Source: a virus. From it: a stretch of DNA of 35,919 bases. The notes below the pieces were generated by a model, which had not been told where the DNA came from, made no database searches, and worked only from the letters and a program-made list of their open reading frames with translations. The DNA lies in IMG/VR virus record IMGVR_UViG_3300010370_000105, positions 1 through 35,919 of that record; one strand, 5' to 3'. How positions within the stretch are numbered: position 1 is the first letter of the stretch; each line of letters starts with the position of its first letter. Of this stretch, positions 1-35,919 are shown piece by piece. Made by a program: the position numbers and the translations under genes.

Positions 1-668
1 AAATTGCAATATGCATCAAAAACTTCTGGATATGCATATTCCGACCCTAGAGTTTTGATCTTTGATTTATTCTCAATAAAAAATTTATTTAAATGACTTT
101 CATCGTGCCACACTGCAATAATATTATGATTCAAATCATCATTTACTCTATCATTAAGAGTTTCAATCATCTTTAAAACATATGGAACTTTTCCTCCCCA
201 TAAACATCCTTGATAATAAACTGACAGATCATCACTTTCGCTCACACAAGCTTTAGACAAAGTATTGACTTCAAATGCTCCAGGAAATTTTTCGTGTGGG
301 TGCATTTGAAGAAAATGGCAAGGATGATGGACGCCAAAAAATAACTTTGTGTTATCAAAAAAATCTTCTTCTAAGACATCATTCACAACAAGAGTGTCTG
401 CATCAAGAAAAATAAACCAATCACATTGTTCAATTTCAGATTTTGCTTTCTGAATAATTTCAAATCGTTTTAGTGTGATATAAGGCCAATCTAAATGCTC
501 TTGAGAATAGATGGTTACATTTTCGGGAACATCATCAAGTTCACCGTCAGTGAAAACTAGAAATTTCTTTTCTGATTTTGGAAGAAAATATTTTTCTATA
601 TTTTCATAATATTTGGGTAAAAAATTTAAATACTTTCCTGTTCCGATAAAACAAATAGCAACTTTCAT
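1..668 (-). CDS. Family 6 glycosyltransferase (ABO / alpha-1,3-Gal type), 3' end cut by the window
   Basis: The reading frame starts at 668 and is open to the window edge, giving 222 residues without a stop. It begins MKVAICFIGTGKYLNF. A DAD metal-binding motif sits in DWFIFLDADTLVV, followed by HHPCHF, YYQGCLWGGK and AVWHDESHLNKFF. The last motif is nearly identical to the conserved acceptor-site block of vertebrate ABO and alpha-1,3-galactosyltransferases (family GT6). It should transfer Gal or GalNAc from a UDP-sugar to an acceptor glycan. The start codon overlaps the stop of the upstream fucosyltransferase (TGATG), so the two are probably translated together. Bacterial GT6 members usually have NxN instead of DxD, so this copy keeps the vertebrate-type metal site. 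The family call is firm; donor and acceptor are inferred. Confidence 0.9.
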   Translation of the reverse strand, partial: MKVAICFIGTGKYLNFLPKYYENIEKYFLPKSEKKFLVFTDGELDDVPENVTIYSQEHLDWPYITLKRFEIIQKAKSEIEQCDWFIFLDADTLVVNDVLEEDFFDNTKLFFGVHHPCHFLQMHPHEKFPGAFEVNTLSKACVSESDDLSVYYQGCLWGGKVPYVLKMIETLNDRVNDDLNHNIIAVWHDESHLNKFFIENKSKIKTLGSEYAYPEVFDAYCN

Positions 669-1459
669 CAAAGTATCACCCACTCCTCTGGAATTAAATC
701 TTTAGTATCTAGGTGCTCATTATCAGAACCAGTAAACCATTCAAAAGGAGAAACAATTTTCTCGCTTTCAGATAGCCAAGCTCCCCACCAAGAAAAAGAT
801 GAATTTGCAATGATATGTCCTTTACATAAGGTCATTAAACACATATCAATGTAATTTGAATTTTTTTCTGCAATTAAAAATCTATCGTCAGAAAAAATTG
901 ATTGTGTCCGACACCAATCCGAATCATCAGAAAAAACTAAAACAGTAGAAGATTCGTCAAATTCTTTTAATGCATTTTCATAATAACTCAAATTCAACAC
1001 AGTATGATTTGAATTTGTAATATAATCAGTTCTACGAATATGAAGTGAAATTGGATTTTTTAACTCGGAAATCATCTCTTGACAAGGAATCTTGATTTCA
1101 TCTTTAAATTCAAAGTCTCCTTTGATTTCAGATTTTATATGTTTGAAGTACTTTTCAGATTGAAAAAATCCAAACAATGAGCACCAATCTGGACATTGGC
1201 TGTACAATTTTTCATCAAATGAAAATCCACTCTCAGAAATAACTGGCCTGTCTACATCAATATATTGAACATTTAATTGAGTAGTATTTGACATTTTAAA
1301 TGGGACAAAGAGTTGATGATCTTCCCACTCATTTTGATTTTTTGATGAAGGAATGCAATACTCATATTCATTGTTTCTTGCAATTCCTTTAAGAGCAGCA
1401 AATTGGAACATTTGATTTCCAAGTCTGCCTAATTTTCCTAAATGATTAAATCCTATCAT
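668..1459 (-). CDS. Alpha-1,2-fucosyltransferase family (GT11)
   Basis: A GDP-fucose-dependent fucosyltransferase of family GT11. The N terminus has LGRLGNQMFQFAALKG, the typical GLGNQMFQ nucleotide-binding start. H-x-R-R-x-D-Y follows near residue 145 (LHIRRTDY), and the C-terminal block reads ANSSFSWWGAWLS. About 263 residues is normal for the family. An earlier ATG at 1468 adds three residues, but the GGTGG Shine-Dalgarno-like sequence lies 9 nt before the ATG at 1459, so that start is preferred. The gene overlaps the downstream GT6 gene by one base. Together they probably modify a surface glycan or lipopolysaccharide of the host, or a virion glycan; that role is inferred. Confidence 0.9.
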   Translation of the reverse strand: MIGFNHLGKLGRLGNQMFQFAALKGIARNNEYEYCIPSSKNQNEWEDHQLFVPFKMSNTTQLNVQYIDVDRPVISESGFSFDEKLYSQCPDWCSLFGFFQSEKYFKHIKSEIKGDFEFKDEIKIPCQEMISELKNPISLHIRRTDYITNSNHTVLNLSYYENALKEFDESSTVLVFSDDSDWCRTQSIFSDDRFLIAEKNSNYIDMCLMTLCKGHIIANSSFSWWGAWLSESEKIVSPFEWFTGSDNEHLDTKDLIPEEWVIL

Positions 1460-1495
1460 ATGAGCCATCCACCATATAAAAAAGAGAGGTATTAA

Positions 1496-1729
1496 TCAAC
1501 CTCCCATAAAAAGTTGAATCAACTTTGAAATTTCAGTAAATCCAAAAAATGCTGAAAGGAACAATACGTCCCAAAGTTTTAATTTGAGTGCAAAGGGGAC
1601 GGTAAGAGTCCCCCCAATACACTTGATTAGTAATCCGTATTTGAAATCGCCCCACAACATAATCTGATAGCCGATCATCAAAAATATATTTCCAAGATAA
1701 CGTAAGGTATCTTCTTTTGTGAGACGCAT
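1496..1729 (-). CDS. Small membrane protein, function unknown
   Basis: A 77-residue protein with two or three hydrophobic segments (about residues 11-28, 32-47 and 51-72), so probably an integral membrane protein. No motif identifies a function. The start codon is embedded in ACTAAATAATG, a late-promoter-like word, so if that box is used the message would be almost leaderless. It lies at the 3' end of the chain of small genes running from 4826. Small hydrophobic ORFs are common in such accessory regions of T4-like phages. Confidence 0.6.
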   Translation of the reverse strand: MRLTKEDTLRYLGNIFLMIGYQIMLWGDFKYGLLIKCIGGTLTVPFALKLKLWDVLFLSAFFGFTEISKLIQLFMGG

Positions 1730-1756
1730 TATTTAGTTTGCAAGATTCAAAACTAT

Positions 1757-1972
1757 TTAAGCAACTTCTGCAGTTTCTAGATCATTATACACATACTCCA
1801 TTAGCATATCATAATCATCTAGAGGATCACCAGAAAAAACTACTCCTTGATTTTCATAATAACGACGAACTTTTTTATAAAGTTTTGGATTTTTTACATC
1901 AAGATAGATTTCACCATTTGCAGCAGAACGAAGTGACTGAATGTCTTTTTTGAATTTAGAAACGAGAGTCAT
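1757..1972 (-). CDS. Conserved-type small hypothetical protein
   Basis: Starting at the internal ATG at 1972 gives a 71-residue, charged, soluble protein beginning MTLVSKFKKDIQSLRSAANG. The frame is open further upstream to 2068, but that extension overlaps the Phd-like gene and has a different composition, so the shorter start is preferred. It contains YYENQGVVFSGDPLDDYDM and ends in an acidic tail. I do not recognise a family. It is not an obvious toxin partner for the neighbouring Phd-like gene, since the spacing is 73 nt and no toxin motif is visible. Confidence 0.6.
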   Translation of the reverse strand: MTLVSKFKKDIQSLRSAANGEIYLDVKNPKLYKKVRRYYENQGVVFSGDPLDDYDMLMEYVYNDLETAEVA

Positions 1973-2045
1973 TGATTTAAATGTCAACAAAGTAAGTATA
2001 GAATGAATGGAACCAAAAGTCAAGATGGACAGTTGAAAAAGTGGC

Positions 2046-2243
2046 TCAACATCCCTCTTCGTGATCACGATGAAGTTCTACATAATCATCAACTCCAAGA
2101 TTCACAATTTCTTTATAAGGAACAATGACTGCATTTCCTTCATCACTAGTAATGATAAAGGATTCGCCATTTTCAACTCTATTCATCAGAGCATCAAAAT
2201 TTGCTTGAAATTCTTCAACAGTAAAGGTTTCTAGATTTTCCAT
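2046..2243 (-). CDS. Phd/YefM-like antitoxin-type protein
   Basis: A 65-residue protein. VEEFQANFDALMNRVENGESFIIT followed by GNAVIVPYKE matches the N-terminal DNA-binding fold of Phd/YefM antitoxins: a helix with regularly spaced hydrophobics, the VENGE turn, a strand, then AVIVPY. In that family the fold binds operator DNA and a C-terminal tail neutralises the toxin. Here the tail (EIVNLGVDDYVELHRDHEEGC) is short and acidic and no toxin is evident next to it. It may act as a repressor or counter a host toxin; both are inference. The fold assignment is moderate. Confidence 0.65.
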   Translation of the reverse strand: MENLETFTVEEFQANFDALMNRVENGESFIITSDEGNAVIVPYKEIVNLGVDDYVELHRDHEEGC

Positions 2244-2254
2244 AATAAGTTAGA

Positions 2255-2413
2255 TCAATGAGTTTTTTCTACAATTGAAATTACGCCGTGAGCATAAAAG
2301 AATAGAAGAACCGAACCAATCAAGAATGAAATCAAAGAGGCAGTTTTGTTATGCTTATCTATTGCCTTTGCAATAGATTGATCAATCATTTCTTGAATCT
2401 CTTCAGGAGTCAT
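2255..2413 (-). CDS. Small single-pass membrane protein
   Basis: Starting at the ATG at 2413 gives 52 residues: MTPEEIQEMIDQSIAKAI followed by a charged linker and one hydrophobic segment, ASLISFLIGSVLLFFYAHGV. An in-frame ATG at 2467 would add 18 basic residues but would lie inside the preceding ORF. The start at 2413 overlaps the 3' end of the 51-residue ORF upstream by 11 nt, a typical coupled junction in this operon. Function unknown. Confidence 0.6.
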   Translation of the reverse strand: MTPEEIQEMIDQSIAKAIDKHNKTASLISFLIGSVLLFFYAHGVISIVEKTH

Positions 2414-2558
2414 TTTTTTCGCCAAAGAATTTGGAAAGTGGATCTTTTCTTGTTTTTGCGATTTCACAGGCTCGTTGATAAAACATATTGTTTGTATTTC
2501 CAGATTGTTCCATAACCGATTTAATTTTTATCCAGTTTTGGTAGGTATGGTCGTCCAT
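2403..2558 (-). CDS. Small hypothetical protein, translationally coupled
   Basis: A 51-residue ORF beginning MDDHTYQNWIKIKSVMEQSG and ending LSKFFGEKND before TGA. Its ATG shares the terminal A of the TGA of the preceding gene (TGATG at 2560-2556), which is strong support for a real coupled gene. The composition is mixed and soluble, with one cysteine and no recognisable domain. It overlaps the next ORF at its 3' end. Function unknown. Confidence 0.65.
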   Translation of the reverse strand: MDDHTYQNWIKIKSVMEQSGNTNNMFYQRACEIAKTRKDPLSKFFGEKNDS

Positions 2559-2815
2559 CAACGAACCTCAAAATCTAGTTTTCTTACTTTACGTTTACGT
2601 CTTTCTTCTTGCCATTGCATATCCTCATAAGTCAAGACTCCAGTAGAAGTATTGGTTCTTGTAGATGATAGCATCACAATCTGAGACAAGTCAAGTGCGG
2701 TTATGACACCTCCGCGAATGGTCGCCATATTCGGACATCCACAAGTTACAGTTTTGACCGGATGCCCTTCAAGTTCTTTGTTGCATACTTTACAACGAAT
2801 TTTAACATTTTCCAT
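2558..2815 (-). CDS. Small zinc-ribbon-like hypothetical protein
   Basis: An 85-residue protein beginning MENVKIRCKVCNKELEGHPV, then TVTCGCPNMATI. The CxxC followed about 17 residues later by CxC suggests a single zinc-binding site. The C terminus is basic (EERRKRKVRKLDFEVR). It starts immediately after the Dps-like gene stop and is coupled to the next ORF by TGATG. A nucleic-acid-binding role is possible but not shown. Confidence 0.7.
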   Translation of the reverse strand: MENVKIRCKVCNKELEGHPVKTVTCGCPNMATIRGGVITALDLSQIVMLSSTRTNTSTGVLTYEDMQWQEERRKRKVRKLDFEVR

Positions 2816-2816
2816 T

Positions 2817-3260
2817 TTATTGAATATGAGATCTTAATTGCCAAACAAATTTTCCGTGAGATTCCATTAAGTCTTGAACCAGATTTGCGGTTGCAAATTG
2901 ATTTTGACTCTCTGCCTCTTTGGAAATATCAGTTAAAATTGAAATCAACGTTTGATTGTCTGAAAGCAATTGAGAAATCATTGTTTTATCATCAATTCCT
3001 TGAGCACTATTCGCCGCTTGATCAATTAAAGTAACTTCCGTCATTCGGCTCAAAGTGCTCACAGGTTTAATATTTAAATATCTCATATGTTCTGCGAGAC
3101 GATCAATTTCTTCAAACATTGCTTCATATTGACCACCAAAAAGTTGATGAAGTTGAGTAAAATCTGGACCAACTACGTTCCAATGATAAACCCAAGTCTT
3201 ATGAAACAACACAAAAAGTGACGCTTGAGCATCACTTAGAAGTTTGAATAATTTTTCCAT
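2817..3260 (-). CDS. Dps-like ferritin (DNA starvation protection protein)
   Basis: A 147-residue four-helix protein of the Dps/ferritin-like superfamily. From the ATG at 3260 the dinuclear ferroxidase ligands fall at H26, H38, D53 and E57. This spacing of 12, 15 and 4 residues is the same as in Listeria Dps, within FHKTWVYHWNVVGPDF and EEIDRLAEHMR. Dps assembles as a dodecamer that oxidises and stores iron and protects DNA from hydroxyl radicals. A longer start at 3305 exists, but the extra residues are not Dps-like and would cross the CATAAATA box at 3281-3288. That box suggests late expression. In a phage it could protect DNA in the cell or manage iron; that is inference. Confidence 0.85.
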   Translation of the reverse strand: MEKLFKLLSDAQASLFVLFHKTWVYHWNVVGPDFTQLHQLFGGQYEAMFEEIDRLAEHMRYLNIKPVSTLSRMTEVTLIDQAANSAQGIDDKTMISQLLSDNQTLISILTDISKEAESQNQFATANLVQDLMESHGKFVWQLRSHIQ

Positions 3261-3279
3261 TATTAACTGAATTTTTCTA

Positions 3280-3453
3280 TTATTTATGAGTTTTGGATAA
3301 CTCAAAATAAAGTTTATAATATTTCTTCTTCAGTTCGGCAATTTTCTCCATATCCTCATCAAAACCCATATACTTCAAAAGCTGATAAGAACCTTCTAGT
3401 TCACTGATTAAACGAAGAATATTTACGGGAATAACTTCAAGAGAATCGTTCAT
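3280..3453 (-). CDS. Small hypothetical protein coupled to the methyltransferase gene
   Basis: A 57-residue ORF beginning MNDSLEVIPVNILRLISELE and ending ELSKTHK before TAA. Its start overlaps the methyltransferase stop as ATGA (3453-3450), supporting translation. Mostly helical and charged, with no recognised domain. Its stop codon lies inside the CATAAATA box of the Dps-like gene. Confidence 0.65.
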   Translation of the reverse strand: MNDSLEVIPVNILRLISELEGSYQLLKYMGFDEDMEKIAELKKKYYKLYFELSKTHK

Positions 3454-4239
3454 TGGAAAAAATCTTCTAATGAAACTTTGTTATCTACTTCTTGAATTCG
3501 GTTTACGGCAATCTTAAAATACTCAGATTCATTTTCAATTCCAATAAAGTTACGCTTTTCCATTACTGCAGCAACACCAGTCGTTCCAGATCCCATTGTA
3601 TTATCCAAAATCACATCATTCTCATTGCTATAAGTGCGAATCAAATATCTCATTAGATCCACTGGTTTTTGAGTTGGATGAAATCCCTTCTCTTGTTTGA
3701 ACTTTAGAATTGTCTTTGGATAACGAGATCCATCAGGATTATCACGATGCTGACTTTTTGCACTTCCATAGACCTCACCAATTTTACTTTGTTCTGAGGA
3801 AAATCCACTGTAAGGAGTTGAATACCACATCTGAGGATTATAGACTGGTTTTTTTCTATAGAAGACTAAAATGTTCTCGTGAGATTTTAATGGCATATTC
3901 TTCGCATTCATTGGATTCGTTCCTTGAGGCTTCTCCCAAATCCACTCATAACGAAAATCATTTAAATTTGAATGAGCAAGAATCGTAGTAAAAGGCTGTG
4001 CAGCAGTAAAAATCATTGCTGCATTTTCTGTACAGATTCTATAGTAGTGATTCCACAATTCATTCAATGGAAGTGTAGAATCCCAAGAGCAAGCAGTAGT
4101 GCTAACCGTAGGGGAGATCGCAGAGAATCAGATTCACTGAATTCTCTGCAATACTCTTCATAGCTTCAAGACAATCTGCTTGAACTAAGCTATTTGGAGT
4201 AATCTCCCCTACTTGATTTTGAATGATGTTAAAGGTCAT
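3450..4239 (-). CDS. DNA methyltransferase (N6-adenine or N4-cytosine type), interrupted by a frameshift
   Basis: An S-adenosylmethionine-dependent amino-methyltransferase. The start at 4239 (MTFNIIQNQVGEITPN) overlaps the previous gene as ATGA. The catalytic motif IV is DLPYG (residues 41-45). The C-terminal SAM-binding motif reads LDNTMGSGTTGVAA, preceded by HPTQKPVDLMRYLI; motif IV before motif I is the beta-class order. After DLPYG the frame meets TAG at 4104-4102, while the +1 frame continues with STTACSWDSTLPLNELW to the stop at 3450. Removing one T from GGTTAGC restores a continuous protein of about 262 residues. It may be a real frameshift, an assembly error, or rarely a programmed +1 shift. 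It lies directly behind a possible restriction endonuclease gene. Confidence 0.8.
4101..4107 (-). other. Frameshift site in the DNA methyltransferase gene
   Basis: The minus-strand heptamer GGTTAGC follows the TAC codon of DLPY. In frame it reads Gly-stop; one base fewer (GGTAGC) gives Gly-Ser and joins the two halves of the methyltransferase exactly. The stop after a possible slip codon superficially resembles +1 frameshift sites, but GGT to GTT re-pairing would be poor. Confidence 0.75.
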
Positions 4240-4826
4240 TGAATTTTAATTTCTTCTATGTAATCAAACATTTTTGATTGAATATTCAGAATCCACAATT
4301 GATCTGATAAACTCTTACGAATTTCTGCTTCATAGTTTTCAGTTACACATTTCCATCCGGTATGATTTCCATTTCTTCCAATTTTATTCTTCCATTCTCT
4401 ATTCGCGAATTGCAAATGAGTTGAATCAATCACGATAAAATAATACTTGATGAGATTTCTTTTCCATTCTTTCGGATCCACAGAAAGAAGAAAGATATAA
4501 TCGTCGTGTTTTGAATCTAAAAATTCTAGCTTTTCTTGAAGTGTTTTATGTTTTTGAAGTCTTGATCCACTGATGCTTTTGAGTATTCTATTTGTAGAAT
4601 CGTAGACTCCAGTCTTATTGCTGATTCTGATTTCGGATTGAAGTATTTTCTGATCTCTTCCCGGCTGATGATCAAAGTTTGGTTTCCAATCAGTCGGTTG
4701 ATGAATGGCTGCAAATGAATTAGAACATATTTCCTCCCATAACGTTGCTTTACATTGTTGTCTGTAACATTGGTGATGTAATGTTAGATAAGTTTTGATG
4801 TGTTTCGCGAGTTCATTATAATTCAT
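4236..4826 (-). CDS. Hypothetical protein, candidate restriction-type nuclease
   Basis: A 196-residue protein with no family I can name with certainty. It contains PNFDHQPGRDQKILQ, then SEIRISNKTG, then SRLQKHKTLQEKLEFL and YIFLLSVDPKEW. The D ... E-x(5)-K arrangement in RDQ...SEIRISNK resembles a PD-(D/E)xK nuclease core. The gene ends in an ATGA overlap with a DNA methyltransferase gene, the usual layout of a type II restriction-modification pair. The nuclease role is inferred mainly from this context. It is the first protein gene downstream of the left end of the tRNA island. Confidence 0.5.
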   Translation of the reverse strand: MNYNELAKHIKTYLTLHHQCYRQQCKATLWEEICSNSFAAIHQPTDWKPNFDHQPGRDQKILQSEIRISNKTGVYDSTNRILKSISGSRLQKHKTLQEKLEFLDSKHDDYIFLLSVDPKEWKRNLIKYYFIVIDSTHLQFANREWKNKIGRNGNHTGWKCVTENYEAEIRKSLSDQLWILNIQSKMFDYIEEIKIQ

Positions 4827-4849
4827 TATGTATTTTCTTTCTTATACAG

Positions 4850-4892
4850 TTGAAACCTCATAAGACTTTTTGAGGATCTTATGAGGTTTCAA
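4850..4892 (-). other. Perfect 16-bp hairpin after the tRNA-Pro-like gene
   Basis: Arms 4850-4865 and 4877-4892 are perfectly complementary, with an 11-nt loop. It begins two bases beyond the 3' end of the tRNA-Pro-like gene. There is no U-tract, so it is more likely a processing or stability element than an intrinsic terminator. Confidence 0.7.
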
Positions 4893-4894
4893 AT

Positions 4895-4964
4895 CGGGAT
4901 GGAAGGTACTGCCCCCTCTTCGCTGCGACCCAAACGCAGAGTTATACTTTTCTACTACATCCCG
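4895..4964 (-). tRNA. tRNA-Pro(UGG)-like, with non-canonical D- and T-loops
   Basis: The acceptor stem CGGGATG/CATCCCG is perfect and is the typical tRNA-Pro acceptor. It is followed by U8-A9. The anticodon stem CTGCG/CGCAG carries loop TTTGGGT, giving anticodon UGG. The T-stem GAGGG/CCTTC (one G-U) carries loop GGCAGTA instead of TTCRANY, and the D-loop AAAAGTA lacks GG. Length is 70 nt plus discriminator A. It is either a tRNA with an altered elbow or a decaying gene. Confidence 0.55.
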
Positions 4965-4970
4965 GTGAAT

Positions 4971-5000
4971 TTAAGAACTCTTGTTTGTGTGAGTTCTTAA
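4971..5000 (-). other. Hairpin between tRNA-Gly and tRNA-Pro
   Basis: A 10-bp perfect stem (4971-4980 with 4991-5000) and a 10-nt loop lie directly 3' of tRNA-Gly. There is no clear U-run, so it is probably a processing punctuation or weak terminator. Confidence 0.55.
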
Positions 5001-5002
5001 AA

Positions 5003-5072
5003 GCGTCCGGGGGTAGTCGAAACCCCGACCTTTGGGTGGAAACCAAAAATTTTACCGCTAAACTACGGACGC
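5003..5072 (-). tRNA. tRNA-Gly(UCC)
   Basis: The acceptor GCGTCCG/CGGACGC is perfect. The D-loop contains GG. The anticodon stem TTTGG/CCAAA has loop TTTCCAC, giving anticodon UCC for GGA codons. The T-stem GGGGT/ACCCC has a canonical loop TTCGACT. CCA is not encoded. The mature 5' end is only 10 nt downstream of the -10 box of the dedicated promoter. Confidence 0.93.
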
Positions 5073-5082
5073 ATTAGAGACA

Positions 5083-5111
5083 ATCATAAACCATAAGATT
5101 CTGATTGTCAA
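5083..5111 (-). promoter_or_regulatory. Sigma70-type promoter of tRNA-Gly (island repeat P1)
   Basis: TTGACA at 5111-5106, a 17-nt spacer, and TATGAT at 5088-5083. GACAATC of the -35 side and GATTGTC overlapping the -10 form an inverted repeat shared by most promoters of the island. Confidence 0.85.
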
Positions 5112-5117
5112 GTGATG

Positions 5118-5236
5118 GCAGGTGGGTTCCGTGAAGTGCTACTGATGTCCTCTTTTCCTTCATTTAGCCTTAGCCAACGAGAGGGATTGCACTACCTGCG
5201 TTTGATGGAGTAAGTATGTGAGTCTTACTCCATATC
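5118..5236 (-). ncRNA. Unassigned structured RNA behind promoter P2
   Basis: Promoter P2 predicts a transcript starting near 5236. It opens with a perfect 10-bp hairpin (5224-5233 with 5205-5214). Next comes an 82-nt unit closed by GCAGGT/ACCTGC (5199-5194 with 5123-5118), an inner AGTGC/GCACT stem (5193-5189 with 5139-5135), and a CCTCT/AGAGG stem. There is no open reading frame and no tRNA fold: the T-arm and anticodon arm cannot be placed. It may be a stable phage RNA comparable in position to the T4 RNAs C and D, but the identity is unknown. Confidence 0.5.
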
Positions 5237-5242
5237 AAGACA

Positions 5243-5271
5243 ATCATATGATATTTAGTTCTGATTGTCAA
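5243..5271 (-). promoter_or_regulatory. Sigma70-type promoter (island repeat P2)
   Basis: TTGACA at 5271-5266, a 17-nt spacer, TATGAT at 5248-5243, with the same GACAATC/GATTGTC dyad. It overlaps the 3' end of the small ORF at 5255-5434. Confidence 0.85.
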
Positions 5272-5434
5272 GTGCTTTTAATTTAGAACTTAAGTATTTA
5301 AGTTGTTCTATTTGATTTTCTATTTTCTTTTCAATCAAATTATCCAAAGAGCGCATATTTTGTTCTCTGAGAATTTTAGTATTCTCACGTATTCTATCAA
5401 TTTCCAACTGAAGTAATTTTTCTATTGGGGCCAT
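5255..5434 (-). CDS. Small helical hypothetical protein
   Basis: From the ATG at 5434 this is a 59-residue, strongly charged, probably coiled-coil protein (MAPIEKLLQLEIDRIRENTK ... SKLKALDNQN). A TTG 30 nt upstream could extend it, but no ribosome-binding site favours either. The helix-compatible heptads argue for a real gene; the missing Shine-Dalgarno sequence and the island context argue for caution. Its 3' end overlaps promoter P2. Confidence 0.45.
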   Translation of the reverse strand: MAPIEKLLQLEIDRIRENTKILREQNMRSLDNLIEKKIENQIEQLKYLSSKLKALDNQN

Positions 5435-5464
5435 TATACTATTATGTGTTGACGGGGAGACCAA

Positions 5465-5600
5465 TTCCCCCGGCTCAGAATGACTCTGAGACTTGATCTG
5501 ATGCCCGTGAGAGCAGAGCAGCGGCGCAGTAGGTGGTCAGATTCTACTGGCCTAAGATTTTGAGGTCTTAGGTCTTAAAGAAGGGGAGTAACCCCTTACG
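5465..5600 (-). ncRNA. Unassigned structured RNA behind promoter P3
   Basis: No protein frame is convincing here, but promoter P3 points into it and it is rich in stems. Visible pairs include CCTAAGA/TCTTAGG (loop CCTCAAAA), CAGTAG/CTACTG, CTCAGA/TCTGAG and CGGGGGA/TCTCCCCG. Taken together it looks like a multi-hairpin RNA. The first hairpin resembles an anticodon arm with an 8-nt loop, but no tRNA acceptor or T-arm can be placed. Confidence 0.4.
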
Positions 5601-5606
5601 TACTAT

Positions 5607-5635
5607 ATAGTACCTTATTTTTGGGGAGATGTCAA
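5607..5635 (-). promoter_or_regulatory. Sigma70-type promoter (P3)
   Basis: TTGACA at 5635-5630, a 17-nt spacer, TACTAT at 5612-5607. The spacer and flanks differ from the other island promoters, and the TTGACA lies at the 3' end of the HNH gene. Confidence 0.75.
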
Positions 5636-5639
5636 GAGG

Positions 5640-6446
5640 TCATTTCCCAACACAGCATTTTGTTTTATCATAAGGAACATAAGAACTCACATATCGTTTA
5701 AATTGCATAATTAGGCTCTCTTGAGTTCTATCATATCCCAAAACATCTCTTATATACGAAAATCCTTTGGTAAGATAATAGTCATACATCTCTTCATAAT
5801 ATTTAATTTTATCTTTCAACTCTTCTTGACGCTCTAATTCTTTGAGTCTTTTGGATTCTTGTTTTTTGAAGTAAGCATCAAAGTTTTCAATTCTTCCGGG
5901 ATTCCATCCTTCTGGGATATCAGAATTTTTATCTATCTTTTTGTTTTCACGTAATTTCAAATTATGAATCCATCTAGTTCCATATTGAGAATTTCTTTCG
6001 CCTTGTTGATGTTTAATTTCTTTAAGTTTTTTCTTCTGATTTTTTCTTGCTTCAGGAGTTCTTGCTGCCTCAACTGCCTTAGGTTGTATCAATCTTATTT
6101 TTTCTATATTCCTTTCTTTATTTTTGTTCCAACTATCAATTTGTTTTTGTATTAGTTCTTTCTTCAATTGGGGGTCATTTTTTAATTTCTCTTGCAATCT
6201 GTTACTCCCAATTTTACCAAATATACTTTGCTTTTCTGCAATAAATTCTGCCTCGCTTATTTGCCCACTTAATCCTCTCCAAGCAACATAATCCTCAACA
6301 TTTCCCCAGAGTTGATAATTACAAAAATGATACATTGCGTGTTGGGTTACTGTAACTTCAACTAAATTCTCCCTAGCATCTCCACCTCCCATATATCTTG
6401 GGACAATATGATGCTTATGCATTAAAGGACTTTTTTCACAGTCCAT
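5640..6446 (-). CDS. HNH homing endonuclease
   Basis: A 268-residue free-standing HNH endonuclease. The N-terminal nuclease site reads HKHHIVPRYMGGGDARENLV, with histidines and the downstream TQHAMYHF as metal and catalytic residues. The middle is a long basic helical region. GERNSQYGTRWIHN and IPEGWNPGR form the DNA-binding motif seen in many phage HNH and GIY-YIG enzymes. It has a strong Shine-Dalgarno, AAGGAG, 7 nt before ATG. The gene interrupts the tRNA island and has the same control module as the genes at 10626 and 27270: dyad arm, terminator, TATAAATA, second dyad arm. It probably spreads by cleaving alleles that lack it. Confidence 0.88.
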   Translation of the reverse strand: MDCEKSPLMHKHHIVPRYMGGGDARENLVEVTVTQHAMYHFCNYQLWGNVEDYVAWRGLSGQISEAEFIAEKQSIFGKIGSNRLQEKLKNDPQLKKELIQKQIDSWNKNKERNIEKIRLIQPKAVEAARTPEARKNQKKKLKEIKHQQGERNSQYGTRWIHNLKLRENKKIDKNSDIPEGWNPGRIENFDAYFKKQESKRLKELERQEELKDKIKYYEEMYDYYLTKGFSYIRDVLGYDRTQESLIMQFKRYVSSYVPYDKTKCCVGK

Positions 6447-6476
6447 ACGGATTCTCCTTTATTAAGTTCGCAAAGT

Positions 6477-6484
6477 TATTTATA
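6477..6484 (-). promoter_or_regulatory. Late promoter box TATAAATA (HNH gene)
   Basis: Exact T4 late consensus on the minus strand, inside the loop of the dyad and 31 nt upstream of the HNH start. Confidence 0.75.
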
Positions 6485-6492
6485 CAAGAAAA

Positions 6493-6509
6493 GGAGCCTT
6501 TTGGGCTCC
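6493..6509 (-). terminator. Intrinsic terminator upstream of the HNH gene
   Basis: GGAGCC, loop CAAAA, GGCTCC, then TTTTCTT on the minus strand. It would stop transcripts coming from the tRNA-Arg side before they enter the HNH gene. Confidence 0.75.
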
Positions 6510-6548
6510 CTCTCTTACCTTAAAGGTGCGAACTTAATAAGGCACTTT

Positions 6549-6556
6549 TATTTATA
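6549..6556 (-). promoter_or_regulatory. Late promoter box TATAAATA after tRNA-Arg
   Basis: An exact late box 9 nt 3' of tRNA-Arg. It would transcribe the first dyad arm and meet the terminator at 6493-6509. Confidence 0.6.
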
Positions 6557-6564
6557 CAATCAAC

Positions 6565-6635
6565 AGGCGTACCTCGATTCGAACGAGGAATGAGGAGGTA
6601 GAAGCTCCTAGTGATCTCCATTTCACCATACGCCC
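6565..6635 (-). tRNA. tRNA-Arg(UCU)
   Basis: Acceptor GGGCGTA/TACGCCT with one G-U at the first pair. The D-loop contains GG. The anticodon stem AGGAG/CTCCT has loop CTTCTAC, giving UCU for AGA codons. The T-stem CCTCG/CGAGG has loop TTCGAAT. 71 nt. Confidence 0.93.
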
Positions 6636-6728
6636 TTAAGAACCCTCCAGGTTTGAGCATCGTTGAGAGGCTTAGGAGGGGCGGGACTTACATAAGATTT
6701 GGACTCTTAATGCCCATCTAAGAACCAA
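6636..6728 (-). ncRNA. Unassigned transcribed segment between promoter P4 and tRNA-Arg
   Basis: It lies directly behind P4 and continues into tRNA-Arg. It can form CCCTCC/GGAGGG and a TAAGA/TCTTA hairpin with loop GTCCAAA. That hairpin would look like a Trp anticodon arm (CCA), but the acceptor, D- and T-arms do not fit. It may be a degraded tRNA gene or a structured leader. Confidence 0.3.
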
Positions 6729-6729
6729 C

Positions 6730-6758
6730 AGTATACCATAAGTTCTTAGAGTTGTCAA
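6730..6758 (-). promoter_or_regulatory. Sigma70-type promoter (P4)
   Basis: TTGACA at 6758-6753, a 17-nt spacer, TATACT at 6735-6730. It has its own dyad CTAAGAAC/GTTCTTAG flanking the -10, different in sequence from the GACAATC dyad of its neighbours. Confidence 0.8.
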
Positions 6759-6796
6759 GAGACCCCGGAAATTTCCAGTATCTCATTGAGAAGACA

Positions 6797-6825
6797 ATCA
6801 TAAGACATCTGCCTTAGATCATCAA
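6797..6825 (-). promoter_or_regulatory. Sigma70-type promoter copy (P5), with short or lost transcript
   Basis: TTGATG at 6825-6820, a 17-nt spacer, TATGAT at 6802-6797. Only about 30 nt separate it from P4 and no RNA gene is recognisable there, so the tRNA it once served may have been lost. Confidence 0.6.
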
Positions 6826-6826
6826 T

Positions 6827-6898
6827 AGGCAGGGAGGGGAATGATCACTCATAACTCCGTTATAAGCAGAGCATTTTTACCATTTAAATTGCCCGCCC
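6827..6898 (-). tRNA. tRNA-Ile(UAU)-like
   Basis: Acceptor GGGCGGG/CCTGCCT with two G-U pairs. The D-stem ATTT/AAAT has a GG-containing loop. The anticodon stem CTCTG/CGGAG has loop CTTATAA, giving UAU for AUA codons. The T-stem GAGTG/CCCTC has one mismatch, and loop ATCATTC keeps T55-C56. Discriminator A fits Ile. The acceptor and T-arm are weak, so a decaying gene is possible. Confidence 0.55.
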
Positions 6899-6902
6899 AA
6901 AA

Positions 6903-6929
6903 GTTCTATACCTAACATAAGTATAGAAC
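6903..6929 (-). other. Leader hairpin of tRNA-Ile-like RNA
   Basis: A perfect 9-bp stem (GTTCTATAC/GTATAGAAC) and a 9-nt loop lie between the P6 start site and the tRNA 5' end. It is similar in position to the hairpin opening the P2 RNA. Confidence 0.55.
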
Positions 6930-6935
6930 AAGACA

Positions 6936-6964
6936 ATTATAAGACATTTATCTTATATTGTCAA
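6936..6964 (-). promoter_or_regulatory. Consensus sigma70 promoter (P6)
   Basis: TTGACA at 6964-6959, a 17-nt spacer and TATAAT at 6941-6936: full consensus at both boxes. The dyad is GACAAT/ATTGTC. The -35 box begins one base from the 3' end of tRNA-Leu(UAA) exon 2. Confidence 0.88.
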
Positions 6965-6965
6965 T

Positions 6966-7318
6966 CCGGAACACGAGCCTCGAACTCGTAAGGGCACTGC
7001 CCGACGGATTTTACTTACCACTATGGTTTTCACCACCATTTTGAATGTTTGTGGTCTGGACTATGCCTTCACCATTTGCTAAATGCAATTAGGTGGGTGA
7101 TTATAGTCTCTACACGTTTTGCAATTTCTAGATAATTCCAACCCTTTCTAGAAGCACATTGGGTAGCCGTTGTCTTTCCAACTGTCTTGCAACTTCGCTC
7201 GGCGTTGGCATCAGCATTACCAGTTAAGCGTTCACCGAATTTACACCTTACTACTTACTCGTTTCCAAGTAAGCGACCCATTCGAGTCCGTTGTGTTTAC
7301 CATTTTCACCAGTTCCGG
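6966..7318 (-). tRNA. tRNA-Leu(UAA) interrupted by a group I intron
   Basis: Exon 1 is 7318-7285 and exon 2 is 7013-6966. Joined, they make an 82-nt tRNA. The acceptor CCGGAAC/GTTCCGG is perfect and the D-loop has GG. The anticodon stem ACGGA/TCCGT has loop CTTAAAA (anticodon UAA). The variable arm is long (CGGGC...GCCC). The T-stem ACGAG/CTCGT has loop TTCGAGG, and the discriminator is A. Exon 1 ends in U33, and the intron ends in G, as group I introns require. The precursor starts about 6 nt downstream of promoter P7. It decodes UUA, a frequent codon in this AT-rich genome. Confidence 0.85.
7014..7284 (-). other. Group I intron in tRNA-Leu(UAA), 271 nt, no ORF
   Basis: P1 is visible as exon GACT paired with internal guide GGTC, with U-G at the splice site. 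P2 is an 8-bp hairpin closed by a GAAA loop (7273-7266 with 7261-7254). P7 strands GACTAT and ATAGTC (7108-7103 and 7064-7059) sit in the conserved contexts GTAGAGACTATAATC and GGCATAGTCCAGACC. A P8 hairpin (CACC...GGTG) lies between the P7 strands, and P9 follows as ATGGT/ACCAT. The last nucleotide is G. It carries no endonuclease ORF. The insertion point is U33/U34, close to the position of the cyanobacterial and plastid tRNA-Leu intron. Confidence 0.83.
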
Positions 7319-7330
7319 GTGAATAAGACA

Positions 7331-7359
7331 ATCATAAGACCAAAGCCTCAGATTGTCAA
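7331..7359 (-). promoter_or_regulatory. Sigma70-type promoter of the split tRNA-Leu (P7)
   Basis: TTGACA at 7359-7354, a 17-nt spacer, TATGAT at 7336-7331. The spacer sequence is the same as in P10 and nearly that of P9, showing recent duplication. Confidence 0.87.
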
Positions 7360-7360
7360 G

Positions 7361-7515
7361 GGGATGGGAGAGATCCATGCAATGAAACCTAAAGCAACAT
7401 AAGTTATAGACAGGTTTCAAATCAACTTATGCGCGGGACTTTTCACTCTCCCTTTTTCAAGTAGGTTTTCTGTTGCTTACCCTTTAAAACCCACTACAAA
7501 ATGGATAAGCAGATG
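7361..7515 (-). ncRNA. Structured RNA with two candidate H-type pseudoknots
   Basis: There is no tRNA fold or convincing ORF. Pseudoknot 1: 7510-7503 pairs with 7482-7475 and 7494-7486 with 7469-7461. Pseudoknot 2: 7431-7424 pairs with 7405-7398 and 7418-7412 with 7390-7384. In both, the strands alternate S1-S2-S1'-S2'. A 7-bp stem, 7452-7446 with 7372-7366, encloses the second pseudoknot. It occupies a position between island promoters P8 and P7 that other units give to a tRNA. Identity unknown. Confidence 0.5.
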
Positions 7516-7518
7516 ACA

Positions 7519-7536
7519 ATCATAAGAGATTGTCAA
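7519..7536 (-). promoter_or_regulatory. Deleted promoter copy P8 (6-nt spacer)
   Basis: TTGACAATC and TATGATTGTC are both present, but only 6 nt separate the boxes instead of 17, an 11-bp deletion. It should not work as a sigma70 promoter, while the GACAATC/GATTGTC dyad is intact. Confidence 0.75.
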
Positions 7537-7537
7537 T

Positions 7538-7619
7538 ACTCCCGACAGGTCCTGCCCCTGCACGCTCTTACGAGCACGGCATTTTGAGTGCCACATGTCT
7601 TATATTCCATCACGGGAGC
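7538..7619 (-). tRNA. tRNA-Leu(CAA), with non-canonical T-loop
   Basis: Acceptor GCTCCCG/CGGGAGT with one terminal G-U. The anticodon stem TGGCA/TGCCG has loop CTCAAAA, giving CAA for UUG codons. The long variable arm is GCTC-GTAA-GAGC, as expected for Leu. The T-stem GCAGG/CCTGT has loop GGCAGGA rather than TTCRANY, and the D-loop lacks GG. 82 nt with discriminator A, directly abutting the next promoter copy. Confidence 0.75.
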
Positions 7620-7628
7620 AATAAGACA

Positions 7629-7657
7629 ATCATAAGACAAAAGCCTCAGATTGTCAA
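7629..7657 (-). promoter_or_regulatory. Sigma70-type promoter of tRNA-Leu(CAA) (P9)
   Basis: TTGACA at 7657-7652, a 17-nt spacer, TATGAT at 7634-7629, with the GACAATC/GATTGTC dyad. The tRNA 5' end lies 10 nt downstream of the -10. Confidence 0.87.
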
Positions 7658-7663
7658 GAAAAT

Positions 7664-7867
7664 TCAGGATTCCTTTTTGTTAAACATTTTTTCTGATAGT
7701 TTCAGACAAATAACTGTAAGTACACCAATCAAAAGAGTTAAAGATGCCTGTTGTGAAGTTGTCCAATTAGTAAAATTGGGAATAAATTTACTCGCATCTG
7801 ACTCAATCCCGTCAATCATAAAAAGCATAATGGGCAATCTAAAAATAAAAGTAATGAAATAATTCAT
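7664..7867 (-). CDS. Small membrane protein in the tRNA island
   Basis: From the second of two adjacent ATG codons (7867; the first is at 7870) this encodes 67 residues. There is an N-terminal hydrophobic stretch (FITFIFRLPIMLFMI), a polar middle with FTNWTTSQQ, a second hydrophobic segment (SLTLLIGVLTVICL) and a basic tail with NKKES. Two membrane passes and a charged C terminus are holin-like, but nothing else supports that. It is preceded by promoter P10 with a leader of about 66 nt and no clear Shine-Dalgarno. Confidence 0.55.
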   Translation of the reverse strand: MNYFITFIFRLPIMLFMIDGIESDASKFIPNFTNWTTSQQASLTLLIGVLTVICLKLSEKMFNKKES

Positions 7868-7942
7868 CATAAAAGAAATCAGTTTAGTTGTAATAAGTTA
7901 AGGTGAAAGACCTCAGTGTCGGTCGTCTGGCTTACAAGGACA

Positions 7943-7971
7943 ATCATAAGACCAAAGCCTCAGATTGTCAA
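7943..7971 (-). promoter_or_regulatory. Sigma70-type promoter (P10)
   Basis: TTGACA at 7971-7966, a 17-nt spacer, TATGAT at 7948-7943. It directly follows tRNA-Met and points to the small membrane protein gene. Confidence 0.85.
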
Positions 7972-7972
7972 T

Positions 7973-8044
7973 GCTCGTTGTGGGAATCTAACCCACCTTC
8001 GGTGCTTTATGAGAACACTGCATTCAACAGATTGCTAAACGAGC
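7973..8044 (-). tRNA. tRNA-Met or tRNA-Ile2 (anticodon CAU)
   Basis: The acceptor GCTCGTT/AACGAGC is perfect. The anticodon stem GTGTT/AGCAC has loop CTCATAA (CAU). The T-stem GTGGG/CCCAC has loop TTAGATT, with C56 replaced by A. The D-loop lacks the usual GG. 72 nt with discriminator A. Met and lysidine-modified Ile cannot be separated from sequence alone. Confidence 0.8.
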
Positions 8045-8076
8045 AGTTGATCCCTCAACCACCCTCTAAGAATACA

Positions 8077-8520
8077 TCAGATTCCCTTTTCTGTCAAGCC
8101 CTCTGTGCCACTCGGACAACCGGAATACCAGGGAGCACACATTCTGATTGGACCACCAAGAGACTTACACGCTTCAGTATAACACACTTCATCATTATTC
8201 TTCTCTTCAATATATCTAGGCAAGTATTTTTGAGTCTCCTTCTGAATGATTCGGTCATACTCGGGGGTTACACTTTCAATTGCTTGATTTACATCACGAT
8301 GTATTCTTCTTTCCAGTTTTTTGGGATCTGAAAGAATAAAATCATTCGTCATTGATTTTGGAGAGATTCTTCTTTGAATCTCATCATATAAGTCCCAATA
8401 AGATTTTTCATCAATTTTAGTACATTGAGAAAGAAGACCTATAGTGGAAGAAAGAATAACTCCCACTATAGCATATTTAAAAATATTGGGTTTTTGATTT
8501 CCAAAGTTAAATTTAAACAT
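8077..8520 (-). CDS. Membrane-anchored hypothetical protein
   Basis: A 147-residue protein with one N-terminal hydrophobic segment (FKYAIVGVILSSTIGLL) followed by SQC. That resembles a lipoprotein signal but lacks the small residue normally found before Cys, so a plain membrane anchor is more likely. The rest is polar, with four cysteines near the C terminus (VCYTEAC, MCAPWYSGC) that could form disulfides outside the membrane. The start codon overlaps the stop of the upstream gene (TAATG). Function unknown. Confidence 0.65.
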   Translation of the reverse strand: MFKFNFGNQKPNIFKYAIVGVILSSTIGLLSQCTKIDEKSYWDLYDEIQRRISPKSMTNDFILSDPKKLERRIHRDVNQAIESVTPEYDRIIQKETQKYLPRYIEEKNNDEVCYTEACKSLGGPIRMCAPWYSGCPSGTEGLTEKGI

Positions 8521-9224
8521 TAAGAAATAAAAGGAACTCCTAAGGCACCTAATGCAGTTCTTGTAAGGAACTTATTTGCTTTTTTGACGAACTTTGACTT
8601 TGATGCTCTTTTGGTCAATCTCTTTGTTCCTCTAGCAAGAGACTTAAGAACATCGGTTTTCCATCCTTCACTCATATGAAGAACAATGTTTTCTGCGGAT
8701 TCTAAGTTAGTTGCATATCCTTCATCTAAAAGATGTGAGATCAGATATTCGGTTTCTTCTCTTTTAAACTTACGAATATTACTTGATGCTCCCAATGGAT
8801 TTGAAAGTAATTCTCTTCCGGGACGAACATTTGCTTTCGTTTTATGAGAAATATTTACGGGTCCTCCTAATGGATTACTATATCCACTTGGATATCCAAG
8901 AGGACTATCTCTCCAAGAATCAATTTTTAGTGGATCAATTTTACGACGATGAGTATATGTTGAATCGGTTGGAGATTTTCCTCGATTTCTTTTTGAGGCC
9001 ATTCTAGCCAATCCTCTATTCATTCGCAAAGTTCCCGGTTCAATATCCGATGGTTTTTTTGCATTTGTTGGAACAGGAGTTCCAGTATGAAAAGCTCTAT
9101 GTTGAGATCTAGCAAATTCTGATTCTGGCGTATTCTTATGAATGCCTAAATGTTTTTCCCAACGATTGGCTTCATAAATTGATAGATATGCTTCTGAAAG
9201 ATTTTGAATATCTCTTGAGTTCAT
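8520..9224 (-). CDS. Putative virion or internal protein, LLDEGYA/MSEEW family, with capsid-targeting-like leader
   Basis: A 234-residue basic protein. It starts MNSRDIQNLSEAYLSIY, almost the same as the next gene upstream. LSE-A at residues 9-12 fits the (L/I)xE cleavage site of the T4 prohead protease gp21. A C-terminal module reads LISHLLDEGYATNLESAENI followed by HMSEGW, a motif also found in the proteins at 9236, 12933 and 24980. The C terminus is rich in Lys and Arg. Such proteins in marine T4-like phages are usually annotated as structural; packaging inside the head is my inference from the leader and charge. Confidence 0.7.
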   Translation of the reverse strand: MNSRDIQNLSEAYLSIYEANRWEKHLGIHKNTPESEFARSQHRAFHTGTPVPTNAKKPSDIEPGTLRMNRGLARMASKRNRGKSPTDSTYTHRRKIDPLKIDSWRDSPLGYPSGYSNPLGGPVNISHKTKANVRPGRELLSNPLGASSNIRKFKREETEYLISHLLDEGYATNLESAENIVLHMSEGWKTDVLKSLARGTKRLTKRASKSKFVKKANKFLTRTALGALGVPFIS

Positions 9225-9235
9225 TTTGTCTCCAA

Positions 9236-9967
9236 TTAGTGTTTTTCTTTTTCTTGACGACGAATCACATCTTCAGCATGATCTAATTTTTTCTTGATCC
9301 CAGAAATGATTTCTTGGCGTGTTCTTTTAGGGCCGGTTGATGCTGATGGTCTGCTAGTTTTGGGGATATCTTGAGGCATACTATTGATAAGAGCCCTAAT
9401 TCTTTCAGCAGATTCCTTATCTCGTTGAATGGATGCGCCAAGTTCATCATAATGGGCTTTAAACATATCAGAAATAGAACCTTCATTCAAAATCTCATAA
9501 GCCCATTCTTCACTCATATGAATTGCAATGTTTTCTGCAGAACTCAAATCATATGCATAACCTTCGTCAAGAAGATAAGAAATCAGATATTCAAGTTCTT
9601 CACGATGAAATGGAACAATCTTATTTTTTGGAAGTTGAGATCTTAAGTCTTCAATTCTACTCTGTGTTTTTGCAGACCTACCAACACTACTTCGGATTAA
9701 TGCATCACTAGCATTTTGAGCTAGTTTATGCTTACGTTTTGATTGGGACACCAAGTCTATTATTTTTTGTTTAATGCCAGGTCTGTGTCTAGCAAATGGT
9801 TTTTTAGATAAGCGTTTAACTTCATCACGATTTTTAAGAATCTCCGACGCAAGTTGAGAGTGTCTACCTTGCACTAATTCAGTTTTATAAGGATCTAATT
9901 CCTTAAAATCTTCACTATAAATTCCCAAATAAGCTTCCGAAAGATTCTGAATATCTCTTGAGTTCAT
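9236..9967 (-). CDS. Putative virion or internal protein, paralog of the 8520 gene
   Basis: A 243-residue protein from the ATG at 9967; a TTG at 9976 in the same frame is less likely. The N terminus MNSRDIQNLSEAYLGIY matches its downstream neighbour, including the LSE-A site. The module LISYLLDEGYAYDLSSAENI ... MSEEW lies at residues about 140-165. Most of the rest is charged helix. It is preceded by terminator 10001-10021 and the late box at 9988, so it starts its own late unit. Confidence 0.7.
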   Translation of the reverse strand: MNSRDIQNLSEAYLGIYSEDFKELDPYKTELVQGRHSQLASEILKNRDEVKRLSKKPFARHRPGIKQKIIDLVSQSKRKHKLAQNASDALIRSSVGRSAKTQSRIEDLRSQLPKNKIVPFHREELEYLISYLLDEGYAYDLSSAENIAIHMSEEWAYEILNEGSISDMFKAHYDELGASIQRDKESAERIRALINSMPQDIPKTSRPSASTGPKRTRQEIISGIKKKLDHAEDVIRRQEKEKH

Positions 9968-9987
9968 TTTAAACAATACTTTTTATC

Positions 9988-9995
9988 TATTTATA
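9988..9995 (-). promoter_or_regulatory. Late promoter box TATAAATA
   Basis: An exact late consensus, 20 nt upstream of the ATG at 9967 and directly behind a terminator. Confidence 0.8.
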
Positions 9996-10000
9996 AAAAA

Positions 10001-10021
10001 AGAGGGGTATAAAACCCCTCT
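10001..10021 (-). terminator. Intrinsic terminator after the RlpA-like gene
   Basis: Minus-strand stem AGAGGGGT/ACCCCTCT, loop TTTAT, then seven Ts. The T-run runs into the late box at 9988. Confidence 0.88.
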
Positions 10022-10034
10022 TGAATGAGAACTA

Positions 10035-10490
10035 TCAATTCAGAACTTCAAGTCGTACAGAAGCAACTCCAGAAGACTTTACGCCCAATACTCTTGCAGC
10101 ACCTTCACTCAAATCAATAATACGACCACCAACAAATGGGCCCCTGTCGTCTATGGTCACAATTTGAGATCTTCCATTATTCAGATTCGTAACCCGAACT
10201 CTTGTTCCAAAAGGAAGAGAGCGGTGTGCTGCCGTCATCGAGTTGGCATTAAAAATGGAACCAGAAGCCGTTTTCGACCCATAAAATCCAGGGCCATACC
10301 AACTTGCTTGTCCCGTGTAAACTCTTGCAAGTGGAATACTATAAGATTTTGGAACTTCAAATTTGACTTGAACTGAACTTGGTGTTTCGGTAAAAGAACT
10401 CTGATATTCTGAAACTGATGCAGCATTTGCTTTTACTGCCATACCAAGAGTTGTAAAAACGATAAAACTTAGAATTTTTTTAAATAGCAT
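10035..10490 (-). CDS. RlpA-like lytic transglycosylase, secreted
   Basis: A 151-residue protein with a signal peptide (MLFKKILSFIVFTTLGMAVKA, probable cleavage after ANA). A double-psi beta-barrel RlpA domain follows: GQASWYGPGFYGSKTASG, then AHRSLPFGTRVRVTN and VTIDDRGPFVGGRIIDLS. RlpA enzymes cleave naked glycan strands of peptidoglycan. In the phage it may help cell-wall degradation at lysis or be part of the particle. The gene has a sigma70-type promoter and a long structured leader shared with the lysozyme-like gene at 11349. No Shine-Dalgarno precedes the ATG. Confidence 0.88.
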   Translation of the reverse strand: MLFKKILSFIVFTTLGMAVKANAASVSEYQSSFTETPSSVQVKFEVPKSYSIPLARVYTGQASWYGPGFYGSKTASGSIFNANSMTAAHRSLPFGTRVRVTNLNNGRSQIVTIDDRGPFVGGRIIDLSEGAARVLGVKSSGVASVRLEVLN

Positions 10491-10574
10491 TAATTTGAAT
10501 AGAACTCTACATCCGTATAGAGAAAGGGCTTACCCTTCTTCTCAGAAGGCAATCTCCACGGCTCTAAGGTTTTG
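10491..10574 (-). promoter_or_regulatory. Structured 5' leader L1, shared with the lysozyme-like gene
   Basis: About 84 nt almost collinear with 11901-11983. It contains the hairpin CCTTCT-GAGA-AGAAGG with a GNRA loop, a CCGT/ACGG helix (CTGT/ACAG in the other copy), GAGA/TCTC and TAGA/TCTA pairs. The leader runs to the ATG without a Shine-Dalgarno, so the fold may control translation. Confidence 0.6.
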
Positions 10575-10600
10575 TAAGAAATAAATCTTACTGAATGTGT

Positions 10601-10629
10601 ATCATAACAGACTCTTTAGATTTTGTCAA
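10601..10629 (-). promoter_or_regulatory. Sigma70-type promoter of the RlpA-like gene
   Basis: TTGACA at 10629-10624, a 17-nt spacer, TATGAT at 10606-10601. It overlaps the 3' end of the endonuclease gene at 10626. Confidence 0.83.
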
Positions 10630-11240
10630 GTGAATAATTTAGTTTCTAGATTATTGGTATAATCCTCAAGAATTTTATTTGAAATTCTTTTTAAAGATTT
10701 TTTTATTCTAAGATCATATACTTCATTATAAGCATTATCAATTTCTTCAATTTTTTTTAACTGCCATCTTCTATGAGCTTCTATAGGATCTAAAAATTTT
10801 CCTAATATAATTTTTTTATTGTTAATTTCAATTTGTGAAATATATTTTCTAGAACTTTTACTATAATAAACACCCAATGGATATTTACTATTTTTTGTCC
10901 TTCCGATGGTTAAAAATGAATTTATTTTATGCGAAACGAAGATGCAAGTTTCTGGTCCATATAATTTATTTCCTGGAACAAGAAAATCTTTATCCAATTC
11001 CTTACCCACCCAATCTTGATTTTCCATCCAAGATTTGAAATTTGAAAATGTTTTCCACTCATCAACAACTTCACATTCACTATAACAAGGATTATAAATG
11101 TGAAACTTTTTATCGTAACACCTCCTCAAAATATGATACCATCTACTATAATAAGGACAACAATATCTTTTCCCATTTTCTATGTACGTTAGAGTGTAGG
11201 AAGCATCATTTATACCTACTCCCCATATTAATTTTTTCAT
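10626..11240 (-). CDS. HNH-type homing endonuclease with AP2-like DNA-binding domain
   Basis: A 204-residue protein. The N-terminal half has YSRWYHILRRCYDKKFHIYNP, then VVDEWKTFSNFKSWM and LDKDFLVPGNKLYGPETCIF, the arrangement of the widespread phage HNH/AP2 endonucleases. The AP2-like part follows: YPLGVYYSKSSRKYISQIE ... ILGKFLDPIEAHRRW, a three-strand DNA-binding fold. It sits between two cell-wall enzyme genes and uses the same dyad, terminator and late promoter module as two other endonuclease genes here. The canonical HNH histidines are not all obvious, so activity is uncertain. Confidence 0.82.
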   Translation of the reverse strand: MKKLIWGVGINDASYTLTYIENGKRYCCPYYSRWYHILRRCYDKKFHIYNPCYSECEVVDEWKTFSNFKSWMENQDWVGKELDKDFLVPGNKLYGPETCIFVSHKINSFLTIGRTKNSKYPLGVYYSKSSRKYISQIEINNKKIILGKFLDPIEAHRRWQLKKIEEIDNAYNEVYDLRIKKSLKRISNKILEDYTNNLETKLFT

Positions 11241-11267
11241 ACTTGAATTTAAACTGGTGGTCTTTTA

Positions 11268-11275
11268 TATTTATA
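11268..11275 (-). promoter_or_regulatory. Late promoter box TATAAATA (AP2/HNH gene)
   Basis: An exact late box inside the dyad loop, 28 nt before the gene start. Confidence 0.75.
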
Positions 11276-11279
11276 CAAC

Positions 11280-11301
11280 AAAGGCACTAAAAAGTGCCTT
11301 T
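11280..11301 (-). terminator. Terminator hairpin upstream of the AP2/HNH gene
   Basis: An 8-bp stem AAAGGCAC/GTGCCTTT with loop TTTTTA, followed by GTTG. The stem is strong and the U-tract weak. Confidence 0.6.
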
Positions 11302-11348
11302 GCCTGACTTGAAAAGAACCACCAGTTCAAGCAATATTATTTAGTTGT

Positions 11349-11900
11349 TTAACTTTCATTATGTTGCAATTTTTCAAAATATTTTCTAGCATAATAATCT
11401 CGTGGTCCTTTAATCCCCCACCTCAACCATTTATTAGCAAGTCTCATATAATCACTAATTGTTTTACCTGGAGTTTTCAACCCTTCTTCAATAAGTTTCC
11501 AATCCCTTTCATAAAACATATACTTAATTTGAGTATCAAGATTGGAAGGATTCCCACCTATAGCAGCAGCAAATTTACCTAATCCATAATACCTATCGCT
11601 TGAGGTCCATTGTGAAATTCCAAATCCACCACTACGACATTGATGGTAATGGACCTTTCCTCCATTTTCACAAGCTTTTGGTTCAAATTGTGACTCTTGC
11701 TTGATATTTGCCATAATAGTTGCAAGAGCATTTTTGTCTGTAATTCCTTGGTCTTGTAATGCTTCTAAAACATAAGATTCATTTTCACTGCAGTCCCTAC
11801 AAATGTATCGTTTTTGTTCAAAAGTATTTGTTGCTTTTGCTGAAAGAGGTGAAAGCAACGTTAAGGCAATTAAAATCGTAGATAGTTTTTTAAGTAGCAT
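11349..11900 (-). CDS. Secreted lysozyme-like protein (phage tail lysozyme type)
   Basis: A 183-residue protein with a signal peptide (MLLKKLSTILIALTLLSPLSAKA). The lysozyme-like fold shows IMANIKQESQFEPKACE with the probable catalytic Glu in KQES, SGGFGISQWTS, LDTQIKYMFYE and RLANKWLRWGIKGPRDYYARK. This is the phage tail lysozyme family, which cleaves peptidoglycan glycan strands. It carries the same structured leader as the RlpA-like gene, so the two are probably controlled together. The AP2/HNH endonuclease gene lies between them. Confidence 0.82.
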   Translation of the reverse strand: MLLKKLSTILIALTLLSPLSAKATNTFEQKRYICRDCSENESYVLEALQDQGITDKNALATIMANIKQESQFEPKACENGGKVHYHQCRSGGFGISQWTSSDRYYGLGKFAAAIGGNPSNLDTQIKYMFYERDWKLIEEGLKTPGKTISDYMRLANKWLRWGIKGPRDYYARKYFEKLQHNES

Positions 11901-11983
11901 TAATTTGAATAGAATTCAGCATCTGTTTAGAGAAAGCGCACATCCTTCTTCTCAGAAGGCAGTCTCCACAGCTCTAGGTTTTT
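11901..11983 (-). promoter_or_regulatory. Structured 5' leader L2 of the lysozyme-like gene
   Basis: The second copy of the leader in front of the RlpA-like gene. The GNRA hairpin is identical; the outer CCGT/ACGG helix changes to CTGT/ACAG on both strands, preserving pairing. Both leaders end in TTCAAATTAATG. Confidence 0.6.
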
Positions 11984-11988
11984 AAAAA

Positions 11989-12008
11989 ATTCTCAAAAAT
12001 ATGAGAAT
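11989..12008 (-). terminator. Intrinsic terminator after the 55-residue ORF
   Basis: Minus-strand ATTCTCA, loop TATTTT, TGAGAAT, then TTTTT. A CTAAATAAT late-like word lies just upstream of it at about 12015-12023. Confidence 0.75.
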
Positions 12009-12028
12009 TAAGTGATTATTTAGGGAAC

Positions 12029-12196
12029 TTAAAACTCAATAGAAACAATTTCAAGTTCATCCTCTTCAGGATCAATCCATTCAAGAAATTCTGAAAGAAT
12101 TGCCTCTGAATCGGCTTCAGATAGACTTTTGTCTTCAGAACGTTCAATAGACCATTCCCGAATGTGAGATACGATGTCTTCAGTTGTAACTAGCAT
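12029..12196 (-). CDS. Small acidic hypothetical protein
   Basis: A 55-residue ORF beginning MLVTTEDIVSHIREWSIERS and ending ELEIVSIEF. It is strongly acidic. A sigma70 promoter lies 25 nt upstream of its start and a terminator follows, so it is a compact single-gene unit, probably early. Function unknown; small acidic early proteins are common host-takeover candidates in T4-like phages, but nothing specific supports that here. Confidence 0.65.
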   Translation of the reverse strand: MLVTTEDIVSHIREWSIERSEDKSLSEADSEAILSEFLEWIDPEEDELEIVSIEF

Positions 12197-12220
12197 AATG
12201 TGTTTTGTGTAGACCGTACC

Positions 12221-12249
12221 ATCTTAGTCTGATTTTTGGGTTTTGTCAA
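12221..12249 (-). promoter_or_regulatory. Sigma70-type promoter of the 55-residue ORF
   Basis: TTGACA at 12249-12244, a 17-nt spacer, TAAGAT at 12226-12221. Confidence 0.75.
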
Positions 12250-12278
12250 GTTCTACATAGAATAGATTAGAAATCATT

Positions 12279-12692
12279 ATGACTTGGTTGTATCAGAAAA
12301 AAGAGTTTACAGAAGTTCCAAAAAATATGGAGGGATTTGTATATCTCATTACAAATCTTGAGAATGGAAAGAAGTATATCGGAAAGAAGAACTTCTGGAC
12401 TCGGCAAAAAGATCGTAAGACTGGAAGGCGCAAAAAGAAAGAAAGTTCTTGGGGAAATTATTGGGGATCTTGTGATGAGTTGAAAGAAGATGTAAAAAAT
12501 CTCGGAGAAGAAAAGTTTCTCCGAGAAATTTTATATCTGTGCCCTCATAAAAAATCTATGAGTTTTTATGAGGCGATGGAACAATTCAAAAGAGATGTGA
12601 TATTACGAGAAGATTATTATAATACAAATATTGAAGGGAAGTTTTTTTCTAGTGAAGTAGAAAGAATTTATGGAATTGTGAAATCAGAATAG
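12279..12692 (+). CDS. GIY-YIG endonuclease-like protein, the only plus-strand gene
   Basis: A 137-residue protein. FVYLITNLENGKKYIGKKNFW matches the GIY-YIG signature (here VYL ... YIG, with basic residues after it), followed by a basic stretch (RQKDRKTGRRKKK). SSWGNYWGSCDELKEDVKNLG and SFYEAMEQFKRDVIL resemble short phage GIY-YIG enzymes such as Seg-type proteins. It lies head to head with the 12029 gene and its 3' end overlaps the convergent 12684 ORF by 9 nt. The opposite orientation suggests independent insertion. No consensus promoter is clear on this strand. Confidence 0.82.
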   Translation: MTWLYQKKEFTEVPKNMEGFVYLITNLENGKKYIGKKNFWTRQKDRKTGRRKKKESSWGNYWGSCDELKEDVKNLGEEKFLREILYLCPHKKSMSFYEAMEQFKRDVILREDYYNTNIEGKFFSSEVERIYGIVKSE

Positions 12693-12839
12693 ACGAATTT
12701 CATCAATATGATCTAATACTTTATTTAAGTATTGACTAGCAAGTTCCTTTTCCTGCCAAGATTTTGGTTCATTTTGAAGTTGGAATTTTAGTTTATAAAT
12801 TTTAGATTTGAGTTCGTAGATATCAGTAATGTGAAGCAT
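12684..12839 (-). CDS. Small helical hypothetical protein
   Basis: A 51-residue ORF beginning MLHITDIYELKSKIYKLKFQ and ending HIDEIRLF. It is predicted almost fully helical with coiled-coil spacing. It overlaps the 3' end of the plus-strand GIY-YIG gene and fills the gap before the terminator at 12871. Function unknown. Confidence 0.6.
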   Translation of the reverse strand: MLHITDIYELKSKIYKLKFQLQNEPKSWQEKELASQYLNKVLDHIDEIRLF

Positions 12840-12870
12840 CTTAGGAGAGCAAGATGTAACTACTTATGAA

Positions 12871-12896
12871 AAAAGAGGGCTTGAAGGCCCTCTTTT
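12871..12896 (-). terminator. Terminator with T-runs on both strands
   Basis: Stem AAAAGAGGGC/GCCCTCTTTT around a short loop, ending in six Ts on the minus strand and four on the plus strand. It ends the structural gene at 12933. Confidence 0.83.
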
Positions 12897-12932
12897 GAAT
12901 TTAAATTATGTTTTTATTAGAATGTTGTAAGA

Positions 12933-14321
12933 TCAATGGGCACTAGTAATTCTTGTGAGAATTTTATTAGCACGTCTTCTTCCTTCTGGTGTTCCCTCTC
13001 TTCTAGCTCTTTTTGCTGCGAGGTTTGCTCTTTGTGATGGAGACATAGACAATCCAGATTCTGTTCCTCTCGCATAATAATGTTTGATTCCACCATCACT
13101 TTTTCCCGATCCTTTACTGCCAGGATGCTCATCATCATAATGACCACTATAAGTAGTTCCACCCTTAGGAATATAGCCACCAAATCCTCTGACTTCATCA
13201 AGAATCTCAGAAACCCACTCTTCACTCATTGAGTTTATAATTGCTTGTGCAGACTCAAGAGACTCAGCGTAACCTTCGTCTAGAAGATGAGAAAGAATGA
13301 ATTCGTGCTCTTCTGGAAGACCATGCCTTCTTCTGAATTGCTTCACCTTTCCTTGATCCTTAAATCTTGTATCTACAGCCTTTTGCCTCATGGTACGAGC
13401 AGCATCAAGTCTTTCTTTACCTTGTAGGTTCCTTGAAGGGGGGGCTTTAGTGACATTTAAAGCCCTAGATTTACCTTCGGGTGATTTAACACTCATTACA
13501 ACATTTGCTTCATAAATCTCCATCATATCATCCCAAGTATAATCGCTCAAATCATAACCTTCATCAAGAAGAGTGTTTACCCAAAGTTCAAAATCTTCAG
13601 CTCTCATTGCCTTACCTAATCTCTGACCAGCTCTATATGTACTTCTAACTGCGGGAATACTCGCCGCAATTCTTCCAGCAGCACCACCAATAGCTCTGCC
13701 AACACCTGGAGCTTCTCTTGATGCCTGTTTTGCAGCAACTCTAAGATATTGGGCTGGTTTAGTATCACTGACATCTTGCCAGGTCTTACCTAAAGTTTGG
13801 AGACCCCTTTTAGTCTGTTCGATATCCTTTTTCCCCTTTTCCATTGCCCATCCGATCAAGCCACCCATTTTAGATTTTGTTTGTGCTGGAGAAGCAGGTG
13901 GTTTTGGTTTTGATGACACAGCAGTTGCAGCTTGGCTACGAAGAGCAGCTTTCATGCCAGAAGGTCTTGATGATGCTTCAGTTTCTGATGCTCTTCTAGC
14001 AGCTTTTTCTCTACGTAGACGAGTAATTGCAGCGGTTCTTGCGCCACCTCTCAATTGACCGACCGATTTTCCAGTTTTTGTAACTGGTTCAATTCTTCCA
14101 CTTCTTCTGGCTTCAGTTAATTCACAAACGTCTAAAATCTCATAAACCAATTCATTAAATTCCTCAACACCAAGTTCTTCAATGAGGTCTTCTACGTCCT
14201 CCTCATTTAGACCTTGCTCATAAAAATATTCTGCAGCAATTTCGGCTTCTTCTGAAATCTCCGGTTGAGAATATACTTGTAAATAAGCCTCTTGAAGATT
14301 GATAATGTCTTTACCGTTCAT
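12933..14321 (-). CDS. Large putative structural or internal protein, LLDEGYA/MSEEW family
   Basis: A 462-residue basic protein with the leader MNGKDIINLQEAYLQVY; LQE-A fits the gp21-type cleavage site. An acidic helical segment (EEDVEDLIEELGVEEFNELV) follows, then a long Ala/Arg/Lys-rich region. Repeats of the DEGY module occur: NTLLDEGYDLSDYTWDDM near 255 and LSHLLDEGYAESLESAQAI with MSEEW near 355. Composition and modules match the proteins at 8520, 9236 and 24980. Late box CATAAATA and a terminator lie upstream. Internal head packaging is inferred. Confidence 0.72.
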   Translation of the reverse strand: MNGKDIINLQEAYLQVYSQPEISEEAEIAAEYFYEQGLNEEDVEDLIEELGVEEFNELVYEILDVCELTEARRSGRIEPVTKTGKSVGQLRGGARTAAITRLRREKAARRASETEASSRPSGMKAALRSQAATAVSSKPKPPASPAQTKSKMGGLIGWAMEKGKKDIEQTKRGLQTLGKTWQDVSDTKPAQYLRVAAKQASREAPGVGRAIGGAAGRIAASIPAVRSTYRAGQRLGKAMRAEDFELWVNTLLDEGYDLSDYTWDDMMEIYEANVVMSVKSPEGKSRALNVTKAPPSRNLQGKERLDAARTMRQKAVDTRFKDQGKVKQFRRRHGLPEEHEFILSHLLDEGYAESLESAQAIINSMSEEWVSEILDEVRGFGGYIPKGGTTYSGHYDDEHPGSKGSGKSDGGIKHYYARGTESGLSMSPSQRANLAAKRARREGTPEGRRRANKILTRITSAH

Positions 14322-14344
14322 TTTTCTTTGAGATACTTTTTAGT

Positions 14345-14352
14345 TATTTATG
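14345..14352 (-). promoter_or_regulatory. Late promoter box CATAAATA
   Basis: It lies 23 nt upstream of the 14321 start, directly behind the nrdB terminator. Confidence 0.7.
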
Positions 14353-14355
14353 AAA

Positions 14356-14386
14356 AAAGACACTTCAGTAATTCTGGAGTGTCTTT
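14356..14386 (-). terminator. Intrinsic terminator after nrdB
   Basis: AAAGACACT/AGTGTCTTT stem with one internal mismatch beyond it, then a T-run on the minus strand. Confidence 0.83.
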
Positions 14387-14391
14387 GAAAA

Positions 14392-15540
14392 TTAGAGTTT
14401 AAAATCTAGAAAACTATCAGGTTTCATATCTTGATTAAGTCCACCAACAAGATAAGAAGTAATTTGAACTTCTTGGGGGGCAACTTGTACTCCTTTACTC
14501 TTCAACCAATTATCAGTCCAAGGAAGAGGATTGGTATTAGCTGGAACATTATAAACAGGTTTTAAACTAATAGCTTTCATTCTCCGATTTGCAATCCATT
14601 CAATATAATTACAAAGAAGAGTTTCATTTAATCCAATAAGAGATCCATTTTTAAAAAGATAATTTGACCAACGTTTCTCTTCATTTACGGCTTTCTCAAA
14701 AGCCTTATAAGTCCATTGTTCTTCTTCTTTTGCAATCCTAATCATATCAGGATCATCGCCAGATTTCCATTTGGATAAGATATTTTGAGTAATATTTAAA
14801 TGAACCGATTCATCTCTTGAAATTAATGAGATAATTTTTGCACTTCCTTCCATCAATTTCAATTCACCAAATGCAAAAGAACAAGCAAAGGAGACAAAAA
14901 ATCTAATCCCCTCCAAAATATTCACAGTCATTATGGCACGGTAAAGTTTTCTCTTTATTTCATAAAGTTCAAACTTACCAATTTCAGTCCCTTCATTATT
15001 GAATTTCCATAAATTAGAAGATGAGTAAGTTTGAGCACTTCGAATATAATCATCATAAGAATCCGTTACACTCTTTGCTCTTTCCAAAATATTATCATCT
15101 TTAATAATGGTATCAAATACTTCTGAAGGATTCGCATAAACATTTTTGATAATGTAGGTATATGAGCGACTATGAATCATTTCCATAAATTCCCATACTG
15201 TCATACACGCTTCCAATTCAGGAAGTGAACAATAAGGAAGAAATGCTATTCCGGGGCCACGAGCGTTCACAGAATCAAGCATAATTTGATATTTTAAATT
15301 TGAGGTAAAAATATGTTTTTGTTCTGGACGCAAGGTCTGATAATCAGATCTATCTTTTTGCAATGTTATCTCCTCAGGTCTCCAAAAGAAACTAAGTTGT
15401 TGTTGTGTAAGTTTTTCAAAGATTGGATACTTATATTCATCATACCTTTGAATTCCCAATGGAGCACCAAAAAACATAGGCTGTTTTTTGGTATCTACTT
15501 CTTCTGAATTAAAAACGGTCATACCTTCTACTTTAGACAT
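14392..15540 (-). CDS. nrdB: Ribonucleotide reductase small (beta) subunit, class Ia type
   Basis: 382 residues. It houses the diiron-tyrosyl radical used by NrdA to make deoxyribonucleotides. All expected residues are present: D89, E120, H123 and E210, E244, H247 as iron ligands, and Y127 as the radical tyrosine in IHSRSYTY. The offset from the E. coli numbering is constant at +5, then +6. The C-terminal tail ends SFLDFKL, for docking with NrdA. It follows nrdA after 12 nt and closes the primase-nrdA-nrdB unit, ended by the terminator at 14356. Confidence 0.97.
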   Translation of the reverse strand: MSKVEGMTVFNSEEVDTKKQPMFFGAPLGIQRYDEYKYPIFEKLTQQQLSFFWRPEEITLQKDRSDYQTLRPEQKHIFTSNLKYQIMLDSVNARGPGIAFLPYCSLPELEACMTVWEFMEMIHSRSYTYIIKNVYANPSEVFDTIIKDDNILERAKSVTDSYDDYIRSAQTYSSSNLWKFNNEGTEIGKFELYEIKRKLYRAIMTVNILEGIRFFVSFACSFAFGELKLMEGSAKIISLISRDESVHLNITQNILSKWKSGDDPDMIRIAKEEEQWTYKAFEKAVNEEKRWSNYLFKNGSLIGLNETLLCNYIEWIANRRMKAISLKPVYNVPANTNPLPWTDNWLKSKGVQVAPQEVQITSYLVGGLNQDMKPDSFLDFKL

Positions 15541-15552
15541 AGTTCTCCTAAT

Positions 15553-17844
15553 TTAAACATTACACGCTAAACACTCTTCTTCATCTGAAGATAAAATTTC
15601 AGAAATTAAATCTTCTAGATTTTCAGAAGAAACATCATCAGTTTTACCATCATAAGTATTGTGATAATAAGCAGTTTTATACCCATTTTTATACATCAAA
15701 AGAAAATCATTAACAAGAACACTAATTGGAACCTCATTATTAACATAATTTTGTGGATTGTAGCTAGTATTTGCACTAATGCCCTGATCAAAAAACTTTT
15801 GGATCATAGCAACTATGTTAATATATCCTTCATTTGAAGGCATATCCCAAAGAAGAGTATAATTGTTTTTTAACTTATTATATTGAGGTACAATCTGCTT
15901 AAGAGTTCCTTTTTTCGATTGTTTGATGGAAAGGTAATCTCTTGGAGGTTCAATGCCATTTGTCGCATTACAAGAAACAGATGAACTTTCTGTTGGTGGT
16001 TGAGCCGAAAGTGTAGTATGACGAAGACCATATTTTAAAATATCTTGACGCAATTCTTCCCAATCGTGTTGATATGGATCATTACAAATTGAATCAATTT
16101 CTTTTTTATATGTGTCAATCGGAAGAATTCCATCCGAATATTTTGTATTTACAAAATTATCACAGACTCCCTTTTCTTTTGCTAATTGAACAGAAGATTT
16201 TAAAAGATAATATTGGAAACTTTCGCTTAAACCGTGAATTGCACTCCAAGCTTTGGGATCATCATATTTAAATCCAAGTTTTGCAAGATAATGAGCAAGA
16301 CCAATATAACCAATACCTAATGACCTACTAGCTCTAGCCGTAATTTCGGCTGCTAACACTGGATACTCTTGATGATCAATCAATTCATCCAAAAACCTAA
16401 CGGAAAGATCACAACATTCTTCAAGTTCCTTATCGGATTTTATTATCCCAACATTAACACAAGAGAGAATACAAAGAGCAATTGCTCCAGATTTATCATC
16501 AATATGATTGATCGGAGATGTTTTTAAAAGCACTTCCATACAAAGGTTGCTCATAGTAACTTGATCCTTAAATGGACCGTGAGAATTACAATGATCAATA
16601 TTCATTAAATAAATTCTACCAGTTTCAGCTCTTTCTTTTAAAATATCAATTATCAATTCTTGAGCCTTAACGACTTTTTTAGGAATTAATGGATCATTTT
16701 CATATTTAACGTAAAGTTCATCGAATCCATCCATTCCAAATTTTTCATAAAGATTAGGAACATCATTGGGCGAAAATAAGGTTATATTTTCGTTTCTGAT
16801 AAATCTTTCATAAAAAATTTTACTCAATTGAATCGCATAATCTAGATTACGAACACGATTGTCTTCAGTTCCTTTATTATTTTTTAGAACAATAATATCT
16901 TCAATTTCTTGATGCCAGATAGGAAAAAATGTTGTTGCAGATCCACCCCTAATTCCATTTTGCGTGCAACATTTTACTGTAGACTCGAATTTTTTAAGAA
17001 AAGGAATAACACCAGTATGAATTACTTCACCATTACGTATTTTTGAGTTAATGCCACGAATTCTACCTGAATTTATACCAATACCAGCACGCTGAGCGAC
17101 ATATCTACCAATTGCCATATCAGAACTAAAAATACTTTCAAGAGTATCATCTACATCAACCAAAACACAACTACTATATTGCCTTAGAGGAGTACGAACA
17201 CCAGCTAGAATTGGAGTTGGAATATTAATTTTATGCTTACTAATGGCATCATAATATCTTTTTACATAAAACATACGGGTCTCTTTAGGATACTTTGCGA
17301 ATCCAGTGAGAGCAATCATTATGTACATAAATTGAGGAGTTTCATAAATCTTTCCAGTACTGCGATTTTGTACTAGATACTTATCGACTACTTGACGGAG
17401 ACCAGCATAAGTAAATAGATAATCTCTTTCGTGATCTATAAAAGAATTGGCCTTATCAATTTCCTCTCTTGAATAATCTTTATGGATCTCGGAATCATAA
17501 ACCCCTAGAGATACACATTTATTAATATGTTCCTCTAAATGAGGCATTTCAATTCTTCCTCCATAAATTTGTTTGCGAATTGAAAAAAGAAGCAATCTAG
17601 AGGCAACATATTGATAATTTGGGTGTTCCAAGTCAATAAGATCGCTTGCAGAACGAATCAGAATCTCTTGAACTTCTGCAGTCGTAATTCCATCATAAAA
17701 CTGAATTCCAGATGTCATCTCCACTTGAGACGCAGAGACCCCAGAAAGACCGCTACAAGCCTCTTCTACCATCAGATGCATCTTTTCAAGATGTAGTGGC
17801 TCAAGGCGACCATCACGCTTTTTAACTTTGATACCGTTGCTCAT
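15553..17844 (-). CDS. nrdA: Ribonucleoside-diphosphate reductase large (alpha) subunit, class Ia
   Basis: 763 residues. It starts with an ATP-cone (residues about 5-95, VKKRDGRLEPLHLEKMH). Active-site residues are visible: C226 (QYSSCVL), N433, C435 and E437 (SNLCMEVLL), C462 (LSCVNVG), with the C-terminal CxxC pair at 758 and 761 (ECLACNV) for re-reduction. It converts NDPs to dNDPs with NrdB. The start overlaps the primase stop as ATGA. The complete set of residues indicates an active enzyme that supplies dNTPs during replication. Confidence 0.97.
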   Translation of the reverse strand: MSNGIKVKKRDGRLEPLHLEKMHLMVEEACSGLSGVSASQVEMTSGIQFYDGITTAEVQEILIRSASDLIDLEHPNYQYVASRLLLFSIRKQIYGGRIEMPHLEEHINKCVSLGVYDSEIHKDYSREEIDKANSFIDHERDYLFTYAGLRQVVDKYLVQNRSTGKIYETPQFMYIMIALTGFAKYPKETRMFYVKRYYDAISKHKINIPTPILAGVRTPLRQYSSCVLVDVDDTLESIFSSDMAIGRYVAQRAGIGINSGRIRGINSKIRNGEVIHTGVIPFLKKFESTVKCCTQNGIRGGSATTFFPIWHQEIEDIIVLKNNKGTEDNRVRNLDYAIQLSKIFYERFIRNENITLFSPNDVPNLYEKFGMDGFDELYVKYENDPLIPKKVVKAQELIIDILKERAETGRIYLMNIDHCNSHGPFKDQVTMSNLCMEVLLKTSPINHIDDKSGAIALCILSCVNVGIIKSDKELEECCDLSVRFLDELIDHQEYPVLAAEITARASRSLGIGYIGLAHYLAKLGFKYDDPKAWSAIHGLSESFQYYLLKSSVQLAKEKGVCDNFVNTKYSDGILPIDTYKKEIDSICNDPYQHDWEELRQDILKYGLRHTTLSAQPPTESSSVSCNATNGIEPPRDYLSIKQSKKGTLKQIVPQYNKLKNNYTLLWDMPSNEGYINIVAMIQKFFDQGISANTSYNPQNYVNNEVPISVLVNDFLLMYKNGYKTAYYHNTYDGKTDDVSSENLEDLISEILSSDEEECLACNV

Positions 17845-18809
17845 ATTTTTTTCCAGGCAGTAAATTTAAGTTTTGCTTCTAAACCAGAATAAGTGTTTGA
17901 TTCTATCAGAGACTGAACATTATGTCCAGCCAAAATCATTTCATTTGGATCCTTGCTTTTAATATTGGAAGGCCAAATCACTACTTTTTGTCCACTTTCA
18001 ATATTACGGGAGATTCTAGATAAGATTTCTGAATTACGTGGTTCATTATCATATACCCAAACGCAATCGTGAATGCCCCACTTAGAGACATCACCATCAG
18101 CTCCACACAAAGCAATTGAGTTGTGAATGAAAGAGGCATCAAATGGACCTTCGGTAATGTAAACAGTTTGATTTTTTTTAACATCATCAAGTCCATAAAT
18201 TTTCGGTGCATTTTCATCAAGCATTATTGTAATATATTTAATTTTGCTTGGGCCAATTGCTCTTCCTTGAAATCCGACTAAATTATCTTGATAAAACAGA
18301 GGAATAATGACTCTTGCTTCATCTCCTTGAATGTCGTCAAATGTAGGTAAAAGAGTATTGACCCAAGACTTAAAATTTTCAACGTAATAATAGTTATTCG
18401 GATTTAATTTTCGGGTTTCTAGATATTGTTTAGCTCTTTCGTTTGAACTTGCTTTTGGTAAATCTAATTTTGGCTTAAACTTTGGTGCATCAAAATGAAA
18501 TGCAGGTTCTGGAGTGGGAAAATTTTTGCCTGCATGGCCTTCCTTAAATTTTTCAAAGACATATTGTTTATGAAGCTCACAATCAATATCCTTTAAAAAA
18601 TTATTAAACGAAATATTTACGCCACAATTATGACATTTATAATTGGTGTTGTTCTTAACTTGATAGAGATATCCTCTTGCTCTATTTTTATTCTTTTTTG
18701 AATCTCCACAAATTGGACAACGAAAATTATATAAATTATTTTTTACTTTTTTAAATTTTTGAAGTCTTGAGGAAAGCAATCCAATGTATTTTACATCCAC
18801 AAAATCCAT
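17841..18809 (-). CDS. DNA primase, T4 gp61 type
   Basis: 322 residues. The N-terminal zinc ribbon is C31-x-x-C34 (CPICGDS) with C59-x-x-C62 (CHNCG). The catalytic TOPRIM-like core shows VYITEGPFDASF (acidic E) and VWVYDNEPRN. This is the T4 gp61 layout; gp61 makes RNA primers with helicase gp41. A sigma70-type promoter lies just upstream, giving an early operon with nrdA and nrdB. Length is close to T4 gp61. Confidence 0.93.
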   Translation of the reverse strand: MDFVDVKYIGLLSSRLQKFKKVKNNLYNFRCPICGDSKKNKNRARGYLYQVKNNTNYKCHNCGVNISFNNFLKDIDCELHKQYVFEKFKEGHAGKNFPTPEPAFHFDAPKFKPKLDLPKASSNERAKQYLETRKLNPNNYYYVENFKSWVNTLLPTFDDIQGDEARVIIPLFYQDNLVGFQGRAIGPSKIKYITIMLDENAPKIYGLDDVKKNQTVYITEGPFDASFIHNSIALCGADGDVSKWGIHDCVWVYDNEPRNSEILSRISRNIESGQKVVIWPSNIKSKDPNEMILAGHNVQSLIESNTYSGLEAKLKFTAWKKI

Positions 18810-18830
18810 AATTTAAAGCAGACAGCTCTT

Positions 18831-18858
18831 AGTCTAGCACGTTTTTCTCAGATGTCAA
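18831..18858 (-). promoter_or_regulatory. Sigma70-type promoter of the primase-nrdA-nrdB unit
   Basis: TTGACA at 18858-18853, a 16-nt spacer, TAGACT at 18836-18831. Confidence 0.75.
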
Positions 18859-18862
18859 CCGA

Positions 18863-19303
18863 TTATTTTTCCATATCAGTAGATTGATGAATATGTCCCT
18901 GATGTTGCATTTGCATTTCAGAAGGAGTCCACCATCCAGATGCAAGAGTAGAAAGTGCTCCAGTAAGAACTACCAAAAGAACTCCACAACCAACTGTCAT
19001 CCATTTAATTTTACCAATTTCTTTTACCTCTACTTCAATCTTATCAATCCTCTTTGAGACTTCTTCGTGTTGTTCTTTGTTTTCTACTTTTAAACCTTCA
19101 ATCATTTTGGAAATCATATCATCAGTTTTACTACATTGCTCAATTCTTTCTTCGTGAACAGCAAGCATTTTACTGATATTTTGACTTGTTTTACCCATTA
19201 ATTGAATTGCTTCATCAATTTTTTTTAATAGCAATTCATAGGAAGAAAGTCTTTCTTCTAGCACAGCAATTTTTGTATCTGCGGTTGCGTTGGGATTGAA
19301 CAT
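18863..19303 (-). CDS. Coiled-coil protein with C-terminal membrane anchor
   Basis: 146 residues. A long heptad-rich helix runs from about residue 10 to 95, then KWMTVGCGVLLVVLTGALSTLA is a membrane segment, and a His/Gln-rich tail follows (HQGHIHQSTDMEK). I do not recognise a family. A run of ten C residues (mRNA sense) lies two bases before the ATG, with no Shine-Dalgarno. Transcription could come from an AATAAATAATT box near 19353. Confidence 0.65.
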   Translation of the reverse strand: MFNPNATADTKIAVLEERLSSYELLLKKIDEAIQLMGKTSQNISKMLAVHEERIEQCSKTDDMISKMIEGLKVENKEQHEEVSKRIDKIEVEVKEIGKIKWMTVGCGVLLVVLTGALSTLASGWWTPSEMQMQHQGHIHQSTDMEK

Positions 19304-19304
19304 T

Positions 19305-19314
19305 GGGGGGGGGG
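19305..19314 (-). repeat. Homopolymer tract of ten C (minus strand)
   Basis: A G10 run on the plus strand in a strongly AT-rich genome, directly before the start codon of the coiled-coil membrane protein. It may vary in length between particles or be an assembly artefact. Confidence 0.7.
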
Positions 19315-19357
19315 TGAGTTACGATTTCCAGAACAAATAACTCAAGGACTATTAAAA

Positions 19358-19594
19358 TTATTTATTGGTTTTTCTTCTTTGAACTTTTGCTAAATTTTTA
19401 AAGAATGGATTCCAATATCTTCTTCTCCCTTTTCTCAAGTCAACTGGAGGAGTATCTGGAGGTAATCCTGCAATATTTATTTTATCTGAAGGATTTGTCA
19501 CATTAGCAATAGAACTTGCAACCATACCTTCTTCTTTAAGTTGAATATAATTACGAAATGCCTCAATGACTCTATCAATTTTCTTCTTTTCCAT
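19358..19594 (-). CDS. Small basic hypothetical protein
   Basis: 78 residues from the ATG at 19594 (MEKKKIDRVIEAFRNYIQLK). It has a middle with INIAGLPPDTPPVDLRKGRR and a basic tail (QRRKTNK). The frame is open to 19681, but that part lies inside the preceding gene, so the internal start is preferred (20-nt overlap). The GLPPDTPPVD segment is typical of small phage structural-region proteins. Function unknown. Confidence 0.65.
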   Translation of the reverse strand: MEKKKIDRVIEAFRNYIQLKEEGMVASSIANVTNPSDKINIAGLPPDTPPVDLRKGRRRYWNPFFKNLAKVQRRKTNK

Positions 19595-19967
19595 TGTAGA
19601 TTTTATAAAGTTCGGAAAGACATTTAAGATCAACTTGAATATCGTGAATACCTGATTTTGGATATTCAGGAAGTTTTCCAAGAAAAATGATAAAAGATTT
19701 TATAATTGGCCACATCTCCTTTTCAATTTTATAGAAAAACATTGGAGTCGCAGCTTCACCAAAAATATTGTAAAGAATAATAAAATGATTTAAGAGAAGA
19801 TGAGTTTTTAATTCACCTTCTCTTTTGTAGCGTTTCAATAATCTTTTTATATACTTAAAATGATTTAAATCTCTCTCAAAATCTTCTTTCGTGACTGCTT
19901 GAGGATTTTCATAATTTTTAATCGCAAATAAAAGAAAATTATTCTCATTCAATTCATTAAAAAACAT
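19575..19967 (-). CDS. Helical hypothetical protein in the structural region
   Basis: 130 residues, mostly helical: MFFNELNENNFLLFAIKNYE, then FERDLNHFKYIKRLLKRYKR and LLLNHFIILYNIFG. No catalytic motif. The pattern fits a helical structural or assembly factor of T4-like marine phages, but I cannot assign it. It begins 6 nt after the structural gene at 19974 ends. Confidence 0.7.
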   Translation of the reverse strand: MFFNELNENNFLLFAIKNYENPQAVTKEDFERDLNHFKYIKRLLKRYKREGELKTHLLLNHFIILYNIFGEAATPMFFYKIEKEMWPIIKSFIIFLGKLPEYPKSGIHDIQVDLKCLSELYKIYNGKEEN

Positions 19968-19973
19968 AAATTA

Positions 19974-20990
19974 TCAAGCGGTTACATCTAGCATATCAGT
20001 TCCAAGACCTACGGAACCTGTAGTTCCAGCGCCGCCTACGTTGTAAAGAAGGCCAGTAAGAGTCTTAGTTACAGCAGCACCACCAGAGAAATCGGTAATA
20101 GTTCCAACAACACCAGCAGTTAAATCAAGAACTAATTTAGTCTTATTTGTTCTAGTGCTGAAAGTCACTGCAGTTCCAATTCCAATTGTTCCAGCAACAG
20201 TAGAACCAGTTCCAATGGTTACAAAAGTATTTCCAATTGCAACTACAGGTTGATTTGTGACTGCAACACCAGTAATACTAATGGAACTTCCAGCAGAAAC
20301 ACCAGTTAGATTAGAAACATAAATTACAGTGCTTCCAGAAGAAACAGTTGCATTTACAGCTGTAGTCAAGAAATTTACGTTTGCAGCAAGAACTGTTGAA
20401 GGTGCAGTAAAGGAAAAAGCAACACGGTTTGTAATCTGACCATTATAATCTTTTACCATCACATATTCTGCATCATTAGTATAAACCGAAACCTCAGCAC
20501 CTGGAGCGACAGAAGCCGCAGTGGCTACAATTGCAGTTGATTCATTTGCACCATTTGCATCAAACGTTTTAATTCTTACAGTTGATCCGGCACCGGCATA
20601 GACAGTCTCATTCCATACTACGTGAACATATCCAGTAGTTCCGGTTGTAATTCCAGTGGTTGCTCCGCCACCAACAGTAATCGGAGAAGCCTCATTTGGA
20701 TCTTCAAAGAAAACTGCAACCGGAGTTGCGATGCATAAACCAGTAGCATTACTACTAATTCCAGTTGCAGGACCAGTATTTAATCCAACAACTGGAACAA
20801 GAACTTCATCATAATAAGAAGTTGAAAGCCCAGAATTTTCAGTAGTTCCATACCACCTCTGAATCCATCCACGAACATCAGCAAAAGTGTTCCACGGACT
20901 TCTATTACGATCTACACTATGCTGATATTTTGGAATCGCATAGTTATTATCTGCAGTTTCAGTAGTTGTGGAGATTCCCCAGAGTGCCAT
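19974..20990 (-). CDS. Putative virion structural protein, Gly/Thr/Val-rich
   Basis: 338 residues. The N-terminal part, MALWGISTTTETADNNYAI ... NTFADVRGWIQRWYGTTENS, is a segment I associate with virion proteins of marine T4-like phages. The rest is low-complexity beta-rich sequence with many TTG/TGT and GIGT repeats, as expected for a beta-sandwich decoration or fibre-like protein. Late box CATAAATA lies 34 nt upstream after a strong terminator. The precise role in the particle is unknown. Confidence 0.75.
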   Translation of the reverse strand: MALWGISTTTETADNNYAIPKYQHSVDRNRSPWNTFADVRGWIQRWYGTTENSGLSTSYYDEVLVPVVGLNTGPATGISSNATGLCIATPVAVFFEDPNEASPITVGGGATTGITTGTTGYVHVVWNETVYAGAGSTVRIKTFDANGANESTAIVATAASVAPGAEVSVYTNDAEYVMVKDYNGQITNRVAFSFTAPSTVLAANVNFLTTAVNATVSSGSTVIYVSNLTGVSAGSSISITGVAVTNQPVVAIGNTFVTIGTGSTVAGTIGIGTAVTFSTRTNKTKLVLDLTAGVVGTITDFSGGAAVTKTLTGLLYNVGGAGTTGSVGLGTDMLDVTA

Positions 20991-21023
20991 TCTTTTTACC
21001 TTTCTAATTTTGATTCTTAAAAT

Positions 21024-21031
21024 TATTTATG
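21024..21031 (-). promoter_or_regulatory. Late promoter box CATAAATA
   Basis: It lies upstream of the structural gene starting at 20990 and directly follows the terminator at 21039. Confidence 0.7.
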
Positions 21032-21038
21032 AAAAAAA

Positions 21039-21064
21039 GAGACTTCAATATTTTTTGAAGTCTC
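21039..21064 (-). terminator. Intrinsic terminator after the 62-residue membrane protein gene
   Basis: A 10-bp stem GAGACTTCAA/TTGAAGTCTC, loop AAAATA, then seven Ts. Confidence 0.88.
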
Positions 21065-21085
21065 CTATCTCAAAGTTTTTTAAAC

Positions 21086-21271
21086 TCAAGGAGTGAGATC
21101 TTTAGCTCCCCTTTCCTTTAGTTTAGTTTGAAGCTGAATAAGAATAAAGGAAAGAATACCATTTGATTTAATCCTTGGATTTGCACCCAGAGCCTCAGAA
21201 ATTAGAAACAGAATGGTTGCAATTAGACCCTCATTTGCTGATATAAAAGCAAGAATTGCGGCAAGAGACAT
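21086..21271 (-). CDS. Small membrane protein
   Basis: 61 residues from the second of two adjacent ATGs. AAGGAGG lies 5 nt before it, while the first ATG at 21274 is only 2 nt away. A hydrophobic N-terminal half (SLAAILAFISANEGLIATILFLISEALG) suggests one or two passes, followed by a basic tail. The size and hydrophobicity would suit a holin-like or particle-associated peptide, but the role is unknown. A late box at 21297 and terminator 21039 bound the unit. Confidence 0.7.
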   Translation of the reverse strand: MSLAAILAFISANEGLIATILFLISEALGANPRIKSNGILSFILIQLQTKLKERGAKDLTP

Positions 21272-21296
21272 CATAACCTCCTTATATGTGTACTAT

Positions 21297-21304
21297 TATT
21301 TATG
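21297..21304 (-). promoter_or_regulatory. Late promoter box CATAAATA
   Basis: It lies 26 nt upstream of the small membrane protein start, just after the stop of the 761-residue gene. Confidence 0.7.
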
Positions 21305-21308
21305 AAAA

Positions 21309-23594
21309 TCAACCACTGAGAGCAGCAACGTTTACACCCTTTAGAGCTGCTTGTTTTAATGCACTCGCTGTCTTTGCATCCGATGCTTTATTAGCTGCAA
21401 TTGCAGTTAAAACTTTAGCTGTCGCAGAAACATTTTGCTGTGGCTTTCTATTTGTGGGAGTAATTTCTGGCATACTATCAGATTGCTCTATAATTTTTGC
21501 AAGCATTCTAATGGTAAGTTCTTCTCGAATTGCCTCTTCTTTTGTTACTTTTTTAGGTATTCCTTCGTGCTTTGTTTTTGCAAAATCACGAATTTGCTTT
21601 TCAGTCAGCGTATCAACAATTTTCAAAACCGCAGAACTCACTTCAGATCTCGGAGTAGTTCCTCTTTTAACTGAAAGAGCAAGACCAAAGAGTTTTTGTT
21701 GTTGCTCGCTTTCTGATTTTTCGGTTAGTTGATATGATTCAGATTTCATAGATTTTAGAAGTTTATCCAAATCACTACCGGACTCATTTAATTCTGGATT
21801 GTCGATTTCTGGCTTTCCTCTTCTTCTAGACCTAGAAGAAGTTGATGATGACGGTGGTGTTGAAGATGCTGGAGCATTTCCTCTTCTAGATGGAGTTGAT
21901 GTTGATGCTGATTTACCACCTTTCCCTTTACCTTTTTTGGAAGAAGTAACACTACTTGCAGGAACTGTAGTTGTAGTTACTTTAGGTGATGTTGATGAAG
22001 CTTCCGCTGCAGCCGCTTCTTTTTTACGCTGAGCTGCTTGTTTCAATGAAACTCTTACTCCTCTAGAAGTCTCCTTATGGGCAGCTCTAGATGGAGAACT
22101 AGGAACTCTAGTTCTAAAAGATTGTGTTCTAGCTTCTTGTTCTTTGGAAAAATTTGATTCCGATGGTTTTTCAGATGAAGAACTATAAGGTCTTGGAGTT
22201 CTTACACCGGATTTAGAATGTGCCTTACTTGGTGTCTCATCACTTACTGAAACTTTTTTAATCTCCGGTTCCTTTTTCTTTTCTCCGGCAACTTCAATTC
22301 TTTTTCCTCCACCAACACCACTATAAGTTCTTGAAGCTCTTTCACCGGATTTAGAATGTGCGGGATGAGGCTTTCCGTGTTCGGTGCTCAATTTATGTCC
22401 AATATAATGAGCATATCCAGATAATGTTTTTCTTAATCCTTTAAGTATGCCATCTTTAGCAGTCTGACGAACTCTTGGTTGATTAGAAGTGCTAGAAGTA
22501 TCTGATGCAGATTGAGTTACTTGAACTCTTCTTCTTGATTGATTAGAAGTTGCTGATGGCCTTTCACTTGAGGTAACTCTAGATCTTGAGGGCTCAGAAT
22601 TTGTTACTCTTGATTCAGAAGAACGTGCTCTAGTTCTTCCTCTATCACTACTTGAGGTGACTCTAGATCTTGAGGGCTCAGAATCTCTTTCACTTGAGGT
22701 GACTCTAGATCTTGATGGTGCTTCTTCTTCATCATCATCGTCCTTCTCTGCCCCTTTATATCCTCTTACAGCACCTTTACCTAACTCTTGTGCTCCCCTT
22801 ACCAATGCTCTTGCCCCAAGACCAGCAAGATAACCAGGAGCACGAGCAATTTTTTTGGCTGCACCCTTTGCAAATCTTTTTAGACGACTCAAAACTCCAC
22901 GCTTTCTTGGATTATCTTCTTCGGTTAGTAATTGAAATGAGTTCTCAATAGATTCTAAAATTGATTCCTCAATTTCTTCTAATTCATAACCTTCTTCTAA
23001 TGCTTCAATGAAAAACTCATAAACAACCTCTTCTAGAAGTTCATCTGTAACCGCAAGAAGTTCTAATGGATTCAACTCTTCTAAAATGCATTCTTGGGAG
23101 TATTCTTCCATTTCAAGAAGTGTTCCGCCCATTTTTTCTACACATTCATTTGCGGACATACCAGAGAGACGATCTCCAGTATTAATTCTGGGATTAATTT
23201 CAATATTATTTTTTACTTTTTTTTCTACAATTTTTTCAGTATTTTTTTCTTTTCCAATTTCAGCAATTTCAGCAATTTCAGAAAGATCTTCTCTCCAGTT
23301 TGAATATCCTTCTTTTACTGATTTCTTTTTACTTTTACGCAATTTTTTAAAGTCTTGAGAAGTCAATTTACCATAAGGAGGAGCAACATCAATTTTATCT
23401 TGGTCGCCAATCAAAGCTTCAGAAACCTTTCTTTTACCTCCCATTTCATCTTTACCCAAACGTCCAGCAATAACATCACCTCTAGTTATTTTATCATAAG
23501 GAGGATAGTTATTTGCAAGATTACCATCATTTTTCTTTTTATTCTTTCTAGCTTCTTTAATATATCGTGAAACTCTTAAAGTATTAGAATTCAT
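21309..23594 (-). CDS. Large putative internal or structural protein with Ser/Arg repeats
   Basis: 761 residues. The leader MNSNTLRVSRYIKEARKNKK has IKE-A, a possible prohead-protease site. An N-terminal segment with PPYDKITRGDVIAGRL and PPYGKLTSQDFKKLRK is followed by an acidic helical region (EELNPLELLAVTDELLEEVV). Then comes a long basic Ser/Arg region with tandem copies of SRSRVTSSE, and the C terminus is a helical domain ending KQAALKGVNVAALSG. The strong charge segregation suggests a DNA-contacting head protein. Function not known. Confidence 0.72.
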   Translation of the reverse strand: MNSNTLRVSRYIKEARKNKKKNDGNLANNYPPYDKITRGDVIAGRLGKDEMGGKRKVSEALIGDQDKIDVAPPYGKLTSQDFKKLRKSKKKSVKEGYSNWREDLSEIAEIAEIGKEKNTEKIVEKKVKNNIEINPRINTGDRLSGMSANECVEKMGGTLLEMEEYSQECILEELNPLELLAVTDELLEEVVYEFFIEALEEGYELEEIEESILESIENSFQLLTEEDNPRKRGVLSRLKRFAKGAAKKIARAPGYLAGLGARALVRGAQELGKGAVRGYKGAEKDDDDEEEAPSRSRVTSSERDSEPSRSRVTSSSDRGRTRARSSESRVTNSEPSRSRVTSSERPSATSNQSRRRVQVTQSASDTSSTSNQPRVRQTAKDGILKGLRKTLSGYAHYIGHKLSTEHGKPHPAHSKSGERASRTYSGVGGGKRIEVAGEKKKEPEIKKVSVSDETPSKAHSKSGVRTPRPYSSSSEKPSESNFSKEQEARTQSFRTRVPSSPSRAAHKETSRGVRVSLKQAAQRKKEAAAAEASSTSPKVTTTTVPASSVTSSKKGKGKGGKSASTSTPSRRGNAPASSTPPSSSTSSRSRRRGKPEIDNPELNESGSDLDKLLKSMKSESYQLTEKSESEQQQKLFGLALSVKRGTTPRSEVSSAVLKIVDTLTEKQIRDFAKTKHEGIPKKVTKEEAIREELTIRMLAKIIEQSDSMPEITPTNRKPQQNVSATAKVLTAIAANKASDAKTASALKQAALKGVNVAALSG
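22555..22720 (-). repeat. Tandem coding repeats (SRSRVTSSE units)
   Basis: About 33-nt near-identical units near 22564, 22650 and 22690 encode EPSRSRVTSSE-like peptides. Synonymous differences are few, so the expansion looks recent. Confidence 0.75.
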
Positions 23595-23595
23595 T

Positions 23596-24888
23596 TTAAC
23601 AAGCTCTTGCTTTTTTTTCTTTATATTTATTTATCAAATTCACTCCGTAAGGCTTTGCTCCAGGTTGAAGATATTTTGCGTTTGTTCCAATCACACCTGG
23701 AGTCATTTTTGCATAGTGAATAAAAGCTCCGGTAGTTCCAACTAAAGTATTTGGATGAATTTTATCTCTCATTGGACTATCCATTTTCACTTCAGTATAT
23801 TCCATTACGTCTTTGATCCAAGATTTAAACATAATGTCCTCTTCAGTCACACAAATTAAATAATTGGTTCCTCTACGAATAATCTTTCCAACTAGACCAG
23901 TATTTAAATTTTGGACTTGTTCTCCCAATTTAAAAATATCTCCTTTGATATAATTTTCACGAAGATTTTTGATGTCGTATTTTGGAGCAATTTCCCATAA
24001 GGAATAAGATTCATTTTTTAGTTTAGCTTTTTTTAATTTCATTCCTTGACGAACAGAATCAAATAAAGATCTAGTTTCCCCATCATCTAATGCTTTTGGA
24101 GTTCCTCTACGGAATGCAGCAAAATCATTATTCACTACGGCTTTTCTCATTTTTGATGCAGAAACTCCTTCCACACTTTCAGAATCTGCATCAAAAACAC
24201 CAGCAGTAATTACACGAATCTCATTAAAATTATACAGTTGCCTATTATATTTTTGAGCTAGATTATCAAACTCTGCTTGACGATCCGATCCTACTACAAT
24301 ATTTACATTTTCATATCCTTCTTCTTCACAAGTAATCAGAACATCAAAAATAGATTTCATATTCTCATCATTGATAATCAAATCCTCAAAGTCAGGAAAA
24401 GCCATCTTCATATAATGAATTTTAGTGTCAGGATTCAAAGGATTTTTCTTTGGATCTTGAATTCTTGATGGATAAATCTTGATGTCCCCACCGGCAGCAA
24501 ATTTAATAGATGCCTTTAAAAGTTTTTCGTGGCCAATAGTAGGTGGATTAAATCTTCCAAATACAATCGTAACAGTAGAACCTTCTTCCGGTGCTGGTTC
24601 TTGTTCTTGTGCTTTTTGTTTTGATTTAGCAGATACTGGCGATTGAGCGACTGTCTTTGGGAGAATTTTTGGTCCGGGTGTTGCTTGTTGAGTTTCTGTT
24701 GGTTCTTGTGGTTTTCCGCCTTCTCTTCCATCTATAAATTGAAGTTGCCCTTTTATGGTTCTTGCAACCATCTTTCCAGAACGATCAAGCCATCCCCCAT
24801 GCATATCGCCTACTAAGCCAAGTTTCTTAGCACGCTCTGCTGCCAATGAAGTTCTTGCTTCTGATAGAAAATAAGAAAAACTTTTCAT
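23596..24888 (-). CDS. Capsid-leader protein with NMN-adenylyltransferase-like domain
   Basis: 430 residues. The leader MKSFSYFLSEAR is close to the T4 capsid-targeting sequence MKTYQEFIAEA, and LSE-A at residues 8-11 would be the cleavage site. After a Pro/Gln linker, residues about 105-260 form a nucleotidyltransferase domain. GRFNPPTIGH (111-120) is the (H/T)xGH motif and SASKMRKA (243-250) the second conserved motif of NMN adenylyltransferases. The C-terminal part (IFKLGEQVQNLNTGLVGKII) looks like a small barrel. It may be an enzyme packaged in the head; that is inference from the leader. Confidence 0.78.
   Translation of the reverse strand: MKSFSYFLSEARTSLAAERAKKLGLVGDMHGGWLDRSGKMVARTIKGQLQFIDGREGGKPQEPTETQQATPGPKILPKTVAQSPVSAKSKQKAQEQEPAPEEGSTVTIVFGRFNPPTIGHEKLLKASIKFAAGGDIKIYPSRIQDPKKNPLNPDTKIHYMKMAFPDFEDLIINDENMKSIFDVLITCEEEGYENVNIVVGSDRQAEFDNLAQKYNRQLYNFNEIRVITAGVFDADSESVEGVSASKMRKAVVNNDFAAFRRGTPKALDDGETRSLFDSVRQGMKLKKAKLKNESYSLWEIAPKYDIKNLRENYIKGDIFKLGEQVQNLNTGLVGKIIRRGTNYLICVTEEDIMFKSWIKDVMEYTEVKMDSPMRDKIHPNTLVGTTGAFIHYAKMTPGVIGTNAKYLQPGAKPYGVNLINKYKEKKARAC
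23628..23635 (-). promoter_or_regulatory. Late promoter-like box GATAAATA
   Basis: It lies 34 nt upstream of the 23594 start, within the 3' end of the preceding gene. Confidence 0.5.
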
Positions 24889-24908
24889 ATTAAAAATGAA
24901 TATACTTG

Positions 24909-24916
24909 TATTTATT
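24909..24916 (-). promoter_or_regulatory. Late promoter-like box AATAAATA
   Basis: It lies about 20 nt upstream of the 24888 start, directly behind terminator 24929-24956. Confidence 0.6.
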
Positions 24917-24928
24917 CGGCAAAAAAAT

Positions 24929-24956
24929 TCCCTCTTAACTTTTATGCTAAGAGGGA
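24929..24956 (-). terminator. Intrinsic terminator after the 490-residue gene
   Basis: A 9-bp stem TCCCTCTTA/TAAGAGGGA, 10-nt loop, then ATTTTTTT on the minus strand. Confidence 0.87.
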
Positions 24957-24979
24957 TTTTGATTAATGGTTAAATTTTA

Positions 24980-26452
24980 TCATTTAATTTCTACATTATG
25001 TTTGACTCTTCCTGTAGTTTGAGGCTTTGGCTTTTGTCCTAGATAGACACCTTTAACACCCTTTTCCTTTTTGAGCATTTTATCAATTACTTTTTGCAGC
25101 TCATCAGCTCCGGTTCTGATATTTCGTGACCACTCTCGTCTTCTTTCAGGACTCATTGCTTCAAATTCTGCACGAATATCTTCACTAAGAATTTCATCAA
25201 GAATCTCAGATCTCCATCCTTCACTCATATTTGCCATAATCGCAGTGGCATCTTCTTCGGTTTCAGCATAACCTTCAGAAACAAGATAATCTAATACATC
25301 ATCATAAAAATCAAGAGTTTCCACTTCATCTTCAAGATAAGATTCCACAAGAGTATCAAATTCATTTTCAGTAAGATCTTCAAGAATCTCAAAAGCATCA
25401 TCAATATTCACTGCATAACCTTCTTGAATTAGGTCTTCTAGAATGGTTTCTAGAATGTAATCAAAGTCTTCACCCAAACCCAATCTGTTTCTAAGTTTAA
25501 CATTTTGTTGTGTGGTTTGCATACCTCTTTGTTGAGGAGTAAGAGTCCTCCCTTTTTTAGTCTTTCCTACTGAAGGAAGAGCAGTCCTTTGGGGTGTTCC
25601 AGATATAGCAATTCTTTGAGGTCTACCAGGAAGAGCGGGTCTACCAGTAATATCTCTAACCGAAACTTTATCTACTCTTGGCCTATATGAAGGGAGTGCT
25701 GGTCTTTGTGGAGTTCCGGAAAGTGCAGGTCTTTGGGATGCACCAGGAAGCATTTTAACCGGCTTTCTTTCAAACTCACTAGTATCGGTAGGTGCCTTTC
25801 TTGCTGCTCTTCTAGCGGCGCGAGCTTGAGTTCTTTGTTCTGCTTCTCTTCCAGCTTGGCCACTAAATTCCTGTCTAGCAGCAGAAGCACCAGCTTTGGC
25901 AGCTCTACCAACTCTTCCGAGAAAACCCTTTACTCTTTCTTTGGCTCTTTGAATTTTTTCTCCGGCAGCTTGAACTTTTCTTTGAGCACCACGTTTGATA
26001 TCAGCGGCACCACCAGCAACGGCTGAAACTGCACCACCTGCAAGAGTTTTAGCTCTTCCTACCTTTCCGCGAATATTTTCAGCCGCCTTAGATGAAGCTT
26101 GCCCCAATCTTTGCATTGCAAGCCTTCCACGGGCGCGGGCAGGACGAGTTGCTTTTTGGAATTGTGCCCTTCTCTCAGCTTCGCGAGCTTCTCTTTTTCT
26201 TGCTCTAACAGGTGACTCTGCCTCAAACAGATATTCTCCATCAAAAATATCAAGACACTCATCAAGAGTATATTCTCCTTCGGAAAGAATCTCTTCCATT
26301 ACTTGGACGAGTTCATTATCACTTAGATCATCAAGAAAAGAAAGGTCATCCTCCATTAGTTCTTTTTCGTAATCTAGCTCATCTCGCAGCTCATCGTCAT
26401 ACACTGCGGTATAAGCTTCCATTAAACCGACAATATGTTTTGTAGTACTCAT
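24980..26452 (-). CDS. Large putative structural or internal protein, LLDEGYA/MSEEW family
   Basis: 490 residues. The leader MSTTKHIVGLMEAYTAVY has LME-A at residues 10-13. Acidic helical segments flank a central Ala/Arg-rich region and repeats of RPALSGTPQRPALP type. Three DEGY-like modules are visible (LIQEGYAVNIDDAFEI, YLVSEGYAETEEDATAI, then MSEGWRSEIL). It shares these modules with the genes at 8520, 9236 and 12933. A late box TATAAATA lies 29 nt upstream. A role in the head, possibly as an internal protein, is inferred. Confidence 0.72.
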   Translation of the reverse strand: MSTTKHIVGLMEAYTAVYDDELRDELDYEKELMEDDLSFLDDLSDNELVQVMEEILSEGEYTLDECLDIFDGEYLFEAESPVRARKREAREAERRAQFQKATRPARARGRLAMQRLGQASSKAAENIRGKVGRAKTLAGGAVSAVAGGAADIKRGAQRKVQAAGEKIQRAKERVKGFLGRVGRAAKAGASAARQEFSGQAGREAEQRTQARAARRAARKAPTDTSEFERKPVKMLPGASQRPALSGTPQRPALPSYRPRVDKVSVRDITGRPALPGRPQRIAISGTPQRTALPSVGKTKKGRTLTPQQRGMQTTQQNVKLRNRLGLGEDFDYILETILEDLIQEGYAVNIDDAFEILEDLTENEFDTLVESYLEDEVETLDFYDDVLDYLVSEGYAETEEDATAIMANMSEGWRSEILDEILSEDIRAEFEAMSPERRREWSRNIRTGADELQKVIDKMLKKEKGVKGVYLGQKPKPQTTGRVKHNVEIK

Positions 26453-26480
26453 TTGAAAATAACTGGAAATATTCTATTCT

Positions 26481-26488
26481 TATTTATA
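26481..26488 (-). promoter_or_regulatory. Late promoter box TATAAATA
   Basis: An exact consensus upstream of the 26452 start, overlapping the 3' side of the 26490 gene. Confidence 0.75.
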
Positions 26489-26489
26489 T

Positions 26490-26909
26490 TTATGGATATT
26501 TTACCCCAAGATGACCCCCACTTCGCCCAGTTCCCTTATCTCTAAGTGTTGATCCAGGTTTTCCAGATCCCCTATCACCAAATCTACCACCAACAGAAGT
26601 TCCGCTATTTTCACCTGCAGGTGATGGAATATTTGCAAGACTTCCACTGCTTCCTCTATTATCCCGATTTCTTATTTGTGGTCTACCCCCACCTGGAGTT
26701 GGTTGTGTTGATTTATGTGCCGGTTGATCGTTATTAAGCTCTCGGCCCAATCTTTCTCTAATTTTCAATTCTTTAATACGTTCAGCTATGTGAACATATA
26801 AATCCATGTTATTCGCTTTCATCGCATCATTAGCTCTTTTTGTCAATTCAGCAATTTCTTGAGCGTGTTCACCTCTAGCTTCTAAAATAAAATCCGAAAA
26901 AGTCTTCAT
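26490..26909 (-). CDS. Small Gly-rich protein with T4-type capsid-targeting leader
   Basis: 139 residues. The leader MKTFSDFILEAR closely resembles that of T4 internal proteins (MKTYQEFIAEA), and ILE-A at residues 8-11 matches the gp21 cleavage rule. A charged helix follows (EIAELTKRANDAMKANNMD), then a disordered Gly/Ser/Arg/Pro tail (GGRFGDRGSGKPGST). Disorder and positive charge suit a DNA-associated internal protein. A CTAAATAG late-like box lies about 20 nt upstream. Ejection into the host is a possible but untested role. Confidence 0.7.
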   Translation of the reverse strand: MKTFSDFILEARGEHAQEIAELTKRANDAMKANNMDLYVHIAERIKELKIRERLGRELNNDQPAHKSTQPTPGGGRPQIRNRDNRGSSGSLANIPSPAGENSGTSVGGRFGDRGSGKPGSTLRDKGTGRSGGHLGVKYP

Positions 26910-26938
26910 TATTGTCTACTCTATTTCTGACTATTTAG

Positions 26939-27046
26939 TTAAACTAGCTCTTGAGGATGGTGCTCATAATCTTGTGTTTTATTCTTTCTTCTTCTAATTT
27001 TCTTTATTCTTTCTTCTAGAACTTGAATCCACTCAGAAAAATACAT
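26939..27046 (-). CDS. Very small late-type ORF
   Basis: 35 residues: MYFSEWIQVLEERIKKIRRR, then basic and polar residues to LV. A TATAAATA late box (27061) and an AGAG-like ribosome site 2 nt before ATG precede it, behind a terminator. Short but well equipped with signals. Function unknown. Confidence 0.5.
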   Translation of the reverse strand: MYFSEWIQVLEERIKKIRRRKNKTQDYEHHPQELV

Positions 27047-27060
27047 TTCTCTTTTTTGAG

Positions 27061-27068
27061 TATTTATA
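27061..27068 (-). promoter_or_regulatory. Late promoter box TATAAATA
   Basis: An exact late box, directly behind terminator 27074-27091, serving the 35-residue ORF and the 26490 gene. Confidence 0.75.
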
Positions 27069-27073
27069 AAAAA

Positions 27074-27091
27074 GGCTCCGATTAAGGAGCC
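27074..27091 (-). terminator. Intrinsic terminator
   Basis: Minus-strand GGCTCC, loop TTAATC, GGAGCC, then six Ts. Confidence 0.87.
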
Positions 27092-27096
27092 TAAGA

Positions 27097-27273
27097 TCAG
27101 CCAAGAGTTTTTTCTAGTTCTTGATCTAATTGATTCATTACATTGCGAAGTCCTACAATTCGTTCTGGTGCAAATTCTTGACTATATCCAGCAGTGGAAG
27201 AATCAAGAATTTGAAGAACTTCAAGTGCAGATTGAATGGACAATTTTAGAGTTACTTGTTTTTCTTTTGTCAT
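27097..27273 (-). CDS. Small hypothetical protein downstream of the endonuclease gene
   Basis: A 58-residue ORF beginning MTKEKQVTLKLSIQSALEVL and ending QELEKTLG. Its ATG overlaps the stop of the endonuclease-like gene (ATGA at 27273-27270). It looks like a short beta-helix helper protein of the replication region. Before the endonuclease gene arrived it would have been next to mazG. Function unknown. Confidence 0.65.
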   Translation of the reverse strand: MTKEKQVTLKLSIQSALEVLQILDSSTAGYSQEFAPERIVGLRNVMNQLDQELEKTLG

Positions 27274-28343
27274 TTGTGTTCTCCTTTATGATATTTTTCA
27301 GACCAAATTACTGTGTATTTATCGGTCAAAGACCTTGCAAATTCTTCTTTTATTTTATCAATCTCATAACTTTCTTTTATTGTAGTTTTACTAGAGTTCC
27401 AAGGAGTTGCCTTTTCACTTCCCCTTTCAATTACATCTTGTTCCTTATAATGAAATGGTCCGTGATATTCCAAAATCTCAATAATGTGATTTTTATCTCC
27501 CCTATGACCAGGTTTAAATACAACTAAATCATAAAGTGCCCATCTTCCATTAATATTATACCCCCATTCAAAAAGATTATTTTCTTTATCCGAAAAGGCA
27601 CATTGACTCAAATCATAATTATTTTGTTGAATATAGTTACGAATGAAATCTCTAGATTCAATACTTTGATTTGATATGCAATAACTATTTCTTTTTATTC
27701 TAGTTCCAACAGATTTCTGCGCGATCTCTGGAAGTTTCATAGCACAAGAAACTCCATATTTTTTAAAATTAGTTTTTCTAGCTTTTTCTTTAATTATTTC
27801 AGACCTTACTCCATATTCAACTCCATAATTTTTCAAACAAGTCTGGATTTTCTTTTGATGTATTTCAGCGGATTGGGATGGATTTTCTACTCCATATCGC
27901 TCAAGATTAGTCGCTTTAATTTTTTCTTTTACATTTTCATTTTGAAGAACACATTCGGTTCCATACTTTTTAATATTAGATTGTCTTCTTTTCAATTCTG
28001 AACATTTTTTACATCCAGAATATCCCCTAATATGGTCTAAAGGAAGTTGATAAAATTCTCCGTGTAAAGGGCAAATAATTTTAACTTTTGTTGATTGATT
28101 AATATAATTTACTTGAGAATAATCATAAAACTCTCCTTTATCTTCTCTTTGTGTTTTATATCTTTTTATTAACTTTTCAGTGTTTAATTTTTTAAGATGG
28201 ATTCCTTTAGGTTTTCTTGAAATATTATATTTAAGTAATAATCTAGAAATATTATAATAATTAAATATTTTACATATTTCTTTTTGACTCAAATTTAAAA
28301 CATAATAATGATAATACAATTCTTCTTTTGTTGGTCTAGCCAT
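27270..28343 (-). CDS. Homing-endonuclease-like protein with KYGVE repeats
   Basis: 357 residues. The N terminus has a helix-turn-helix-like segment (YYHYYVLNLSQKEICKIFNY). CPLHGEF ... GYSGCKKC gives a zinc-type pattern. Several copies of a DNA-binding repeat follow (NIKKYGTECVLQ, NLERYGVENPSQS, CLKNYGVEYGV, NFKKYGVSCAM). The C-terminal part (FEWGYNINGRWALYDLVVF ... ILEYHGPFHY) looks like a Vsr or PD-(D/E)xK-related nuclease core of the EDxHD group, with D, E and H visible. It lies between mazG and a small gene and carries the same control module as two other endonuclease genes. Confidence 0.8.
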   Translation of the reverse strand: MARPTKEELYYHYYVLNLSQKEICKIFNYYNISRLLLKYNISRKPKGIHLKKLNTEKLIKRYKTQREDKGEFYDYSQVNYINQSTKVKIICPLHGEFYQLPLDHIRGYSGCKKCSELKRRQSNIKKYGTECVLQNENVKEKIKATNLERYGVENPSQSAEIHQKKIQTCLKNYGVEYGVRSEIIKEKARKTNFKKYGVSCAMKLPEIAQKSVGTRIKRNSYCISNQSIESRDFIRNYIQQNNYDLSQCAFSDKENNLFEWGYNINGRWALYDLVVFKPGHRGDKNHIIEILEYHGPFHYKEQDVIERGSEKATPWNSSKTTIKESYEIDKIKEEFARSLTDKYTVIWSEKYHKGEHK

Positions 28344-28369
28344 TTTAGTATTCGGTTGACGGCATTATT

Positions 28370-28377
28370 ATTTATAC
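28370..28377 (-). promoter_or_regulatory. Late promoter box TATAAATA (27270 gene)
   Basis: An exact late box in the dyad loop, 27 nt before the start. Confidence 0.75.
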
Positions 28378-28385
28378 ATTAAAAA

Positions 28386-28403
28386 GGAGGGATTTCTCCC
28401 TCC
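28386..28403 (-). terminator. Intrinsic terminator after mazG
   Basis: A 7-bp GC-rich stem GGAGGGA/TCCCTCC with GAAA loop, then TTTTT. Confidence 0.87.
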
Positions 28404-28452
28404 ACCTTACAGGTGATTGCCGTCAACCTCAGGCACTATTATTTAGTAGGTC

Positions 28453-28869
28453 TCAAATATCTCCTTCTTTTCGGTTCTCAGACCTATAGACACTAAAGGT
28501 TCCTTCTGGATACCTAGCACTTAGTTTCTCATAGTTTATAGTCATAATATCTTCAAAAGACACATTCATAGCAATACAAAATTGAGCAAAATACCAGAGG
28601 CAGTCGCTCGCTTCTTTTAGGCAATGTTCTTGTGCCTTTTCATCAAATGGCTTACCTTGGAGTAAGCACTTTTTAATAATTTCCACAGCCTCTCCCAATT
28701 CAGCAGAAGCACCAAGAGCAAAAGTAAGAAGATGAGTCAGCTTAACTCCTTCAGAATCAAGTTGCTTAATGCGATCAATCAGAACATTTACATCAGAACT
28801 TGCTGGACTAGTAACTTGCTTTACAAATTCAATATATTTTTTTGTATCAATAGTTTGATTTTCAGTCAT
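28453..28869 (-). CDS. mazG: MazG-type nucleotide pyrophosphohydrolase
   Basis: 138 residues from the ATG at 28869 (MTENQTIDTKKYIEFVKQ), one base after the gp41 stop. An upstream ATG in the gp41 3' end is less likely. The helical metal-binding motif ExxE...ExxD is present: SAELGEAVEI and LKEASDCLWY. MazG enzymes hydrolyse (d)NTPs to monophosphates, and cyanophage MazG is a well-known accessory gene thought to tune nucleotide pools. Its place behind the helicase is consistent with early expression. Confidence 0.85.
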   Translation of the reverse strand: MTENQTIDTKKYIEFVKQVTSPASSDVNVLIDRIKQLDSEGVKLTHLLTFALGASAELGEAVEIIKKCLLQGKPFDEKAQEHCLKEASDCLWYFAQFCIAMNVSFEDIMTINYEKLSARYPEGTFSVYRSENRKEGDI

Positions 28870-28870
28870 A

Positions 28871-30247
28871 TTAGAATTTAAATCCTTCAAATGATTTCTT
28901 TGGTTTTCGGTCATCGTAATCATACTCCTCTTCCTTTCCTTTGTCAAGTATCTCAGTTTGAGCCGATTGTTCTACATCATAAAGTCTCATTTTTGCTCGG
29001 TCAATTCCCACTACAAATCTCTTATGTATTGATGGATTTGCATAGCGATTTTTAAGTTGTTTGAACATAATCTGTCCCAATTCTTCAAGTTCTTCTGTTG
29101 ATATCAGAGCCAATAATACGTCCGCAGACATCGGACCTCCCATTGAGTCTGACGTATCTGTGATTTCAATGTCAGAATTGTTTGTCCCTCCTCTATTTGT
29201 TTGTGTAGCGGTAATTAGTGGAACATCAAATTCAACAGCAAGACCGCGAAGTTCTTCTGCAATTGATTTCACAAAACTATAAGAATTTACAGAGATATTA
29301 TTCTTATATCTTGAAGAAGAACAGATATTCATATAATCAACTAAAATTAGATCTGGAGTAAATGATTTCTTTAATTTTAATTCATTTAATAATGCCTTAA
29401 AATGCCCTACGTGAGCCGAAGCAGTTGGATATTCTTTAATAATCAACTTTCCTTGTGTTTTTTTAATCAAAGAATTAACTTTACTTTCAAAAATATTTTT
29501 AGATAAAGTTTCAAAATCTTTAATATCTACATCAAGAAGATTTGCATCAATTCTTTCGGCAATTCTTTCTTCAGACATCTCAAGAGTGATGTAAAGAACA
29601 TTTTTTCCTTGAAGAAGAGTTGATGCAGCAAGGTGGCATAAGCACAGACTTTTTCCTATTCCAGTTGAAGCCATCAAAATCGTCATTGTCTTTTTAGCAA
29701 TTCCACCCTTTGTAATTTTATTCAAATACTCAAGATCAAATTCAATTTTCTCCTCTTTACGATGATAAAACTCATAACGTTCTTCATAATCATTGAGATA
29801 ATCGTGACCGATATGAGAATCAAAACTTACAGCAAGAGCATCAGAAAGAATGGATGGAATGCTATCTCGGGTTTTCTTTGAGTCTTTCCCATCAGCAATG
29901 TGAATTGATTCCATCAAAGCCAAATAGATTGCTCTGTCTCTACACCACTTTTCAGTAGTATTCATTAACCACTGAAGTTCAACTGGAATGTCTTCTAGGC
30001 AAGAAATGATTTGAAGAATCTCTTTAAATGATTGTTCATTGATGTCCGTTCGGTTTTCAATTTCAATACAAAGTGCCTCTTTAGTGATTAGAGTATTATA
30101 AGCTTGAATGAAATCAAAGATTTCTTCAAAAATGATTTTCTGATTCGTATTTTCAAAATATTCAGATTTTAGAAAGGGTAATACTTTTCTTACATAGTCC
30201 TCATTATATAAAAGATTTCTTAGAATCAGAAATTCAACTTGCTCCAT
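28871..30247 (-). CDS. Replicative DNA helicase, T4 gp41 (DnaB-like)
   Basis: 458 residues. After a helical N-terminal domain the RecA-type core shows Walker A STGIGKSL near 195, Walker B LILVDYMNI, then TATQTNRGGTN and the SMGGPMSADVLLAL motif that follows. Hexameric gp41 unwinds duplex DNA 5' to 3' ahead of the fork and binds the primase gp61. The start overlaps uvsX by 14 nt, indicating coupled translation. The C terminus (DYDDRKPKKSFEGFKF) is charged. Confidence 0.94.
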   Translation of the reverse strand: MEQVEFLILRNLLYNEDYVRKVLPFLKSEYFENTNQKIIFEEIFDFIQAYNTLITKEALCIEIENRTDINEQSFKEILQIISCLEDIPVELQWLMNTTEKWCRDRAIYLALMESIHIADGKDSKKTRDSIPSILSDALAVSFDSHIGHDYLNDYEERYEFYHRKEEKIEFDLEYLNKITKGGIAKKTMTILMASTGIGKSLCLCHLAASTLLQGKNVLYITLEMSEERIAERIDANLLDVDIKDFETLSKNIFESKVNSLIKKTQGKLIIKEYPTASAHVGHFKALLNELKLKKSFTPDLILVDYMNICSSSRYKNNISVNSYSFVKSIAEELRGLAVEFDVPLITATQTNRGGTNNSDIEITDTSDSMGGPMSADVLLALISTEELEELGQIMFKQLKNRYANPSIHKRFVVGIDRAKMRLYDVEQSAQTEILDKGKEEEYDYDDRKPKKSFEGFKF

Positions 30248-31241
30248 ATGAGAATTCTTTCCGTGCGATTTCGTCTAGCTTTTGCATCACTTCATCAGTG
30301 AAATATACTTCAGGTTCTTTTAGAATCTGTTTAGCATAAAGTTTTTTGCCATCAATTTCATACCGACCAGCAGTATTTTTCCACAATCCACCAAGTTCTC
30401 CGAGTTCAAGAAGTCCGTAATAACGATCAAGTCCTCTTTCATCATAATACAAACGAACGCTAACTTCTTGATTTTCCTTACTTAAACGAGACTTAAAAGT
30501 TTTTGCTCTGATGATATTTCCAATCACTTCGGTTCCTTCTTTTTCCTTTGATTTGGAAAGTTCAATAATTGTAGATGCAGAATACATCAATCCAGAACCT
30601 CCACTTTGAACAGTGGGAGAACCATATCCACCAGTATTTGCATAAACGTGATTAGTGACCAACATAGGAATCTTAGCTTGTCCAAGCTTCAAAGTCAACA
30701 TACGAAATGCCCCTTTAATAAGCTGAGCTTTCGTCATATCGCGAGTATCTTTCTCAGCAAGAGTATCATTAATTTCTTTATTTGTAGAAAGCATTCCCAA
30801 AGAATCTAGCACAAACATACAAGGTTTTCTTTCAGATTCCTTTGTTTTTAGGTAAATATCAACCGCTTTAAGAGCTTTAATACGAAACTCTTCTACAGTC
30901 ACAACATTAGCAACTACTAAACGATTGGTATCAATTCCACGAGATTCTAATAAAGATTTAGTAATTGCAGATTCAGTATCAAAATAAAGACAATAACCAT
31001 CAGGATTATTATTAAGAAAGTTTTTTACTACAGCAAGAGCAAAAAAAGTTTTTCCCGTAGAACTAGCCCCAGAAATGGCAGTGATCTTATTTCCAGATAC
31101 TCCCCCGAAAATACTTCCAGAAACTAATGCATTAAAAATATATGATCCAGTATCTACATAAATTTCAGTCTCGTCAATTTCTGATGCAAGTTTAGTGTAT
31201 TCATCACTTATCGTTTTTACAATATCATTTAAAAAATCCAT
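30234..31241 (-). CDS. uvsX: UvsX recombinase (RecA-like)
   Basis: 335 residues. Walker A is GASSTGKTFF near 54, Walker B FVLDSLGML near 143. The DNA-binding loops lie around RDMTKAQLIKGAFRM and TNHVYANTGGYGSPTVQ. UvsX forms filaments on single-stranded DNA and drives strand exchange, which T4-like phages use to start replication. It has a good ribosome site (ATAGGAGAAATAA before ATG) and its own sigma70-type promoter, and overlaps gp41. Confidence 0.95.
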   Translation of the reverse strand: MDFLNDIVKTISDEYTKLASEIDETEIYVDTGSYIFNALVSGSIFGGVSGNKITAISGASSTGKTFFALAVVKNFLNNNPDGYCLYFDTESAITKSLLESRGIDTNRLVVANVVTVEEFRIKALKAVDIYLKTKESERKPCMFVLDSLGMLSTNKEINDTLAEKDTRDMTKAQLIKGAFRMLTLKLGQAKIPMLVTNHVYANTGGYGSPTVQSGGSGLMYSASTIIELSKSKEKEGTEVIGNIIRAKTFKSRLSKENQEVSVRLYYDERGLDRYYGLLELGELGGLWKNTAGRYEIDGKKLYAKQILKEPEVYFTDEVMQKLDEIARKEFSYGAS

Positions 31242-31265
31242 TTATTTCTCCTATTTTAATTTACC

Positions 31266-31294
31266 AGTCTATCACAAGTGGCTCTGTCCGTCAA
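31266..31294 (-). promoter_or_regulatory. Sigma70-type promoter of uvsX
   Basis: TTGACG at 31294-31289, a 17-nt spacer, TAGACT at 31271-31266. The -35 box overlaps the last codons of gp43. Confidence 0.75.
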
Positions 31295-33795
31295 GCAAAA
31301 AATGATTCAAGATTTGTAGTTTTCTCAGATTTCCATCCAATGGTATCTAGAATAATTTTGAGTGGATCAAGAAAAGCCTTTTCAAACTGAAGATCGTAGT
31401 CAACGTATTTTTCAAGTCCAAGTTCTTTTGGAAATTCTTGAATGAAAGAAAACACATTTTCGTGAATGATGTTTGGCTTCTTTAGATACAAAAATTTAAT
31501 TTTTTCTCCATTTTGAATTAAAGAGTACTTATGAGTTAAATTATTCTTCTTAATGTAATAATTGAATAAAAGTGCTCCACGAATATGAATCGGAGTTCCT
31601 TTTGAATAAACTTGAGATGATGAGAAAAACTTTTGAACATCAGATGCAGTTCGTGGAAAAGAAATGCTTTCTGGTGGAAGTTTTCTGAATTTCGTTTTAC
31701 AGTCATCAATAAATGAAATTACGTCTTCTTCAGTTTTGCTCATAATCAACTTAAGAGCACTTTGAATCATTTCTCTACAAGGCGCTGGAGTTGAAGATTT
31801 GATTGCTTCAATTCCCATCATTTTGAGTTTTGGGGATTCATAGCGAACTCCTTCACTATCCCACACATTCAAAATATATCTTTTCTTTGCCGTCCAAATT
31901 CCCCTATCCGCAATGCACTCTCGTTTCATATGCATCTTTTGTTCGTATGCATTTAAATAGTCGGCAAGTTCTTGATAAGATTCTTCAATATATTTTTCAA
32001 GTTCAGTTTTACATAGTTTGTCAAGAAAATTTATAACTTTTTCGGTATTTTTTTCTTGATTTTTAAATACTAAATCCACTAAAGGTTTCATATTCAACAT
32101 CACGCTGTCAGTATCAGAAGCGACAACAAAATCAAAATTTTCAGTTTTCAAAATATTATTCAAATACTGATTCAATTTCTTTTCAATCCAACGAATTACA
32201 ACTTGACCGGAAAGTGTAATTGCCTCAGCATTTTCAAGTTTATAATAACGAAAATATGGTGTCCCAAGACTTCCATAGCAAGAGTTAAGACTTACTTTAC
32301 GTGCTAGTTGAATATTATTACATTTTGCAATCTCGTTTTCTAATTCTTTTGTTGGAGTTTTTTCATATTGCCTCTTTGCCTCAAGCATTTTGTTTTTATA
32401 GATTTTTCTTTCACTATACATCTTTTCCATCAACTCTGGAAGAAATCCTTTAATATCTTTACGATATAAAGACCCATTTGGACAAATACAATAATCTTGA
32501 TAGTCGGAAAAATCCAATTCTTGATTCAGAATTTTATCAACACTTACTGATGGATGTTTTACGTCCAATAATGTATCAGGACCCAAATTGAATTCCATAA
32601 TCAAATGTGGATACAAACTATCAAGATCTAGAGTAACGATCCAATCATACATTCCAGGAACTGGTTCTTTTACATAAGCACCAGCATACTTATCATTCTT
32701 TTGAGATTCTACTTTAGGTGGAACCACAATATTCTTTCTTTTCAAATAATTGTAGATAATACTGTCCCACATTCTCACTTGATAAAATACATCATCATAA
32801 TTCACTTTTGCGTCATAAGACATTGTTAAAGTTAATTCAATCAACTTCATTTTGTCTTCTAGACGATCAACAAGTTTTGTGTCAATAATGTTATAAGAAA
32901 CAAACTTGTTCCAATTTGAACTATAGAAATCTTTAAAAGTCTCAAACTCAGAGTGATCTAGCTTTTTTTGTCCTAGTTCAATTTCTGCAATATAGTCTAG
33001 ACGATAAGATTCTTGTGCTTTATATGTGAACTTCTTATACAATTCAAGATAGTCTAATTGAGAAACTCCAGAAATATCATATGTGATATGTGTTCTTCCA
33101 TTTAGTGTCACTTCTCCTTCAGAAACTAAATTCCAAGGAGAAAGACATTTCATTTGCTTTTCCCCAAGAACTTTTGAGAGTCTTCTGCAAATATATGGAA
33201 TATCATAAAATTTTCCATTCCAAGATGTAATAATGTCTGGAGTGTGAGTTGTCCAATAAGACAGAAAACTATTCAGAAGTTCATATTCAGTGGAACAGTA
33301 GTGATATGCAACACTTTGATTTTGATTCTTGAAAGGTCTAGTTCCCCAAGTATTAATTTGTTTTGTATTGCAATTTAAAAGGGTAATTAATAGAATTTCT
33401 TCTGATGATGATTCTACATCAGGAAATCCGCCTTGTTCGGATGCTACCTCAATGTCAATTGCATAAATTTCAAGTTTTCCTTTATCATATTCAATTTCAT
33501 CTTCTGGGTATTTTTCTGAAATATATTGATACAAGAATCTCTCATTTCCATAGATTTCAAACCCATCCACATCCTCATACTTTGAATAAAAATTACGACA
33601 ATCCTTAACAGTTCCCGGTTGAATTGGTTCTACATATTCTCCATTTAAAGTTTGATATTCAGTATTCTTCTTTGATTTGATATAAAGAGTTGGAAAGAAC
33701 TCTTCTTTATATTGGACTCTTTTTCCATCTTCAATACCACGAACTAAAACTTTATTTCCTACAAGTTGAATATTAGTATAGAATTTTTTTGTCAT
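31291..33795 (-). CDS. DNA polymerase, family B, T4 gp43
   Basis: 834 residues, shorter than T4 gp43 (898), as usual for marine relatives. Proofreading motifs are present: AIDIEVASEQ (ExoI), TSWNGKFYDIPYI (ExoII), YNIIDTKLVD (ExoIII). Polymerase motif A is DLDSLYPHLI, motif B KVSLNSCYGSLG, motif C ASDTDSVML. It replicates the phage genome with clamp loader gp44/62 and helicase gp41. The start overlaps the upstream small gene as ATGA. No intein or intron is evident. Confidence 0.97.
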   Translation of the reverse strand: MTKKFYTNIQLVGNKVLVRGIEDGKRVQYKEEFFPTLYIKSKKNTEYQTLNGEYVEPIQPGTVKDCRNFYSKYEDVDGFEIYGNERFLYQYISEKYPEDEIEYDKGKLEIYAIDIEVASEQGGFPDVESSSEEILLITLLNCNTKQINTWGTRPFKNQNQSVAYHYCSTEYELLNSFLSYWTTHTPDIITSWNGKFYDIPYICRRLSKVLGEKQMKCLSPWNLVSEGEVTLNGRTHITYDISGVSQLDYLELYKKFTYKAQESYRLDYIAEIELGQKKLDHSEFETFKDFYSSNWNKFVSYNIIDTKLVDRLEDKMKLIELTLTMSYDAKVNYDDVFYQVRMWDSIIYNYLKRKNIVVPPKVESQKNDKYAGAYVKEPVPGMYDWIVTLDLDSLYPHLIMEFNLGPDTLLDVKHPSVSVDKILNQELDFSDYQDYCICPNGSLYRKDIKGFLPELMEKMYSERKIYKNKMLEAKRQYEKTPTKELENEIAKCNNIQLARKVSLNSCYGSLGTPYFRYYKLENAEAITLSGQVVIRWIEKKLNQYLNNILKTENFDFVVASDTDSVMLNMKPLVDLVFKNQEKNTEKVINFLDKLCKTELEKYIEESYQELADYLNAYEQKMHMKRECIADRGIWTAKKRYILNVWDSEGVRYESPKLKMMGIEAIKSSTPAPCREMIQSALKLIMSKTEEDVISFIDDCKTKFRKLPPESISFPRTASDVQKFFSSSQVYSKGTPIHIRGALLFNYYIKKNNLTHKYSLIQNGEKIKFLYLKKPNIIHENVFSFIQEFPKELGLEKYVDYDLQFEKAFLDPLKIILDTIGWKSEKTTNLESFFA

Positions 33796-34049
33796 TCCTT
33801 TACAAGATTTTGATATTTTTCAAGAAGAGTTGGAGTAGGAGCAACAAAAGTTAAAATTGAATCTGAACGAATTTCAACAAAATTCTGTTGAGTATATCCA
33901 CTCAAAAATGGTTCTAAAGTTTTATCTTTAGTAATTACGAATGGATTAGTCAATTTACAATCTGGTTCACCAAGTTCTGACGTAATCTGTTCTATTTGAC
34001 TTATGAGAATTTGATTATTGACCAACAGTATGACTTTAATTAATTTCAC
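33792..34049 (-). CDS. Small conserved-type protein upstream of gp43
   Basis: 85 residues, MKLIKVILLVNNQILISQIE, then ELGEPDCKLTNPFVI and ILTFVAPTPTLLEKYQNLV. The LGEPDCKL...PF segment occurs in small proteins beside gp43 in marine T4-like phages as I recall it; the function is not known. It is coupled to gp43 (ATGA) and has a sigma70-type promoter 26 nt upstream. Confidence 0.75.
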   Translation of the reverse strand: MKLIKVILLVNNQILISQIEQITSELGEPDCKLTNPFVITKDKTLEPFLSGYTQQNFVEIRSDSILTFVAPTPTLLEKYQNLVKE

Positions 34050-34074
34050 TTTTTTCTAGCGTAGGGTCATTGGT

Positions 34075-34103
34075 AGTCTAGCACAAAAAATGGGAGATGA
34101 CAA
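34075..34103 (-). promoter_or_regulatory. Sigma70-type promoter overlapping a terminator
   Basis: TTGTCA at 34103-34098, a 17-nt spacer, TAGACT at 34080-34075. The -35 lies in the second arm of the terminator hairpin 34091-34119. It serves the 33792 gene and gp43. Confidence 0.7.
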
Positions 34104-34119
34104 GTGAGGTCGTCTCCCA
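34091..34119 (-). terminator. Intrinsic terminator after the 51-residue ORF
   Basis: An 11-bp stem (TGGGAGACGAC with GTCATCTCCCA, one G-T or mismatch) and a 7-nt loop, then TTTTTTG on the minus strand. Confidence 0.85.
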
Positions 34120-34143
34120 TATTATTTTAAATTTTAAAGTTGA

Positions 34144-34299
34144 TTAACGTTTTCTTTTGAATTTACAGACTCTTTTACCGGGAAGCATTTTATAAGTTGT
34201 TGTTTTTCCAAAGCATTCGGGTTCTGGTGGTTTTACACCATATCCAAAATCCCCTCTTTTTTCATTTAGAATCTGAATAAACTCTTTAGATGATAGCAT
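34144..34299 (-). CDS. Small basic protein downstream of hsp20
   Basis: 51 residues beginning MLSSKEFIQILNEKRGDFGY and ending in CKFKRKR. It has two cysteines (PECFGK, RVCKFK) and a very basic tail. The start overlaps the 3' end of hsp20 by 14 nt, and a terminator follows. Function unknown. Confidence 0.65.
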   Translation of the reverse strand: MLSSKEFIQILNEKRGDFGYGVKPPEPECFGKTTTYKMLPGKRVCKFKRKR

Positions 34300-34723
34300 A
34301 AGTTTTTTTCTTTTGATGCTCTGGAATCACTCTATTTAGACGAATTGTGAGAAGACCATTATCAAATGTTACGTCTCCAACAACTACATCATCAGATAGA
34401 GTCCACGTTCTAGTGAACGCTCTTTTTGCAAGTCCGTGATATACATATTCATCAGATTCATCATTTACTTTCTTTGCTTCTACAAAAAGTTTATTCCATT
34501 CTGAAGAAACTTCAATGTCTTCTTTTTTATAGCCAGCAAGAGCAATTTCTAGACGAAACTGAGTTGAACTTTCTTTAACTAGATTATAAGGAGGATAGTT
34601 AGTTGAAGTTTCGTGAAGAGTGCTAAAGCGATTTAGCCATTCATCTCCACCAATAAAATACTTATCAATATCGTTGATAAATTTTTCAAGATTTGAAGTA
34701 TTGTATTTTGCAAGAGTGTACAT
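34286..34723 (-). CDS. Small heat shock protein (Hsp20 / alpha-crystallin)
   Basis: 145 residues. An alpha-crystallin domain covers about residues 40-138: YPPYNLVKESSTQFRLEIAL, GYKKEDIEVSSEW, RAFTRTWTLSDDV and DNGLLTIRLNRVIP. Hsp20 proteins are ATP-independent chaperones that hold unfolded proteins. They are very frequent in cyanophages. Upstream signals include AGGAG before the ATG, a TTGCAA-17-TATAAA promoter-like pair and an overlapping TATAAATA late box, so it may be made both early and late. Confidence 0.93.
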   Translation of the reverse strand: MYTLAKYNTSNLEKFINDIDKYFIGGDEWLNRFSTLHETSTNYPPYNLVKESSTQFRLEIALAGYKKEDIEVSSEWNKLFVEAKKVNDESDEYVYHGLAKRAFTRTWTLSDDVVVGDVTFDNGLLTIRLNRVIPEHQKKKTYAII

Positions 34724-34784
34724 AAGAGTTTTCTCCTATAAAAGCGAGGTTTACTAGGTGCGAATCTGAAAGACTTCGCATCTC

Positions 34785-34792
34785 TATTTATA
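34785..34792 (-). promoter_or_regulatory. Late promoter box TATAAATA (hsp20)
   Basis: An exact late box. Its TATAAA also lies 17 nt from TTGCAA (34815-34810), so a combined sigma70-type and late promoter is possible. Confidence 0.65.
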
Positions 34793-34831
34793 GGATAAAC
34801 ACTAAAATCTTGCAATCCAGAAAACCGAACT

Positions 34832-35269
34832 TCAGTAGGTTTCTGCCTTACCCTTCTTTCCGATATTATACTTTTGCTCTAGAACCCAGTCCCCCTTATC
34901 TTTATAAGAAAGAACCTTAATCTGATTTAATGGAGCAATATCAGTAAATTTTTCAGGATGTACAATTGTAATCAGACCCCAATCCGCAAGTAAATGAGCA
35001 ATCCGATTCCTTCTTTGAACATCGTTTACTGTAAGATTTGCGTGCTTTCCATCAAGAGCGAAAAGTTCTTTGAATCCAACAATATAATATTTTCCTTGCT
35101 TATGAAGAATATGGCAAGACTGATAAAGCTTCTTTTCTTTTCGCGAAGCTACGCCAATTCGCGTAAGAGTTTCACGAACTTTGAGAAAATCATCAGGTTC
35201 ATTTAAAATAACCTCAATCATCATATCAGGAGACCAAGTGACTTGAGGTTCAATTGTTTGACTATTCAT
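34832..35269 (-). CDS. regA: RegA translational repressor
   Basis: 145 residues, MNSQTIEPQVTWSPDMMIEV, then LTRIGVASRKEKKLYQSCHI and VNDVQRRNRIAHLLADWGLI. This is the RegA fold and sequence pattern of T4-like phages. RegA binds start regions of early mRNAs and blocks ribosome access; in T4 it represses gp44, gp45 and others, including itself. Order gp44-gp62-regA matches T4. Its start overlaps the gp62 stop as ATGA. Confidence 0.93.
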   Translation of the reverse strand: MNSQTIEPQVTWSPDMMIEVILNEPDDFLKVRETLTRIGVASRKEKKLYQSCHILHKQGKYYIVGFKELFALDGKHANLTVNDVQRRNRIAHLLADWGLITIVHPEKFTDIAPLNQIKVLSYKDKGDWVLEQKYNIGKKGKAETY

Positions 35270-35646
35270 TTTGTTCCACCAGTTTCAAGACGTTTTTTAA
35301 TGAATTCAATTTGCTCCTTATTTAAAATTTTAAGTGCTTGAGATGCCTTTTCGTTACTAAATCCATAATATCGTTTTATGCATTCCAAGTCTTCAATTTT
35401 GGTTTTGTTTAACCAAGGAGAAAATCTTTTTCGTTTTCTTATAATATTTAGATAAAATGAATATTGCATATCTTTATCAAGATGAGGATTTATATTCATT
35501 TCATTAACAAAAAGAATGCAATCTAAATTTCCAGATAAACACCGATTAATAATATAAGGAGAATAATCTTTAATATTTTCTGAATTTTCTTTTGTTAAAT
35601 CTTCTTTTGTGTAGTTGATAGAATTCAACCAATCTTTTAGTTCCAT
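35266..35646 (-). CDS. Clamp loader small subunit, T4 gp62
   Basis: 126 residues, MELKDWLNSINYTKEDLTKE, then YIINRCLSGNLDCILFVNEMN and RKRKRFSPWLNK and YYGFSNEKASQAL. This is the gp62 pattern of marine T4-like phages; it is shorter than T4 gp62 (187). It joins gp44 in the ATP-driven loader that places the sliding clamp gp45 on DNA. It overlaps gp44 and regA by one to four bases. Confidence 0.93.
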   Translation of the reverse strand: MELKDWLNSINYTKEDLTKENSENIKDYSPYIINRCLSGNLDCILFVNEMNINPHLDKDMQYSFYLNIIRKRKRFSPWLNKTKIEDLECIKRYYGFSNEKASQALKILNKEQIEFIKKRLETGGTK

Positions 35647-35919
35647 TATTTAAAATTGCAATCAGACATAAGTTCAGTCAAACAAGCAAGAAGATTTATC
35701 TCTTGATCTACACAAAAAGCCGACTGATATTGATATTTCGCAAGAATTAGAATTGCCTGAGGAATTGAAGATGGAATCAAATTATCGTAAACGGAGTCAT
35801 AAATCTTACGAAGTATAAAATTAATATCATTATCTAAATTAGATACAACCCACTTTCGGACCTCCATAAATTGTTTGGTCTTAAGATTCTTGATAAGTTC
35901 ATTTACAGAAACATCAGAA
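35646..35919 (-). CDS. Clamp loader large subunit, T4 gp44 (C-terminal part, cut by the window)
   Basis: The frame is open from the window edge, giving about 90 residues: SDVSVNELIKNLKTKQFMEV, then RKWVVSNLDNDINFILRKIY and ILILAKYQYQSAFCVDQEIN. This is the C-terminal collar domain of the AAA+ clamp loader. The ATPase domain lies outside the window. The assignment rests on gene order next to gp62 and regA and on the helical C-terminal pattern. Confidence 0.85.
   Translation of the reverse strand, partial: SDVSVNELIKNLKTKQFMEVRKWVVSNLDNDINFILRKIYDSVYDNLIPSSIPQAILILAKYQYQSAFCVDQEINLLACLTELMSDCNFK

Follow-up and report, generated by a model that had tools for sequence, protein, structure and literature searches.

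Promoter-early stem-loop (PeSL) cassettes are said to have been described in T4-type phages by Arbiol in 2010 and by Comeau in 2014, the earlier study reportedly treating the stem-loops as terminators. As far as the excerpted account goes, PeSL of T4-type phages consist of a promoter and a stem-loop, the stem-loops being reported as terminators (PMC4503421). For the haloarchaeal virus HGTV-1, part of a published account gives a motif made up of a TATA-like box and an inverted repeat (PMC3950731). In T4-like cyanophages, the linker between many tRNA genes looks to close one gene with a hairpin while also providing the start signal for the gene after it. Promoter-hairpins between phage tRNAs were not found in the literature searched, outside which most subscription journals lie.

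Organization of the array

The window, which is the whole stretch of 35,919 nt analysed, is an IMG/VR fragment from a T4-like, cyanophage-related virus. A T4-like polymerase, with its closest relatives in the Kyanoviridae, a DnaB-type helicase and NrdA were found in it, which identifies a T4-type phage, as in PeSL. The exact motif is present beyond chance expectation: the pattern TTGACAAT-N10..22-GATTGTC has five exact matches, each of them in minus orientation (5079-5111, 5239-5271, 7327-7359, 7625-7657 and 7939-7971), whereas none appeared in any of 100 shuffles. A repeat finder added 6793-6825 and 6932-6964 in the same register, so that the minus strand carries seven 33 nt copies, five exact and two diverged; an eighth copy is shortened and retains the hairpin alone. 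The array reads as follows.

8069-8097, minus: sigma70-like promoter before tRNA-Met, dyad absent (10/12 consensus)
7971-8045, minus: tRNA-Met(CAU), 3' end touching the first copy, E10 (ARAGORN, Rfam)
7939-7971, minus: promoter-hairpin E10 (pattern match, repeat finder, fold)
7664-7870, minus: 68-aa ORF following E10, without a Pfam match (ORF list, Pfam)
7625-7657, minus: promoter-hairpin E9 (pattern match, repeat finder, fold)
7537-7621, minus: tRNA-Leu(CAA)-like RNA ending directly at E8 (by eye and fold; no call by ARAGORN or Rfam)
7515-7536, minus: shortened copy E8, promoter spacing lost, hairpin retained (repeat finder, fold)
7360-7514, minus: structured RNA U8, two loci with relatives (fold, relatives search)
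7327-7359, minus: promoter-hairpin E7 (pattern match, repeat finder, fold)
6965-7318, minus: tRNA-Leu(UAA) with a 271-nt intron, 3' end adjoining E6 (ARAGORN with introns)
6932-6964, minus: promoter-hairpin E6, TATAAT, arms GACAAT/ATTGTC (promoter scan, repeat finder, fold)
6826-6898, minus: tRNA, 3' end adjoining E5 (Rfam, 36.9 bits)
6793-6825, minus: promoter-hairpin E5, GATGATC/GATTGTC, pairing via G.U (promoter scan, repeat finder, fold)
6730-6758, minus: sigma70-like promoter before abiF RNA, different dyad TCTAAGAAC/GTTCTTAGA (promoter scan; dyad by reading)
6643-6679, minus: abiF RNA (RF03085), Abi_2 gene not found in the window (Rfam)
6564-6635, minus: tRNA-Arg(UCU) (ARAGORN)
5640-6446, minus: homing endonuclease gene within the array (PHROG)
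5607-5635, minus: sigma70-like promoter, dyad absent (promoter scan)
5239-5271, minus: promoter-hairpin E2, outer stem only (pattern match, fold)
5112-5238, minus: structured RNA U2, ten loci with relatives (fold, relatives search)
5079-5111, minus: promoter-hairpin E1 (pattern match, fold)
5002-5072, minus: tRNA-Gly(UCC) (ARAGORN, Rfam)
4894-4964, minus: tRNA, anticodon UGG by eye (Rfam, 33.2 bits)

An Rfam search at a relaxed threshold across the array gave the tRNAs and abiF, together with two weak sub-cut-off matches that we take as chance. The relatives of a neighbouring 234-aa protein come from one distant locus.

The hexamers are exactly 17 nt apart in all seven full copies; six have 11-12 of the 12 sigma70 consensus bases, and E5 (TTGATG..TATGAT) has nine. 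Judged by their sequence, the copies would qualify as sigma70-like (early) promoters of the PeSL type. The promoter array with inverted-repeat flanks proposed in the first-pass annotation is real. That each copy serves a separate RNA gene is mostly supported, but the copy at 7939-7971 precedes the 68-aa ORF stretch, which belongs to no Pfam family and where an RNA is not obvious, and the copy at 7515-7536 cannot be a sigma70 promoter because its hexamer gap is only 6 nt. Position 36 is A in just two of the seven copies. The sigma70-like sites at 8069-8097, 6730-6758 and 5607-5635 serve the same array without the GACAATC/GATTGTC dyad.

The same annotation had singled out three copies as sharing nearly one spacer and, indeed, those at 7359 and 7971 are identical in this region and that at 7657 is one base off. 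Their spacers are 13-14/14 alike and the best match outside is 11/14, which supports its suggestion of module duplication by recombination in this genome. It had also seen that the altered arms of E6 still pair; the fold of this copy has 13 pairs.

The element in other phages

The same element was found between tRNA genes in environmental cyanophage contigs. When elements were selected by the dyad, 109 of 141 began no more than 1 nt from the 3' end of a tRNA, and in 86 of 141 a tRNA came 3-6 nt after them. Because many of the loci are related, neither these nor the following counts represent independent events. An A occupies position 36 in 111 of 122 distinct elements and a T occupies position 34 in 85% of phage elements; of 90 called tRNAs, 75 begin 1-4 nt beyond position 36. 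The element is associated with both its upstream and its downstream tRNA and may travel with either.

A query lacking the dyad, with spacers of 15-19 allowed, was evaluated on 80 of 120 stretches; all figures termed dyad-blind come from this set. Among the matches listed, the spacer was 17 in 63 of the 87 distinct ones, 16 in 10 and 18 in 14, and a called tRNA anchored 78 of the 87. For named isolates, a short BLAST search with the strict motif returned one match, between protein genes of an Edwardsiella phage, and the relaxed motif occurred in S-SCSM2R alone of seven named phage records. In S-SRM01 the hairpin takes the variant form GACATAAT/ATTATGTC and the -10 follows it.

Hairpin pairing and covariation

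Among the matches listed, a hairpin beginning in the -35 was present in 56 of the 78 dyad-blind tRNA-anchored promoters (3.2 in shuffled sequences) and absent from 22. The right arm was TGTC in 33 of 56 cases, again among the matches listed, where chance would give 1 in 256. In the 33 TGTC cases listed, pair 9-27 was CG in 20, TA in 10 and TG in three; the left arm tracks the -10, TATGAT occurring with ATC and TATAAT with ATT. Related phages, in which the first-pass annotation had advised looking for the motif, show arms that change with the -10 in compensation. Where the right arm was not TGTC, a -35 hairpin was still found in 24 of 45 promoters among the matches listed, compared with 1.9 after shuffling, and in other variants and phages this place is taken by a hairpin whose sequence is wholly different.

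Pairing extends to the inner spacer, with a mean of -11.2 kcal/mol against -7.7 kcal/mol shuffled (54 elements) and a z of -2.9 in 72 other elements; these folding energies, and the G.U/A.C figures below, combine loci from queries that included the dyad with loci from queries that lacked it. By these folds and shuffles the promoter copies have an associated stem-loop, as PeSL do. The covariation score was 0.133 compared with 0.094 shuffled (0.049-0.116 in slid registers). RNAalifold gave no consensus structure for the 91 elements aligned (those of 126 distinct 33-mers that begin with TTGACAAT) because the inner registers differ between elements. Taken together, the covariation of the arm with the -10, the pairing of the inner spacer and the different hairpin sequences indicate selection on pairing rather than on a fixed operator word.

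This bears on the possibility that the dyad is a DNA operator through which a phage or host protein switches all of the RNA units together. The invariant 7-bp arms, their fixed distance and the many copies would suit an operator, and Clostridial promoters that contain a full palindrome related to it resemble operators; the phage copies, however, are not extended to the bacterial ..GTCAA palindrome, and the arm is not conserved whatever the promoter sequence. The arm following the -10 and the alternative hairpin sequences lead us to reject an operator as the main explanation, and we regard this reading as quite unlikely; the invariant arm results from promoter consensus plus pairing, a double constraint that explains the apparent operator. 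The first-pass argument that the left arm is not transcribed and that the dyad must act in DNA is also not supported by position: where one gene ends, the left arm begins at its 3' end or just beyond, and read-through transcription from that gene would copy the arm. A reverse promoter arising from the dyad was rejected, the opposite strand having no good -10 by eye.

A hairpin could instead act in DNA, as a cruciform or single strand, serving as a recombination point or modulating promoter opening. The three near-identical window copies favour this, and in promoter-bearing copies the sense and antisense folds are equal (-11.2 and -11.9), with a G.U excess that is weak or absent (15:8 and 29:11; 9:8 in the fixed outer register). 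A DNA-level role is possible given this lack of a clear sense-strand bias, but in other contigs none of 22 within-contig copy pairs reaches a spacer likeness of at least 13/14. Moreover, of 163 gaps, 67 have a promoterless hairpin in this position (1505 of 1524 tRNAs used, a 60 nt flank being required), and these hairpins are biased to sense RNA, with G.U 49 against A.C 16 (shuffled, 82 against 91). We consider this reading very unlikely.

The hairpin might also be a transcription terminator of the upstream gene, i.e. a PeSL in the strict sense. The stem-loops reported as terminators in the PeSL excerpt and the downstream genes having promoters of their own agree with this, but a U-tract after the stem was not found: TTTT lies no more than 6 nt from the stem in one of 104 internal promoter-hairpins, at least five T in 8 nt occur in nine of the 104, and a terminator scan flagged none of the window copies. 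The promoterless hairpins between tRNAs are of the same kind, and termination there would silence the next gene. Lacking U-tracts, the hairpins are not classical terminators, and the strict PeSL reading seems improbable to us.

Proposed function

In our view, the copies are probably gene linkers in which a sigma70 promoter is nested in a 3'-boundary hairpin, akin to PeSL cassettes. Promoter geometry, abutment, pairing constraint and covarying arms are all established at the sequence level; we infer that host sigma70 is used, where transcription starts and that the hairpin has a role in RNA. Counting against this reading are the empty RNAalifold consensus, the weak or absent G.U excess and equally good antisense fold of promoter-bearing copies, the A at position 36 in just two of the seven window copies, and the 22 dyad-blind promoters that lack the hairpin. 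A consensus sigma70 promoter would sit inside the hairpin of each linker, the 5' arm coming from the -35 (TTGACA) and the 3' arm from the last bases of the -10 together with four bases of the discriminator (GAT+TGTC). The linker adjoins the tRNA or RNA before it at its 3' end and would drive the RNA after it from a predicted +1 that lies seven bases beyond the -10. This would leave tRNA leaders of about 1-4 nt and little 5' processing for the tRNAs and small RNAs; the sign in the sequence of starts 6-8 nt beyond the -10 is the conserved A at position 36. On read-through from upstream, the same 33 nt would form a hairpin where the preceding tRNA ends and may mark or protect this boundary through processing, insulation, 3'-end protection or attenuation. 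With repeated linkers, duplication or exchange of RNA genes as modules may become possible, an idea also put forward for PeSL.

A lone abiF antitoxin-type RNA is part of the array in many cyanophages, and its distance from a sigma70 promoter is fixed. The extended proposal, in which the 33 nt are both the tRNA 3'-boundary hairpin and the complete promoter of an almost leaderless, individually promoted next tRNA, and the array is a counter-defence RNA cassette of replacement tRNAs and a decoy against an AbiF-type RNase, is speculative and we hold it to be doubtful.

The nested promoter-hairpin would allow many small RNAs to be expressed from little DNA, a compact design, and offers a testable model of how dense phage tRNA arrays are expressed, with promoters of their own hidden in the boundary hairpin of a neighbour. 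RNA genes of uncultured cyanophages can also be sought by means of the element, and orphan abiF RNA is placed in the same arrays.

Comparison with known systems

HGTV-1, according to the partial account, is likewise a tRNA-rich virus with a promoter and inverted repeat before many genes, but the promoter is archaeal and precedes ORFs, and the likeness is one of description. The Clostridial palindromic promoters TTGACAATTATATCA..TGATATAATTGTCAA have the same -35/-10 dyad at the same spacing, but are often full palindromes before protein genes; none of 135 bacterial motif matches lies less than about 60 nt downstream of a tRNA. The intrinsic terminators that close tRNA operons share the hairpin immediately after a tRNA, whereas the phage element has no U-tract and contains the next promoter. 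As far as the excerpted description of PeSL extends, both systems join a sigma70-like promoter to a stem-loop, in many copies within T4-like variable regions, PeSL being likely recombination points and the present element a candidate for the same role. The present element differs in linking tRNA and ncRNA genes, in starting at a tRNA 3' end without a U-tract and in that stem-loop and promoter are the same 33 nt.

RNA array and copies of the element

The 35.9 kb IMG/VR virus record is that of a T4-like phage. The polymerase, the helicase (DnaB-type) and the ribonucleotide reductase all match T4-type phage families, and the polymerase shares 68% identity with that of the Kyanoviridae cyanophage S-SRM01. 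Between about 8100 and 4850 the minus strand carries an RNA array, which contains, besides tRNAs and an abiF RNA, at least two further structured RNAs with relatives elsewhere.

7537-7621, minus: tRNA-Leu-like RNA, read by eye
7360-7514, minus: structured RNA, relatives in two fetched cyanophage loci
6965-7318, minus: tRNA-Leu(UAA) with a 271-nt intron (ARAGORN)
6826-6898, minus: tRNA (Rfam)
6643-6679, minus: abiF RNA (Rfam)
5640-6446, minus: homing endonuclease gene, splitting the array (PHROG)
5112-5238, minus: structured RNA, relatives in ten fetched cyanophage loci
4894-4964, minus: tRNA (Rfam)
Within the array, minus: tRNA-Met, tRNA-Arg and tRNA-Gly (ARAGORN)

Pseudoknots look possible in the RNA at 7360-7514. 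The tRNA-Leu(UAA) intron is preceded by U and ends in G; these two bases suggest a group I intron, but Rfam made no call on it.

The element is a 33-nt unit in which a sigma70-like promoter is nested in a hairpin, with arms GACAATC (from the -35) and GATTGTC (the end of the -10 plus TGTC). At least seven promoter units with a 17-nt spacer had been claimed by the first-pass annotation, and this is borne out: seven copies are in register, all with 17 nt between the hexamers, and five are exact (0 in 100 shuffles). All seven 33-mers fold into hairpins. In six of them the hairpin has 13 pairs, a loop of 4 nt and a bulge of one base; the seventh (5239-5271) forms the outer stem only. In copy 6793-6825 the DNA symmetry is gone (GATGATC/GATTGTC) and the 13 pairs are kept through G.U; a shortened copy at 7515-7536 keeps the hairpin and has lost the promoter spacing. 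Two copies start 0-1 base past the ARAGORN 3' ends of tRNA-Met and tRNA-Leu, and a third just past that of an Rfam tRNA. The premise of an untranscribed left arm therefore fails, since a transcript from an upstream promoter, if it runs on, contains both arms.

The spacers of copies 7939-7971, 7625-7657 and 7327-7359 are alike at 13-14 of 14 positions (best outside match, 11), which fits duplication or conversion inside this genome. On other contigs none of 22 within-contig spacer pairs reaches 13 of 14, so homogenisation is not general; the earlier suggestion of module duplication by recombination is supported for this genome.

Relatives in viral contigs

A search of related phages, as first proposed, found at least 120 viral contig stretches with the exact-arm pattern; a control with the last right-arm bases scrambled matched once. 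Among the 141 matches listed (window included), the inter-arm spacer is 14 in 134, with 10-18 allowed. A tRNA 3' end lies within 1 nt of the element start in 109 of these dyad-selected matches, and a tRNA begins 3-6 nt after the element in 86. As this query demanded the dyad, a dyad-blind search was run with a tRNA T-arm, TTGACA and TATNAT. The 80 loci listed gave 87 distinct matches, of which 78 are anchored to a called tRNA. TGTC forms the right arm in 33 of 56 matches with spacer 17, and a hairpin begins in the -35 in 56 of the 78 tRNA-anchored promoters, compared with 3.2 when shuffled. At position 36, seven bases beyond the -10, 111 of 122 distinct elements have an A, but only two of the seven window copies do; in 75 of the 90 elements with a called tRNA, the tRNA begins 1-4 nt past this position. 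The element is real and widespread.

Genes psbA/psbD are a mark of cyanophages. They are present on nine of 30 element-bearing contigs tested, as is a T4-like polymerase on nine of 30; the remaining contigs are for the most part short fragments. When seven named phage records were searched with a relaxed motif, it matched S-SCSM2R alone (one mismatch, between tRNA-Leu and tRNA-Gly) and was not found at the same setting in S-CRM01, Syn9, S-CREM1, S-RIM32, S-SRM01 or an Edwardsiella phage. ARAGORN calls a tRNA cluster at 184100-184800 of S-SRM01 (NC_070963), a stretch shown in the record without tRNA annotation.

Pairing and the operator question

In a consensus sigma70 promoter, RNA polymerase dictates GACA in the -35 and GAT in the -10. 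If such a promoter must also pair, the -10 has to be followed by TGTC and the -35 by ATC, which is exactly the conserved arm. The left arm tracks the -10: with TATAAT it becomes ATT, and pair 9-27 is CG in 20, TA in 10 and TG in 3 of the 33 dyad-blind TGTC cases among the loci listed. Both sides of this pair have changed in 12 of 91 elements. Where positions 30-33 are other than TGTC, a hairpin is still found in 24 of 45 dyad-blind promoters among the loci listed (1.9 expected). A few of the 24 are the same element at a 16- or 18-nt spacer; most are other sequences with the -10 after the hairpin (GACAAGA/TCTTGTC, GACAGAT/ATCTGTC, TTGACAG/CTGTCAA). The inner spacer pairs at a mean of -11.2 kcal/mol versus -7.7 shuffled (54 elements), with z -2.9 in 72 others. 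These patterns argue that the constraint is pairing, not a word. A point on the other side is that RNAalifold gave no consensus structure across 91 elements, because the inner register varies among classes. The reading of the dyad as an operator is not supported: the arm follows the -10, other hairpin sequences occupy the same place and the inner spacer pairs.

Role of the hairpin

Promoterless hairpins follow tRNAs in 67 of 163 internal gaps lacking a -35. Imperfect pairs in all promoterless 3' flanks comprise 49 G.U and 16 A.C (shuffled, 82 and 91), an excess of G.U that we read as a mark of sense RNA. By continuity with this class, the promoter-bearing hairpin probably also acts as RNA. This is likely only, since G.U:A.C in promoter-bearing copies is 15:8, 29:11 or, in the fixed outer register, 9:8, at best a weak bias, and sense and antisense strands fold equally well; the hairpin may still act at the DNA level. 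U-tracts are lacking in both classes: TTTT occurs within 6 nt in 1 of 104 promoter-bearing and 1 of 64 promoterless internal cases. Because an array-internal terminator with no promoter after it would silence its neighbour, a 3'-boundary role (processing, insulation or protection) is favoured over termination; attenuation is possible. Many loci also carry 44-59-nt structured mini RNAs between tRNAs and 17-19-nt hairpins in tRNA gaps, often with TTCG loops, both without promoters.

abiF RNA in the arrays

Of 202 records put through a motif search, 26 have the abiF core, the window being one of them (others include the fetched loci L022, L070, L119 and L202); it always stands 12-18 nt before a tRNA, which is Arg(UCU) in 21. 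In 17 of the 26, a sigma70 -35 is present no more than 140 nt upstream; the distance is exactly 82 nt in 16 of these and 88 in the window. Abi_2 protein was not found in the window or in 26 abiF-bearing records searched, which are mostly fragments and include the complete S-CREM1 genome. The S-CREM1 paper describes an abiF RNA in that phage (PMC9964418), and in C. difficile an abiF-motif RNA is reported to neutralise its own AbiF toxin in cis and trans (PMC12373285). The orphan abiF RNA of cyanophage tRNA arrays may be an RNA decoy.

Comparison with known systems

Of 135 similar dyads matched in bacterial genomes, 78 are full palindromes and five precede a tRNA; none has a tRNA within 60 nt upstream. 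At GTDB loci such as L243, L263 and L276, clostridial promoters contain a complete TTGACAATTATATCA..TGATATAATTGTCAA palindrome; it was matched on both strands, lies ahead of protein genes and is likely a repressor operator. The phage element is of the promoter-plus-stem-loop kind, in a new variant specialised for tRNA arrays.

Follow-up and report, generated by a model that had tools for sequence, protein, structure and literature searches.

The inverted repeat located upstream of an HNH homing-endonuclease gene in the window (the complete stretch of 35,919 nucleotides of viral DNA that was analysed) is one copy of a conserved element of about 80 nt. The element is somewhat likely to be a portable cassette for the homing endonucleases of cyanophages, in which the pairing of an upstream arm (arm 1) with the mRNA leader limits translation to the late mRNA initiated at the downstream of two late-promoter boxes (P2). 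Late-only, pairing-limited expression of the nuclease, exerted in cis on read-through RNA in a T4-like manner, is the favoured reading. A control in trans by a small RNA, which would be new relative to the T4 scheme, may be involved as well. At the level of sequence, the evidence consists of two predicted late-promoter boxes that enclose a conserved unit of two hairpins and of a leader that starts with the exact complement of arm 1; this arrangement precedes several nuclease families. As far as Rfam and an incomplete coverage of the literature show, no description of the element was found. Rfam holds no family for it (the best match was RAGATH-36 with 20 bits against a cut-off of 70), and the literature covered yielded only CfrI and the T4 reviews on any such element, or on a small RNA, in front of homing genes of cyanophages.

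The window belongs to a T4-like cyanophage; its DNA polymerase shares 68% identity with the enzyme of Synechococcus phage S-SRM01. The HNH gene (5640-6446, 268 aa, phrog_655, E = 1e-12) lies on the minus strand within a tRNA cluster. Its protein gave tblastn matches to cyanophage endonucleases and no match in Pfam at the default threshold, the HNH match being sub-threshold only. Upstream of it, the order on the minus strand is tRNA-Arg, TATAAATA, arm 1, a terminator hairpin, TATAAATA, arm 2, AAGGAG and ATG. The tRNA-Arg(TCT) (6564-6635) stands directly upstream of the element. The left edge of the inserted unit is formed by the upstream box, P1 (6549-6556). Hairpin I (TGCCTTA...TAAGGTA, 6516-6544), defined by fold and covariation, begins at the predicted +1 of P1 and encloses arm 1 (TTATTAAGTTCGCA, 6527-6540), the pairing of which is extended by CC at 6541-6542. 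A hairpin resembling an intrinsic terminator, with its U-tract (GGGAGCCCAAAAGGCTCC-TTTTCTT, about 6486-6513), was recognised from sequence and fold between the arms. It is followed by P2 (6477-6484), the predicted driver of the HNH mRNA, and by arm 2 (TGCGAACTTAATAA, 6459-6472), the 5' end of the predicted P2 mRNA. P1 and P2 are both included in a 12-nt direct repeat, and both are predicted to be promoter boxes by their match to the consensus; NATAAATA has been published as the late-promoter sequence of cyanophages (PMC2984593).

The original prediction of a dyad spanning a terminator and a late box was confirmed. The two arms form a perfect 14-bp inverted repeat on the minus strand, 100% complementary and 54 nt apart, with the terminator and P2 between them. 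The second arm had also been said to abut the Shine-Dalgarno sequence AAGGAG (6454-6459, 7 nt before the ATG at 6446), and indeed the two overlap by one base at 6459. Four perfect inverted repeats (14 bp or longer, within 100 nt) were found in the window versus 0.1 expected, and the 107-nt RNA that begins with arm 1 and reaches to the start codon folds better than shuffled sequences by 5.6 to 7 SD (z = -7.0).

Three copies of the element are present in the window, two more than the original prediction had named, each before a different homing-endonuclease family and each on the minus strand. Copy 2 (11268-11345) has different arms with a 10-bp perfect core (model R1 57 bits, pairing -22.8 kcal/mol) and precedes an HNH endonuclease gene (10626-11240, phrog_953, E = 1e-83). 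Copy 3 (28369-28447) again has different arms, with an 11-bp perfect core (model R1 46 bits, pairing -24.1 kcal/mol), and precedes a homing endonuclease gene (27270-28343, phrog_12131, Pfam DUF7487). Model R1 is a covariance model that runs from the first box to the second and excludes arm 2. It gave 105 matches in 91 loci, including the three in the window and several per genome elsewhere; these counts are not independent events, since the copies are related by descent. A scan for the terminator tail followed by a late box returned at least 119 viral-contig stretches, most of those listed carrying the layout before a nuclease gene. The seed of the collection was a single exact 19-mer in the terminator and the P2 box, which biases it to copies with a perfect P2. 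An exact DNA search of viral contigs with the window's own box plus arm 2 gave no match because the arms diverge. At least six copies were counted in the cultured cyanophage S-SRM01. The nucleases encoded behind the cassette comprise several HNH families, GIY-YIG and endonuclease VII-like enzymes and one DUF7487 protein, and the terminator hairpin between the arms is kept in all relatives. Whether unrelated homing endonucleases of T4-like cyanophages have received the complete cassette (promoter, small RNA, terminator, promoter and leader) from one another, with its small RNA acting in trans, is, in our estimation, close to an even question, leaning slightly to the negative.

Some arrangements at individual loci were also observed. 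An orphan element without nuclease (L042:3013-3088) has its P2 directly before a baseplate-hub gene (phrog_150), while L106 has a similar element followed by a GIY-YIG nuclease and then by a similar downstream gene with a late box of its own; together they make the loss of the nuclease by recombination between late boxes likely. In S-SRM01, the product annotated as 'translation initiation factor 2' (MW015081.1, 62515-63273) has the N-terminus MVNPNRFYTYAYLREDRTPYYIGKG, as in GIY-YIG homing endonucleases.

The complementarity of the arms is maintained among relatives while their sequence is not. The close relatives of the HNH protein on two viral contigs (L001 and L002) show the same upstream layout with entirely different arms, which are still complementary. 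Among 42 copies from 10 genomes, collected with the model lacking arm 2, pairing of arm 1 with the cognate leader reached -18.7 to -26.4 kcal/mol in all 42, in contrast to an average of -10.2 kcal/mol for the non-cognate pairs of the same copies. The cognate leader was the best partner in 23 out of 23 non-redundant elements. At 364 late boxes from 128 loci, a sample enriched for the element by its way of collection, a dyad of at least 9 bp was found at 116, versus about 10 expected from mispaired controls. Compensatory change in the arms is wholesale and extends over dozens of relatives. Since the arms differ between copies and yet complement their own partner, it is the pairing that appears to be under selection. 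This bears on a reading of the dyad at the level of DNA, as a site (operator or target) to which the endonuclease binds. I-TevI does bind an operator over its own late promoter and represses it (PMC2988022); however, the arm sequences differ between copies with complementarity kept, and the same layout stands before unrelated nuclease families, when a protein site should keep its sequence within one family. A DNA-bound site is therefore regarded as highly improbable.

The same complementarity would serve a step in cis and a step in trans, and complementarity alone cannot tell them apart. Selected orthogonality of the arms was considered as proof of trans action and rejected, as the arms within a genome are no more different from each other than those of different genomes (cross means of -10.2 and -9.7). 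Two copies with identical arms in one genome, the only such pair seen, were found at L170 and L172 (contig of L080, 66855-67330 and 51653-52128), and by their identity the small RNAs of both would cross-regulate.

Conservation of P1 was assessed in 61 elements chosen by terminator tail and P2 only. The motif [A/C]TAAATA was found just before hairpin I in all 61, compared with 4% for TAAATA in control windows; this set alone bears on the conservation of the box, because P1 was a collection criterion for the other element set and a part of model R1. Conservation ends sharply upstream of P1, and the flanks beyond it vary. As expected of free-standing homing endonucleases, the nuclease genes behind related elements are present in some phages and absent from the same site in relatives, which provided 11 empty sites, all for these related elements. 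The P1 box is missing at nine of them, demonstrating that it belongs to the inserted unit. An origin of P1 as ancestral late promoter of the insertion site was ruled out at these nine, and the remaining two match one and the same resident late box in S-SRM01. The original prediction had placed the late start after arm 1. The position of P2 agrees with this, but the P1 box upstream of arm 1, which that prediction had missed, is conserved just as well, so that the prediction holds in part: late RNA would not start only after arm 1, P1 predicting a late RNA that holds it.

From the predicted +1 of P1, the RNA folds into hairpin I, which contains arm 1, and then the terminator hairpin in nearly all of 38 units; one variant unit (L129:27859) folds otherwise. 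Hairpin I was no part of the selection criteria. In its stem, both sides had changed in five out of five modelled pairs. For the whole structure, 144 double-change cells were counted against 34 after shuffling and 91% of cells were paired against at most 58% when slid, in an alignment that was fitted to the structure and so favours it. When stem halves were swapped among 23 elements, the observed pairing was never reached in 20,000 permutations. The loop of hairpin I gave no support for a G+C-rich recognition seed (0.48 vs 0.47). The simplest reading of P1, hairpin and terminator would be a small RNA gene, whose arm is antisense to the start of the mRNA next to it. In the window, the segment from the first box to the terminator looks like a late small RNA of about 60 nt (6485-6544, minus strand), which is delimited by P1, hairpin I and the terminator and would be an antisense RNA to the beginning of the nuclease message. 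The predicted unit combines its own promoter box, a 3' end, a stable fold and specific complementarity to the leader, which are features of antisense small RNAs. That the P1-to-terminator units make up a new phage small-RNA family, every member presenting an antisense arm of its own in a hairpin and targeting in trans the 5' end of the homing-endonuclease mRNA next to it, is proposed tentatively, at a little under even chances.

These data have to be weighed against cis sequestration on early read-through RNA alone, where P1 and hairpin I would be incidental or would serve to end an upstream transcript. Such a scheme is established for e, soc, I-TevI, segB and mobE (PMC2988022, PMC3014915), and two findings in the window agree with it: the leader is hidden in the computed fold, and a sigma-70 promoter-like site lies upstream of the element (TTGACA-17-TATACT, 6730-6758, minus strand, consensus match only), from which read-through RNA would pass tRNA-Arg and enter the element. 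It does not account for P1 being part of the insert and present in 61 of 61 copies, nor for the covariation of hairpin I, with which cis pairing would compete. The related phages also carry six plain hairpins of the T4 gene-e type before nuclease genes, each preceding an HNH or endonuclease VII-like gene, and no late box was found in the 110 nt upstream of any of them. These hairpins have the late box in the loop and stems of up to 20 bp; three of the six are in S-SRM01 (MW015081.1, 33048, 126143 and 142278), the others at L068:3682, L109:2707 and L100 (minus strand, 1555). The T4 scheme alone leaves P1, the terminator and hairpin I unexplained, and as a complete account it is judged possible but rather doubtful.

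Another explanation for P1 would be transcription interference, whereby a polymerase starting at P1 overruns P2 or stalls before it and lowers its use, with pairing as a second layer. The geometry is suitable, P1 and P2 being about 70 nt apart on the same strand and the terminator ending right at P2. Interference leaves unexplained both the covariation of arm 1 with the leader and the enclosure of arm 1 in hairpin I, and it is considered improbable. Transcription attenuation was set aside, since arm 2 lies past the terminator and cannot influence it.

The consequence of pairing for the leader was evaluated in computed folds. The mean unpaired probability of the leader was 0.71 in the P2 mRNA and 0.11 in the read-through RNA, and likewise 0.11 when the small RNA was added. 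For the region from -15 to +3, closure was moderate overall, with the unpaired probability going from 0.59 to 0.34, and absent for the HNH gene of the window (0.53 to 0.57). According to the original prediction, early RNA should hide the Shine-Dalgarno sequence. The pairing does close the leader in the computed folds, but a Shine-Dalgarno-like motif was found in only one of the 23 non-redundant leaders. As most copies have none, it is the leader generally, and not specifically this sequence, that is covered. At the HNH gene itself, AAGG of AAGGAG is paired, but in the predicted late RNA, too, GGA is paired for the most part, so that hiding of the site holds there only in part.

The favoured reading, with its possible extension in trans, can be described in three steps. 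First, early RNA from the tRNA-cluster promoter or late RNA from P1 would mostly stop at the terminator, and those molecules that read through would fold arm 1 on arm 2 and be poorly translated, as in T4. Second, the mRNA starting at P2 would begin with arm 2, lack arm 1 and hence be translatable. Taken jointly, these two steps are regarded as quite probable. A closed read-through RNA and a free P2 RNA would result in late-only and limited expression. Third, the terminated P1 RNA of about 60 nt would present arm 1 in a hairpin and, acting in trans, pair with the P2 mRNA at its 5' end, thereby capping the output of nuclease even late in infection. This action of a late small RNA on the P2 mRNA is put forward with some reserve, its chances being slightly less than balanced.

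Further features were noticed in the tRNA region of the window. Between 5083 and 7971, the minus strand carries an array of near-perfect sigma-70 promoters (TTGACA-17-TATGAT/TATAAT/TATACT), several of which include the inverted repeat TTGACAAT...ATTGTC. Seventeen promoter-like sites were found versus 7.7 expected, and they have the appearance of promoters that each belong to a single tRNA or small-RNA gene. A perfect one (6964-6936) is located upstream of a weak tRNA (6826-6898, minus strand), which obtained 36.9 bits in Rfam and was negative with ARAGORN. Solitary abiF RNAs (Rfam RF03085, cut-off 37) were detected in the tRNA clusters of three cyanophages: the window (6643-6679, minus strand, 52 bits), S-SZBM1 (OL473597.1, 31410-31446, minus strand, 55.7 bits) and S-SRM01 (MW015081.1, 184077-184113, plus strand, 49.3 bits). 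In two of the three, the RNA stands directly upstream of tRNA-Arg(TCT). No AbiF-like protein was found among the neighbours tested in the window. Because the toxin of the C. difficile system is neutralised in trans by AbiF RNA (PMC12373285), the cyanophage RNA may, by analogy, be a decoy against abortive infection by the host. Elsewhere in the window, a late box (34785-34792, minus strand) lies upstream of an hsp20-like gene and is followed by a leader hairpin (TGCGAA...TTCGCA), unrelated to the element and of possible regulatory interest.

The cis part of the proposal alone extends to cyanophages the T4 rule that homing genes are not expressed until late, and does so on comparative data from dozens of loci. 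According to a review of 2010, T4 had yielded no functionally characterised small regulatory RNA that acts in trans, and its relatives were named as a possible source of candidates (PMC3014915). If the P1 unit is a trans-acting RNA, its copies in cultured S-SRM01 offer a testable family. In that case, it would also show how selfish nucleases tame themselves in a new host group and would represent a portable switch for late genes.

The analogy to the T4-type hairpins drawn in the original prediction was found to be sound, in view of the hairpins described for e, I-TevI, segB and mobE of Aeromonas phage Aeh1; such hairpins at the ribosome-binding site precede I-TevI, I-TevII, I-TevIII, segB and mobE (PMC2988022, PMC3014915). 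In the T4-type hairpins (T4 e, soc, I-TevI, I-TevII, I-TevIII and segB, and Aeh1 mobE), RNA from promoters further upstream has its leader paired, and RNA from a late promoter behind the first arm has it free; the cyanophage element is predicted to share this arrangement, with P2 as the late promoter. The stem between upstream arm and leader is likewise shared and is kept by compensatory change in the cyanophage element. T4 segB lies within a tRNA cluster, like the HNH gene of the window. The cyanophage element differs by an additional predicted late promoter upstream of arm 1, a terminator between the arms, the inclusion of arm 1 in a covarying hairpin of its own, and leaders that mostly have no Shine-Dalgarno sequence. 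Its layout was not found in the regions upstream of T4 segB and e.

The CfrI antisense RNA of cyanophage S-PM2 is also linked to a homing endonuclease and is thought to regulate it. It measures about 225 nt and is antisense to the nuclease gene and psbA (PMC2984593), whereas the putative RNA described here has about 60 nt, is encoded upstream on the same strand and pairs with the leader only. In type III toxin-antitoxin systems, an RNA is followed by a terminator and a protein gene, and the RNA binds the protein (PMC12373285). The layout of the cyanophage element is similar, with a putative terminated small RNA directly before the gene that it would control, and in both cases the position of the terminator suggests that read-through sets the ratio of the two products. 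The complementarity to the leader points instead to RNA-RNA pairing in the cyanophage element. In IS10, the RNA-OUT hairpin is encoded on the opposite strand, pairs with the 5' end of the transposase mRNA (RNA-IN) and blocks its translation. The cyanophage element would work in principle like this pair, with a small RNA hairpin directed against the 5' end of the mRNA of a mobile element, except that its antisense arm and the target are encoded on one strand, where they form an inverted repeat, and that the arm has a predicted late promoter of its own.

Follow-up and report, generated by a model that had tools for sequence, protein, structure and literature searches.

In cyanobacteria and plastids, the tRNA-Leu(UAA) gene, trnL(UAA), is interrupted by an intron inserted between U34 and A35. 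For phages, a 2014 review placed all introns then known in protein genes, despite the many tRNA genes that phages carry (PMC3984707). Devoto et al., 2019 described introns in the tRNAs of Lak megaphages, to their knowledge the first, and called them "enigmatic", apparently without assigning them to a ribozyme class (PMC6784885). Apart from a 58-bp insertion in a tRNA-Ser of the lactococcal phage L47 (PMC3888941), which is not a group I intron because it is too short, this is the only report of phage tRNA introns as such that our literature search returned. In the literature outside subscription journals we found no description of phage tRNA introns as group I, a weak absence.

Here we describe a tRNA-Leu(UAA) gene split by a group I intron in a viral contig of 35,919 nt (IMG/VR record IMGVR_UViG_3300010370_000105), the whole of which is referred to as the window; all window features given below lie on the minus strand. 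The contig carries T4-like genes for DNA polymerase, UvsX, helicase and NrdA/NrdB. The DNA polymerase shares 68% identity with that of the freshwater Synechococcus phage S-SRM01, and the abiF RNA and tRNA-Arg that neighbour the split gene resemble those of S-SRM01 and B23. The contig is a freshwater-type cyanomyophage.

With introns allowed, ARAGORN calls a single split tRNA in the whole window, tRNA-Leu(taa) at c[6965,7318], with a 271-nt intron and the junction ggact/taaaa; in its default mode, without introns, it calls no tRNA at 6965-7318. The 5' exon (7285-7318) comprises positions 1-33 and ends in ACGGACU, the 3' exon (6965-7013) extends from U34 to the discriminator A73 with no encoded CCA, and the predicted spliced junction joins ...CGGACU to UAAAAUCC. 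Folded without constraints, the spliced RNA, 83 nt long, adopts a full class-II cloverleaf (z-score -2.57) in which the acceptor, T and anticodon stems are completely paired; the first pair, C1-G72, is unusual. The first-pass annotation of this DNA had proposed that removal of a 271-nt segment leaves a complete leucine tRNA, and both the intron-mode call and the unconstrained cloverleaf agree. Its intron and junctions were placed correctly, while the 3' end of the gene is better set one base further, at 6965. The observation is real and is confirmed to the base, both for the extent of the intron and for its insertion between U33 and U34. Of the leucine codons counted in 16 window ORFs, 25% are UUA, the codon that this tRNA would read.

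The intron (7014-7284) has the predicted anatomy of a group I ribozyme. Its internal guide GGUC (7275-7278) forms P1 with the exon sequence GACU (7288-7285), placing a U33.G pair at the 5' splice site, and the same P1 is found in all three close relatives, namely the window and two contigs considered below, L007 and L252. P2 (7253-7274) is a hairpin of 9 bp capped by a GAAA tetraloop, paired in all three and covarying in the family. The 5' strand of P3, GGUG (7247-7244), is followed by J3/4 and the 5' strand of P4, UCGGUG (7238-7233), which together span 7233-7247; the 3' strand of P4, CGCCGA, lies at 7199-7204. P5 is reduced to 2 bp and a small hairpin, and P5a-d are absent. P6 has an enlarged P6a-c extension (7113-7198), within which we propose an inner ACCC/GGGU pseudoknot that is invariant among the three cyanophages. 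The 5' strand of P7, GACUA (7104-7108), is the predicted guanosine-binding site; it is followed by the 3' strand of P3, CACC (7096-7099), by P8 (7095-7092 with 7073-7070) and by the 3' strand of P7, UAGUC (7059-7063). The element closes with P9 (ACCAC/GUGGU), P9a with a GAAA loop and the terminal omega-G at 7014 (together 7014-7055). The P7/P3 core and P4, P6 and P8 thus occur in canonical order, with crossing P3 and P7 pairs. P10 would be weak, with about 2 pairs by inspection. The first-pass annotation listed a U-G pair in P1, a GAAA-capped P2, conserved P7 strands and a terminal G, all of which are present.

Comparative evidence supports this structure. In an alignment of 46 introns covering P2, P4, P5, P6, P7, P8, P9 and P9a, the proposed helices are 94.3% paired, compared with 78.4% in shuffles and 30-43% when partners are slid, covariation is 0.467 against 0.162 in shuffled alignments, and 24 of 39 pairs show double-sided changes. 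These include P4 (99.3% paired, four double-changed pairs), P8 (100%, three) and P9a (99.6%, four). Both P7 strands are invariant in all 46 introns; P7 is therefore conserved and uninformative by covariation. P3 was left out of the pair counts, since the window's group has one P3 pair fewer and the alignment is out of register at that point; by inspection P3 covaries across the family. Among the window, L007 and L252 alone, compensatory changes occur in P6a, P6c, P8 and P9a, and the L007 intron has one P3 mismatch.

A covariance model, R1, built from 14 tRNA introns with the window and its close kin excluded, returns a single match in the whole 36-kb window (7254-7014, 112.7 bits, E = 7.9e-29), the 3' end of which is exactly the predicted terminal G. 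Alignment to the general group I model of Rfam, RF00028, extends from end to end, yet the score reaches no more than 20.4 bits (E = 0.015, 1.3 kb searched) against a gathering cut-off of 50, and a search of the window at Rfam gathering cut-offs gives no intron match. The Rfam covariance search, which the first-pass annotation had suggested for 7014-7284, thus stays below that cut-off. The cut-off is a database threshold and not a class feature of group I introns; a tRNA intron of phage Atu_ph07 also lies below it, at 48.9 bits. By its sequence and predicted fold, the 271-nt element is a group I intron that lacks none of the components of a self-splicing RNA. It is also putatively similar to the Azoarcus intron. 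As for subgroup, the absence of P5a-d is a criterion for IC3 (PMC11835236); the minimal P5 domain fits this description, and the intron is putatively most like IC3.

The same intron occupies the same site in L007, found by a pattern scan, and L252, found by a core-sequence scan, both cyanophage-like contigs with tRNA-Leu(UAA) split between positions 33 and 34, and it is therefore not an assembly artefact. A search with GGACTCRAATGGGTC, the window's P1 and exon motif, gave 60 contigs, of which only L007 and L050 have tRNA introns, the others being chance matches. Synechococcus phage B23 has an uninterrupted tRNA-Leu gene at the same site, and other cyanophages likewise give continuous tRNA-Leu matches. 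The introns are 89% (window and L007), 93% (window and L252) and 95% (L007 and L252) identical, whereas the corresponding tRNA exons are only 80%, 65% and 74% identical. Such a pattern points to a mobile intron, as expected if it had moved between already diverged genes, although stronger constraint on the intron might also account for it.

No endonuclease gene lies within the intron in any of the three genomes, but one lies near the split tRNA-Leu in each. In the window this is a free-standing homing endonuclease gene where the tRNA cluster that holds the split gene ends (5640-6446, 268 aa; PHROG 655 homing endonuclease, E = 1e-12). Its product is HNH-like and matches cyanophage endonucleases; it is a candidate mobility partner for the intron. 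L007 has a SegE-type GIY-YIG endonuclease nearby, and L252 encodes, at L252:239-967 and 85 nt downstream of the split gene, an HNH endonuclease that is 47% identical to the HNH protein inside a Bacteroidales tRNA-Leu(UAA) intron and 37% identical to the HNH protein inside a phage tRNA-Leu intron. The three belong to different families, and a comparison of the window and L252 endonucleases revealed no similarity. Mobilisation of the intron by such neighbours, as candidate partners, is plausible.

The split gene also appears to have its own promoter. Directly upstream lies the sigma-70-like sequence TTGACA-17-TATGAT (7331-7359, 11/12 match), within a 46-nt repeat, and the same 46-nt promoter element stands upstream of the split tRNA in L252. 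Between 6730 and 7971 there are five near-perfect TTGACA-17-TATRAT-like promoters (at least 11/12), about one per RNA gene of the cluster, most of them inside the 46-nt repeat with its GACAATC...GATTGTC inverted repeat; at a looser threshold, 12 sites are observed and 4.7 expected. The cluster has other features of note. An abiF RNA (RF03085, 52 bits) lies at 6643-6679, with a similar element at 184,052 in S-SRM01. An RNA-like element at 7368-7521, closed by a GGGAGAG/CTCTCCC stem and perhaps containing an H-type pseudoknot, has a fold z-score of only -1.5, no Rfam match and no relative among the loci compared. A probable second tRNA-Leu, with anticodon CAA, lies at about 7545-7640; it is intact by eye and is called by neither ARAGORN nor Rfam.

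The first-pass annotation considered self-splicing introns rare in phage tRNA genes, a view that the wider survey does not bear out. Scanning IMG/VR with the 19-nt P7-P9 motif ATAGTCCAGACCACAAACA, and correcting junctions to the terminal G, we could assign at least 70 split tRNA genes in phage records (not dereplicated, and biased by the motif): at least 45 for Leu(UAA), at least 12 for Arg(UCU), at least five for Met/Ile(CAU), and others. A second core motif, the cyanobacterial-type P4 motif GGCAATCCTGAGCCAA, gave more: at least 120 matches in viral contigs, which include numerous further phage introns, some in tRNA genes and some in protein genes. None among the matches listed was recognised as the cyanobacterial trnL type. 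An unannotated 205-nt tRNA intron is present in a 735-kb huge phage, and in the isolate Atu_ph07 a 278-nt tRNA-Leu intron, likewise unannotated, lies beneath a predicted protein; the paper on Atu_ph07 reports 33 tRNAs, and the word intron is absent from its main text (PMC6102473). In bacterial genomes the same intron family occurs in Leu, Arg(UCU) and Arg(CCU) tRNA genes. Among the matches listed, insertion between positions 33 and 34 is found at at least 15 assigned phage loci, together with the window and L252, as against one of 94 assigned bacterial loci. Among the bacterial cases assigned, this site occurs only in Nomurabacteria, of which two further members look similar.

Several individual loci from this survey are worth recording. 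In Lak-B1, a Gln-like tRNA (L442:1319-1636; MK250020, near 412,200) is split by a group I-type intron with the P7 strands AGAGACTA...ATAGTCC. If the U.G rule holds for its 5' site (CUCU with GGAG), splicing would create the anticodon CUA, that of an amber suppressor; ARAGORN calls it Ser(CGA). Lak-B1 recodes TAG, and splicing could gate that recoding. Two group I introns apparently interrupt the tRNA-Leu(UAA) gene both in Lak-B1 (L433:2672-3415) and in Lak-C1 (L434:2673-3407), one in the D-loop (GGT/...TTTTTG/AGACAC) and one between U34 and A35; default tRNA finding reports nothing there. In two further loci (L038:2581-3190 and L054), the P6 region of the tRNA-Leu intron has three hairpins resembling tRNA T-arms, with GTTCGATTC-type loops. 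R1 matches in S-SRM01 were rejected as tRNA introns, being located in the psbA region; there, at 209,054-209,709 (L446), two group I introns have endonuclease genes alongside, and the R1 match is weak.

Based on these observations, we propose with considerable confidence that the window carries a self-splicing group I intron, most like IC3, that has probably been spread by free-standing homing endonucleases encoded nearby. The pre-tRNA would be transcribed from its own sigma-70-type promoter. GACU, from the 3' end of the anticodon stem and the loop, would pair with the intron guide GGUC to form P1, and a guanosine bound in P7 would attack after U33. In the second step, the freed U33 would attack the junction behind the terminal G, and ligation of U33 and U34 would yield a normal tRNA-Leu that reads UUA. 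Spread between phage tRNA-Leu alleles would most likely occur by recombination started by the homing endonucleases that lie near tRNA clusters.

A decayed, non-splicing intron in a tRNA-Leu pseudogene might be suspected from the low RF00028 score and the unusual C1-G72 pair. Yet every core helix is intact, with compensatory changes, the acceptor, T and anticodon stems are fully paired, a strong promoter is retained and both exons and the intron are kept in three genomes, so that decay seems to us highly unlikely. Vertical descent, with an intron merely more constrained than its exons and no recent horizontal movement, is harder to dismiss, as a catalytic RNA is constrained and the window and L252 are related phages that have promoter repeats in common. 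However, it would leave tRNA exons, normally highly constrained, at 65-80% identity beside introns at 89-95%, and the same intron clade occupies different isoacceptors; we consider it unlikely, though not negligible.

The first-pass annotation also suggested that the intron could record an exchange with cyanobacteria, which would derive the intron from the ancient trnL(UAA) intron. The two share the same tRNA and the tRNA-inserted bacterial type, the host is cyanobacterial, and the insertion does adjoin the cyanobacterial and plastid site, as that annotation stated. It nevertheless falls one nucleotide before it. In a tree of core columns, a quick one with many weak forks on which we rely only for the unity of this clade, the intron belongs to a clade of 12, all from phages (SH-aLRT 99), 11 of them inserted between positions 33 and 34 in tRNAs with anticodons UAA, CAU and UUU; its nearest relatives come from phages and lie in tRNAs for Leu, Met/Ile and Lys. 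The row entered for the Anabaena trnL intron lies outside this clade on a long branch; it and the Azoarcus row serve as leads only. Furthermore, no cyanobacterial genome appears among the matches listed for at least 119 motif-bearing bacterial loci. Within the loci covered, exchange with cyanobacteria thus finds no support, and we regard such an origin as very improbable.

The self-splicing, mobile intron that we favour may belong to a broader pattern. U33 is near-universal in tRNAs, and an intron specialised at this position would therefore find a splice site in almost any tRNA gene. Tentatively, and with less assurance than for the window itself, we suggest that a phage lineage specialised between positions 33 and 34 might move among isoacceptors (Leu UAA, Met/Ile CAU and Lys UUU) and among phages via free-standing endonucleases, and that phages could be a main reservoir of bacterial tRNA introns. 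In any case, that many phage tRNA genes hold group I introns runs against the 2014 view of introns avoiding such genes. Default tRNA finders and the general Rfam model overlook such introns, which is why they have been missed; therefore, inventories of phage tRNAs, counts of suppressor tRNAs and codon arguments drawn from default annotation are incomplete. Splicing may also be a control point for phage tRNA supply.

The intron of the window is not alone in being carried by a phage. Like it, the group I introns of phage mRNAs (T4 td, nrdB and nrdD, Twort, cyanophage psbA and crAss-like dnaB) are phage-borne and probably mobile with homing endonucleases, and the crAss-like dnaB introns (L003 and L004) match R1; in contrast, they are inserted in protein genes. 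Lak megaphages also have phage tRNA genes with introns, and the Lak-B1 introns that we examined have group I signatures, although the phages, tRNAs and sites differ and the Lak introns are more diverged. Similarly, Microcoleus phage My-WqHQDG (OR578706) is a cyanophage in which a 213-nt intron interrupts a tRNA within its anticodon loop (R1, 103 bits), the split gene having been deposited as a single 286-nt tRNA; that tRNA is tRNA-Arg(CCU), the site lies between positions 36 and 37 and the intron is a distant one. The bacterial tRNA group I introns (Leu UAA and Arg CCU/UCU; IC3, cyanobacterial and proteobacterial) are like that of the window in their core, in a short P5 without P5abc, in insertion into the anticodon loop, in the U.G pair at the splice site and in the terminal G, and the bacterial Leu and Arg introns have the same 19-nt P7-P9 motif. 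The window's intron differs from them in its enlarged P6, with a possible inner pseudoknot, in being borne by a phage and in its site between U33 and U34, which for the cyanobacterial and plastid trnL(UAA) intron is U34 and A35.

Follow-up and report, generated by a model that had tools for sequence, protein, structure and literature searches.

A leader consisting of two complementary RNA arms that flank a late promoter precedes three unrelated endonuclease genes in a 35,919-nucleotide stretch of viral DNA (hereafter the window), and it probably acts as a portable read-through RNA lock of free-standing homing-endonuclease cassettes in T4-like cyanophages. Judged from sequence comparisons, the same leader is widespread among cyanobacterial viruses, both marine and freshwater, where it is found before many unrelated nuclease genes.

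Leaders of three endonuclease genes

The preliminary description proposed that the genes at 5640, 10626 and 27270 share one regulatory architecture, and all three leaders are indeed present, with arms of 14, 10 and 11 nt. The order on the minus strand is common to all three: arm1, terminator hairpin, TATAAATA, exactly complementary arm2 and start. In each case the hairpin between arm1 and TATAAATA is G+C-rich and has a T tract. Two further elements around arm1 had been overlooked: another late-promoter motif (P1) and a hairpin that covaries (H1).

The HNH homing endonuclease ORF (268 aa, 5640–6446, minus strand; phrog_655, E = 1e-12) is preceded by P1, a late-promoter-like TATAAATA (6549–6556), followed by the H1 hairpin TGCCTTA/TAAGGTA (6516–6544; RNA fold and covariation) with arm1 TTATTAAGTTCGCA (6527–6540) in and around its loop, the terminator hairpin GGGAGCC-CAAAA-GGCTCC-TTTTCT (6487–6513), the predicted late promoter P2, TATAAATA (6477–6484), and arm2 TGCGAACTTAATAA (6459–6472), after which comes AGGAG. 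These arms are complementary at 14/14 positions. An abiF match at 6643–6679 is a separate RNA.

The AP2/HNH-type homing endonuclease ORF (204 aa, 10626–11240, minus strand; phrog_953 HNH endonuclease, E = 1e-83) has a P1-like CTAAATA motif (11338–11344), an H1 hairpin CTTGAA/TTCAAG (11308–11332; fold and covariation) with arm1 AACTGGTGGT (11318–11327) in its loop, the terminator hairpin CAAAGGCAC-TTTTTA-GTGCCTTTG (11279–11302), the predicted late promoter P2, TATAAATA (11268–11275), and arm2 ACCACCAGTT (11252–11261); complementarity is 10/10, and 83% over 18 nt. The third leader belongs to the KYGVE-repeat endonuclease ORF of the DUF7487 type (357 aa, 27270–28343, minus strand; PF24308, E = 3e-18; phrog_12131 homing endonuclease, E = 3e-17). 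It contains a P1-like CTAAATA motif (28440–28446), an imperfect H1 hairpin region (28404–28433; fold) around arm1 GGTTGACGGCA (28418–28428), the terminator hairpin GGAGGGA-GAAA-TCCCTCC (28386–28403) and then TTTTT, the predicted late promoter P2, TATAAATA (28369–28376), and arm2 TGCCGTCAACC (28354–28364), with 11/11 positions complementary.

Exact arms of at least 10 nt were found at three of the eight TATAAATA sites in the window. The remaining five sites had only 5–7 nt, and one of them (6549–6556) is P1 of the HNH cassette. Among 4000 random pairings of window segments, 11 gave exact matches of at least 10 nt. Rfam gave no match at the three window leaders.

Association with endonuclease genes and cassette boundaries

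Endonuclease enrichment behind dyads containing a terminator and TATAAATA, the check suggested for the preliminary description, was found in an unbiased IMG/VR sample in which sites were picked by terminator and TATAAATA alone, not on P1. A homing endonuclease lay downstream of 10/10 full-leader sites compared to 0/56 sites without the leader (p = 5e-12). The link was also found among all late-promoter ORFs of three isolates (p = 5e-8); the p-values given here overstate independence because the leaders are related by descent. At the sequence level, these results strongly support modular control with late release and the use of the architecture for finding such genes. The possibility that the arrangement reflects chance, or a general trait of late genes in these phages, draws on the observation that structural genes are often preceded by a terminator and TATAAATA without arms. 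However, the pattern is not equally frequent before ordinary late genes: only four of the 180 late-promoter ORFs in the three isolates that were not endonuclease-like by the reference set had arms of at least 9 nt, and one of these four encodes an EndoVII-like nuclease with a full leader. The unbiased sample and the three-isolate ORF scan together refute this explanation, which we consider hardly credible.

Isolates S-N03, S-SRM01 and B23 and many cyanophage contigs yielded 128 distinct leaders in total, among which 79 arm sequences occur. In S-SRM01 the cassettes lie near 18,000, 48,500, 51,300, 56,000, 62,500 and 192,500, with a class II cassette (see below) near 77,660, and S-N03 has one near 50,200. 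The nucleases behind them are of the GIY-YIG, HNH, AP2-HNH, DUF7487, EndoVII-like and PD-(D/E)XK-like types; phrog_314 alone was matched by 94 of 120 armed ORFs, and many others matched other endonuclease families. In a second pattern sample, exact arms of at least 9 nt occurred at 64/74 distinct sites compared to 5.5% with arms permuted. Eight sites of this sample had arms shorter than 8 nt; seven were endonuclease-like, their arms being nearly complementary and in most cases including wobble pairs, whereas L200, the eighth, had lost arm2. The suggestion of a general rule holds as a strong link but not as a universal one, as S-SRM01 and B23 contain, by our reading, about seven endonuclease-like genes with a late promoter and no leader versus about ten with it. 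Two GIY-YIG genes of these isolates are annotated as 'translation initiation factor 2'.

Where empty sites were comparable, the leader appears as part of the inserted cassette: comparison with occupied sites indicates a unit that starts where the upstream gene ends and closes with the stop of the endonuclease. The insertion in L001 and L004 begins at the upstream stop codon, and in L001 the base preceding P1 is supplied by the host flank. Control had been described as convergent or modular. Modularity stands; within the type of leader described so far (class I), inheritance or swapping looks likelier than convergence, and a second scaffold (class II) may be convergent. Class II leaders mostly lack P1 and the terminator but retain arm1, the late promoter and, next to the start codon, arm2. 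Arms of 9–14 nt were present at 36/36 distinct class II sites; with so few types of arm, the permutation null carries no information on this figure. The class II leaders scanned against Rfam gave no match, and in five loci the scan extended to E = 1. AbiF RNA was considered as the class II scaffold since the two have GTAAGTCCC in common, yet it was rejected because the class II loci scanned had no Rfam match. The terminator is typical of the leader but not constant, since class II mostly lacks it and the T tract is missing behind the hairpin of some members. Of the two proposed brakes, terminator and occlusion, the former is not general, and their joint action is a prediction.

Arm pairing, the proposed lock and alternative explanations

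Arm1 and arm2 covary, such that their sequence varies while complementarity is kept. A type-blind count of arm mismatches gave 25 G.U, 2 A.C and 17 others (p = 6e-6). The covariation and the large excess of G.U over A.C mismatches argue that the arms pair in the sense RNA rather than act as DNA. Arm2 of the HNH leader is re-coded yet still complementary in homologues L021 and L022, and in the AP2/HNH relatives L001–L004 matching arms were not seen by eye. The same arm can precede different nucleases, e.g. ATTTGACCGCA is found before GIY-YIG (L086) as well as HNH (L161), and the AACTGGTGGTT-type arm before AP2/HNH (window) as well as GIY-YIG (L060). Conversely, related nucleases can carry different arms. 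These observations also bear on the possibility that the arms are DNA operator half-sites for endonuclease autorepression, as in the case of I-TevI. In T4, intron endonuclease genes carry operators that resemble the homing site and overlie the late promoter of the gene itself (PMC2988022). We rejected the operator explanation, which is very improbable, because the mismatches are strand-asymmetric, contrary to what a strand-indifferent DNA site would give, and identical arms accompany different nuclease families.

Arm2 begins 0–7 nt past TATAAATA. As the gap between arm2 and the start codon is some 8–14 nt in most class I leaders and a clear Shine-Dalgarno sequence is present in few, we treat the translation block as predicted only. 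The predicted unpaired probability of the start region was 0.60 in late mRNA versus 0.37 in read-through RNA, and was lower in the latter in 115/123 cases. In the proposed lock, the terminator would halt most transcripts coming from upstream genes. Read-through transcripts would contain arm1, which would pair with arm2 near the start codon and block translation. With P2 placed between the two arms and arm2 at roughly +1, late transcripts would leave out arm1 and hence would be the only ones translated. The arm sequence would be free to drift provided that both arms change together, and the same leader could be reused ahead of unrelated nucleases. The transcription start sites, termination efficiency, translation block and timing are predicted elements of this lock, for which T4 I-TevI, segB and Aeh1 mobE provide experimental precedent (PMC2988022, PMC3014915). 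However, a pure read-through lock leaves the conservation of H1 and the presence of P1 just before arm1 unexplained, and the members whose hairpin has no T tract also speak against it.

In a sample chosen partly on P1, the motif was present in 117/121 armed leaders versus 22/197 controls; in the unbiased sample, picked independently of P1, all 10 leaders had it. About 99% of leaders have A or C just before the motif, yielding CTAAATA or NATAAATA, the latter being the published cyanophage late promoter (PMC2984593). H1 covaries (matched stem type, 105/126; mismatched, 197/882). These features favor a trans-acting antisense RNA, either alone or on top of the cis lock, an explanation that we consider possible though on the doubtful side. 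P1 would be a weaker late promoter whose transcript ends at the terminator, giving an RNA of ~57 nt in which H1 presents arm1, followed by the terminator hairpin. This RNA would pair with the 5′ end of P2 mRNAs from the same or other genome copies, damping expression with rising copy number, like RNA-OUT for IS10. The co-occurrence of P1 and the terminator in class I, together with the absence of both from most class II leaders, is consistent with this explanation, as is the predicted pairing energy of −17.6 kcal/mol for cognate arms versus −5.0 kcal/mol for non-cognate arms of the same genome. Against it, the predicted small RNA exposed arm1 no better than it did shuffled arms (accessibility 0.56 versus 0.60), giving no sign of selection for an exposed arm1. 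Moreover, arms were not clearly more orthogonal within than between genomes, cross-pairing at −10 kcal/mol or better being 7% within, a value inflated by a few duplicated sites, versus 10% between; selection for distinct arms within one genome is suggestive only. H1-terminator units lacking arm2 turned up in just two cases, L200 and L215, with no target seen, and the search of the L215 contig revealed no arm2 target; a lone unit acting as a trans regulator was rejected on these grounds. The more specific proposal that each cassette carries a same-strand antisense gene, with a ~57-nt product, cassette-specific silencing dependent on copy number, arms kept distinct within a genome and two evolved scaffolds, is tentative at best. 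A further observation against the trans-acting RNA is that TAAATA frequently doubles as the stop of the gene before it. In 27 leaders the upstream ORF ends at the TAA within TAAATA, in 21 at +4, in 4 at +14 and in 17 just ahead of the motif, at −3. Together with the insertion points in L001 and L004, these positions would fit P1 being the left edge of the cassette rather than a promoter, giving the upstream gene stop codons in several frames. We consider this unlikely. TAA alone would suffice as a stop, yet TAAATA is kept, and A or C precedes 27/27 in-frame TAA stops compared to 61% of ordinary TAA stops at the same loci. In addition, the extension nTA(A/G/T)TGC is common to P1 and P2 but absent from the other late promoters in those loci, and most class II cassettes lack P1.

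Comparison with known systems

The leader extends a handful of T4 examples to a sequence rule found in three isolates and on numerous cyanophage contigs. A single type of leader, whose arms vary freely yet always match, flags mobile nuclease cassettes that encode five or more types of protein, can find genes and correct their annotation, and gives cassette boundaries. It also makes testable how selfish nucleases enter the host timing programme, i.e. by a cis lock only or by a lock plus a small RNA.

In the leaders of T4 lysozyme gene e and soc, early transcripts likewise have TATAAATA within an inhibitory stem, and the late transcripts are the translated ones (PMC3014915). Unlike the cyanophage cassettes, e and soc are ordinary late genes, and no terminator, H1 and P1 module is described for them there. 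In IS10 RNA-OUT/RNA-IN, too, a small structured RNA pairs with the 5′ end of the nuclease mRNA of a mobile element (PMC5006887). However, RNA-OUT comes from the opposite strand, whereas the candidate cyanophage RNA, with its hypothetical trans action, would come from upstream on the same strand via an inverted repeat. The S-PM2 antisense RNA CfrI, as cited in PMC2984593, links psbA and the homing endonuclease F-CphI and is likewise a cyanophage RNA possibly regulating a homing endonuclease, but it is an opposite-strand RNA of ~225 nt at one locus and not a portable leader.

The closest parallels are the hairpins that sequester the ribosome binding site and contain an internal late promoter in T4 I-TevI, I-TevII, I-TevIII, segB and Aeh1 mobE, as reviewed in PMC2988022 and PMC3014915. 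Both systems involve homing endonucleases, a 5′ arm upstream of the late promoter, a 3′ arm at the translation start and late transcripts without the 5′ arm, the start sites being predicted here. The review text examined places terminators of mobE and segF inside coding regions, and describes no inter-arm terminator, second late-promoter motif or H1 for these hairpins. Unlike them, the cyanophage leader is one transferable class found with many nuclease families at many sites. The core mechanism itself had been described before in T4-like phages (PMC2988022); what seems new is that, as a transferable leader, it is reused across nuclease families.

Leader architecture in the window

The HNH (5640–6446; phrog_655), AP2/HNH (10626–11240; phrog_953) and DUF7487 (27270–28343; PF24308/phrog_12131) endonuclease genes are each preceded by a leader with the same 5' to 3' order: a late-promoter-like motif, (A/C)TAAATA (P1), a small hairpin (H1) containing the first of two complementary arms (arm1), a terminator hairpin, the late promoter TATAAATA (P2), the second arm (arm2) and the endonuclease start. 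Every leader feature is on the minus strand. Arm2 is exactly complementary to arm1 over 14, 10 and 11 nt in the HNH, AP2/HNH and DUF7487 cassettes, respectively. Exact arms of at least 10 nt occurred at 3 of the 8 TATAAATA sites in the window; pairing segments of the window at random gave such arms in 11 of 4000 trials. The single architecture attributed to these three unrelated genes in the preliminary description is therefore present at all three loci.

The published cyanophage late promoter is NATAAATA (PMC2984593); P1 either agrees with it or reads CTAAATA. The base 5' of TAAATA was A or C in ~99% of leaders and, in the case examined (locus L001), was supplied by the host flank. An extension, nTA(A/G/T)TGC, is common to P1 and P2 and absent from other late promoters in these loci.

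P1 of the HNH cassette immediately follows a tRNA-Arg (tct) at 6564–6635 (minus strand); T4 segB is likewise situated in a tRNA region. Also within the tRNA cluster upstream of this cassette is an abiF RNA match at 6643–6679 (minus strand; Rfam RF03085, 52 bits, E = 5e-7), and locus L281 has a similar sequence near 7122, ahead of a tRNA-like stretch. On the plus strand, a clear ORF (12279–12692) has a GIY-YIG-like start (GFVYLITNLENGKKYIGKK). It matches several families of homing endonucleases as well as phrog_447, which carries the label NAD synthetase, and it showed no detectable armed leader.

Association with endonucleases and cassette boundaries

The enrichment scan proposed in the preliminary description was carried out on IMG/VR with the pattern CTCCTTTT-N0-12-TATAAATA, which is blind to arms and genes, and endonuclease-likeness was scored against a reference set from which this first sample was excluded. 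Among 66 distinct sites with a nearby ORF start, the 10 with a full leader all preceded endonuclease-like ORFs, as against 0 of the 56 others (p = 5e-12), bearing out the expected enrichment. A second pattern sample yielded 74 distinct sites, 64 of which had exact arms of at least 9 nt (5.5% under permutation). Arms were shorter than 8 nt at eight sites; seven precede endonuclease-like ORFs and have near-complementary, mostly wobble-containing arms. At the remaining site (L200:3013–3119) P1, H1, terminator and P2 are intact, arm2 and the endonuclease are missing, and P2 now lies ahead of a T4 gp26-like baseplate gene, a probable scar of endonuclease loss.

Across all late-promoter ORFs of isolates S-SRM01, B23 and S-N03, arms were associated with endonucleases (p = 5e-8), and one of the four armed 'non-endonuclease' ORFs encodes an EndoVII-like nuclease behind a perfect leader. 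As ~7 endonuclease-like genes with a late promoter in these genomes have no leader, the general rule suggested earlier stands as a frequent association and not as a universal one. In the collected set, phrog_314 (homing endonuclease) alone was matched by 94/120 armed and 11/120 unarmed ORFs; many endonuclease-like ORFs initially counted as unarmed proved to have leaders with wobble pairs. Putative PD-(D/E)XK-like proteins (L117, L418), assigned from weak profile matches and reading of the sequence, are also preceded by the leader.

The annotation 'translation initiation factor 2' has been given to two GIY-YIG endonuclease genes that have armed leaders (L452:8983–9741 in S-SRM01; L453:1501–2124 in B23). 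A contig with endonuclease leaders also contains a PhotoRC-II RNA (L337:19689–19782, minus strand; RF01717, 60 bits).

Occupied and empty alleles of one intergenic site were compared (L001 against L294, L004, L326, L222, L206, L269 and L217), as was L004 against L326, L206 and L001. In both comparisons the insert extended from the upstream stop codon to the endonuclease stop, indicating that the whole leader, from P1 and H1 through the terminator and P2 to arm2, moves together with the endonuclease. Identical arms were found before different nuclease families, and related endonucleases with different arms also occur, a mixing consistent with a leader swapped among nucleases.

Arms as RNA and probable mode of action

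Class I, the leaders with P1, H1 and terminator, comprised 128 distinct leaders with 79 different arm1 sequences; the architecture is conserved in two homologues of the window's HNH gene (L021, L022) whose arms differ completely from those in the window. Under type-blind scoring, mismatches inside the arms were G.U (25), A.C (2) or others (17) (p = 6e-6, ignoring shared ancestry). A double-stranded DNA operator was considered as the role of the arms; G.U tolerance on the transcribed sense strand only (25 G.U versus 2 A.C) argues against this role and for arms that act as RNA. In 105/126 cases the 5' stem type of H1 had its complement in the 3' half of the same hairpin, versus 197/882 for other stem types, shared ancestry being ignored; H1 too is thus an RNA structure. 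A hairpin lies between arm1 and P2 in 127 of 128 leaders, again ignoring shared ancestry, but lacks a T tract in some.

A second scaffold (class II) was collected with the pattern GCGTAAGTCCCAC-N3-20-ATAAATA. All 36 distinct sites have exact arms of 9–14 nt, and by inspection nearly all precede endonuclease-like ORFs. The leader (L402–L451) is a structured element, GGGCAGCAAC-arm1-GTTGCGTAAGTCCCAC, whose CAAC/GTTG stem carries arm1 in its loop; arm2 extends to the start codon. Most members lack both P1 and the terminator, and no Rfam match to this leader was found in the loci scanned.

Since arm1, a late promoter and a start-proximal arm2 are the features that the two classes have in common, we rank a lock in cis first: arm pairing would close the start region in read-through RNA, and the start region of late mRNA from P2 would be open. 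Predicted start-region openness was 0.60 for late mRNA and 0.37 for read-through RNA, the latter being lower in 115 of 123 cases. Alternatively, the RNA from P1 to the terminator, predicted to be ~57 nt and to include arm1, might base-pair with the very first nucleotides of P2 mRNA and silence it in trans. Such action is allowed because the cassettes of one genome have distinct arms with preferential cognate pairing (−17.6 versus −5.0 kcal/mol for non-cognate pairs). However, arm1 is not unusually exposed in the predicted small RNA, lone P1-H1-terminator units are rare, and TAAATA doubles as the stop codon of the upstream gene in many insertions; we therefore consider trans action rather unlikely. 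One lone unit (L215, minus-strand position 1982; arm AGTTGGTGGTT) lies ahead of an unrelated ORF and has neither P2 nor arm2.

Relation to T4 hairpin-regulated endonucleases

For T4 I-TevI, I-TevII, I-TevIII and segB and for Aeh1 mobE, the late promoter lies within an RBS-blocking stem, such that early transcripts are locked and late transcripts are free (PMC2988022, PMC3014915). The cyanophage leaders contain the sequence features that define this group and, under the cis lock, would follow the same logic; they probably operate in the same way. The openly accessible papers searched contained no account of such a leader. The new parts are a single transferable leader common to many cyanophage nuclease families, with its terminator/P1/H1 module, the second scaffold, and the use of the leader as a marker of endonuclease cassettes. 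Beyond the T4 arrangement, class I has a terminator within the loop as well as a P1-H1 unit.
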